DNA of 38,162 nucleotides from Bacteroidales bacterium. GTDB taxonomy: Bacteria; Bacteroidota; Bacteroidia; Bacteroidales; UBA10428. Under the pieces are notes generated by a model. That model searched no databases and was not told the DNA's origin. It was given only the letters and a program-made list of their open reading frames with translations. Of this stretch, positions 1-38,162 are shown piece after piece. How positions within the stretch are numbered: the stretch's first letter is position 1; every line of letters starts with the position of its first letter. Position numbers and translations under genes: made by a program. The stretch lies in contig JAFGGU010000082.1 of NCBI GenBank assembly GCA_016930375.1, positions 1 to 38,162 of the forward strand, given 5' to 3'.

Positions 1-1
1 C

Positions 2-310
2 GGAATCAGCAACGTGGAATTCATTACCGGTGATGTACTTCTCACTTTCAAACCCGGTTTATTATCGGAGCTTGGCAAGCCCGATCTTATTGTTCTGGAT
101 CCTCCGCGGGCCGGAACCCTGATTGAGATCAAGAAAACAATCAATACGTCCGGCGCCGGTAAAGTACTTTACCTGAGCTGTAACCCGGTTTCGCTGGCGT
201 ATGATCTGAAACAACTTTCTGAAGTATACCAGGTAACCCGAATTCAGCCTTTCGATATGCTTCCGCATACACACCATCTTGAAACGCTTGTTTTACTCGA
301 GAAGAAGTAA
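2..310 (+). CDS. rlmD: 23S rRNA (uracil-C5)-methyltransferase RlmD/RumA-type, 3' end only
   Basis: The reading frame is open from the window edge, so only about the last 102 residues are present. The family transfers a methyl group from S-adenosylmethionine to C5 of a uridine in 23S rRNA. Three C-terminal family signatures are visible in order: DPPRAG (SAM-domain motif), YLSCNP with the catalytic cysteine, and the closing DMLPHTHHLET segment that matches the DMFPHTxHxE end of RlmD/TrmA-type enzymes. RlmD versus a related RlmCD/TrmA paralogue cannot be settled without the N-terminal TRAM and Fe-S region. The gene ends 13 bases before a low-complexity repeat and 71 bases before the histidine operon promoter, so it is probably a separate transcript. 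Confidence 0.85.
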   Translation, partial: GISNVEFITGDVLLTFKPGLLSELGKPDLIVLDPPRAGTLIEIKKTINTSGAGKVLYLSCNPVSLAYDLKQLSEVYQVTRIQPFDMLPHTHHLETLVLLEKK

Positions 311-323
311 AGCAACCTGCAAC

Positions 324-373
324 CACAATAATCACAACCACCACAACAATCACAACCACCACAACAATCACAA
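324..373. repeat. 9-bp tandem repeat (18-bp composite unit)
   Basis: Five nine-base units of the form CACAAYMAY run in tandem (cacaataat, cacaaccac, cacaacaat, cacaaccac, cacaacaat), followed by a decayed sixth. The last four full units make two copies of an 18-base composite. The array sits between the rRNA methyltransferase stop and the his promoter. The minus-strand frames through it read as valine-rich low complexity and are not taken as coding. Confidence 0.8.
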
Positions 374-381
374 TTCATATT

Positions 382-412
382 CTTGCTTTTCCAAAATAAT
401 GTTGTATATTTG
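382..412 (+). promoter_or_regulatory. Bacteroidota-type promoter of the his operon
   Basis: TATATTTG at 405-412 fits the Bacteroidota -7 element TAnnTTTG exactly. CTTG at 382-385 is one mismatch from the -33 TTTG, and the spacer is 19 bases. Transcription would start a few bases after 412, just ahead of the leader peptide ATG at 431. Confidence 0.75.
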
Positions 413-430
413 CATTCAAATATCATAAAT

Positions 431-472
431 ATGAAATGCAATAAGACACATCACCACCATCATCAGCCGTAA
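431..472 (+). CDS. hisL: his operon leader peptide (13 residues, five consecutive His)
   Basis: A tiny frame encodes MKCNKTHHHHHQP and stops at 470-472. Five histidine codons in a row (449-463) just downstream of a promoter and just upstream of a terminator hairpin and hisG are the hallmark of a translation-coupled histidine attenuator. The peptide is a sensor of charged tRNA-His; the product itself is presumably not functional. The ATG lies about 19 bases after the -7 element, so the mRNA leader is short. hisL is used here by analogy with the enterobacterial gene. Confidence 0.88.
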   Translation: MKCNKTHHHHHQP

Positions 473-528
473 AACGGACAATGGCAGTATGTGTCTCATG
501 AAGATATTTTCAGGGTTTGCAATACTGC
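444..528 (+). promoter_or_regulatory. his attenuator: pause hairpin and antiterminator
   Basis: Two alternative pairings are visible. Pause hairpin: AGACACAT (444-451) with ATGTGTCT (489-496), whose 5' arm overlaps the leader codons just before and at the first His. Antiterminator: GCAGTAT (484-490) with ATACTGC (522-528), which uses the loop and 3' arm of the terminator. A ribosome stalled at the His codons would cover the pause hairpin's 5' arm, free 484-490, and favour the antiterminator. The pairings are read from sequence; folding energies were not computed. Confidence 0.8.
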
Positions 529-542
529 AAACCTTTTTTTTT
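514..542 (+). terminator. Intrinsic terminator of the his attenuator
   Basis: A perfect 8-bp stem, GGTTTGCA (514-521) with TGCAAACC (526-533), closes a four-base loop and is followed by nine T residues (534-542). It lies between the leader peptide and hisG (start 572), and its 3' arm is shared with the antiterminator. Without histidine limitation it should stop transcription before hisG. Confidence 0.88.
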
Positions 543-571
543 GTAGTATCATTGCTAATTCGTTATAAAAC

Positions 572-1432
572 ATGGAAAAACTGAAGATAGCCATACAGAA
601 AGACGGCCGTTTAAGTGAAAAATCACTGGAGCTCATCCGGGAATCAGGTATCCGTCACAACCAGGACAGCAAAAGAAAACTGATCTCCATTGGTGAGAAT
701 TTCCCGGTTGAGATCCTGTATCTGCGGGATGATGACATACCGCAATACGTGGCTGATGCTGTGGCTGATATCGGCATTGTGGGTGAGAATGAGGTCATGG
801 AAAAGAACCGTAACGTGGAGGTGGTTGAAAGACTTGGTTTTGCCCGTTGCAGGCTTTCACTGGCCATTCCGCAATCCGATGAATACTCAGGCCCTGTTTA
901 CTTCAGCGGCAAAAGAATTGCCACTTCCTATCCCCATATCCTCGGCAGGTACCTCGAGAAAAACAACATCCATGCTGAAATTCATGAGATCAGTGGTTCG
1001 GTTGAGATTGCCCCCGGCATTGGTCTGGCCGATGCCATATTCGACATTGTAAGCACCGGCAGCACCCTCATCAGCAACCGGCTCAAGGAGGTGGAAATTG
1101 TTGCCGAATCGGAAGCCGTTGTCATTGTATCACCCGGAGTCGGTGAAAACAAGAAAAAAATACTGAACGACCTGTTATTCAGATTCAACGCCGTTCGCAA
1201 ATCCAAAAACAACAAATACATCCTGCTGAATGCTCCCAATGAGAAACTGGATCAGATTGTAAAGTTGTTGCCGGGTATGAAAAGTCCTACCGTCCTTCCT
1301 TTGTATGAAAAGGGATGGAGCTCAGTGCATTCTGTTGTAAATGAGAATGAATTCTGGGAAATCATTGATAAACTGAAAAAATTCGGCGCCGAAGGAATTC
1401 TGGTCATTCCCATTGAGAAAATGATCCTTTAG
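572..1432 (+). CDS. hisG: ATP phosphoribosyltransferase, long form
   Basis: First step of histidine synthesis: ATP and PRPP are joined to form phosphoribosyl-ATP. The 286-residue length and the extra C-terminal region (from about residue 210) fit the long, HisZ-independent form with an ACT-like histidine-binding domain, so direct feedback inhibition by histidine is expected from the family. Near residue 160 the DIVSTGSTL segment is the PRPP-binding loop. The N-terminus KIAIQKDGRLSEKS is typical. The ATG at 572 is the first start after the attenuator terminator. hisD starts 11 bases after the stop, and no separate hisZ is seen here. Confidence 0.95.
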   Translation: MEKLKIAIQKDGRLSEKSLELIRESGIRHNQDSKRKLISIGENFPVEILYLRDDDIPQYVADAVADIGIVGENEVMEKNRNVEVVERLGFARCRLSLAIPQSDEYSGPVYFSGKRIATSYPHILGRYLEKNNIHAEIHEISGSVEIAPGIGLADAIFDIVSTGSTLISNRLKEVEIVAESEAVVIVSPGVGENKKKILNDLLFRFNAVRKSKNNKYILLNAPNEKLDQIVKLLPGMKSPTVLPLYEKGWSSVHSVVNENEFWEIIDKLKKFGAEGILVIPIEKMIL

Positions 1433-1443
1433 TCTGTTTTACC

Positions 1444-2718
1444 ATGGAAATCATCCGTTATCCCGATAAATCAACCTGGTCCGGCCTGTTAAAACGACCT
1501 GTTCTGGACAGCCGGGAAGTCGATACCCTGGTGATGCCCATTTTACTTGAAGTACGAAAAAGGGGCGATGAGGCTCTGCGGGAGTACACTAAAAAGTTCG
1601 ACAAGGCTAATCTCCAAAGACTCGCTGTCAGCAAGGAGGAAATCGATGCAGCAGACAAAATGGTTGACAGCGAGCTGAAGGATGCCATTGCCGTTGCCAT
1701 CAGAAATATTGAAACCTTTCACCAGTCTCAGCAGATCGCTCCTGCGCGCATTGTAACATCTGCCGGTGTTGAATGCTGGCAAAAAGCCATTGCCATTCAA
1801 AAAGTAGGATTGTATATCCCCGGGGGAACTGCCCCCTTGTTTTCCACCGTGCTGATGCTTGCCATTCCCGCCCGTATTGCCGGCTGCTCTGAGATCATAC
1901 TTTGTTCCCCACCCGACAGCCAGGGGAACCTGCATCCTGCCCTGCTGTATGCAGCAAGAATTACGGGTGTGACGCGGATTTTCAAGGTTGGCGGTGCACA
2001 AGCCATAGCTGCCATGGCATTTGGCACAGAATCGGTTCCCAGGGTGTATAAGATATTCGGCCCCGGAAATCAATATGTAACTGCAGCCAAGCAGCTTGTA
2101 TCCCGTAATGACGTTGCCATCGAAATGCCTGCCGGTCCCTCTGAACTTGCCGTAATAGCTGACAATTCAGCCAATCCGGCCTTTGTTGCATCGGATCTTT
2201 TATCACAGGCTGAACACGGCCCCGACAGCCAGGTCGTGTTCATTACTACCAGTGTCAACGAAGCGGAAGCAACCATCCGGGAACTGAAAAAGCAGTTGCA
2301 GGAGCTCTCAAGAAAGGAAATCGCTGAAAAATCATTGATGCACAGCAGGATCATCGTTTTGAAAAGCATGGCCGAAGCCATTGACATGGTCAATGAATAT
2401 GCTCCGGAGCATCTTATCATTGCGTCAGATAATGCTGCAGAATTAGCTGACAGTATCATCAACGCAGGTTCGGTGTTTCTGGGTCATTACACGCCGGAAA
2501 GTGCAGGTGACTATGCTTCAGGTACCAACCATACCCTTCCAACCAGCGGGTATGCCAGGGCTTACAACGGAGTCAACCTGGATGATTTTGTGAAAAAAAT
2601 CACTTTTCAGCAGATCACGCATGAAGGTCTAAAAATGATCGGCCCTGCCGTCATGAAAATGGCCGAAACTGAAACCCTTACAGCGCATAAAAATGCCGTA
2701 GCCATCCGATTAAAATAA
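1444..2718 (+). CDS. hisD: Histidinol dehydrogenase
   Basis: Performs the last two steps of the pathway, the NAD-dependent four-electron oxidation of L-histidinol to histidine; the family is a zinc-dependent cytosolic dimer. The 424-residue length is standard. Visible signatures are FGPGNQYVT near residue 205, EMPAGPSELAVIAD near residue 225, the catalytic Glu-His pair in YAPEHL near residue 320, and SAGDYASGTNH near residue 353. The gene lies 11 bases after hisG and 16 bases before hisC, consistent with one operon. Confidence 0.96.
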   Translation: MEIIRYPDKSTWSGLLKRPVLDSREVDTLVMPILLEVRKRGDEALREYTKKFDKANLQRLAVSKEEIDAADKMVDSELKDAIAVAIRNIETFHQSQQIAPARIVTSAGVECWQKAIAIQKVGLYIPGGTAPLFSTVLMLAIPARIAGCSEIILCSPPDSQGNLHPALLYAARITGVTRIFKVGGAQAIAAMAFGTESVPRVYKIFGPGNQYVTAAKQLVSRNDVAIEMPAGPSELAVIADNSANPAFVASDLLSQAEHGPDSQVVFITTSVNEAEATIRELKKQLQELSRKEIAEKSLMHSRIIVLKSMAEAIDMVNEYAPEHLIIASDNAAELADSIINAGSVFLGHYTPESAGDYASGTNHTLPTSGYARAYNGVNLDDFVKKITFQQITHEGLKMIGPAVMKMAETETLTAHKNAVAIRLK

Positions 2719-2734
2719 TTCGATTATTTTAGTT

Positions 2735-3772
2735 ATGTTCGATATCAACACATTAGTAAGAAAAAACATACTGTCACTCGTACCCTATTCATCTGCCCGG
2801 GATGAATACAAGGGTGAGGAAGCCATATTCCTCGATGCCAATGAGAATCCTTTCAACACTCCGTTGAACCGTTACCCCGACCCTCAACAAACGAAGCTGA
2901 AAAAACGAATCGCTGAGATCAAGGGATTACCGGTTGAAAATATTTTTCTCGGAAACGGCAGCGATGAGGCGATCGACTTGCTTATCAGGGTGTTTTGCGA
3001 TCCGGGAACGGATAATGTGATCAGTATTAAACCCACCTATGGCATGTACAAGGTTTGTGCCGACATCAACCAGGTGGAGTTCCGGGAAGCTCTGCTGAAT
3101 AAAGATTACCAGGCTGATATACAGTTATTGCTAAGCCTGGCCGATAACCGCAGCAAGCTTATGTTCCTGTGTTCACCGAACAATCCAACTTCCAACAGCC
3201 TGCACCGTAATGATATACTTCTACTGATCCGCAAATTCTCCGGTCTGGTGATTCTGGATGAGGCCTATCTTGATTTCTCAGCAAACCGTTCCCTGATCAG
3301 TGAATTAAGCAGCTTCCCCAATCTGGTGATTCTCCAGACCTTCAGCAAGGCATGGGGAATGGCGGGCATCAGGCTGGGAATGGCTTTCGCCTCCCGGGAT
3401 ATCATCACCCTCCTGAATCGAATCAAGTACCCTTACAATGTGAATGTGCTTACCCAGCGCGCCGCTTTGGATCACCTGCAGGAAAGTGCAGGAAAAGACG
3501 CCTGGGTAAATATGATCCTTGATCAAAGAGGATGGTTGCAAAAAGAACTGGAGCAGCTCGCCATGGTCAGGAATATACTTCCCAGTGATGCCAACTTTCT
3601 GATGGTGAAGTTTGACGATCCGGGGAAGGTCTTTGAATACCTTATCGGGAAAAAGATCATCGTGCGCGATCGTTCCAAAGTGCCCTTGTGCGAAGGCTAT
3701 TTGAGGATCACTGTTGGAAGTCCCGGGGAAAATCAACGGTTAATCAACACCTTGCAGGATTTATTATCTTAA
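2735..3772 (+). CDS. hisC: Histidinol-phosphate aminotransferase
   Basis: PLP-dependent aminotransferase that converts imidazole acetol phosphate and glutamate to histidinol phosphate. It is a fold-type I enzyme of normal length (345 residues). Visible features are the cofactor-contacting LDEAYLDF segment, the Schiff-base lysine in TFSKAWGMAG (about residue 204) and the downstream IRLGMAFA. Its position between hisD and hisB makes the assignment specific among class I/II aminotransferases. Confidence 0.95.
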   Translation: MFDINTLVRKNILSLVPYSSARDEYKGEEAIFLDANENPFNTPLNRYPDPQQTKLKKRIAEIKGLPVENIFLGNGSDEAIDLLIRVFCDPGTDNVISIKPTYGMYKVCADINQVEFREALLNKDYQADIQLLLSLADNRSKLMFLCSPNNPTSNSLHRNDILLLIRKFSGLVILDEAYLDFSANRSLISELSSFPNLVILQTFSKAWGMAGIRLGMAFASRDIITLLNRIKYPYNVNVLTQRAALDHLQESAGKDAWVNMILDQRGWLQKELEQLAMVRNILPSDANFLMVKFDDPGKVFEYLIGKKIIVRDRSKVPLCEGYLRITVGSPGENQRLINTLQDLLS

Positions 3773-3793
3773 GAACCTGAATAACGCAAAACC

Positions 3794-4912
3794 ATGAAGA
3801 AAGCGCTATTTATAGACCGCGACGGAACCCTGATCCGGGAACCTGAGGATGATTTTCAGGTAGATACACTTGAAAAGCTCGAGTTCATTCCGGGCGTATT
3901 CCGGAACCTTTACAACATCCGTAAAAACCTGGATTATGAACTGGTCATTGTGTCAAACCAGGATGGCCTTGGCACGACCGCGTATCCGGAAAAGGCTTAC
4001 AGGATAGTCCAGGAAAAGATGCTGAAAGCTTTTGAGAACGAAGGTATTACATTTGATGATGTGTTGATTGATAAGTCTTTGCCATCAGATCATGCGCCCA
4101 CCCGCAAACCACGAACGGGAATGCTTACCAGGTATATGCAGGGTGACTATGACCTCGAAAATTCTTTTGTTGTCGGCGACCGGCAAACCGATGTGGAACT
4201 GGCACGCAACCTTGGTTGCAAAGCCATATGGTTATCACCGGATGCCCCCTCGGACCATCAGGAGGTTGCAGACAACAGATCAACCTGGATCGTGGGCACA
4301 TGGGATGAAATTTACCAGCTGATCGCGATGGGCGTCCGTTCCTCAGTGGTGGTGCGGAAAACTACAGAGACCAGCATCCGGGTGGATCTGCAAATTGACG
4401 GCACCGGGAACCATGAAATCGCTACAGGTTTGGGGTTCTTCGATCACATGATCAGCCAACTGGCACGTCATTCAGGTTGTGACCTGAAGGTGCAGGTCAA
4501 CGGTGATCTCATCGTGGATGAGCATCATACCATCGAAGATACCGCGCTTGCGATCGGCGAAGCTTTCTTTCTCGCCCTGGGGGACAAACGCGGAATGGAA
4601 AGGTACGGATTTGCGCTGCCCATGGATGATTGCATGGCGCAGGTGCTCATTGACTTCGGAGGAAGGCCCTGGCTGGTTTGGAACGCTGAATTCCACCGTG
4701 AAAAAATCGGCGAGATGCCCACCGAAATGTTCCTGCACTTTTTCAAGTCGTTTTCCGATGCTGCCCGCTGCAATTTGAATATCAAGGCAGAAGGGGCCAA
4801 TGAGCACCATAAAATTGAAGCCATTTTTAAAGCCCTGGCCAGGGCTATCAAGATGGCAGTCCGGCGAGATGCCCTTGATCCGAATTTACCAACCACAAAA
4901 GGAGTTTTATAA
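3794..4912 (+). CDS. hisB: Bifunctional histidinol-phosphatase / imidazoleglycerol-phosphate dehydratase
   Basis: Two domains are fused. Residues 1 to about 170 are a HAD phosphatase with the DRDGT nucleophile motif (Asp8, Asp10), a SNQDG motif, RKPRTGM with the conserved lysine region and VGDRQTD; this domain dephosphorylates histidinol phosphate. From about residue 185 to 372 is the dehydratase, with FFDHM, the metal-binding DEHHTIED (about residue 243) and a second [10 protein letters not shown]. The fusion occurs in gamma-proteobacteria and Bacteroidota. The gene ends three bases before purU. Confidence 0.95.
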
Positions 4913-4915
4913 AAC

Positions 4916-5785
4916 ATGCCGAAAAGAAACCGAAACTCAGCCATTCTGCTCATCCACTGTCCCGATAATAAAGGGATCGTGGCCCAGGTTACAGGATTTA
5001 TCAATGACAACAACGGTAACATCATTGCACTGGATGAACACGTGGACAGGCTGGATAAAGTATTTTACATGCGTATTGAATGGGAACTGGACGGATTCCT
5101 GATCCCGCAGGAAAAAATTGCAGATTTTTTCAGTACCCTGATCGCAGCCCGGTATAACATGACCTGGAATATTTATTTCAGCGACAGGCGACCCCGGATG
5201 GCCATCTTTGTATCCAAGCTTTCACACTGCCTGTATGATATCCTTTCACGTGTTCATGCCGGTGAGTTTGGCGCTGATATTCCGTTGATCATTGGCAACC
5301 ACCATGACCTGGAACCGGTTGCACGGCAATTCAGCATCCCCTTTTACTATTCCGAGAAGAATGAGGATAACAGGCTGCAACAGGAAGTCCGGGAACTTGA
5401 ATTGCTGAAACAGCACCAGGTGACTTTTGTGGTGCTGGCCCGTTACATGCAGATCCTCAGCAGCCATTTCATCAGCCAGTATCCGAATGAGATCATCAAT
5501 ATTCATCATTCATTTCTTCCGGCCTTTCCCGGCGCAAAGCCATATCATTCCGCGTATGAACGGGGCGTGAAAATCATCGGGGCAACCAGTCATTATGTCA
5601 CTTCGGAACTCGATGCGGGCCCCATTATCGACCAGGATATCGTGCGTGTTTCTCATCGTGATTCGATTGACAGACTCATTCTGAAAGGAAAGGATGTTGA
5701 AAAGCTGGTGCTTTCGCGCGCCATTCTCATGCATTTGCAAAGACGAACCCTGGTATACAACAACAGAACAGTTGTCTTTAACTAA
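4916..5785 (+). CDS. purU: Formyltetrahydrofolate deformylase
   Basis: Hydrolyses 10-formyltetrahydrofolate to tetrahydrofolate and formate. An N-terminal ACT domain (about residues 8-85, LIHCPDNKGIVAQVTGF) precedes a formyltransferase-fold hydrolase. The catalytic region NIHHSFLPAFPGAKPY (about residue 193 on) and SELDAGPII near residue 230 carry the conserved Asn, His and Asp. The 289-residue length is normal. The gene lies three bases after hisB and 19 bases before hisH, so it should respond to the histidine attenuator. A plausible link is that HisF/HisH release the purine intermediate AICAR, whose further use consumes 10-formyl-THF; that link is inference. Confidence 0.93.
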   Translation: MPKRNRNSAILLIHCPDNKGIVAQVTGFINDNNGNIIALDEHVDRLDKVFYMRIEWELDGFLIPQEKIADFFSTLIAARYNMTWNIYFSDRRPRMAIFVSKLSHCLYDILSRVHAGEFGADIPLIIGNHHDLEPVARQFSIPFYYSEKNEDNRLQQEVRELELLKQHQVTFVVLARYMQILSSHFISQYPNEIINIHHSFLPAFPGAKPYHSAYERGVKIIGATSHYVTSELDAGPIIDQDIVRVSHRDSIDRLILKGKDVEKLVLSRAILMHLQRRTLVYNNRTVVFN

Positions 5786-5804
5786 TTATCCTGGTTCAGG
5801 TAAA

Positions 5805-6404
5805 ATGAATGTAGCCATCATCAAATACAACGCCGGCAATATTATGTCAGTCGATTATGCCCTGCAAAGGCTGGGCGTAAATCCCCTTGTCACCGATGAT
5901 CACGGGTTTATCCGGAGCGCAGATCGTGTGATCTTCCCGGGTGTCGGTGAAGCCAGCACTACCATGCAATATTTGAAAAACAGGAAACTGGACCTTTTAC
6001 TGCCTGAATTGAAACAACCCGTGCTTGGAATCTGCCTGGGCCTTCAGCTCATGTGCCGCCTTTCTGAGGAAGGCAACACAAAATGCATCGGCATCTTTGA
6101 AGAAGAGGTCAGGAAATTTGATCCTCCGGCCAACGGGGCAGAAAGGTGGAAGGTTCCGCACATGGGCTGGAATACGATTTATGACCTTAAAACTCCTTTG
6201 CTGGGAGAGGATCTCAGTAACCGGTATGTATATTTTATTCACAGTTATTATGCTGCAGTCGGACCTGACACCGTTGCCCTGTGTGATTACACAGTGCCTT
6301 TCAGTGCTGCATTGCAGCGTGATAACTTTTATGCCACCCAGTTCCATCCCGAAAAAAGCGGGAAACCGGGTTATCAAATCCTGAAAAACTTTTTGGAACT
6401 ATGA
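5805..6404 (+). CDS. hisH: Imidazole glycerol phosphate synthase, glutamine amidotransferase subunit
   Basis: Class I glutamine amidotransferase that supplies ammonia to HisF. The nucleophile is Cys77 in GICLGLQL, and the rest of the triad is His181 and Glu183 in QFHPEKSG. The start is set at the ATG in MNVAIIKYNAGN; the frame is open further upstream into purU, but those residues do not resemble the family. The stop overlaps the hisA start as ATGA, indicating translational coupling. Length is 199 residues. Confidence 0.94.
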   Translation: MNVAIIKYNAGNIMSVDYALQRLGVNPLVTDDHGFIRSADRVIFPGVGEASTTMQYLKNRKLDLLLPELKQPVLGICLGLQLMCRLSEEGNTKCIGIFEEEVRKFDPPANGAERWKVPHMGWNTIYDLKTPLLGEDLSNRYVYFIHSYYAAVGPDTVALCDYTVPFSAALQRDNFYATQFHPEKSGKPGYQILKNFLEL

Positions 6405-7120
6405 TTACAATTATACCCGCAGTTGATATCATCGGAGGAAAGTGCGTTCGCCTTGAACAGGGCGATTACCGGTTGAAAAAGGTATATGAAGAGGATCCCC
6501 TTTCTGTGGCCTTGCGATTTGAAGATCAGGGAATAAAAAGGATCCACGTGGTTGACCTCGACGGAGCAAGGGCTTCTCACATCGTGAACTACGGCACGCT
6601 TGAAAGGATTGCATCAAAGACCAAACTGGTTGTGGATTTTGGTGGCGGCATCAAATCCAGCAGTGATTTGCATATCGCATTTGACAGCGGTGCAGCCATG
6701 GCCGTAATCGGCAGTATTGCCGTAACCGACCGGGATCTTTTTCAGGACTGGTTGTTTGCTTACGGACCGGAGAAAATCATTCTCGGAGCTGATGTCAAGG
6801 AAGGCAAGATTGCCGTATCGGGCTGGACCGACATTACCGAAATCGGCCTGGTGGATTTCCTGACCTATTACAAGGCTTTCGGCGTAAATCAGGTGTTATG
6901 CACCGACATTGCCCGGGATGGCATGATGAAAGGCTCTTCCGTAGAACTCTATAAAAAAATGGTCATTGATTTCCCAACAATGCGGATCATTGCCAGCGGA
7001 GGCATATCATCCGTTGATGAATTGCACCAGCTGAACGACGCCAGCGTATCCGGGGCGATAATCGGAAAGGCAATATATGAGGGTAAAATTAAATTGGAAG
7101 AGTTGAGGGAGTGGTTATAA
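6401..7120 (+). CDS. hisA: ProFAR isomerase (phosphoribosylformimino-AICAR ribotide isomerase)
   Basis: A TIM-barrel isomerase opening the ribose of ProFAR to give PRFAR. It begins with IIPAVDIIGGKCVRL carrying the first catalytic aspartate. The second half holds ILGADVKEGKIAVSGW with the second catalytic aspartate near residue 130, and phosphate-binding glycines lie in IASGGISS and SGAIIGKAIYEGK. It overlaps hisH by four bases. The stop codon (7118-7120) is the first part of the heptamer array that separates hisA from hisF, the only large gap in this operon. Confidence 0.95.
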   Translation: MITIIPAVDIIGGKCVRLEQGDYRLKKVYEEDPLSVALRFEDQGIKRIHVVDLDGARASHIVNYGTLERIASKTKLVVDFGGGIKSSSDLHIAFDSGAAMAVIGSIAVTDRDLFQDWLFAYGPEKIILGADVKEGKIAVSGWTDITEIGLVDFLTYYKAFGVNQVLCTDIARDGMMKGSSVELYKKMVIDFPTMRIIASGGISSVDELHQLNDASVSGAIIGKAIYEGKIKLEELREWL

Positions 7121-7206
7121 GTTGTAAGTTGTAAGTTGTAGGTTGTAGGTTAACATACAACATACAACTTACAACATACAACATACAACATACAACATAC
7201 AACATA
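7117..7206. repeat. Inverted 7-bp tandem arrays between hisA and hisF
   Basis: The left arm carries four units (GTTGTAA twice, GTTGTAG twice) from 7120 to about 7147. The right arm follows directly with about eight CATACAA/CTTACAA units to 7206. About 35 bases of each arm are reverse complements with roughly one mismatch per unit and almost no loop (centre GTT/AAC near 7150). The hisA TAA stop is inside the array edge. The RNA could fold into a long imperfect hairpin within the his mRNA. Confidence 0.88.
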
Positions 7207-7230
7207 TCAATTAACAATATACATTGCTAA

Positions 7231-7986
7231 ATGCTTGCCAAACGAATCATTCCCTGCCTTGATGTCCGTAACGGGCAGACTGTCAAAGGGGTCAATTTTG
7301 TTAACATCCGTGAAGTGGGTGATCCCGTGGAAATGGGCGCTGCTTATGCCGAACAGGGCGCCGATGAACTTGTATTCCTCGATATTACAGCCAGTCATGA
7401 AGGCCGCAAAACTTTCGTGCAGCTCGTTAAACGCATTGCCGTTCATTTAAACATCCCGTTCACAGTGGGAGGTGGAATTGGTGCGCTCACCGATATCGAA
7501 GCACTGCTTGCCGCAGGTGCCGATAAGGTATCGCTCAACACCGCAGCTATCCGCACACCGGAGCTTGTTGATCAGATGGCACTGAACTTTGGAAGCCAGT
7601 TTGTAGTGGTGGCCATTGATGCCAGGGAAGAAGGCGGCAAATGGACAGCCTATATCAATGGGGGCAGGATACCCACTGAAAAGGAATTGTTTTCCTGGGC
7701 CAGGGAGTGTGAAGATCGCGGCGCAGGAGAGATCCTGTTTACATCCATGAATCATGACGGAACCAAAAACGGCTTTGCATGCGAGGCACTGGCAAAGTTA
7801 TCAGATATCCTGACCATTCCGGTGATTGCATCAGGTGGCGCCGGCAATATGGAGCACTTTGCCGAGGTGTTCACCACGGGGAAAGCAGATGCCGGACTGG
7901 CAGCAAGTATCTTTCATTTTAATGAAATAACCGTGCCCCAGCTAAAACATTACTTAAGGGATCGCAACATACCGGTCCGTTTATAA
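7231..7986 (+). CDS. hisF: Imidazole glycerol phosphate synthase, cyclase subunit
   Basis: A TIM-barrel partner of HisH that uses PRFAR and ammonia to make imidazole glycerol phosphate and AICAR. Catalytic aspartates are Asp11 in [14 protein letters not shown] and a second near residue 130 in [19 protein letters not shown] and [15 protein letters not shown] are further family signatures. The 251-residue length is normal. It starts 110 bases after hisA, beyond the heptamer hairpin, so its expression relative to hisH could differ; 40 bases separate it from hisE. Confidence 0.95.
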
Positions 7987-8026
7987 TTAAATTTGCCAAT
8001 CCCCTAAACCGCTAAACATCTATTCT

Positions 8027-8323
8027 ATGTCTGAAAATAACATCAATTTTCTGATTGAACTACAGAATCTTATTGACAGTCGCAGGACTGAAATGCCCGG
8101 GAATTCATACACCACCAGTTTATTTCAAAAAGGCATCAATAAAATTGCCCAAAAAGTCGGGGAAGAAGCTGTTGAATTGATCATCGAAGCCAAGGATGAT
8201 AACAGGGTTCTCTTCCTGAATGAATCGGCGGACCTTCTGTATCACTTACTGGTATTGCTGACAGCCAAAGACAGCCGGATTGAGGATGTGATAGAAGTGT
8301 TAAAGGAAAGACATCATGCATAA
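8027..8323 (+). CDS. hisE: Phosphoribosyl-ATP pyrophosphatase, stand-alone HisE domain
   Basis: Hydrolyses phosphoribosyl-ATP to phosphoribosyl-AMP and pyrophosphate. The 98 residues cover only the all-alpha MazG-like HisE domain, with KVGEEAVELIIEAKD and ESADLLYHLLVLL supplying the acidic Mg-binding residues. In Bacteroidota this domain is usually the C-terminal half of a roughly 200-residue HisIE protein. Here the cyclohydrolase half is missing, and the 40-base gap after hisF leaves no room for it. The first 20 residues resemble the inter-domain part of HisIE. The gene overlaps the next one by eight bases. Confidence 0.92.
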   Translation: MSENNINFLIELQNLIDSRRTEMPGNSYTTSLFQKGINKIAQKVGEEAVELIIEAKDDNRVLFLNESADLLYHLLVLLTAKDSRIEDVIEVLKERHHA

Positions 8324-9491
8324 AATAATCAAGGGGTATTGCTTCCGGTTGTTTTGCTACCCGGCAATTGCTTTCCTGCTCTTCTTTTCATGCCGGTCAA
8401 ATCATCGGGAAACCAATGCTGTGCCTGCTGATATCGTTACCCTTATTGCCCCGAAGGAAAAGCCGGTTGATTCTTTATTGACTGAAGAAACCAAGGCCCT
8501 CTGGATCAATCTGAAGAGACTTCAGGGCGGGGGAATTTTATTCGGTCAGCAGGATGCCACCCTATCAGGCGTCGATTGGAAAAATCAGGCAGGAAAGTCC
8601 GATGTGAAGGAAATCACAGGCACCCACCCTGCCCTTTACGGCTGGGAAATTGCAGGAAACGCAGGTGCAAACATCGACAGCATATCCCTGGACAGCATTC
8701 ATCAAAGAATGATCGGGGCTTTTGACCGGGGTGCGGTTAACACAGTCACCTGGCACCTGAACAACCCGTTGACCGGCGGAACAGCCTGGGATGTGACCCA
8801 GGCCGTCAGGCATATCTTGCCCGACAGTAATTTGCATATGCAATATAAGTTTGAATTACAAAGAATTGCAACTTTCTTCAGCCAACTGAGAAACGCACAG
8901 GGTATCCTGGTGCCTGTCATATTCAGGCCTTTCCAGGAAAGCAACGGCAACTGGTTCTGGTGGGGAAAGGGACATTGCACAGCAGATGAATACATACAAT
9001 TGTGGCGTTTTACGGTGACTTACCTGCGAGACTCGCTGCATGTGCATAACCTTTTGTATACGTATTCAGCCGACATGTTTGATTCACAGGAACAATACCT
9101 TGAAAGGTATCCCGGAAATGCCTGGGTGGATATCCTCGGATGTGAGAATTACTGGGATTTTCAGACAGGAATATCCATAGCGAATGGGATTAATCAGCTC
9201 AGAATGCTTGTCACCATGGCCAACCAGAGAAAGAAACTGGCTGCGCTCACGGAATGCGGATTTGAAGGTATCCCGGTTAGGAACTGGTGGACGCAGTTTT
9301 TACTCAAGCCTATCCGGGAAGATTCATTAGCACGAAATATTTCTTATCTCATGGTGTGGCGCAACAGTAACCGGAAACATTACTACACACCGTTCCCCGG
9401 CCAAAAAAGCGCAGCGGATTTTATCGCGTTTGAGCGGGATACTTTTACGATTTTTGAGCGGGACCTTAAAAACATTTATTTATCCGAGTAG
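8316..9491 (+). CDS. GH26-family glycosidase (beta-mannanase-like) lipoprotein
   Basis: A probable endo-acting glycoside hydrolase of the (beta/alpha)8 clan, possibly a beta-mannanase. An N-terminal hydrophobic segment ends at Cys26 (LLFFSC), suggesting a lipoprotein, although the lipobox is imperfect. The acid/base glutamate is probably Glu208 in FRPFQESNGNWFWWG and the nucleophile Glu313 in ALTECGFEG. The family usually has His before the acid/base Glu; here it is Gln207. The ATG lies inside the last codons of hisE (eight-base overlap), so it is read out with the histidine operon. The substrate is not fixed by sequence: GH26 also includes lichenases and mannobiohydrolases. Confidence 0.85.
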   Translation: MHKIIKGYCFRLFCYPAIAFLLFFSCRSNHRETNAVPADIVTLIAPKEKPVDSLLTEETKALWINLKRLQGGGILFGQQDATLSGVDWKNQAGKSDVKEITGTHPALYGWEIAGNAGANIDSISLDSIHQRMIGAFDRGAVNTVTWHLNNPLTGGTAWDVTQAVRHILPDSNLHMQYKFELQRIATFFSQLRNAQGILVPVIFRPFQESNGNWFWWGKGHCTADEYIQLWRFTVTYLRDSLHVHNLLYTYSADMFDSQEQYLERYPGNAWVDILGCENYWDFQTGISIANGINQLRMLVTMANQRKKLAALTECGFEGIPVRNWWTQFLLKPIREDSLARNISYLMVWRNSNRKHYYTPFPGQKSAADFIAFERDTFTIFERDLKNIYLSE

Positions 9492-9629
9492 CGTTGTCCC
9501 CCGCTGGCGGGGGTGCAGGGGGTGGATTTAATAAAGTTTCACCCTTTCAGGGCTCTGATGATTCGGATTCATTCATTAACGCAGGGTTGCACCCTGCGCT
9601 ATTACATTACGGCCTTACAGGCCTCTATT
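9492..9629. repeat. Cluster of four REP-like palindromes
   Basis: Four short hairpins follow the GH26 stop: CCCCCGC-TG-GCGGGGG (9498-9513), CCCT-TTC-AGGG (9542-9552), CGCAGGGT-TGC-ACCCTGCG (9580-9598) and GGCCT-TAC-AGGCC (9611-9623). They resemble REP-type intergenic palindromes. The first could help end the his transcript, but no T-tract follows it. The neighbouring genes converge here. Confidence 0.8.
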
Positions 9630-9631
9630 TA

Positions 9632-9690
9632 ACTACTGCCGTTACTTTTACTGCTGCTGCCGCTGCCGCTGCCACTGCTGCTGCTACAGT
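9632..9690. repeat. GCT/GCC-type short tandem repeat
   Basis: Runs of CTG, CCG and CCA triplets (core 9651-9687) behave as three- and six-base tandem repeats. On the minus strand they begin at the stop codon of the alcohol dehydrogenase gene (9684-9686). Similar GCT/GCC tracts occur at 23121-23148 and 33875-33913. Confidence 0.75.
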
Positions 9691-10856
9691 CTCTCCCTCA
9701 ACATCTCCACCAACTCCTCCTTTTCAAATATCACCGGGTTGGCCTTATGATCCGTATTTCCTGCGATTTTTTGCAGGTCGGCAGGAATAATTCCAAACTC
9801 ACCCAGACGCCGGATATGCAGGCTTTCTGTAAGTTCATCAATATAATCAGCAACAAATTTCATATGCCACCGAAGATTCCTATCATGCCTGCCGGATAAC
9901 AGTTTACCCAGTGAACCGTACTTTTCGTGCGCCTGAGTGATCTCATCCTGTCGGAGAAGAGCTTTGATATTGTGACGGTTCACCACACCCATCATGGTTC
10001 CGCAAATTACACCATGGGGAACCTGAAAAAAACCACCCACGGAAGAAGCAAACCCATGTATCAGCCCTAATCCGGCGTTTGCCAGGGTTATGCCAGACAA
10101 CAGGGATGCATAAGCCATGCCTGTTCTGGCCCTGATATCGTCGCCGCTCGTCACGGCTTTTAGCAGATTTGAATGGACCATCCTGATCCCTTCCAGGGCC
10201 AGCGCATCGGTTACCGGACCGGATTTAACCGACAGGTAGGATTCCATCAGCTGGGTGAAGGCATCCATTCCGCTGGAGGCGGTTATGCCGGGAGGGCAGG
10301 CCAGGGTAAGCTCAGGATCAACAAGGGCTATATCGGGAACCAGGTTTTCGTGACGAAGCGAACGCTTGTATCCCTGCGCGCCGGTTTCTGAAAGCACTGC
10401 ATTGGCAGTGGCTTCACTCCCTGTTCCGGAGGTGGTAGGCAGGGCAACAAAAAACTTTTTTATTCCGGGATGCGCCTGGGTTCCCACTCCTTCCAGGTAA
10501 TTCCTGACGGTTCCTTCAATCGGCAGCATGGCCGAAACAGCCTTTCCGGCATCCACCACACTGCCTCCGCCAATCGCAATGACCATATCCAGGTTGATGG
10601 ACCGGTACCGCTTCACAATCCGGTCAATGTCAGAAGGTGAGGGCTCTTTTTCAATCCTGTCGAAATGCAACGAAAACCCTTCATTCTCAAGTAGAAGATA
10701 CGTCCTGCCCAGAACAGGATACAGCTTATGTGAATGTCCCCCGGTAATAACCAGGATATGCCGGCCCAGCGTTTTAAGCAAGCCGGGAAGTCCTTCTGTT
10801 TGTCCCTTGCCAAAAAGGATCCTGGGTGTACGTATCAGGTTGAATTTACTTACCAT
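9684..10856 (-). CDS. Iron-type (group III) alcohol dehydrogenase
   Basis: A 390-residue NAD(P)-dependent dehydrogenase of the Fe-ADH/glycerol dehydrogenase superfamily. The Rossmann-like half has IAIGGGSVVDAGKAV near residue 95 and LPTTSGTGSEAT. In the metal site, Asp198 lies in GMDAFTQ, and two histidines lie in HGFASSVGGFFQVPHG (about residues 268 and 282). The usual histidine four residues after the Asp is Gln202 here, a variant that may alter metal choice. The substrate is unknown. The start overlaps the end of the ABM-domain gene by seven bases, so the two are probably coupled. Confidence 0.88.
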   Translation of the reverse strand: MVSKFNLIRTPRILFGKGQTEGLPGLLKTLGRHILVITGGHSHKLYPVLGRTYLLLENEGFSLHFDRIEKEPSPSDIDRIVKRYRSINLDMVIAIGGGSVVDAGKAVSAMLPIEGTVRNYLEGVGTQAHPGIKKFFVALPTTSGTGSEATANAVLSETGAQGYKRSLRHENLVPDIALVDPELTLACPPGITASSGMDAFTQLMESYLSVKSGPVTDALALEGIRMVHSNLLKAVTSGDDIRARTGMAYASLLSGITLANAGLGLIHGFASSVGGFFQVPHGVICGTMMGVVNRHNIKALLRQDEITQAHEKYGSLGKLLSGRHDRNLRWHMKFVADYIDELTESLHIRRLGEFGIIPADLQKIAGNTDHKANPVIFEKEELVEMLRERL

Positions 10857-11158
10857 TGGGATTTTTCAACCGGACAAACAACGATATGTTTTTCACCGCG
10901 CCTGGGCTGAGCCATCCAATCAGCAACCGTATCACGCCACTTGTGATAATGTGCGGTTTCTTTATGCGCTGCAACGGCTTCCTCCGATTCAAAAGCTTCA
11001 TAAAAAACGAACTTGGCCGGATTCCCGGCATCGCGAAGTATGTCGAACCGGAGGTTTCCCGGTTCTTTCACCGAATTCTTCTGGTTCTCCATCGTTGCTG
11101 CCACAAATGCTTCAACAAAGGGTTCTTTGACCCAAACATGAACCAAGGTTACGATCAT
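10850..11158 (-). CDS. ABM-domain protein (quinol monooxygenase / LsrG-like)
   Basis: A 102-residue single-domain protein of the antibiotic-biosynthesis monooxygenase fold, a small ferredoxin-like dimer. Recognisable parts are the first strand MIVTLVHVWVK, the middle segment EPGNLRFDILRD and the FYEAFESEEAVAAHKET helix with the family's conserved His. Relatives include YgiN quinol monooxygenase and LsrG, and sequence alone does not choose between them. It lies three bases after the S46 peptidase stop and overlaps the alcohol dehydrogenase, suggesting that it and the dehydrogenase act on one small metabolite. Confidence 0.82.
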   Translation of the reverse strand: MIVTLVHVWVKEPFVEAFVAATMENQKNSVKEPGNLRFDILRDAGNPAKFVFYEAFESEEAVAAHKETAHYHKWRDTVADWMAQPRRGEKHIVVCPVEKSQW

Positions 11159-11161
11159 GGG

Positions 11162-13315
11162 CTATTTTTTTTTCAGGGTTAATTCATCCAATATCCAGTC
11201 AGCATCCGCCACTTTATCGATGACAAAAAGCACATACCGGATATCCAGCGAAATGTTGCGACAAATGGAAGGATCATAAGCATAATCACTCACCGTGCCT
11301 TCCCAGTTGCGGTCGAAATTGATGCCTATCAGATTTCCCTCAGCGTTGAACACCGGGCTTCCTGAGTTACCACCGGAAGTGTGGTTGGATGCGATGAAAC
11401 ATACCGGGACCTTATCACCCATAACATAGGCGCCAAAATCCCGGTTGCTGTATACCTCCTTTAATTTCTCCGGTACCAGGTAGTCGGCAACCTGGGGGTC
11501 CTCCTTTTCAATGATTCCATCAAGTGTAGTGTAATGCATAAAATTAACGGCATCCGATGGTTCGTATCCCTCTACTCTCCCATAGGCCAGGCGCATGGTA
11601 AAATTGGCATCCGGATACAGGATTCGTGTGGGATTCATGGCCATCATGCCGGACAAATACTTACCGTACAAACGGTTCAGTTCCCGGTTCAGACTGTCTG
11701 TTTTTCTGTAAACATCAAACGCCATGGTCCTGCTGAAATCACGGTGCATAATGACCAGCGGATCCGTAATTATCTTTTTACGAATATACTGAGGAGACTT
11801 ATCAAGAAGCCTCAGGTACTTTACACTATCGGTGAAAACACTCTGATTAAAGACATTTTCGATAAATGCCTGGTAATTCCCGCCAAAGTCCGGGATGATA
11901 CGGTCAAAAAACTCAGGATGGTATTGAGGCAGCGTATTCCCGGCATAAATGGCCATCAGGGATGGTAATATGCGCTGATCAATTGTCAAAGCCCCGGACC
12001 TGAAAAAATCTGCTCCCCTTTGCTTCATTTTTTGCAGGGCTTCTTTTTTATACTGTTCAGATGAATCGAGCATGGAATAAAAATCGGTCTGTGCATGGTT
12101 AACCAAACTGAAAACCTCGACAGAATTCAAAAATTCATTTCCCAGATCATTCGTGACATACAAAGGCTCATACAGGGCATAAATTTTCTCAAATTCATCC
12201 ATCAGCACAGAATACCCGGCGTCATCCTGCAGAAGATCATCTGCCCAGGCATCAAAACTGTCTTCAAAAAGCTCTTTTTTTCTGACTGCATCTGTACGTT
12301 CTACCCCTTTGGTAACGCCTATCCACTTTTTCCAGGCATTGCTGGTCCCCACATAACGACCTGAGTACCTGAGACGCTCCTCGGGACCTTTGGCCATTTC
12401 ATCTTCCAGGGCATTCAGGCGCATCGTTCTCATTTCAATTTTGGCAGGCAATGATTTTTGGGAAATCATCCGTAAAGCATCTGAAGTCAAATATTCATCG
12501 GTCCTGCCGGGATAGCCCAAAACCATGGTGAAATCTCCTTCCTTTACTCCGCTGACAGAAATTGTAAGGTGTTTTTTGGGTTTATAGGGTACGTTATCGG
12601 GTGAATAGGGCGCCGGATTATTATCCTTGCCGGCATAAATACGAAACAGGGAAAAATCACCGGTGTGGCGGGGCCACATCCAGTTATCGGTATCACCCCC
12701 GAATCTTCCGATGGCTTCGGGCGGAGCCCCTACAAGACGCACATCATGAAATACCTCGTAAACAAAAAGGTAATACTCCCGGCCAAAATAAAATGATTTG
12801 ATTTCCGATTCATAATGCGTGCCGGCAATGGCTTCCTTCTGCAATCGGGAAAGCCTGGCAACCAACTGTACGCTTCTATCCTCTTCTGAAAGGGTATCGG
12901 GTATGCCGGACAAAACCTTTGTGGTCACGTCCTCGATGCGCACCAGGAAAGTGACTGACAATCCAGGATTGGCAAGTTCTTCAGCTTTCGATCCGGCCCA
13001 GAACCCATCGGCCAGGTGATTTTTCTCCACCGTGCTGTGCGATTGTATTCTGCTATAACCGCAGTGATGATTTGTAATTAACAGTCCATCAGGCGATATC
13101 ACTTCTCCTGTGCATCCTCCGCCAAAAATGACAACCGCATCCTTGAGGCTTGCCTGGTTGATGCTGTAAATTTCTTCGGGGCTCAGCCGTAGGCCCTTTT
13201 CCTGCATATCTTTGTAATTCAGACTATCGAGCAGCAGAAGATTCCACATTCCTTCACCAGCACGAATATCAACCAGTACATTGGCACACATCAGCAAACC
13301 CAGCAAATACTTCAT
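11162..13315 (-). CDS. S46 dipeptidyl peptidase, DPP11-like
   Basis: A 717-residue serine exopeptidase releasing dipeptides in the periplasm. A short N-terminal hydrophobic segment looks like a signal peptide ending near residue 20. The chymotrypsin-like triad is His near residue 84 in TNHHCGY, Asp near residue 222 in the DNWMWPRHTGDF region, and Ser near residue 648 in GNSGSP. Eighteen residues after that Ser is Arg in NFDRNWEG. In characterised members Arg here (Arg673 of Porphyromonas DPP11) gives Asp/Glu preference, whereas DPP7 has Gly, so DPP11-type specificity is inferred. It is the first gene of a three-gene minus-strand unit. No clear TAnnTTTG promoter was found upstream. Confidence 0.92.
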   Translation of the reverse strand: MKYLLGLLMCANVLVDIRAGEGMWNLLLLDSLNYKDMQEKGLRLSPEEIYSINQASLKDAVVIFGGGCTGEVISPDGLLITNHHCGYSRIQSHSTVEKNHLADGFWAGSKAEELANPGLSVTFLVRIEDVTTKVLSGIPDTLSEEDRSVQLVARLSRLQKEAIAGTHYESEIKSFYFGREYYLFVYEVFHDVRLVGAPPEAIGRFGGDTDNWMWPRHTGDFSLFRIYAGKDNNPAPYSPDNVPYKPKKHLTISVSGVKEGDFTMVLGYPGRTDEYLTSDALRMISQKSLPAKIEMRTMRLNALEDEMAKGPEERLRYSGRYVGTSNAWKKWIGVTKGVERTDAVRKKELFEDSFDAWADDLLQDDAGYSVLMDEFEKIYALYEPLYVTNDLGNEFLNSVEVFSLVNHAQTDFYSMLDSSEQYKKEALQKMKQRGADFFRSGALTIDQRILPSLMAIYAGNTLPQYHPEFFDRIIPDFGGNYQAFIENVFNQSVFTDSVKYLRLLDKSPQYIRKKIITDPLVIMHRDFSRTMAFDVYRKTDSLNRELNRLYGKYLSGMMAMNPTRILYPDANFTMRLAYGRVEGYEPSDAVNFMHYTTLDGIIEKEDPQVADYLVPEKLKEVYSNRDFGAYVMGDKVPVCFIASNHTSGGNSGSPVFNAEGNLIGINFDRNWEGTVSDYAYDPSICRNISLDIRYVLFVIDKVADADWILDELTLKKK

Positions 13316-13423
13316 AAATTATATGGTTTAGTTTCTTTAATCTTATTCTTTGCATCTTAAATCTCAGATTAAAACTGATGCATAAATTTTGTAAGTTGAT
13401 GTATCCTTGGTTTTTCGGTTTTG

Positions 13424-13618
13424 GGCCACGAAGTGGCATAATCTGAATAACCGTGGGTGGTAACCCACGGAAATGAGCTGTGTAATAACACAGCCCTGAA
13501 GGGGCTGAATAACAAACCGGAATGCTGTTTTATTCAACCCCTTCGGGGCTGAAAATGTTTTCTATCCACTTATCCGTGGGTTTCACCCACGGTTATTCAG
13601 ATATAACCCCTTCGGGGT
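13424..13618. repeat. Composite cluster of REP-like palindromes
   Basis: This fills most of the gene-free stretch 13316-13684. Hairpins in order: GCCAC-GAA-GTGGC (13425-13437), CCGTGGGT-GGTA-ACCCACGG (13451-13470), GCTGTGT-AATA-ACACAGC (13477-13494), an AGCCC-TGAA-GGGGCT element (13492-13506), CCCC-TTC-GGGG (13538-13548), CCGTGGGT-TTC-ACCCACGG (13574-13592) and ACCCC-TTC-GGGGT (13606-13618). The outer parts form a larger inverted repeat: ATCTGAATAACCGTGGGT at 13441 matches the complement of the segment ending at 13602. The remaining sequence 13316-13423 is AT-rich with nothing clear beyond a small AATCT-c-AGATT dyad at 13360-13370. Confidence 0.88.
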
Positions 13619-13684
13619 CCAAAACAAGTCAAAAAATCAAAGATCGCTTATATTATATTTAACATCAATACTCTACAAGTATTT

Positions 13685-14326
13685 TTAAAAAGGCAACACA
13701 TCACCAGTGATCTTCCATCTTCTGTCTTCCATCATTTTAACCAGTTCACAATACAATTTTTGCACCGGCAGTCCCATCACATTAAAATAGGATCCTTCGA
13801 TTCTTTCCATGCCGACATATCCTATCCACTCCTGCACGCCATATGCGCCGGCTTTGTCATAAGGTTTGTACGTATCAACATAAAACCGGATCTCTTCCTC
13901 TCCCAGCTTTCGGAAAAAGACCTTTGAACTGGCATGGAATACGGTTTCCCGGTCAATGCTTTTAATGCAGACACCTGTAAAAACTTCATGCATTTTTCCT
14001 GAAAGCTTCATCAGCATGTTCACAGCATCTTCGTAATCAACAGGCTTGCCGATAACTTCATTCTCAAGCCATACAATGGTATCCGCAGTGATCAGGATGG
14101 TTTCGGGACCGATCAGGGATTCATAGAAGGCTGCCTTGGCTTTTGCAAGGTAAACCGGAATCTCTTCTGCCTTTAATACCGCGGGATAAACTTCATCCAT
14201 TTCAAGATGGTTGACAATCCTGAAATTCAATCCGATTTCTTTCAGCAGTTGCTGCCTTCGCGGTGATTTTGAGGCCAGGATGATATCACAGGCGTTCAGT
14301 TTGTTCAGGGCTTCCGGGGTAGTCAT
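13685..14326 (-). CDS. maf: Maf-family nucleotide pyrophosphatase
   Basis: A 213-residue cytosolic Maf/YhdE-type enzyme that hydrolyses non-canonical or excess nucleoside triphosphates (dTTP/UTP-type in the YhdE branch). ASKSPRRQQLL at residues 18-28 is the phosphate-binding signature, and ITADTIVWLENEVIGKP near residue 80 carries the catalytic Asp. The start is placed at 14326 because that ATG overlaps the UbiA stop as ATGA and precedes the conserved core; the frame extends 30 codons upstream, but those residues are a shadow of UbiA. Last gene of the minus-strand unit. Confidence 0.9.
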   Translation of the reverse strand: MTTPEALNKLNACDIILASKSPRRQQLLKEIGLNFRIVNHLEMDEVYPAVLKAEEIPVYLAKAKAAFYESLIGPETILITADTIVWLENEVIGKPVDYEDAVNMLMKLSGKMHEVFTGVCIKSIDRETVFHASSKVFFRKLGEEEIRFYVDTYKPYDKAGAYGVQEWIGYVGMERIEGSYFNVMGLPVQKLYCELVKMMEDRRWKITGDVLPF

Positions 14327-15285
14327 GACATGGAACGGATGACAAGGTTCACAACCACCATATAGCCCAATCCGGCCAGCATGACAAGCTTCAAAACTGA
14401 GCTGGCGCGATGCCACGAATTTTTGTCTCGATACCTGAACAGCACGAATAAAACATACAATAACGGAATGATAAGTCCAAACAGAAAGTACAACAGGGTA
14501 ATGCTATCGGGGATGAACAGAATCCAGGCTAGCAAAAGCAATACGATGGTCAGTACAATGAAGGCTGCGGTTATCCACCGGGCAGCGGGCATACCCCAGG
14601 CAACCGGAATGGTCCTCTTACCGTAAGCCTCATCACCTTCGAAGTCTTCGGCATCCTTGACTATTTCCCGGGGCAGATTCAGCAGGAAGGCAAACAGGGA
14701 GAAACCGAGAACCCAAATCAGCAAATACTTTGTCAAAGGATTGACATCTGATCCGTAGTGCCTTGCCAGTAATGGCAATTCAAAAAGAAGCACCAGGAAG
14801 GGCACAAGGGCCGTCATTAAAGCCACGATAACATTTCCGAGAAGCAGCTCACGCTTATAAGTAGTGGAATAGAACCAGAGCATGCCGCTGACCATAAAGA
14901 AAACCAGGCTAAGGTATAGCTGGCCTGATCTGAATGCCACCCAGCTTCCTAAAATCACACCCATAATGCTGAAAAAAAGATGGTAAGCCATGGCATGCCG
15001 CGGATATATCAACCTGCCTACGATCAGTGATTGCGGCTTATTCACACGATCCAGCTTACGGTCGAAATAATCGTTAATGGCGTACCCGCCTGCAGTGATA
15101 AGTACTGTCGCCAAAACCAAAAGTATGAAAAGTCCTGTGGGAAGCTGCGGTTCCATATGTGCCTTTTTAAGCAGCGGAACCAAAATGCATTGCCTTACCA
15201 GCACCTGGCTGGCAGCCACTATCAGCAGGTTAGGCCACCGGAGCAACCTCAGTAAAGCCATGGTATGATTCAGCATACTTACCAT
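14323..15285 (-). CDS. UbiA-family prenyltransferase (membrane)
   Basis: An integral membrane prenyltransferase of about 320 residues with about eight hydrophobic segments. The two diphosphate/Mg-binding aspartate motifs are visible: NDYFDRKLDRVNKP at about residues 68-82 and DAEDFEGDEAYGKR near residue 208. The pattern is like the geranylgeranylglycerol-phosphate geranylgeranyltransferase-type members common in Bacteroidota, whose acceptor there is unproven; menaquinone synthesis (MenA) is less likely given the motif style. The start overlaps the upstream phosphatase stop by seven bases, and its stop overlaps Maf by four, so translation is coupled. Two further in-frame ATGs at 15276 and 15261 are possible starts. 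Confidence 0.85.
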   Translation of the reverse strand: MVSMLNHTMALLRLLRWPNLLIVAASQVLVRQCILVPLLKKAHMEPQLPTGLFILLVLATVLITAGGYAINDYFDRKLDRVNKPQSLIVGRLIYPRHAMAYHLFFSIMGVILGSWVAFRSGQLYLSLVFFMVSGMLWFYSTTYKRELLLGNVIVALMTALVPFLVLLFELPLLARHYGSDVNPLTKYLLIWVLGFSLFAFLLNLPREIVKDAEDFEGDEAYGKRTIPVAWGMPAARWITAAFIVLTIVLLLLAWILFIPDSITLLYFLFGLIIPLLYVLFVLFRYRDKNSWHRASSVLKLVMLAGLGYMVVVNLVIRSMS

Positions 15286-15800
15286 GTAAATGAAAAATCA
15301 TTCATCCATTTTCCATGAAGACGGAGGACCTGTTCAATTATATCACGCACACATCCCTCTCCGCCATTCCTGTGAGAAGTGTACAATGACAAGTTCTTGA
15401 TTTCTTCGGCAGCGTCGGCGGGACATGCCGGAAAACCTGACTTTTTCATGACTTCGAAATCAGGCAGATCATCACCCATGTACAAAATATCCGCCGGCTG
15501 AAGCCGGTGTTTTGATAAAAATACATCAAAAGCTTCTATCTTATTGGCACTTTTCATGTAAATATCTTTAACCCCGAGACTGGTGAACCTTTTACGCACC
15601 ATTCTTGAAGTGCCGCCGGTGATTATGGCAATGGGATAACCCATCTTGACCGCATGCTGAACGGCAAAACCATCTTTGATGTTCATCATCCTGATGAATT
15701 CACCACCGGGATGCAACATGACCGCTCCATTGGTAAATACGCCATCCACATCAAATGCAAAGGCTTTGACATCCTGCAGTAACTTTTTGATTTCTGGCAT
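15279..15800 (-). CDS. kdsC: KdsC-like HAD phosphatase (Kdo-8-phosphate phosphatase)
   Basis: A 173-residue type C0 HAD phosphatase without a cap domain, the typical KdsC architecture, removing phosphate from Kdo-8-phosphate in lipopolysaccharide synthesis. Motifs: AFDVDGVFTNG (nucleophile Asp17, acid/base Asp19), ITGGTSRMVRKR, the KSANK lysine, GDDLPDF, and C-terminal GGEGCVRDIIEQ. Acylneuraminate cytidylyltransferase-linked phosphatases share this layout, so the substrate is probable rather than certain. A TATTTTTG element lies just upstream, and the array at 15841-15996 separates it from the DUF2520 gene. Confidence 0.87.
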   Translation of the reverse strand: MPEIKKLLQDVKAFAFDVDGVFTNGAVMLHPGGEFIRMMNIKDGFAVQHAVKMGYPIAIITGGTSRMVRKRFTSLGVKDIYMKSANKIEAFDVFLSKHRLQPADILYMGDDLPDFEVMKKSGFPACPADAAEEIKNLSLYTSHRNGGEGCVRDIIEQVLRLHGKWMNDFSFTW

Positions 15801-15818
15801 TTTTCAGGAATAAAAAAA

Positions 15819-15826
15819 CAAAAATA
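15819..15826 (-). promoter_or_regulatory. Possible -7 promoter element upstream of kdsC-like gene
   Basis: On the minus strand TATTTTTG fits TAnnTTTG and ends 19 bases before the ATG at 15800. No TTTG is present at the expected -33 spacing, because that position falls at the edge of the heptamer array, so this is only a weak call. Confidence 0.4.
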
Positions 15827-15840
15827 ATGAATTCTTGGAA

Positions 15841-15996
15841 TAGTGAAGAGTAATGAGTGATGAGTGGGTGAAGAGTCTTGGGTAGCGAGTGTGCCACACA
15901 CCAACCCATGCCCTTGCACACTCATTACTCTTCACTCATCACTCTTCACTCATCACTCATCACTCTTCACTCATCACTCTTCACTCATTACTCATT
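15841..15996. repeat. Inverted 7-bp tandem arrays (GAGTRAW family)
   Basis: The left arm has four units: TAGTGAA, GAGTAAT, GAGTGAT, GAGTGGG (15841-15868). The right arm has eleven units of ACTCATC/ACTCTTC/ACTCATT (15920-15996), the reverse complement type. The 51-base centre is itself partly symmetric (GAGTGTG/CACACTC). Read on the minus strand the right arm begins inside the DUF2520 gene and supplies its last codons and TAA stop. Confidence 0.92.
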
Positions 15997-16779
15997 ACTT
16001 CTAAATGCCGCAATACTCTCCGAAACCACCCTGTACAACTCCTTGATCTCCGGATGTTTATCAAGCATGGCCCGGTGCTTCTCAATGATCTCTTTGTTGC
16101 CACGGGCTGCAGGACCGGTTTGCGCGGCAAGGGGCGACATGAAAAGCGCTTTGGCAATGGTTTCCTCAATGAGAGGTTTTAACAAATCAAATGACAGGTT
16201 TCTCTCCTCCAGTAACTTTTCAGTAACCGCAAACATATGGTTCGTAAAGTTGGAGGCTATGACCGCCGCCAGGTGTAAATACGCGCGTTTTTCCGAATCT
16301 ACCACAAAAACGCTTTTGGACAGTTTACCCGCCAGTGTTTTGAGCATTTCAAGGTTTCTTTCATTACTCGCCTCAATAAAAAGGGGAATGTTGCTGAAGT
16401 CCACCGGTTTCCCCCTTGTAAAGGTTTGCAGGGGATACAAAACGCCGTAATTCTTTGCTTTGCCTTCAAAGATCGCCATAGGGACACTGCCTGCCACGTG
16501 CGCCACCAATCGCTTCCCAAAAGGCATTTGCCGCAAAAGCGAAGGGATTGCGTCATCGGTAACGGCAAGAAGGTATAAATCAGCATCCTCCGCTACCAGG
16601 TCCAGGCGATTGGTAAAACCGGTTCCCAGCTCATCCGCCAGGAGCTTGCCCATTTCCGGTGTGCGGCTGAAGACCTGCTTCACCTGAATTCCGGTTTCGG
16701 TAAAACGATGCCCCAGGTGCCAGGCGACGTTCCCGGCTCCCATGATGACAACCGACCGGATCTCAGGGAAATGCTTCAC
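15988..16779 (-). CDS. Rossmann-like / DUF2520 protein
   Basis: A 263-residue protein with an N-terminal nucleotide-binding Rossmann motif (VVIMGAGNVAWHLG, glycines 14 and 16) and a C-terminal helical DUF2520 region (from about residue 120), an architecture like F420/NADP-linked reductases and ketopantoate-type dehydrogenases. The reaction is unknown. It begins 11 bases after the GT39-like gene and probably shares its transcript. The final residues Ser-Asn-Glu-stop are encoded by the heptamer array (AGT AAT GAG TAA), so the native C-terminus may have been replaced. Confidence 0.82.
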   Translation of the reverse strand: MKHFPEIRSVVIMGAGNVAWHLGHRFTETGIQVKQVFSRTPEMGKLLADELGTGFTNRLDLVAEDADLYLLAVTDDAIPSLLRQMPFGKRLVAHVAGSVPMAIFEGKAKNYGVLYPLQTFTRGKPVDFSNIPLFIEASNERNLEMLKTLAGKLSKSVFVVDSEKRAYLHLAAVIASNFTNHMFAVTEKLLEERNLSFDLLKPLIEETIAKALFMSPLAAQTGPAARGNKEIIEKHRAMLDKHPEIKELYRVVSESIAAFRSNE

Positions 16780-16790
16780 TTTTCAAATGT

Positions 16791-18833
16791 TTAAAGACCG
16801 AAATTGCTGTAATTAATTTTATAAAGCCAGGCAGGTTCTTCCTGCTCATGGGTTCCTATCTGATGCACCACGGTGAGTATACCCGGATATTTCTGCTCAA
16901 CAAAATAAAGGTATCGCTGGATGTTGTTGATGATATTCCCTGTATTGATATTTGGATTTGCCCGCAGGCTGGCAACAATCACGTAATCCACCTTGTTTTT
17001 CCGCAGGTTATGGATAAGTGTATCGGGGGACACCGCAAAACAGGATTGCGACGAGATCCTTACCCTGCTCAGGATGGAATCCGTGGTAAAAGGAATAACC
17101 TGGTATTGCTCAAGAGCCTGGGATATTGCAGTGCCGGTACCCCCCTTGAGATCATATACACCGTATATATCACTTCCTTCAGCCACAAAGGCAACGTTTG
17201 ACTGTTTAAGGGCAAGCTGGAGATCTACCGGCCAGTTGTTGGCAATTGCTTTTAGCGGGATCACTTTTAATTCGCCGGTGCGGGGCACCAGTTGGCCCAG
17301 GAGTTTTTCGGGAGCCACCGACGGAAACCTGTAAATACCATAGAAATCACGACCCCCGCTGTAAATAAACGACATGGAAGGCTTGCGTGATGCCACAAGG
17401 ACGGTGTCGGGAATATTCTCACCAACCCATTCACTCATCCGAAGGAAATTCTGCCAGTCGGGCGTGAAACCGTAGTACCGGTTTCCGCTGATATTTTTAG
17501 CCAGCACCTTTTGGTTGGCCTTCATTTTGTCGATTGAATAACCGAGGGTTTTAAAGAAAATCAAGGCCAGGAGAACCGGAAGCAAAACAAACAATAAGCC
17601 ATAGCCCTTTTTTCCGGCCAGTTGCTGAATGCCCCAGGCCAAAATGATCAGCAACATCGGAATATAGATGACAACCATTCTCATTTGATCCCACGATTGC
17701 TGCAAGGCAATGAAGGTAGCTGCCATAGAACCTGCCACGGTAAGCGTGACAAAGAGCATCACCTTGCTGCGCTTAAAAGCATAATATAGTGCCATTAAAA
17801 GGAGAAACACAACTATTGCCGTAACAAACCAGCTTTTCTCCGTGGAGGCAGGATCATGCAATCCGATACCGATCATAAAATGTTTGGAAAGGTACAAACG
17901 GGCATTCTCAAAAAACCGGACTACCATGCCTGAAAAATCCTCGTATCCGGCAGAGGGATTATAAAAATTCTTCAGGAGAATTTCATGAAATGGCCTTGAA
18001 CCTTTTGCGATTTCCGAATTCCATACCAGATATTTATATATTTTGAAAGGGATCAGGAAAATAAAGTATGATCCGGTCAGCATGATAGCGGGTAAGAACT
18101 TTTTATCAAGAAGAAGAATGAAGATCATGACAAAAAGAGGAATAATTCCAATGTTTCTGGTCAGGCTGGCCATAAAAATAAAAAAGCCCAATATCAGCCA
18201 TTGCAATGCCAGTTCTTTGTTGGTAGGCTTATGTTCATCTTCGAATGACAGATAAATAGTAATAAAAAGAAAAACGATCAGGGATTGAAGGAACATGTAC
18301 ATGGCTTCACTGTATGTTTGACTGGCAAAATACAGGATGCTGGGACTCACCGAAATGATGAGCATCACAAAGGCAAGAATTGTAGGTGAAATGCGTTTTC
18401 TGAAAGTATAGTAGAACAAAACGAGGTGACCAATTATGAACAAAAAAGATATCAGTTTTAGCCCGATCACATTCACTCCAAAAATCAACATCGGAAGACT
18501 CAGAAAAATGGCATAAAGAGGTCCGTGCCAGGTTGGGAATGATCTGCCCTGCATGAAATCATTGGCCATTTCAATGTAACTTGAATCATCTCCACCGGTG
18601 CTGATCTTTACATCAAAAAGAAAAATGCCAACAAGGACCGTAAGAAACAGGGAAAAGTAAAAAACAAAGTTCATTTTTGATCCTAACCAGTTATCCGTGA
18701 TCTGCAGGAAAGTCCTTGAAGTTGCAGGCGCGTTGGCCTTTTTGGCTTTCTCCGGCTTTGCCGGTTGCTGCGATTGCTGTTTGGGCTTGACAGATGATTG
18801 TTTTTGGTGTGGTTTTTTAGATGCGGGAGCCAT
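16791..18833 (-). CDS. GT39-like (GT-C fold) membrane glycosyltransferase
   Basis: A 680-residue polytopic membrane protein. The start is placed at MAPASKK (18833), which lies 70 bases after a TATATTTG element; a start at 18905 would fall at the promoter itself. A hydrophilic Lys/Gln/Pro-rich cytoplasmic tail (about residues 1-45) precedes the first membrane segment. The first outside loop carries the acidic pair in GGDDSSYIEMA (about residues 79-89), as in GT-C enzymes using polyprenyl-phosphate sugars. A soluble domain of about 200 residues follows roughly ten membrane segments. The sugar and acceptor are unknown. The divergent DPM1-like GT2 fusion next door could supply its lipid-linked donor. 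Confidence 0.78.
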   Translation of the reverse strand: MAPASKKPHQKQSSVKPKQQSQQPAKPEKAKKANAPATSRTFLQITDNWLGSKMNFVFYFSLFLTVLVGIFLFDVKISTGGDDSSYIEMANDFMQGRSFPTWHGPLYAIFLSLPMLIFGVNVIGLKLISFLFIIGHLVLFYYTFRKRISPTILAFVMLIISVSPSILYFASQTYSEAMYMFLQSLIVFLFITIYLSFEDEHKPTNKELALQWLILGFFIFMASLTRNIGIIPLFVMIFILLLDKKFLPAIMLTGSYFIFLIPFKIYKYLVWNSEIAKGSRPFHEILLKNFYNPSAGYEDFSGMVVRFFENARLYLSKHFMIGIGLHDPASTEKSWFVTAIVVFLLLMALYYAFKRSKVMLFVTLTVAGSMAATFIALQQSWDQMRMVVIYIPMLLIILAWGIQQLAGKKGYGLLFVLLPVLLALIFFKTLGYSIDKMKANQKVLAKNISGNRYYGFTPDWQNFLRMSEWVGENIPDTVLVASRKPSMSFIYSGGRDFYGIYRFPSVAPEKLLGQLVPRTGELKVIPLKAIANNWPVDLQLALKQSNVAFVAEGSDIYGVYDLKGGTGTAISQALEQYQVIPFTTDSILSRVRISSQSCFAVSPDTLIHNLRKNKVDYVIVASLRANPNINTGNIINNIQRYLYFVEQKYPGILTVVHQIGTHEQEEPAWLYKINYSNFGL

Positions 18834-18902
18834 ATTGCTAATATTTTTCTGTAACCTGTTTGTCAAAAGTTTGTATGTTTGTGGCCATAAACATAGTACT
18901 CG

Positions 18903-18910
18903 CAAATATA
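18903..18910 (-). promoter_or_regulatory. -7 promoter element for the GT39-like gene
   Basis: Minus-strand TATATTTG matches TAnnTTTG. No TTTG is found at the usual upstream spacing. The element lies in the divergent gap between the GT39-like gene and the methyltransferase/GT2 fusion. Confidence 0.5.
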
Positions 18911-18947
18911 GAATAATTGGGAGTAATGTTTACCGGAGCCTGAGAAA

Positions 18948-20375
18948 TTGAATACAAAAGAGTCCATAAAAGAATATTTCAACAGCATTGCCGAACGCAG
19001 GCCGGTGTGGAAAAAACGCAACCGTTTTTACCACAGATCGCTGGAAAAATATTTCTCATTTATTATTCCACCCGGCTCCCGCGTGCTCGAAGTGGGTTGC
19101 GGCACAGGCGATTTGCTGGCAGCAGTGAAACCTGCCTATGGACTGGGCGTGGATTTTTCGGACAGAATGATTGAAACAGCGGCTTCACGTTACCCCGATC
19201 TGCTTTTCAGGCAGCATGATATTGAGGAACCTGAAACGATTGACCTGTTGGATGAAACCGGTCAGAAATTTGATTATATCATTTTATCGGATCTGTTGCA
19301 TGTTCTTTGGGATGTTCAGAAAGCATTCATCCATCTCAGAAAATTCTGTCACCCCTCCACCCGGATTGTGATTTCCAATTACAACTTTCTATGGGAACCT
19401 TTATTAAAAATGGGTGAACGTATCAGTCTGAAACAAAAATCCCCCAATTCGAACTGGCTTTCCGATAACGACATTGCCAATATTCTTGAAATAGAAGGTT
19501 TCAGGGTAATCTCCAATTCGCAAAAATTATTGATTCCGAAATACATACCAGTTTTGAATTTTGTTTTCAACAAAATCCTGGTCAACCTTCCCGTGATCAA
19601 ACATCTGGGTCTTGTTTCCATAATGACTGCCGGTATTGAAAGAAAAGAGCGAAAAGAATATTCAGTTTCCGTTATAATACCTGCCCGCAATGAAAAAGGC
19701 AATATCCCTGAATCGATCACCAGAACACCTGAATTCGGACTATCCCAGGAATTTATTTTTGTGGAAGGACATTCATCCGATGGAACCTACGATGAGATTG
19801 TAAGAGTGTCTTCATTGTTCCCAAATAAGAATATCAGATTCCTGAAGCAAAAGGGGATTGGTAAAGGTGATGCTGTTCGGGAAGGCTTTGAGAAGGCAAC
19901 GGGGGAAGTATTGATGATACTCGATGCAGATTTGACCACCCCACCGGAGGACCTGCCTAAGTTTTACGATGCCGTTGCCAATGGCAAGGGTGAATTTGTA
20001 AATGGTTGCCGGCTGGTTTACCCGATGGAAAAAGAAGCCATGCGTTTTTTAAATCTCATGGGCAACAAGTTCTTCAGCCTTTTTTTTTCATACCTGCTCG
20101 GACAACGGTTAAAAGATACCCTATGCGGAACAAAGGTTCTGTTCAAAAACGATTATGAAAAAATCAAGGCAAACAGATCCTATTTCGGCAATTTTGATCC
20201 TTTTGGAGATTTCGATCTGTTATTCGGCGCCGCCAAACTGAACCTGCGAATTATAGAGGTGATCGTTAGGTACAAAGAACGACAATATGGATCCACGCAG
20301 ATCAGCAGGTTTAAACATGGTTTACTACTACTGAAAATGAGCATTTTTGCAGCTGTCAAACTGAAGTTCAGATAA
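18948..20375 (+). CDS. Fused SAM methyltransferase and GT2 glycosyltransferase
   Basis: A 475-residue two-domain protein. Residues 1 to about 215 are a class I SAM methyltransferase (VLEVGCGTGDL at 46-56, then FDYIILSDLLHVLWD). From about residue 238 is a DPM1-like GT-A glycosyltransferase (VSVIIPARNEKGNIPESI; metal-binding DAD at 326-328; FGDFDLLFGAAKL). No C-terminal membrane segments are seen, so it is probably soluble or peripheral. The start is TTG at 18948: an in-frame TAA lies 24 bases upstream, no in-frame ATG occurs before the SAM motif, and GGAG sits at 18935-18938. It may build a polyprenyl-phosphate sugar; the methyl acceptor is unknown. Confidence 0.85.
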   Translation: MNTKESIKEYFNSIAERRPVWKKRNRFYHRSLEKYFSFIIPPGSRVLEVGCGTGDLLAAVKPAYGLGVDFSDRMIETAASRYPDLLFRQHDIEEPETIDLLDETGQKFDYIILSDLLHVLWDVQKAFIHLRKFCHPSTRIVISNYNFLWEPLLKMGERISLKQKSPNSNWLSDNDIANILEIEGFRVISNSQKLLIPKYIPVLNFVFNKILVNLPVIKHLGLVSIMTAGIERKERKEYSVSVIIPARNEKGNIPESITRTPEFGLSQEFIFVEGHSSDGTYDEIVRVSSLFPNKNIRFLKQKGIGKGDAVREGFEKATGEVLMILDADLTTPPEDLPKFYDAVANGKGEFVNGCRLVYPMEKEAMRFLNLMGNKFFSLFFSYLLGQRLKDTLCGTKVLFKNDYEKIKANRSYFGNFDPFGDFDLLFGAAKLNLRIIEVIVRYKERQYGSTQISRFKHGLLLLKMSIFAAVKLKFR

Positions 20376-20379
20376 TGCC

Positions 20380-21135
20380 ATGAGTGATCGCACCCTTGAC
20401 CAGCATGATAAAGAAATCAGGCAAAATCTGAATTTCTGGAAGAATAAGCCAATTCTTCATACCATTTACAAGGATTTTTACCGTCTCATCCATGAACAGG
20501 TCGATTATACCCTGCAGGGAAAAATAGTTGAATTGGGGTCCGGTATCGGGAATATTAAAATGGAGATCCCGCAAGCCATCTGCACCGACTTGTTCAGGAA
20601 TCCGTGGATCGATCAGGTAGAAAATGCTTATGCTCTGAGCTTTAAGGATGGAGAAGTTTCCAACCTGATCCTTTTTGATGTTTTTCACCACATGCAATAC
20701 CCGGGAACAGCTTTCAGTGAATTCCACAGGGTATTGAAACCAGGTGGCAGGGTTATCGTTTTTGAACCGGCGATGAGTATGACCGGTTTCCTGGTATATG
20801 GATTATTTCATCATGAGCCGGTAGCCTGGTTTAAAAAAATCCAGTGGGAAGCGCCTGCCGGTTTCAATCCATGGACTTCTTCATATTATGCGGCTCAAGG
20901 CAATGCTGAACGGATTTTCTACTCCGGAAATTATAAGGGGGAATTCAAGAACTGGAAGATAATATGCCGAAGGAAATTTTCTGCTTTAGCCTATGTTCTG
21001 TCCGGCGGATACAGCAAGCCACAATTATTTCCGTCCAAGCGCTATGCCCTGGTAAAACAAATGGAAAAAGTCCTGGAGCATTTTCCAGGACTTTTCAGCA
21101 CACGATTGTTGGTCACAATTCAAAAACAGGGCTGA
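20380..21135 (+). CDS. SAM-dependent methyltransferase
   Basis: A 251-residue class I methyltransferase. The SAM-binding loop is VELGSGIGN at about residues 50-58, and a FDVFHHMQYPGTAFSEFHRVLKPGG segment (about residues 97-123) corresponds to motifs II and III. It starts four bases after the methyltransferase/GT2 fusion and is surely cotranscribed, suggesting work on the same lipid or glycan product. It ends five bases from the convergent S9 peptidase, with no clear terminator between. Confidence 0.82.
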   Translation: MSDRTLDQHDKEIRQNLNFWKNKPILHTIYKDFYRLIHEQVDYTLQGKIVELGSGIGNIKMEIPQAICTDLFRNPWIDQVENAYALSFKDGEVSNLILFDVFHHMQYPGTAFSEFHRVLKPGGRVIVFEPAMSMTGFLVYGLFHHEPVAWFKKIQWEAPAGFNPWTSSYYAAQGNAERIFYSGNYKGEFKNWKIICRRKFSALAYVLSGGYSKPQLFPSKRYALVKQMEKVLEHFPGLFSTRLLVTIQKQG

Positions 21136-21140
21136 TTCTT

Positions 21141-23045
21141 TTATTTCGCTTCTCCTTTATTCCCCAGATGCTCAGCCAGGAATTTTTCCATTCCCCTGTA
21201 AAAATCAAACTGGTTTTCCTGGTTGTAAAATCCGTGACCTTCGTTGTCTTTTACCATGTATTCGACGGTTACTCCTCTTTTGCGCAGAGCATCCACGATC
21301 TGGTTGGATTCATTGATATTCACCCGCGGATCGTTGGCGCCCTGGGCAACGAACAAAGGACAACGGATACGGTCAACGTGGAATGCCGGTGATACTTCTG
21401 CCAGCATTAAGCTGTCCTTGACCGGATCGCCTACCATTTCATAAAACATTTCCCGTAAAGGTTCCCAGTAGGGAGGTATCGTTTGCATAAAAGTAAACAT
21501 ATTGGCAACCCCAACATAGTCTACAGCACAAGCATATAATTCGGGTGTTAGCGTGATTCCAGCCAGCGTGGCATAACCGCCATAGCTTCCGCCATAAATG
21601 GCAACCCGTGTGGAATCGGCAATGCCCTGGCTGATAAGCCACTTTACACCATCGGTGATGTCATCCTGCATAGTGCGCCCCCACTGTTTGAATGATGATT
21701 CCCAGAACTTCCTTCCATATCCGGTAGAACCCCTGAAATTCATCTGAAGAACTGCATAACCCCGGTTGGCAAGGAACTGTACTTCGGGATTGAATCCCCA
21801 GCTGTCGCGGTACCAGGGCCCCCCGTGCGGATTGATCACCACCGGCAGATTTTCTGCTTTTACCCCTTTGGGAAGCGTTAAATAACCCTGAATGGTAAGA
21901 CCGTCACGCGACTGATAGGTCACTGGTTTCATAACCGCCATGTCTTCTTCTTTCAGCCAGGGCATGAAATCACCAAGTTTTGTAAATTCCCCTGTGCTCA
22001 AATCATACAGGTAATATCCTCCATAATACCTGTCGCTGTTAGCAATTACAAGCAGTTTTGTTTCATCCTTGCTTTTGCGAATGACCTGGAATGCATAATC
22101 AGGTATCTGCGACTTTATTTTATTGTCGGTCTGCCGCATGAGGGTATCCAGAAAATGCTTATGGGTTTTATCGGTTTCGTAATAAGCTACCGTTAAGACT
22201 TTGCGGAGCTTCGAATAATCCAGTCCGACCACATCAGCGTCTGCATTTTCATATATCACATTTACTTCTTTGGCAGTTTTCGGATCAAATTCCACAATAG
22301 CGGTCATATCGCGTCCCAGGTTCGATAAACAGTAAAGATTCCTGTTATCAAAAGTAAACAGCACAGGACTGAGTGTTTCTTTAAAACTGGTTGTGATTAC
22401 AGTTCTGAACTTTTCTTTTTCGGTTTCGCGGTAAAGCAGACTGGCATTCACCCCGTCACTGGTCATAGCTGCACGTATTTTACCTTCATGATCGGTCACC
22501 CAACCCGTAATGTTACCCGGATTTTCAGCCACCATTTTCAATGCTCCGGTTGCCGTGTTCAGCAGGTAAACATCAAAAATCTCGGGATTGCGTTTGTTGC
22601 TTGTGATAAGCAATTCATCCGGCCTGTCCTCCAGAACATCCAAAACTTCGGAACGCACCTTTTCAAATGGTGTATGATCAACGAGTCCGCTGCCATCCGT
22701 TTTGACGGATAAAACGTGCATATTCTCATCCCCGCCAATGTCTTTGGTGTAAATGATCCGGTCATCTGTTTCCCAGAATGCATCATAAATACTCCGTTCG
22801 GTCTCTTGGGTAATCGGTACAGCAGTTGTATCACCCAGTTTCTGGACAAAGACATTCATGCGCCCCATATTTGGCGCACGGTAGATGATCAGCTGACCAT
22901 TGGGAGAGATTCGGTAACCAGCTTTTTCAGGATCTTTAAAGAAGTTCTCCATGGGAATCAGAGGGGCACGTTCCTCTTTGGGTTTGCAAGCAATGAAGCC
23001 AATCATGATTAAGATGATACCAGGTAACATCAGTTTTGTTTTCAT
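21141..23045 (-). CDS. S9 family prolyl-oligopeptidase-type peptidase, lipoprotein
   Basis: A 634-residue serine peptidase. The N-terminus MKTKLMLPGIILIMIGFIAC is a lipoprotein signal ending at Cys20. A beta-propeller of WD40-like PD repeats fills about residues 30-370. The C-terminal alpha/beta hydrolase domain has the nucleophile in YGGSYGGYA (about residue 485), Asp in GANDPRV (about 570) and His in EGHGF (about 605). Such enzymes trim short, often proline-containing or oligopeptide substrates in the periplasm. Together with the S46 peptidase it suggests peptide scavenging. It is transcribed alone; the sequence upstream is AT-rich without a clear promoter. Confidence 0.92.
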   Translation of the reverse strand: MKTKLMLPGIILIMIGFIACKPKEERAPLIPMENFFKDPEKAGYRISPNGQLIIYRAPNMGRMNVFVQKLGDTTAVPITQETERSIYDAFWETDDRIIYTKDIGGDENMHVLSVKTDGSGLVDHTPFEKVRSEVLDVLEDRPDELLITSNKRNPEIFDVYLLNTATGALKMVAENPGNITGWVTDHEGKIRAAMTSDGVNASLLYRETEKEKFRTVITTSFKETLSPVLFTFDNRNLYCLSNLGRDMTAIVEFDPKTAKEVNVIYENADADVVGLDYSKLRKVLTVAYYETDKTHKHFLDTLMRQTDNKIKSQIPDYAFQVIRKSKDETKLLVIANSDRYYGGYYLYDLSTGEFTKLGDFMPWLKEEDMAVMKPVTYQSRDGLTIQGYLTLPKGVKAENLPVVINPHGGPWYRDSWGFNPEVQFLANRGYAVLQMNFRGSTGYGRKFWESSFKQWGRTMQDDITDGVKWLISQGIADSTRVAIYGGSYGGYATLAGITLTPELYACAVDYVGVANMFTFMQTIPPYWEPLREMFYEMVGDPVKDSLMLAEVSPAFHVDRIRCPLFVAQGANDPRVNINESNQIVDALRKRGVTVEYMVKDNEGHGFYNQENQFDFYRGMEKFLAEHLGNKGEAK

Positions 23046-23099
23046 AGGTTTTGTATGTGTTTATTAAAGGTAAAATTAAAGAATTTTTTCGTTTATAAC

Positions 23100-23119
23100 G
23101 GACAGGCCATGACCTGTCC
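23100..23119. repeat. REP-like palindrome GGACAGG / CCTGTCC
   Basis: A perfect 7-bp inverted repeat with a six-base loop, lying between the S9 peptidase start and the rhomboid 3' end. It is followed directly by GCT/GCC triplets and then the heptamer array. Confidence 0.7.
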
Positions 23120-23120
23120 C

Positions 23121-23198
23121 TACTGCCGCTGCCACTGCTGCTGCCACTTCTCCCTACTCCCTACTCCCTACTCCCTACTCCTTACTCCCTACTCCTTA
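23121..23198. repeat. GCT/GCC tract followed by 7-bp array (CTCCCTA)
   Basis: A CTACTGCCGCTGCCACTGCT-type tract (23121-23148) leads into seven heptamers, CTCCCTA or CTCCTTA (23150-23198). On the minus strand the units read GAGTAGG/GAGTAAG. The rhomboid stop codon TAG (23189-23191) is one of these units, and decayed GAG-rich repeats continue into the coding region to about 23255. Confidence 0.88.
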
Positions 23199-23848
23199 CT
23201 CTCCTCCTCTTCTCCCATTCTCCCACTCTCCCCCTCTTCCTCCTCCTCCTCCTCCATATCACTGATAAACTTCGTAGGCCCCGGACCTTCATGCCTGTAA
23301 TATACAGCTAGCAGCACGCCCATCGTAAGCCCCACAAGGTGTGATTCCCACGACATGTCGGGGCGATAAGGAAATATGCCCCAGACCAGGCTTCCGTATA
23401 AAAAAATCACCAGCAGGGAAATTGCCAGGAGATTGATGTTCCGCCTGACGATACCGCTTACGAATAAAAAGGAGGCAAAGCTGTAAACCAGTCCGCTGGC
23501 GCCAATGTGATAAGATGGTCGGGCGATGAGCCATACAAACACCCCTGAAACCAGGTAGGAAATCAAAAGTACCCGCCAGGCAACTTTGTGGTAAAAATAA
23601 AAGATGGCAGTCAATAGAAAAAAAAAGGGAACTGAATTGTTGATCAGGTGGTTAAAATTAGCATGGATGAAAGGAGAAGTAAAAATACCGATCATACCTT
23701 CCACCTTTCGTGGAAAGACCCCATAATAATAAAGATCCCTTGCATCAACGACTTCAACAATCTTCACCAGCCATAAAACGATTATCATGATGGCTGGCGG
23801 GACAAGGCTCAGGGTAAAGCGCTTGTATTCAATGTTGTCGTCTTTCAC
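23189..23848 (-). CDS. Rhomboid-family intramembrane serine protease with repeat-derived acidic tail
   Basis: A 219-residue six-helix membrane protease. Signatures in order: HANFNHLINN near residue 60, the catalytic Ser in GASGL near residue 116, and the catalytic His in ESHLVG near residue 168. The last 21 or so residues are almost all Glu, Gly and Ser, and they are coded by GAG/GGA-rich sequence that grades into the heptamer array and supplies the stop. This tail is unlikely to be ancestral. The gene lies downstream of ilvC, from which it is separated by an inverted heptamer array, so it may or may not be part of the ilv transcript. Substrate unknown. Confidence 0.85.
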   Translation of the reverse strand: MKDDNIEYKRFTLSLVPPAIMIIVLWLVKIVEVVDARDLYYYGVFPRKVEGMIGIFTSPFIHANFNHLINNSVPFFFLLTAIFYFYHKVAWRVLLISYLVSGVFVWLIARPSYHIGASGLVYSFASFLFVSGIVRRNINLLAISLLVIFLYGSLVWGIFPYRPDMSWESHLVGLTMGVLLAVYYRHEGPGPTKFISDMEEEEEEEGESGRMGEEEESKE

Positions 23849-23860
23849 TTAAATAATCTG

Positions 23861-23955
23861 ATAAGTGATGAGTGACGAGTGATGAGTAATGAGTGGGCCG
23901 CTCAAACCACAAATCTCACTGAATACTCGTTACTCGTTACTCATTACTTGTTACT
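23861..23955. repeat. Inverted 7-bp tandem arrays between ilvC and rhomboid gene
   Basis: Left arm: five units ATAAGTG, ATGAGTG, ACGAGTG, ATGAGTA, ATGAGTG (23861-23895). Right arm: five units GAATACT, CGTTACT, CGTTACT, CATTACT, TGTTACT (23921-23955). The centre is 25 bases. The right arm contains the ilvC stop codon (minus-strand TAA at 23951-23953). Same GAGTRAN family as the arrays at 15841 and 30820. Confidence 0.9.
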
Positions 23956-25000
23956 TGGTCTTCGGACGAAGGTTCCTCACCTGTTGTCCTGCCTGCCACA
24001 TTTCCGATTCCCGGAGCTCTTTGAGCTCAATCTCGAGCAGCTCCCGGTAGTTGGGCTTTCCCGTAGATTCCAACACCCGTTTGGTTTCAGCACCGGACTT
24101 TACTTTGTTGTACAGATCATTGAAAACCGGCAAGGTAGCTTCCCTGAACTTGGGTCTCCAGTCAAGCGCCCCGCGCTGTGCGGTTGCGCTGCAGTTCGAG
24201 TACATCCAGTCCATTCCGTTCTCATCTACGAGGCGAATCAGGCTCTGGGTAAGCTCTTCAACGGTTTCGTTGAAAGCTTCGCTTGGACTGTGCCCATGGT
24301 GCCGTAAAACCTGGTACTGGGCATCCATGATACCCGCCAGGGCACCCATCAGTACACCGCGTTCACCGGTAAGATCGCTGTATACTTCATTCTCAAAAGT
24401 TGTAGGAAACAGGTAACCTGATCCGATGGCAATACCGATGGCCATGGTACGCTCCGTTGCGCGACCGGTAGCATCCTGGAAAACAGCATAGCTGGAGTTG
24501 ATTCCGGCACCGGCCAGGAAATTACGTCGAACACTGGTTCCTGAGCCCTTGGGGGCAACCAGAATGACATCGATATCAGCAGGAGGTATAACCCCGGTTT
24601 GTTCCTTATAGGTGATGGAAAACCCATGTGAAAAATACAGGGCATCACCCTTTTTAAGACAGGGTTTGAGTTTGGGCCAAATAGTGCGCTGCGCTGCATC
24701 AGAAACAAGGTACTGAATTATTGTTCCTTTTGTGGCTGCTTCTTCCACAGTAAACAGGGTTTTGCCCGGTACCCATCCATCTTTAACGGCTTTGTCCCAG
24801 TCGGACTTAAATTCCGGGGCCTGACCGATGATCACATGGATCCCGTTTTCTTTCATATTCAGTGCCTGTGCAGGTCCCTGAACACCGTATCCGATCACCG
24901 CAACAACTTCATTTTTCAGAATTTCCTGTGCTTTTTTCAACGGAAATTCTTCACGGGTTATAACGTCTTCAACTACTCCTCCAAAATTAATTTTTGCCAT
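23951..25000 (-). CDS. ilvC: Ketol-acid reductoisomerase
   Basis: Converts acetolactate or acetohydroxybutyrate to the dihydroxy acids using NADPH and Mg. The 349-residue length fits class I enzymes. An N-terminal Rossmann motif GYGVQGPAQALN lies near residue 38, LVAPKGSGTSVRRNF near residue 145, and the C-terminal knotted domain begins around GSGYLFPTTFENEVYSDLTGERG with the Mg-binding Asp and Glu. Last ilv gene, 26 bases after ilvN. The final codons run into the heptamer array. Confidence 0.95.
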   Translation of the reverse strand: MAKINFGGVVEDVITREEFPLKKAQEILKNEVVAVIGYGVQGPAQALNMKENGIHVIIGQAPEFKSDWDKAVKDGWVPGKTLFTVEEAATKGTIIQYLVSDAAQRTIWPKLKPCLKKGDALYFSHGFSITYKEQTGVIPPADIDVILVAPKGSGTSVRRNFLAGAGINSSYAVFQDATGRATERTMAIGIAIGSGYLFPTTFENEVYSDLTGERGVLMGALAGIMDAQYQVLRHHGHSPSEAFNETVEELTQSLIRLVDENGMDWMYSNCSATAQRGALDWRPKFREATLPVFNDLYNKVKSGAETKRVLESTGKPNYRELLEIELKELRESEMWQAGQQVRNLRPKTK

Positions 25001-25026
25001 GATGTGTTAAATATTAAATGATTGAT

Positions 25027-25620
25027 TTAATTCTTCTCGTATTCAACAGTTTCTTTGCCGATTTCTTTCATGTAATTTGTAAAAACCTCCTTGCTCGAAC
25101 GGGTAACTGCAATACGTCCCGAGCGTGTAAACTGCAACAGGCCGTATTTACTAAGTTCGTCAAAAAGCTCCTGGGTTTCTTCCTTGTGACCGGTTAGCTC
25201 AATAACGGTATACTCAGGCCGGACCTCGAGAATGCGGGCACTGTGCTTACGAATGGTTTCCTCAACCTTGTTGCTCACAAGCAAAGCCTTGGTAGGAACC
25301 TTGTACAATGCAATCTCCTGATGGATAACTTCCTCTTCGGTATGATAAAAGGCTTTGAGCACTTCAACCAGCTTTTCAATTTGTTCAACCACTTTTTGCA
25401 CTTTCTCGAGACAGTCGTGCACCACAATGGTAAACTTGTGTATGCCAGGCAGGGCAGAACCTGACACGGTAAGACTGTCAATATTCACCTGCCGTCTGGT
25501 AAAAATAATGGTAATACGGTTAAGTAATCCTATATGGTTTTCAGAAAATGCCGAAATGGTATAAGTCTTCTTTCCTCCGGTGCAATTTCCGTTTTCGATA
25601 TTTATTGTTTTCTTTGCCAT
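25027..25620 (-). CDS. ilvN: Acetolactate synthase, small regulatory subunit
   Basis: A 197-residue regulatory subunit. An N-terminal ACT domain (about residues 17-90: TISAFSENHIGLLNRITIIF, then VNIDSLTVSGS) normally binds valine, and a C-terminal ferredoxin-like domain follows (ILEVRPEYTVIELTGH). It starts five bases after the ilvB stop, as expected for a stoichiometric partner. Confidence 0.94.
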   Translation of the reverse strand: MAKKTINIENGNCTGGKKTYTISAFSENHIGLLNRITIIFTRRQVNIDSLTVSGSALPGIHKFTIVVHDCLEKVQKVVEQIEKLVEVLKAFYHTEEEVIHQEIALYKVPTKALLVSNKVEETIRKHSARILEVRPEYTVIELTGHKEETQELFDELSKYGLLQFTRSGRIAVTRSSKEVFTNYMKEIGKETVEYEKN

Positions 25621-25625
25621 GTCTG

Positions 25626-27398
25626 TTACTTTTGTTGTTCAAGAATTATTTCAGAAACTGAAGCACCTGTGGGCACCATCGGAAAAACATTATCTTCCTT
25701 TTCAATGGATACCTCAAGCAGGTAAGGCCCTTCATAATCGAGCATTTCCTGTATGGCGGCATCCAGCATGGGTCTCTCAATTACTTTTTTGCCCTTAATA
25801 CCAAAACCTTCAGCAACCTTAATAAAATCGGGATTCAGCAGGTAGGTTTCCGAGTATCGCTTGTCAAAGAATAGTTGTTGCCATTGCCTTACCATGCCCA
25901 GGTATTTGTTATTTAACAAAACAATTTTGACAGCAGCCCTTGTTTGGTTAATGGTACTCAATTCCTGTATAGTCATCTGAAAACCGCCATCGCCGACAAA
26001 AAGAATAACCTGTTTTTCGGGCTTTCCGATTTTGGCACCATGGGCAGCAGGAAGACCAAATCCCATGGTTCCCAAACCTCCGGAAGTAACAAAGCTACGG
26101 GTGCTATTCAATTTGGCGTACCGCGATGCAAACATTTGATGCTGGCCAACGTCGGTAACAATAATGGCATCGCCTTGGGTTTTTTCATTAATGCGGTGAA
26201 TAACTTCACCCATAGTCAAACCAGGTTTATCAGGGAAAAAATCACGCTTGATGACTTTTTCATATTCAATCTTGTCGAGTTCCTTGAATCTATTTATCCA
26301 TTTGGCATGCGAACGCTTTTCAATTAATTTGGTCAGCAAAGGCAACGTATATTTAACATCACCCAGGAGGGGAACATCTACCTTTACAATTTTGTTAATT
26401 TCCGCCTTATCAATTTCAAGATGAATAATCTTAGCCTGTTTGGCATAACGGTTAAGGTCTCCGGTAACCCTGTCGTCAAAGCGCATTCCAACAGCAATCA
26501 GCACATCACACTCGTTGGTAAGTATGTTTGCCGAATAATTGCCATGCATGCCAAGCATCCCGATATTCTGTGGATGGTCTTTCGGCAAAGCACAGGATCC
26601 AAGTATTGTCCATCCTACGGGAACACCTGATTTCTCTACAAAGTCAAGAAACTCCTGTTCGGCGTTTCCGAGCAATATACCCTGTCCGGCAAGTATATAG
26701 GGTCTTTTTGCTTTGTTAATAAGCGAAGAAGCTGCTTTAAGGTTATCCAGGCTTATACGTGGTTCGGGAGCATAGCTGCGCATCTTTTTGCATTTGTGAT
26801 ACTCATAATCGAGCATACCGAACTGGGCATTCTTGGCAACATCAATAACAACCGGGCCCGGGCGTCCGGTTTTGGCAATATAAAATGCCTGGGCCATTAT
26901 CGAGGGAATCTCCTCCGGTTTGGTAATTAAAAAATTCCACTTGGTCACCGGCATGGTAATACCAATAACATCGGTTTCCTGAAAAGCATCGGTACCCAGC
27001 AGTCCTGCAGCCACCTGTCCGGTAATACATACCAGAGGTGTGGAATCCATCATGGCATTAGTAATACCGGTAATAAGGTTGGTAGCACCGGGACCTGAAG
27101 TGGCCATGCACACACCTACCCTGCCAGTTACCCTGGCATATCCCTCTGCTGCATGTATAGCACCCTGCTCATGCCTTGTGAGAATGTGTTTAAGTTTGTC
27201 GGAATAATTCATCAGGGCATCGTAAGCCGGCATGATAGCACCGCCGGGATACCCGAATATGGTATCAACTCCCTCGTTGATCAGGCTGAGCATGATGGCT
27301 TCGGCCCCTGTAACCCGTACCTTTTCAGACGGGTAAATTTTTGCATTTTTATCTTGTTTAGTTTTCATGGTTGCTGAATTGTGAAATACTGGATTCAT
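25626..27398 (-). CDS. ilvB: Acetolactate synthase, large catalytic subunit
   Basis: ThDP-dependent enzyme condensing pyruvate with pyruvate or 2-oxobutyrate. Visible features: [17 protein letters not shown] near residue 45, the catalytic Glu in [16 protein letters not shown] near residue 75, the FAD-binding middle domain, and the ThDP motif [12 protein letters not shown] near residue 470. The ATG at 27398 overlaps the ilvD stop as ATGA and is preferred; an ATG at 27368 (MKTKQDK) would give a length closer to many homologues. 590 residues in the long form. Confidence 0.95.
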
Positions 27399-29224
27399 TT
27401 TACTTCCCGGATTGCACCCCGGTCGGCAGAAGTCACCATACTGGCATAGGCCTGCAAGGCTTTTGAAATTTGCCGGGTGCGGCTGACCGGGGTAAACGCC
27501 TTATCACCCCGGTTGGCCTCTTTTTGTTTGCGTCGTTCAAGCTCCCCCTGCGGGAGCACCACATTGACAGATCTGCCAGGTATGTTTATTTCAATTTTAT
27601 CACCATCTTGAATAAGTCCGATTTCTCCGCCAGAGGCTGCCTCAGGCGAAACATGCCCGATGGACAATCCGCTGGTGCCGCCTGAAAACCTGCCATCTGT
27701 AAACAAAGCGCAACTTTTTCCAAGTCCTTTTGATTTGATATAGGAGGTCGGATATAACATTTCCTGCATACCCGGTCCGCCCCTGGGTCCTTCGTAGCGT
27801 ATCACAACAACATCTCCGGCCTTTACCCTGCCATCAAGAATGCCATCACAGGCCTCATCCTGCGATTCAAAAACATTGGCGGCACCCGTGAAATGAAAGA
27901 TGGAAGGATCAACCCCGGCTGTTTTTATCACACAGCCGTTTCGGGCAATATTGCCATACAAAACTGCCAGTCCACCGTCTCGGGAGTAGCAGTGCTCCAG
28001 ATCACGGATACAACCTTTCTCCCGGTCAAGGTCAGGTTCCTTGTACATGACACCCTGACTGCCCAGTTTAAGGTTTTTAATCCCCGCAGGTGCACTGGCA
28101 AATATTTCCCTGGCTTCTGCGGTCACCGATGGCCGGGTAAGATCAAACCGTTCAATGGCTTCACCCAGGGTAAGTAAATCAATTCTTTTGACAGTTGTGT
28201 CAACCAGTCCGGCATTATTGAGCTCGCCCATGATACCGAGAATTCCACCTGCACGGTTTACATCCTCAACATGGTATTGCGAGCTGGGTGCCACTTTGCA
28301 TAAAACAGGTATTTTCCGGGAAAGGTTATCAATATCATGCATGGTAAAATCGACTCCTGCTTCTTCCGCAATGGCCAGAAGATGCAGGACCGTATTGGTG
28401 GATCCGCCCATGGCTATGTCAAGCGACATGGCATTCATAAATGCCTGACGGGTGGCAATGGACCTGGGCAGGACAGATGTATCTCCCTCTTCGTAATACT
28501 TCCGGGTAAGGATGACAATTTGCCGGGCTGCCTTTTCAAATAATGCCTTGCGGTTTTTATGCGTTGCCACAATGGTTCCGTTACCGGGAAGAGCCAGTCC
28601 GATGGCCTCATTCAGGCAGTTCATGGAATTGGCCGTGAACATGCCGGAACAGGATCCGCAAGTCGGACAGGCTTGCTGCTCGACTTCCGCCAGTTCATCA
28701 TCCGGCACCTGGTCATCAGCCGCCATCACCATGGCATCCACCAGGTCGTATTTTTTACTTCCGATGGTTCCTGCTTCCATGGGTCCGCCAGAGACAAACA
28801 CAGCCGGAATATTCAGACGCATGGCCGCCATGAGCATGCCTGGCGTAATTTTATCGCAATTGCTGATGCAGATCATGCCATCCACCTTATGCGCATTGCA
28901 CATGTATTCCACGCTGTCCGCGATAAGGTCGCGTGAAGGAAGTGAATACAACATGCCATCATGTCCCATGGCTATTCCGTCATCAATGGCAATGGTGTTG
29001 AATTCAGCGGCATAGCATCCTTCCTTTTCAATGATCGCTTTCACTTCCTGTCCGATCATGTGAAGATGTGTATGACCAGGCACAAACTGGGTAAAGGAAT
29101 TGACTACAGCTATGATTGGTTTTCCTATCTGATCCTCACGCATTCCCGTGGCGCGCCATAAGCTTCGCGCGCCGGCCATCCGGCGCCCCTGGGTGGTGGT
29201 ATCGCTCCTAAGGTTTATTTTCAT
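27395..29224 (-). CDS. ilvD: Dihydroxy-acid dehydratase
   Basis: Fe-S dehydratase forming 2-oxo acids from dihydroxy acids, used for valine, isoleucine and, indirectly, leucine. The start is set at 29224 ([18 protein letters not shown]), the first ATG after the attenuator terminator; the frame is open 12 codons further up but would include the terminator region. Cluster cysteines lie in CISNCDK (about residue 120) and [11 protein letters not shown] (about residue 190). Length 609 residues. First structural gene of ilvDBNC; ilvA, ilvE and leu genes are not in the window. Confidence 0.95.
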
Positions 29225-29263
29225 AATGTTGTTAATCAATTTAATATATAAAACCATCAAATT

Positions 29264-29294
29264 AAAAAAGCCATTCTCTGTTGTAAGAATGGCT
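29264..29294 (-). terminator. Intrinsic terminator of the ilv attenuator
   Basis: On the minus strand AGCCATTCT (29294-29286) pairs perfectly with AGAATGGCT (29277-29269) across an eight-base loop, followed by a run of six T residues. It stands between the leader peptide and ilvD, 40 bases before the start codon, where no other gene ends. Confidence 0.88.
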
Positions 29295-29327
29295 CGTATA
29301 TATTATCTGCTATCGCAAACCATTCTC
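29286..29327 (-). promoter_or_regulatory. ilv antiterminator pairing
   Basis: Minus-strand GAGAATGGT (29327-29319), which overlaps the leader stop codon, can pair with the CCATTCT of the terminator's 5' arm (29292-29286; seven pairs, with G-U extension possible). This would break the terminator. A ribosome that finishes the leader would cover 29319-29327 and allow termination; one stalled earlier would leave it free. A separate pause hairpin could not be assigned with confidence. Confidence 0.7.
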
Positions 29328-29388
29328 ACCTCAGCCTCACAAGGACCACGAGGATGACCAGATTCACGATAATGATGATATTTCTCAT
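29326..29388 (-). CDS. ilvL: ilv operon leader peptide, 20 residues, 14 of them Ile/Val/Leu
   Basis: A short frame starting MRNIIIIVNLVIL has five Ile, five Val and four Leu codons in 20, then Arg-Leu-Arg and TGA. It sits 15 bases after a promoter and just before a terminator and ilvD, the arrangement of multivalent branched-chain attenuators such as enterobacterial ilvL. Its role would be to sense charged tRNAs for all three amino acids. The name follows function, not homology. Confidence 0.85.
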   Translation of the reverse strand: MRNIIIIVNLVILVVLVRLR

Positions 29389-29402
29389 GTTTTTCGTTTG
29401 GG

Positions 29403-29435
29403 CAAATATAGATAAATAAATGAACAATCGTCAAA
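29403..29435 (-). promoter_or_regulatory. Bacteroidota-type promoter of the ilv operon
   Basis: Minus strand: TTTG (29435-29432), 21-base spacer, TATATTTG (29410-29403), a full match to TTTG/TAnnTTTG. The leader ATG begins 15 bases downstream of the -7 element. Confidence 0.78.
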
Positions 29436-29480
29436 CTCTTTCAAAAAAATATACTGAAAATCTAAATATTTTCATAAAAT

Positions 29481-29511
29481 AAAGTTTAACTGTATTGATA
29501 TACAAACCTTT
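29481..29511 (-). terminator. Possible weak terminator after the zinc-ribbon methyltransferase
   Basis: On the minus strand an AAAG...CTTT dyad with inner GTAT/ATAC and TTT/AAA pairing and bulges is followed by ATTTTATG. It lies six bases past the methyltransferase stop. The stem is imperfect and AT-rich, so this is a tentative call. Confidence 0.3.
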
Positions 29512-29516
29512 AGTAA

Positions 29517-30284
29517 CTACAGTTTCTTATATCCATACATATACTCCATGGCAGGCAACCTGAAATGCTCACGGTCCTCCCGGCTCAGTGTGAGCAGGTA
29601 ATTCTCCTCCTCAATCACAAAACCTGCTTCGGTAAGCCGGTTCAGGTAATCCCGACCGTACATCCGGTAATGGTCTTTTTGCCTGAAGCGTTTCTCCCGT
29701 TCCAGGGGATCAGTAACGGAAGGATCCTCATTCGTTTCTTCCATGCTGTAATCCGTGGGCACCTGCAAAATGGCGAATCCCCCGTGGCGGAGCACCCTGA
29801 ATATTTCACGAATGGCTTTCCGGTCATCCGGAACATGCTCCAGAACATGGTTGCAGATCACGATATCAAATTCCTGGTCCCTGAAAGGCATCTCCTGCAC
29901 ATCCAGTTTAACATCTGCCAGTGGTGATTCCAAATCAGCAGTTACATAGGAAATGTTCTTCAGTTTCCTGAATCGCCTGTAAAAACATTGTTCAGGGGCT
30001 AAATGCAGTACTTTCAGAGAACCGGAAAAGAAGTCGGTCCGGTTCTTCAGGTAAAGCCACAACAGCCGGTGACGTTCAAGGGATAAGCAACCGGGACACA
30101 ATACATTTTCCCGTACCTGGTTATATCCGTAAGGAAGGAATTTCCTGAAGTGTCCGCCACATACCGGACATTCTACACGGCTACCCCTGTAAAACAGTGC
30201 GGCAGATTTCATGAAGATCATGCTGAGCCGTATGAGCCACGGTCGAGGTACATGGCTGAGCAATAACCTGATGATTCTCTTCAA
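29517..30284 (-). CDS. SAM-dependent methyltransferase with N-terminal zinc ribbon
   Basis: A 255-residue class I methyltransferase. After a hydrophobic or amphipathic N-terminus (about residues 1-34) come two cysteine pairs, CPVCGGHF (about residue 39) and CPGCLSLERHR (about residue 63), which could bind zinc. The methyltransferase core has LHLAPEQCF, VTADLES, FDIVICNHVLEHVPDD (about residue 137-152) and LRHGGFAILQVP. The substrate is unknown; CxxC-headed methyltransferases of this type are often near glycan genes. Monocistronic and divergent from the VOC gene. Confidence 0.82.
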   Translation of the reverse strand: MKRIIRLLLSHVPRPWLIRLSMIFMKSAALFYRGSRVECPVCGGHFRKFLPYGYNQVRENVLCPGCLSLERHRLLWLYLKNRTDFFSGSLKVLHLAPEQCFYRRFRKLKNISYVTADLESPLADVKLDVQEMPFRDQEFDIVICNHVLEHVPDDRKAIREIFRVLRHGGFAILQVPTDYSMEETNEDPSVTDPLEREKRFRQKDHYRMYGRDYLNRLTEAGFVIEEENYLLTLSREDREHFRLPAMEYMYGYKKL

Positions 30285-30372
30285 GGCAGTAAATTTTGAA
30301 AAATCCCGAAAACCGGAAAATTAAGCCTTTTATTATTTAATTTCGCGCTTTGAATAAAAAAATCAATACATC

Positions 30373-30837
30373 ATGAGACCATTTAAAGTTCTGGGCATTC
30401 AGCAAATTGCCATTGGTAATGAATCCAAGTCGCGCCTTCAAAATTTCTGGGTGGAGGTAATGGGACTTGAAAAAACGGGGACCTTCAGGAGCGAGCGGGA
30501 AAACGTGGATGAAGATATTCTGAGGATTGGAAAAGGACCGCTGGCTGTGGAAGTGGATATCATGCAACCCATCGATGCCGAAAAATCACCTAAAGTTCAT
30601 GAACCCAAACTGAATCATATTGGATTGTGGATCGACGACCTTCCAAAAGCGGTGGAATGGCTGACGGCCAAAGGGGTAAGGTTCACACCGGGTGGCATTC
30701 GAAAGGGTGCGGCCGGTTATGATGTATGTTTCATCCACCCGAAAGGGAATGATGAATTCCCGGTTTGCAGCGAGGGCGTGCTGGTGGAACTGGTGCAGGC
30801 GCCGGAGGAAGTTAGAAAAGTGATGAGTGATGAGTGA
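30373..30837 (+). CDS. VOC-superfamily protein (glyoxalase/epimerase-like)
   Basis: A 154-residue protein with two beta-alpha-beta-beta-beta modules. The first starts [13 protein letters not shown], the second [19 protein letters not shown]. Likely metal ligands are His in NHIGLWI (about residue 78) and Glu in [10 protein letters not shown] (about residue 142). It could be a lactoylglutathione lyase-like or methylmalonyl-CoA epimerase-like enzyme; the sequence does not decide. The last residues Val-Met-Ser-Asp-Glu and the TGA stop are encoded by the heptamer array beginning at 30820, so the C-terminal tail is repeat-derived. Confidence 0.82.
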
Positions 30838-30937
30838 TGAGTGATGAGTGATGAGTGGGACTTGGGCGAGAGTTTGGGCATGCTCACTTCCCAAAACCCA
30901 AATCCCACTTGTTACTCGTCACTCATTACTCGTTACT
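30820..30937. repeat. Inverted 7-bp tandem arrays between VOC gene and SRP RNA
   Basis: Left arm: five exact GTGATGA units (30820-30854). Right arm: TGTTACT, CGTCACT, CATTACT, CGTTACT (30910-30937). The 55-base centre is also partly self-complementary (GTGGGACTTGGG against CCCAAATCCCAC). The arms lie at the 3' ends of two converging transcripts: the left arm contains the VOC stop, and the right arm ends three bases from the SRP RNA terminator tract. Confidence 0.92.
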
Positions 30938-30946
30938 AATAAAAAA

Positions 30947-31048
30947 CCGGGTAAGCTTATCATATCGCGCCGCTACAACCGCCTACCCTTGCTTCCTTCC
31001 GGACCTGGGGGGATTCAGCAGGAGCTGACCGTATGAGACTTACCCGGC
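30947..31048 (-). ncRNA. ffs: Signal recognition particle RNA (4.5S-type, small bacterial)
   Basis: On the minus strand the invariant apical segment CAGGTCCGGAAGGAAGCA is present, with its GGAA tetraloop and the asymmetric internal loop that binds Ffh. The ends close by CCGGGTAAG (31047-31039) pairing with CTTACCCGG (30955-30947). A T-tract (30946-30941) follows directly, so the closing stem doubles as terminator. About 102 nt, the short type lacking the Alu domain. A full Bacteroidota promoter lies at its 5' end. Confidence 0.93.
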
Positions 31049-31052
31049 AGTG

Positions 31053-31083
31053 CAAAACTATGAACTTTTATTAAATTTACAAA
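31053..31083 (-). promoter_or_regulatory. Promoter of the SRP RNA gene
   Basis: Minus strand: TTTG (31083-31080), a 19-base spacer and TAGTTTTG (31060-31053), an exact fit to the Bacteroidota sigma consensus, ending about five bases before the RNA 5' end. It is the clearest promoter in the window. Confidence 0.85.
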
Positions 31084-31097
31084 AGATAAAATCCGGA

Positions 31098-31128
31098 TGT
31101 GCCGGAATGTTTAAAAACCCTATTTTTG
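31098..31128 (+). promoter_or_regulatory. Probable promoter of the DUF4199-GT2 pair
   Basis: TATTTTTG at 31121-31128 fits TAnnTTTG; TGTG at 31098-31101 is one mismatch from TTTG with a 19-base spacer. It lies 25 bases before the DUF4199 ATG and diverges from the SRP RNA promoter. Confidence 0.6.
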
Positions 31129-31153
31129 TTTTCAACTCTTAAACCCGGTATCA

Positions 31154-31720
31154 ATGGAAAAAAAACAGTCACTCCTGCAGTTTACCATGACCTATGGTGT
31201 CATCATGGGAATAGTATCCGTCATTTTTTCACTGATCATATACATGACGGGATTTATGCCGTACAACATCAAAAGAACCATCCTTGTCGGCCTGATCAGC
31301 CTGATTATTACCCTTGTTTTTATTGTGACCGGAACAAAAACATACCGCGATAAGATTCTGAATGGCACGATATCCTACTGGAATGCGGTTATGATAGGAT
31401 TATTGATAGTAGTTTTTTCAGCGGTCATCTCCAGCTTTTACTCCCTTATTTTTAACCTGTACATTGATCCCGAATACGTGAACAAGGTTACAGAAGCTTC
31501 CAAAAACTGGTGGTTTGATTACCTAAACAGGATTGGTGCTCCGGATTACCAGATTGAGGACATGATGGATAAGCTTGACAAACAGGTGGCCAACAACAGT
31601 CCGATCAAATCCTTTTTCCAGGGACTTTACGTATCGGCTATTTTTGGTTTGATAGTATCGCTGATCACCTCAGCATTTATCAAAAAGAATCCCAACCCTT
31701 TCTCCGAACCAACCGCCTAA
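31154..31720 (+). CDS. DUF4199 membrane protein
   Basis: A 188-residue membrane protein with four predicted hydrophobic helices (about residues 12-34, 40-62, 76-102 and 153-178) and a charged loop between helices 3 and 4. It matches the DUF4199 layout, a family found mostly in Bacteroidota. Function is unknown. It abuts the following GT2 gene with no intervening base (TAA then ATG), and the pairing suggests a role as partner of a lipid-linked sugar transferase. Confidence 0.78.
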   Translation: MEKKQSLLQFTMTYGVIMGIVSVIFSLIIYMTGFMPYNIKRTILVGLISLIITLVFIVTGTKTYRDKILNGTISYWNAVMIGLLIVVFSAVISSFYSLIFNLYIDPEYVNKVTEASKNWWFDYLNRIGAPDYQIEDMMDKLDKQVANNSPIKSFFQGLYVSAIFGLIVSLITSAFIKKNPNPFSEPTA

Positions 31721-32686
31721 ATGATACTGATGGCACCCGATATCTCTATAATAGTTCCTCTTTACAATGAAGCTGAATCGCTTCCTGAACTGGCAGCATG
31801 GATCAACCGTGTAATGGCTGAGAACCGGTTTTCTTATGAAGTAATAATGATTGATGACGGCAGCAATGACGGTTCATGGCAGGTCATCGAAAAACTTTCC
31901 GGGAATAATAAAAACATCAGGGGGATCAGGTTTCGCCGTAATTACGGGAAATCAGCCGCTTTGCATTGCGGCTTCCAGGCCTCCCTCGGAAATGTGGTAA
32001 TTACCATGGATGCGGACCTGCAGGACAGCCCCGATGAAATACCCGGTCTTTATAACATGATCTTCAGTGAAGGCTTTGACCTCGTGTCGGGATGGAAAAA
32101 GAAGCGGTACGATAACAGGCTGACCAAAAACCTGCCCAGCAGGCTGTTTAACTGGACCGCCAGGGTATTCAGCGGTATCAAGATACACGATTTTAACTGC
32201 GGTTTGAAAGCATACCGGGGTGATGTGGTTAAAACCATCGAAGTGTATGGCGAAATGCACCGCTATATTCCGCTTATTGCCAAAAAAGCCGGATTCAGGA
32301 ACATAGGTGAAAAAATTGTACAGCATCGCAAACGGCAGTTCGGAAAGACAAAATTCGGAATGGAACGATTCATCAACGGCTATCTCGACCTGATTTCCAT
32401 CTCCTTTATTTCGAGATTCGGAAGACGGCCCATGCATTTCTTCGGTACTCTCGGTTCTTTGATGTTCCTCCTGGGTTTTGGTATGGCCCTGTACCTGGGT
32501 ATCGATAAACTTATCGCCGTTGCCCATCACGTTCCTGCCAAACTGGTGACCCAAAGCCCCTATTTTTTTATTGCTCTTACTGCCATGATCATTGGAGCAC
32601 AATTTTTCCTGGCAGGATTCCTGGGTGAACTGGTTTCGCGATCATCAGCAAGCAGGAATGAATATCAGATTGAGAGAGAGATTTAG
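31721..32686 (+). CDS. GT2 polyprenyl-phosphate glycosyltransferase (GtrB/DPM-like)
   Basis: A 321-residue membrane-anchored glycosyltransferase. The N-terminal GT-A domain has ISIIVPLYNEAESLPEL, IDDGSNDGS and the metal-binding TMDADLQDSPDEIP near residue 95. Two C-terminal membrane helices (about residues 233-257 and 275-305) match bactoprenol glucosyltransferase/ArnC-type proteins, which load a sugar onto undecaprenyl phosphate at the inner membrane. The start may be 31721 or 31730 (MAPDIS). The stop is followed within seven bases by the heptamer array. Confidence 0.87.
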   Translation: MILMAPDISIIVPLYNEAESLPELAAWINRVMAENRFSYEVIMIDDGSNDGSWQVIEKLSGNNKNIRGIRFRRNYGKSAALHCGFQASLGNVVITMDADLQDSPDEIPGLYNMIFSEGFDLVSGWKKKRYDNRLTKNLPSRLFNWTARVFSGIKIHDFNCGLKAYRGDVVKTIEVYGEMHRYIPLIAKKAGFRNIGEKIVQHRKRQFGKTKFGMERFINGYLDLISISFISRFGRRPMHFFGTLGSLMFLLGFGMALYLGIDKLIAVAHHVPAKLVTQSPYFFIALTAMIIGAQFFLAGFLGELVSRSSASRNEYQIEREI

Positions 32687-32693
32687 AGGTTAA

Positions 32694-32770
32694 CGGTAAA
32701 AAGTATTCAGTAAACGGTAAACAGTAAAAAGTAAACAGTATTCGGTGTTCAGTATTCGGTGTTCGGTGTT
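32694..32770. repeat. 7-bp tandem array, eleven units (CRGTAAA / CRGTRTT)
   Basis: Exactly eleven heptamers: CGGTAAA, AAGTATT, CAGTAAA, CGGTAAA, CAGTAAA, AAGTAAA, CAGTATT, CGGTGTT, CAGTATT, CGGTGTT, CGGTGTT. Position 3-4 is GT in every unit. The array fills the gap between the two GT2 genes. Its units are the reverse complements of those at 33791-33874 on the far side of the second GT2 gene. Confidence 0.95.
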
Positions 32771-32790
32771 TCTTAATTGCTCAAAGAAAT

Positions 32791-33792
32791 ATGTTCTATT
32801 CGGTCGTAGTTCCAACGTTTTCGCGTCGTGATGAAGTGGCAGAATTACTTGCCAGTCTCGAATCCCAGCAAAATAAAAATTTTGAAGTGATTATCGCAGA
32901 CGGCAGTCTTGATGATTCAGTCAAGCGGGTTACAGATCAATACCAGGACAAGCTTTCCTTAAAACACCTTTACAAAAAAGGTCTGGGAATTAGTGAGTCA
33001 AGAAACTGGGGAGTTGAACATGCCATTGGAGACTATGTTATCTTTTTCGATTCGGATTGTGTTATTCCACCACAGTATTTTAAAGTTGCCGAGGACTACC
33101 TGGCTGTTGAACCATTAGACGCATATGGAGGTCCTGATAAAGCAAGCGAAGATTTCAGCATTAAACAGAAAGCGATAAGCTATGCCATGACTTCGTTTTT
33201 TACCACAGGTGGCATAAGGGGCAGAAAAGGTCATATCGGGCAGTACCAACCCAGGAGTTTTAACATGGGAATTCGCAGGAACATTTTCATTTCCCTGGGC
33301 GGATTCAGTGGTCTTAAGGTATCGGAGGATATAGACCTAAGCATGCGTTTGTACAGGAATGGTTACCGGGTTGGACTCATTGAACAGGCCTATGTATTTC
33401 ATAAGCGCAGGTCAACCTTCTATAAGTTCTTCCGGCAGGTTTTTTCCTTCGGAAGTGGTCGGATCGACTTGCAACTGCGACACGGAAATGCACTGAAACC
33501 AGTGCATACGTTACCTTCTCTGTTTGTGTTATACCTTGTTACAGGGATTGTTATCAGTTTGTTTTCAAAAACTCTTTTCCTGATAGGATTGGCATCTCTT
33601 GTATTCTATGCATCGGCAATCCTGATTGATGCCACGATGCAAAACCGAAGTATTCTGGTTGGCCTGATCAGTGTTTACGCTTCTTTCATAATGTTGACAG
33701 GCTATGGCCTCGGGATGATCAAGGCCGCCCTTATGAGATTTATCTTTCAAAGCAAGAAGGAAAGCGAAAAGCCGGAAATTACCAGGTACTGA
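32791..33792 (+). CDS. GT2 glycosyltransferase with C-terminal membrane helices
   Basis: A 333-residue protein. The GT-A domain starts FYSVVVPTFSRRDEV, with the acidic metal motif FFDSDCVIPP near residue 90 and the acceptor-side SEDIDLSMRLYRNGY near residue 180. From about residue 243 come three hydrophobic helices, so the enzyme is membrane-anchored, like many surface glycan assembly GT2 proteins. Donor and acceptor are unknown. The gene is bounded on both sides by heptamer arrays of opposite orientation, and its final residues (Ile-Thr-Arg-Tyr-stop) look drawn from the edge of the downstream array. Confidence 0.85.
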   Translation: MFYSVVVPTFSRRDEVAELLASLESQQNKNFEVIIADGSLDDSVKRVTDQYQDKLSLKHLYKKGLGISESRNWGVEHAIGDYVIFFDSDCVIPPQYFKVAEDYLAVEPLDAYGGPDKASEDFSIKQKAISYAMTSFFTTGGIRGRKGHIGQYQPRSFNMGIRRNIFISLGGFSGLKVSEDIDLSMRLYRNGYRVGLIEQAYVFHKRRSTFYKFFRQVFSFGSGRIDLQLRHGNALKPVHTLPSLFVLYLVTGIVISLFSKTLFLIGLASLVFYASAILIDATMQNRSILVGLISVYASFIMLTGYGLGMIKAALMRFIFQSKKESEKPEITRY

Positions 33793-33913
33793 TTACCGAT
33801 TACCGTTTACCGTTTACTTTTTACTGTTTACTTTTTACTTTTTACTGTTTACCTTTTACTGTTTACCTTTTACTGCTACTGCCGCTGCCGCTGCCGCTGC
33901 TACTGCTATTGCT
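33791..33913. repeat. 7-bp tandem array (TTTACYG type, twelve units) joined to GCCGCT hexamers
   Basis: Twelve heptamers run 33791-33874: GATTACC twice, GTTTACC, GTTTACT, then TTTTACT alternating with GTTTACT/GTTTACC. They pass without a gap into six-base units GCTACT, GCCGCT three times, GCTACT, GCTATT (33875-33910). Read on the minus strand the units are GGTAAAC/AGTAAAA, and they start five bases past the gmhA stop. The array separates two convergent genes. Confidence 0.95.
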
Positions 33914-33917
33914 CGCC

Positions 33918-34526
33918 CTACCTCACCCTTTCATCGTAAGTGGATCCCATCGAACAATTATTCCCTTTCAGTTCCTTCATCATGACCTGCTTGATGGCAT
34001 GGAAGATGATGACGTGTATGTCCTCGGTGACCTCCATATCGTGGATGGGTGCATGGATAACAAGATCCGCAATATCCTTGATCTTACCGCCCTTGTAACC
34101 ACAAAAGGCAACGGTATATGCCCCTTTCGATCTTGCATATTCCATGGCCTTCACAACATTCGCCGAATTGCCACTCCCCGAGATGCCTATCACAACATCG
34201 TCCCGGTGAAGAAATGTTTTCAGCTGCTCAATAAAGATTTCTTCATAGGTCAGGTCATTGGAAATTGCCATAATACCGGGAATGTTATCATTCAGGCATT
34301 GTACCCTGAAGCGCTTATCCAACCCGTAAGATATTCCTTTTAAAAAGTCACCGGTGATATGCATGGCTGTCGCGCCACTTCCGCCATTACCAAAAATGAA
34401 AATCGTATTCTCACTTTCCCTGGCCTTTAGAATTCTGTCCACCAGCCTGGTAACTGCCTCTGTATCCACATGTTTCAGGGTTTCGGATACACGCTCAAAA
34501 TAATCATTCAAGTCAGTTTTCTTCAT
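33918..34526 (-). CDS. gmhA: Sedoheptulose-7-phosphate isomerase (phosphoheptose isomerase)
   Basis: SIS-domain isomerase converting sedoheptulose 7-phosphate to D-glycero-D-manno-heptose 7-phosphate, the entry step to nucleotide heptoses. The SIS phosphate loop is FIFGNGGSGATAMHITGD (about residues 42-60), and GISGSGNSANVVKAMEYA near residue 115 is the second SIS signature. The start is placed at 34526 (MKKTDLNDYFERV), overlapping the kinase gene by 14 bases; an upstream ATG at 34598 adds residues unlike the family. About 202 residues. Last gene of the heptose operon. Confidence 0.9.
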   Translation of the reverse strand: MKKTDLNDYFERVSETLKHVDTEAVTRLVDRILKARESENTIFIFGNGGSGATAMHITGDFLKGISYGLDKRFRVQCLNDNIPGIMAISNDLTYEEIFIEQLKTFLHRDDVVIGISGSGNSANVVKAMEYARSKGAYTVAFCGYKGGKIKDIADLVIHAPIHDMEVTEDIHVIIFHAIKQVMMKELKGNNCSMGSTYDERVR

Positions 34527-35502
34527 CCGCAAAATGAATAAGTTTCGATCCTTCGCGCTCAAACGTAAAATCGTATTTAACAAGGGGTTTAAGGGCATCC
34601 ATGAGTTTGTGCTGGTTTTCCTTCTCGCAATAAAACAACATGAAACCGCCTCCCCCGGCTCCCAGCAACTTACCGCCTTCAGCTCCGGAATGAATTCCTG
34701 TCAGGTAAATCTCATCAATTTCAGGGTTGGTGATCTGTGAGGCCAGTTTCTGTTTCAATATCCAGTTCTCATGCAGAATTTTTCCGAAATCATGCAGGTG
34801 ACCCGTGTAAAGACAGTTGCGCAGGTCGGAAACCAGCAATACCATGGATTGCAAAACTTTGAATTTCTCGTCGTGAGAGGCGTTTTTCTTTTGTTCTGCT
34901 AGAATATCCGATGCTTTCCGCTGATTGCCCACATAGAACATCAGCAGGTTTTCCTGCAGTTGCCTGTATACTTCGTTTTTCACATACAGGGGCTCCACAC
35001 GGACATCCCCGTTGGGGTGAAAGTGAATGATGTTCAGTCCGCCGAAAGCTGCCGCATACTGATCCTGCTTGCCAATAGGTTCACCCAGAATGTCGATTTC
35101 GATCTCACAGGCTTCACGGGCAAGTTGTTCTTTGGTGATATATTCTCTTTTGTTGGCATATAAACAATGCAGGAGACCAACTGTAAAAGAGGAGGAGGAT
35201 CCCATGCCTGTACCGGAAGGTATATCGGCAATCGAGCTGATCTCAATGCCACTGGTAAGGCCTGTCTTTCTCATACTTTCACGTAGCAGGGGATGCCTGA
35301 GTTCATCGATATGATTTACCGTTTCGGTTTCGGAATATTTCACCCTGATTTGTCCCGGGAAGAAGAAACGGTGCGATGAGATGTACATATACTTGTTGAT
35401 GCTGGTGCTCAGCACGGCTCCCGGATGGCGTGTGTAAAACGTTTCCATATCAGAGCCCCCGCCGACAAAACTGATTCTGAAAGGAGTTCGGGTAATTATC
35501 AT
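34513..35502 (-). CDS. hddA: D-glycero-alpha-D-manno-heptose 7-phosphate kinase (GHMP kinase)
   Basis: A 329-residue GHMP-family kinase that phosphorylates heptose 7-phosphate at C1. Family motifs: TPFRISFVGGGSDMETFY at the N-terminus, the ATP loop IPSGTGMGSSSSFTVG at about residues 92-107, and C-terminal LLGAGGGGFMLFYC. The HddA assignment rests on this N-terminal type plus neighbours gmhA and hddC. It overlaps the upstream fusion gene as ATGA and the downstream gmhA by 14 bases. Confidence 0.9.
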   Translation of the reverse strand: MIITRTPFRISFVGGGSDMETFYTRHPGAVLSTSINKYMYISSHRFFFPGQIRVKYSETETVNHIDELRHPLLRESMRKTGLTSGIEISSIADIPSGTGMGSSSSFTVGLLHCLYANKREYITKEQLAREACEIEIDILGEPIGKQDQYAAAFGGLNIIHFHPNGDVRVEPLYVKNEVYRQLQENLLMFYVGNQRKASDILAEQKKNASHDEKFKVLQSMVLLVSDLRNCLYTGHLHDFGKILHENWILKQKLASQITNPEIDEIYLTGIHSGAEGGKLLGAGGGGFMLFYCEKENQHKLMDALKPLVKYDFTFEREGSKLIHFADEEN

Positions 35503-37385
35503 GAAATGGATGAATTAATGATCAGGTCAGCTAAATTACTTTCTTTTTCTATTAATTGATATTCATCCAATTCTCTTTTTTTAACAAGCCGGTCTATTTC
35601 TTCCGGTGATTTACTGCGCCAGAGATAATATTCATCAAGGCGATTCCTGAACTGCAAAGGATCCAGGGTTGTAAATATCTTCAGACAGGCTGACCGGCGT
35701 ATGCTTTCTGAACTCAGGGCTACAATCCCTTCAAGAATAATAATATCGGCATGCTTCGGATGGTATACCACGGGCATAGTTTGTCGATCGGGATGATTTA
35801 TGTAAGCCGGGCGAATTACCGTTTTACCCGACAGCAGGTTCTTAATGTCCTCTTCCATTAATCCCAGCTGAAACCGGCCATAAACATTCATGGTATTTTT
35901 CCTCTTGTCTTCGGGTAATAACCAGTTATCCAGGGAAACCTGGAGAATTCTGTGACCGGCTTTTTCAAAAGCAATGCGCAGGTACGATGCCAATGTGCTT
36001 TTACCTGTGCGTGTGTTCCCTCCGATGATGATAATCCACGGCAATTTGCCGGTATAGGACCGGAATTTTTCATACACTGTCACAAAATTTTTCCGGTACG
36101 GATCATGAACAATAAAATCAACTGCTTCGGCCAGGTTGGCAAACATATAATCGGGTAATAATCTGGTTTTCCGGATGCCATAGCCGGTTCGTACCCCAAT
36201 TGTAACGCAGCCTGCATTGGATCCAGCCTGTATATCACGCTCGGAATCACCAATCATAAAGGATTCGCCGGCATTGATGTTGAACTTTTCAATGGCCTTC
36301 TGAAACATGCCTGTTTTGGGTTTCCGGCAATCACAATCAATCTTGTACAGGGGATTTTCCTCCGGAAAGCCTTTATCGGGATGATGCGGGCAATAATATA
36401 TGGCATCGAGCCAGGCGCCCTGCTCACCCAACAGGGTCTCCATTTTTTTATGAATGGTTTGAACCTCCTCCTCGGTGCAAAGATTTCGTGCAACGGCGCT
36501 CTGATTGGTCACGACAACAGACAAATATCCGGACTGGTTAATTTTCCGGATTGCCGCAGGCGTGAAATCATATAGTTCAAGCTCTTCGGGCCTGCTGATA
36601 TAGCTGCGTTCGTTATTCAGAACGCCATCGCGGTCCAGAAAAACCGCCCTTTGCGGATGCCCGTAATGAAGTTGGAAAACCTTACCGCTTTCCAGGTCCT
36701 TCCTGACCCTTTCCAGTCTGTCAGGGGTACCCATGTCTTTCAGGTATTCCGATGTGTGATATCCATACATGGATACCTCACGATAGATACGGGGGAAAAT
36801 GTCCCTGCCAAAGTCAGCCTTTTTGCCTTTCTCAAGGGACTGCAATATTACCGGTGACAATATATAGGCACCTGCATTTACGAGGTTGTGGTACCAGGTT
36901 GCTCTGTTGTGAGGCTTGGCGTGAAAGGCGATTATGCGCCCGTTTGGATCGATTTCAACGAGGTCACTGTCATACGGATGATCATTGGGATGCAGGACAA
37001 GCGAACACTGACTGTTTTTTATCCTGTGGTAACGAATGAATCTTTCGAGGTCCATATGGATCATGACATCACCATACAGGACCAGGAAATCTTCAGTCAG
37101 TTGTTCCCCGATCGCTTTTATACCACCTGTGGTGCCGAGAGGCTCCGTTTCTTCATAATAGGAGATCCTGGCTTTATGGGAATGCCCGTCACCAAAGTAT
37201 TCTATTATCGGGTCTTTCAGGTAATTGACCAGGATGATAATATCCCTGATATCATATTTTGTGAGGAGTTCAACCTGGTGATGCAAAAGCGGCTTATCAC
37301 CGATGTTTATCATGGGTTTGGGAATCTCGCGGGTGAGATCTCCCAGTCGTATACCGCGTCCACCGGCCAGAATTACTGCTTTCAT
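35499..37385 (-). CDS. Three-domain fusion: heptose-1-P nucleotidyltransferase, GmhB-like phosphatase, P-loop kinase-like domain
   Basis: A 628-residue protein. Residues 1 to about 238: HddC-like nucleotidyltransferase (AVILAGGRGIRLGDL, IPKPM, VLYGDVMIHMD, DMGTPDRLE). About 243-420: HAD-IIIA phosphatase of GmhB type (VFLDRDGVLNNE, VVTNQSAV, zinc ligands in CPHHPD and CDCRKPK, IGDSERD). About 445-628: a P-loop domain resembling uridine kinase/phosphoribulokinase (GGNTRTGKST, SLDNWLLPEDKR, IILEGIVAL). The first two activities perform the last two heptose steps: removal of the 7-phosphate, then NDP transfer to C1. The third has no assigned step, since HddA is encoded separately. It overlaps both neighbours as ATGA. 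Confidence 0.87.
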   Translation of the reverse strand: MKAVILAGGRGIRLGDLTREIPKPMINIGDKPLLHHQVELLTKYDIRDIIILVNYLKDPIIEYFGDGHSHKARISYYEETEPLGTTGGIKAIGEQLTEDFLVLYGDVMIHMDLERFIRYHRIKNSQCSLVLHPNDHPYDSDLVEIDPNGRIIAFHAKPHNRATWYHNLVNAGAYILSPVILQSLEKGKKADFGRDIFPRIYREVSMYGYHTSEYLKDMGTPDRLERVRKDLESGKVFQLHYGHPQRAVFLDRDGVLNNERSYISRPEELELYDFTPAAIRKINQSGYLSVVVTNQSAVARNLCTEEEVQTIHKKMETLLGEQGAWLDAIYYCPHHPDKGFPEENPLYKIDCDCRKPKTGMFQKAIEKFNINAGESFMIGDSERDIQAGSNAGCVTIGVRTGYGIRKTRLLPDYMFANLAEAVDFIVHDPYRKNFVTVYEKFRSYTGKLPWIIIIGGNTRTGKSTLASYLRIAFEKAGHRILQVSLDNWLLPEDKRKNTMNVYGRFQLGLMEEDIKNLLSGKTVIRPAYINHPDRQTMPVVYHPKHADIIILEGIVALSSESIRRSACLKIFTTLDPLQFRNRLDEYYLWRSKSPEEIDRLVKKRELDEYQLIEKESNLADLIINSSIS

Positions 37386-38158
37386 TGCACCGGTAAATGG
37401 CCGGTATTCCAGAGCTCTTCCGGCGTTCCAACATCAGTGTACTTCCCTTTTTCGAAAATATGGTAATCAACCTGCAAACCTTTATTAATGGCAGCCTGGA
37501 TCACGTCGCCCACATAAACTTCACGGGTAGAGTTATCCGGGCAGGTAATTTTCCCTTCAGGATGAGCATGGATCAGATTTTCAAGGTATCCCTTCATAAA
37601 GATTGTAAAAGAGGGCTTCCACAGGGCAATGAACCAGCTTAACTTCAGATCGGGCCGGTCCTGTTTGATGACAATCTCACGTATTCTACCTTGTTCATCA
37701 AACTCAATCATGTCCGACCGGAGGTACTGATCCGATGAAACCAGTCCCAGCATAACATCTGCATTTCCCTCCTGCATGCGTTCCTTCAACAAAACGAAAG
37801 CATTTTCGGGCTCAAACAGGATATCCGGAAAGCCAAGAGCCACGATCTTATCCTTGACAAACGGAAATGCCTCATTCAGTGTAAACGGAGTGCCAAAAGG
37901 CAGGTTCATGATCAGATAGCCAATATGGGCGCCGAACTCCTCCCCGCATCCAAAGTATCCGGGGATATCCCACTTGCCTTTTCTGATGATGAAAAGAATA
38001 TCACATATTCCTGCAGACGTGTAAGAACGGACCAGATGAGCCGAAGTAACTGATAATTCACCTGAAGCACTGAATATCGGAAAAACCTCCTTGCTGCATG
38101 GGATTTTACCTAATCTGCTGGCCACACCACCTGCAGGAATCAGTCCAATTACTTCCAT
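37382..38158 (-). CDS. RmlA-like sugar nucleotidyltransferase
   Basis: A 258-residue nucleotidyltransferase starting MEVIGLIPAGGVASRLG, with the usual lysine segment as PCSKEVFPI and a closing YTDVGTPEELWN that often marks glucose-1-phosphate thymidylyl/uridylyl-type enzymes. The central FPDILFEPENAF and VYVGDVIQAAINKG fit the same group. The activated sugar is unknown. The stop overlaps the three-domain fusion start as ATGA. The ATG at 38158 is four bases from the window end; upstream codons are not visible, but the start fits the family. Confidence 0.83.
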   Translation of the reverse strand: MEVIGLIPAGGVASRLGKIPCSKEVFPIFSASGELSVTSAHLVRSYTSAGICDILFIIRKGKWDIPGYFGCGEEFGAHIGYLIMNLPFGTPFTLNEAFPFVKDKIVALGFPDILFEPENAFVLLKERMQEGNADVMLGLVSSDQYLRSDMIEFDEQGRIREIVIKQDRPDLKLSWFIALWKPSFTIFMKGYLENLIHAHPEGKITCPDNSTREVYVGDVIQAAINKGLQVDYHIFEKGKYTDVGTPEELWNTGHLPVQ

Positions 38159-38162
38159 ACTA

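Follow-up and report, generated by a model that had tools for sequence, protein, structure and literature searches.

What produces arrays of 7-bp units whose letters change from one place to the next, and why do they lie where genes end? We addressed this question in a 38,162-nt stretch of a Bacteroidales genome (contig JAFGGU010000082.1, hereafter the window), for which a preliminary description had reported strict 7-bp arrays at seven places, four of them with both orientations as adjoining inverted arms. TRF reproduced all seven (period-7 calls at 7114-7206, 15919-15999, 23150-23201, 23859-23895, 23924-23955, 30819-30857, 30907-30937, 32692-32770 and 33787-33875), and arm comparison found the same four two-armed loci, with arms starting at 7114/7152, 15838/15919, 23859/23924 and 30819/30890. 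The common pattern NNGTRRN proposed at that time describes most arms, which read GTRRNNN in one orientation, but not all of them: GTATGTT prevails in the second arm of the first locus (7152-7206), and GTATTCG and GTGTTCG make up part of 32730-32770.

Repeat arrays at the ends of genes

The first locus consists of a plus-strand arm of unit GTADGTT (7114-7151), in register with the TAA stop (7118-7120) of a hisA-like gene (6401-7120), and an inverted minus-strand arm of GTATGTT/GTAAGTT units (7152-7206) that follows without a spacer. At the second, a short plus-strand left arm of GTRAYGA/GTGAAGA units (15838-15866), picked up in the arm analysis and absent from the TRF list, is separated by a 52-nt spacer (15867-15918, plus strand) from a minus-strand right arm (15919-15999) containing the TAA stop (15988-15990) of the minus-strand gene 15988-16779. 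A minus-strand GTARGGA array (23147-23201) overlaps the 3′ end of a rhomboid gene (23189-23848), and beside it lies a minus-strand hexamer array of CAGYRG type (23120-23149). The third two-armed locus has a plus-strand GTRAYGA arm (23859-23894), a 29-nt spacer (23895-23923, plus strand) and a minus-strand right arm (23924-23957) that overlaps the 3′ end of ilvC (23951-25000). At the fourth, a perfect plus-strand GTGATGA arm (30819-30857) gives its TGA stop (30835-30837) to a glyoxalase-type gene (30373-30837), and is followed by a spacer with the inner repeat GGGACTTGGGCGAGAGTTTGGGCATG (30858-30889, plus strand) and by a minus-strand right arm (30890-30937) adjoining an SRP RNA gene. Two arrays are single: a plus-strand array of GTAAACR/GTATTCG/GTGTTCG units (32692-32770) begins 6 nt past the stop of gene 31721-32686, and a minus-strand GTAAACR array (33778-33875), adjoined by a minus-strand hexamer array (33871-33913), points to the minus-strand gene 33918-34598 and, as an exception, overlaps the stop of the plus-strand gene 32791-33792 in antisense. 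Arrays with unit lengths of 6, 8, 9 and 10, overlooked in the preliminary description, fit the same picture as the heptads. Within the window they further include a minus-strand hexamer array (9642-9685) at the TAG stop (9684-9686) of the minus-strand gene 9684-10856 and a plus-strand 9/18-mer array (322-373) located 12 nt past a TAA stop at 308-310.

Inverted arms could be RNA hairpins kept by selection as terminators, mRNA 3′-end stabilisers or RNase III sites, as in 23S rRNA intervening sequences. Consistent with this, the four two-armed window loci fold with z values of −7.9 to −10.6 (7114-7206, −7.9; 23859-23957, −9.5; 30819-30937, −10.6), and convergent gaps are favoured by the arrays. 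However, the two single-armed arrays that were folded, that at 32692-32770 included, formed no stable hairpin (z of 0.2 and 0.9), and arm mismatches over 22 loci were G-U in 123 and A-C in 111 cases (p = 0.47); with G-U not favoured over A-C, selection on the arms at the RNA level is not supported. Since it also leaves unit length and gene content unexplained, we regard this reading as quite unlikely.

The excess of the 7-bp period extends over the source genome. In 840 kb, made up of 60 stretches taken in contig order and not picked by hits, period 7 accounted for 30 loci, compared with 8 for period 8, 6 for period 9 and 3 for period 6, while periods that are not multiples of 6 to 9 gave 1 to 4 loci each; the first 20 stretches, drawn from contigs with pattern hits, were excluded from this count. 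A Markov resample yielded 1 locus at every period, as did the real sequence at several periods, a baseline that we tentatively read as a single run of N.

Counts of array position, unit families and gap orientation were made on the 20 pattern-hit and the 60 contig-order stretches, with genes taken from our own codon-usage ORF calls and not from a published gene finder. Arrays between tandem genes were located at 3′ ends, 34 of 39 being closer to the upstream stop than to the next start codon. Moreover, 28 of the 39 began within 5 nt of the stop or overlapped it, compared with a mean of 11.8 under uniform placement, for which 28 was never reached in 5000 draws. Among gaps of at least 40 nt, arrays were rare in divergent (6/126) compared to convergent ones (21/68). 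Stop triplets were more frequent on the sense than on the antisense strand in 71 of 99 arrays at gene 3′ ends of the source genome (the reverse in 18) and in the arms of 30 of the 43 four-helix loci described below (the reverse in 9). Counter-examples are the antisense array at 33778-33875 noted above and the Xanthomonas GGGAATC units, of similar anatomy in print, which carry no stop triplet in either direction.

Heptad arrays have been reported before. Direct TAACTGA repeats, noted to contain stops in three frames, were described in Cyanobacteria, Beggiatoaceae and five Bacteroidetes (PMC4679880), contrary to the initial impression that nothing of the kind had been described for Bacteroidota. 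That work deals with one unit, interpreted in Beggiatoaceae as the site of a post-transcriptional regulator before start codons, whereas here units differ and lie at gene ends; the terms "helix bundle" and "S23" do not occur in its main text. Despite this published proposal, regulator sites are hardly credible for the present arrays, given their place behind the upstream gene and the variation of their units from locus to locus. The Xanthomonas heptad GGGAATC and the Nostoc heptad GGGGAYT (PMC4692102) are found on the sense strand at most 50 bp from stop codons, or overlapping them, and few lie between divergent genes; in Xanthomonas they form close inverted pairs in 70 and 75 cases. The sections of that report that treat these repeats link no gene to them and generally find no association with mobile elements; here, in contrast, a gene is linked.

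Four-helix-bundle genes between inverted arrays

Six proteins of the source genome, and none of the window, exceed the cut-off of Pfam PF05635, a profile with matches in 19 of 23 genomes of the same family, 157 of 198 of the phylum and 0 of 14 control genomes. All six genes have arrays of the same unit length on both flanks, mutually inverted, and in five of the six loci the upstream array starts −16 to +11 nt from the neighbour's stop, the sixth having no upstream gene end in reach. The same test for same-period arrays on both flanks was passed by 22 of 27 loci from the family (sampled as the best-scoring 28 non-own loci of more matches), 11 of 29 from the phylum (the best-scoring 29 of more matches) and 11 of 16 from plasmids (H1-H7, H9-H11, H13-H15, H19, H20 and H23, of 32 records with a match), L268 being left out of the counts as it has no four-helix ORF. 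Only 5 of 385 control genes of the source genome passed (Fisher P = 1e-10, 4e-27, 9e-11 and 2e-14 for own, family, phylum and plasmid loci, respectively), and among these five, one is itself a four-helix gene and one is the rhomboid gene of the window, which lies between two arrays. The phylum loci outside the family that failed have short arms or none. At 26 of 62 four-helix loci, inverted arms reached a k-mer likeness of at least 0.3 within 400 nt; with the cut set somewhat differently, at 0.4 within 300 nt, such arms were found at 2 of 385 control genes.

Records from four phyla show this gene-plus-arms anatomy, with a single record each for two of the phyla. On cyanobacterial plasmids heptad arms surround four-helix-bundle genes, which supports the suspected resemblance to cyanobacterial heptanucleotide repeats (STRR); judged by these heptad arms, the arrays agree with STRR as intergenic heptad tandem repeats. 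The Xanthomonas campestris genome also holds a four-helix gene, XCC0516 (PDB 2GSC). There are far more arrays than four-helix genes, and many arrays have a single arm.

Three of the proteins scored 132-139 bits against TIGR02436 (cut-off 24). The predicted model of the L121 protein (pLDDT 94.8) aligned with 2GSC, a solved structure of the four-helix family, at TM 0.83-0.87 and with Avd, a protein of diversity-generating retroelements (4DWL/8UB7), at TM 0.78-0.81, predicting that the two share a fold. The NCBIfam Avd model gave E-values of 1.5e-5 to 2.7e-7, but at 25-31 bits for a cut-off of 80; with scores under the cut-off and no RVT_1 match in the source genome at 85% completeness, the proteins fall outside Avd proper. 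Although "four helix bundle/S23 protein" is a widespread annotation, we know of no role for it outside rRNA insertions.

Unit length follows protein phylogeny. On a tree of those 50 loci, out of 78, for which both flanks had a called period, period changed 11 times, compared with a mean of 15.9 after shuffling (as low in 0 of 200 shuffles), and nearest neighbours agreed in period in 34 of 50 cases, compared with 23.7 by chance (reached in 10 of 5000). The letters of the units showed no overall tracking of protein similarity (Mantel 0.098, as high in 182 of 2000 permutations).

Recurring units, empty sites and the search for a mobilising enzyme

The preliminary description had attributed the arrays to one generating process acting on different seeds rather than to copies of a fixed element. 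A single process is supported; different seeds are not. Unit families recur at many loci, and near-identical cores occur at different two-armed loci (L046/L071; L064/L086/L031). Six of the seven window arrays have at least eight 11-mers in common with the flanks of four-helix genes of the same genome or genus, compared with 0 of 500 control stretches of ordinary, mostly coding DNA; lowering the cut to three such 11-mers lets 31 of up to 200 controls match too. The GTARGGA unit of 23147-23201 is common to gene-bearing loci L207, in the source genome, and L313, on a Nostoc plasmid. The inner repeat at 30858-30889 resembles the inner ends of gene-bearing L206, and the single arrays at 32692-32770 and 33778-33875 have the units of one and the other arm, respectively, of gene-bearing L266 from the same genus. 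Among the hexamer arrays, those at 23120-23149 and 33871-33913 have the unit of gene-bearing L209 and L263, and that at 9642-9685 the unit of L209. The array at 7114-7206 matched none of the gene-bearing elements examined, and the 9/18-mer array at 322-373 had no gene-bearing relative among the four-helix loci examined.

Orthologous gaps hold other units or none. Between hisA and hisF, the own-type array is absent in 9 of 9 genus relatives, G009 having a short ACTTACAAC-like stretch. At the ilvC site, compared by eye in seven relatives, G009 has a GGGACRA element and G007 has GAATGAY arms in the same place, G004 has a short hairpin, and G001, G002, G003 and G008 have no heptad arms. Because unit families recur and orthologous gaps differ in this way, we dropped the idea that each array grew out of the stop codon of its gene as a seed.

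Related plasmids show precise presence and absence. In L317/L318, compared with the empty site of L339/L340, arms and gene form one block between flanks 97-99% identical, and the arms of L317 and L318 differ in length by two units (14 nt); the gene is also present or absent at the sites of L319, L320, L321, L323 and L313. At the L317/L318 site, a 5-bp duplication, GTAAT, which holds the TAA stop of the upstream gene, borders the insertion; second and third sites show TTCTA and the 4-bp TTAG as likely duplications, both at a stop codon. By eye, seven sites gave one clear duplication, two likely ones, three without and one (L312/L345) with other sequence in the gap. A general target duplication was not found: an outer 5-mer was common to both sides in 8 of 50 loci, compared with 8.66 in shuffled pairs. 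These finished plasmids, with their matching arms, also speak against an assembly artefact, a worry that persists in part as some contigs of the source genome end within long near-perfect arrays.

The same data bear on ordinary microsatellites, in which slippage would favour a 7-nt step, arrays would survive behind stops where neither code nor promoter is hurt, and four-helix genes would merely occupy the same tolerated space. Among long repeats, heptanucleotides are described as the most frequent class in most genomes surveyed, with slippage proposed as their origin (PMC4679880), and the many single-armed arrays, the whole-unit differences between arms and the scarcity in divergent gaps agree with this explanation. 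We nevertheless consider it improbable, as it would not account for the framing of all six own genes against so few controls, for two arms that are inverted and alike, for arms and gene that come and go as a block, for unit length following the protein, or for dispersed cores.

No mobilising enzyme was linked to the arrays among the two families searched, Y1_Tnp and RVT_1. RVT_1 had no match in the source genome, which is 85% complete, and reverse transcription as a copying route there is thus not supported. Y1_Tnp is represented by two genes (L309, L310), which would suit an origin as REP-like palindromes mobilised by a Y1 (RAYT) transposase, as REPs bear GTAG tags (PMC3733652) and GTAG/GTRA tags lie beside hairpins. 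However, the 3.3 kb surrounding each of these genes contains no tandem arrays, both being flanked by other palindromic sequences, which leaves the arrays outside the REP class and a Y1 transposase unsupported as their carrier. Unit lengths of 6 to 10 and non-GTRR units such as GGCAGAA and AAAAGCT also fit poorly, making this explanation very doubtful.

A candidate class of foldback elements

With good confidence, we interpret four-helix genes between inverted arrays as insertion elements, of which the heptad arrays of the window are probably gene-less or one-armed copies. The arrays are likely the remains of mobile elements tending to insert at stop codons. Insertion would prefer stop codons. 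Read in the direction of the invaded gene, units would tend to contain stop triplets, which units of 7, 8 or 10 nt bring into all three frames, so that a gene running into an arm would end within about three units. Because unit length follows protein phylogeny, the four-helix protein is likely to bind the repeat units of the element that encodes it. Arms may gain and lose whole units by slippage and stay similar because one arm is copied from the other by foldback, and mobilisation would probably depend on an enzyme acting in trans.

Foldback transposons of animals and plants have long inverted arms of tandem subrepeats around a middle part. The present elements likewise have inverted arms made of tandem subrepeats, but are bacterial and far smaller, with six-to-ten-base units, an Avd-like gene and no known transposase. 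The intervening sequences of 23S rRNA are inserted segments with pairable ends that carry an IVP/S23 gene, and thus have protein family and layout in common with our loci, which in contrast lie behind or inside the stops of protein genes, have arms of 6-10-nt tandem units and include many gene-less copies. BrickBuilt MITEs of Porphyromonas (PMC4596501) are intergenic and have inverted ends and a tandem array, but there a 23-nt unit lies within the element, whereas here the arrays themselves are the arms.

We give an even chance to the broader proposal that these are a new class of mobile element in prokaryotes, namely foldbacks that lack a transposase, end in arrays of stop-bearing 6-10-nt units, encode as their sole protein an Avd-like four-helix bundle reading unit length, and target stop codons. 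The heptad arrays so far unexplained in Bacteroidota, Cyanobacteria (STRR), Beggiatoaceae and Xanthomonas would be their remnants. Heptad arrays have been noted in very different bacteria and ascribed to slippage or unknown regulators; as remains of such elements, those left without a settled cause by earlier studies would be explained. Tying arrays to a four-helix protein offers a testable cause for both, accounts for the place of the arrays on stop codons and indicates a family of mobile elements that gene-based annotation would miss. If the protein does read unit length, it would have a novel means of recognising the ends of its own DNA.

Heptad arrays in the window and across the genome

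Seven arrays of strict period 7 had been claimed in the window, and both TRF and a reading of the sequence place them where the preliminary description did (7114-7206, 15838-15999, 23147-23201, 23859-23957, 30819-30937, 32692-32770 and 33778-33875); the inverted two-arm structure claimed at four of these loci was likewise seen at four. The proposed common pattern holds in part, since GTRRNNN fits most arms but fails for most of 7152-7206 and part of 32730-32770. In an 840-kb sample of the organism's own genome (60 stretches in contig order from a draft of 3.97 Mb in 112 contigs, 85% complete), period 7 exceeded other periods as anticipated, with 30 loci versus 8, 6 and 3 for periods 8, 9 and 6, while a Markov resample of the sample gave 1 locus at every period. 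Four spaced GTRR units matched the own genome 227+323 times, and the reversed pattern 86+118 times. At their start or end, five own contigs (L036, L045, L067, L077 and L078) run into near-perfect arrays 84-94 nt long, where longer arrays were probably impassable for the assembler. A Bacteroidales small SRP RNA (30945-31052, minus strand) directly adjoins a heptad arm.

Array units form families shared between loci. By eye, GTRAYGA, GTARGGA, GTAAACR/GTATTCR, GTTGTAD and GTGAATA recur at many loci, as do the octamers GTGATKAR and AGTCNTGC, the hexamer GTRGCA and the nonamer GTGRTTGTT. Tandem runs of about four GTRAYGA copies occurred 24+28 times in the own genome, 3+1 times in the relative G007 and 1+1 times in G020, and were found in none of the remaining 57 of the 60 genomes searched. 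The Xanthomonas heptads have an anatomy much like that of the present arrays, and the study describing them in general found no association with mobile elements (PMC4692102). An Rfam Acido-Lenti-1 match (9580-9624) lies within palindromic stretches (CAGGGTTGCACCCTG, GGCCTTACAGGCC) at 9541-9640, which resemble those around both Y1 transposase genes of the own genome (L309, L310) and likely belong to a separate REP-type family.

Four-helix genes framed by inverted arrays

All six genes coding for four-helix-bundle proteins (PF05635/TIGR02436) in the own genome lie between inverted arrays, with arm units GTRATGA (7), GTARGGA (7), a 10-mer, the 6-mer GCAGYR, an 8-mer and CAATTAA (7). Arrays of the same period occupied both flanks of 6/6 own four-helix genes, 11/16 plasmid loci (14 from cyanobacteria, the others from Gemmatirosa and Azospirillum) and, for the best-scoring loci among the matches listed, 22/27 in the family and 11/29 in the phylum, compared to 5 of 385 control genes (80-250 codons) from the own genome; these five include one four-helix gene, the window's rhomboid gene and L245:7587-7886, which adjoins the L206 element. 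An arm-likeness test was passed by 26 of 62 four-helix loci. No link between heptad arrays and four-helix genes appeared among the matches listed in searches of the open-access literature.

In the hisA-hisF gap of four relatives (L117, L118, L121 and L125), GGCAGAA-type arms stand directly 3′ of the hisA stop; those of L121 and L125 surround an ORF for a four-helix-bundle protein. The sequence between the arms of L117 and L118, in which tblastn found no four-helix match, is read as a gene remnant. Around the his genes of Carboxylicivirga, about 3.5 kb (L125:7682-11156) contain three four-helix genes, all of them following a stop codon and no two sharing an arm unit. The cyanobacterial elements L312 and L315 sit 3′ of cas6, and L313 lies between nrdB and nrdA. 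In six Bacteroidota loci (L285, L286, L289, L290, L292 and L300), a four-helix gene with short arms, whose unit varies by species, precedes apparently the same thiolase-type gene; these copies are possibly old and vertically kept. Octamer arms (AGTCNTGC type) also surround a 158-codon gene that is not four-helix-like (L032:10302-11005), which may be other cargo or chance; two control genes had matched arms, this being one of them. The 10-mer element has, about 1.1 kb away, a second pair of inverted 10-mer arms that lacks a gene (L208:3021-3271, plus-strand coordinates).

Of the seven window arrays, six have 8 to 59 11-mers in common with the four-helix flanks of L206, L207 (own genome) and L266 (same genus). 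None of 500 control stretches (90 nt each) reached 8; at a threshold of 3, 31 of up to 200 control stretches match. The L266 matches, from two window arrays, are one-sided, one array per arm, and array 7114-7206 had no match among the four-helix gene flanks compared. Three hexamer arrays match the gene-bearing loci L209 or L263. By reading, gene-less two-armed loci have inner repeats (GGGATTTGGGTTTTGGG type) in common with L206 and partly with L209, and near-identity extends over about 50 nt between separate loci (L046/L071; L064/L086/L031). The genus relative G009 bears a two-armed GGGACRA element at its ilvC site, and a GGGACRA array also adjoins its four-helix gene (L258).

Unit letters turn over: by reading, apparently orthologous sites bear other units, with both arms altered together, and letters showed no overall correspondence with protein similarity. 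Unit length follows protein relationships, with 11 changes on a tree of 50 proteins versus 15.9 after label shuffling (none of 200 shuffles gave so few), a clustering to which near-copies contribute; nearest neighbours share unit length in 34/50 cases versus 23.7 expected. The protein is predicted to form four helices (pLDDT 94.8), most closely matching 2GSC (Xanthomonas campestris) and 2RLD (Bacteroides), followed by Avd of the DGR complex (4DWL and 8UB7, TM 0.78-0.81), a homology also visible in its sequence at a score under the Avd model cut-off.

Block insertion and a likely stop-codon preference

Arms and gene insert as a single block. In the plasmid loci L317 (Trichormus) and L318 (Scytonema), they split a site that is unsplit in L339 (Nostoc linckia) and L340 (Tolypothrix); flank identity is 97-99%. 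GTAAT, in which the upstream gene has its TAA stop, is present as a single copy where the site is empty and borders the insertion on either side. The two left arms differ by 14 nt, that is, two units, and in L341 this site is occupied by a truncated copy. TTCTA is likely duplicated in L323 relative to L350 and TTAG in L313 (Nostoc) relative to L351, each at a stop codon; between L345 and L312, different sequence fills the gap. Because duplication was not evident at L319, L320 and L321, and an array-edge test of 50 loci found no general target duplication, we claim no fixed duplication.

Insertion likely prefers stop codons. In 1.245 Mb of own sequence, arrays occupied 21/68 convergent, 37/269 tandem and 6/126 divergent gaps of at least 40 nt, and five shorter gaps. 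Among the 39 arrays in tandem gaps, whatever the gap length, 34 were closer to the upstream stop than to the next start, 20 overlapped or touched the stop, and 28 began within 5 nt of it or overlapped it, compared to 11.8 expected from uniform placement (28 never reached in 5000 trials). At 99 gene-end arrays, the coding strand of the adjoining gene was richer in stop triplets in 71, poorer in 18 and equal in 10, an excess partly expected because arrays overlap a stop.

A hairpin RNA as the selected feature was unsupported, G-U and A-C arm mismatches being about equal in number. We propose that an enzyme acting in trans would insert the element near stop codons and that the four-helix protein would bind the arms. 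Slippage and foldback copying may set arm length and also keep the arms alike. The arms would bring stops into all frames, and an invaded gene would therefore end cleanly.
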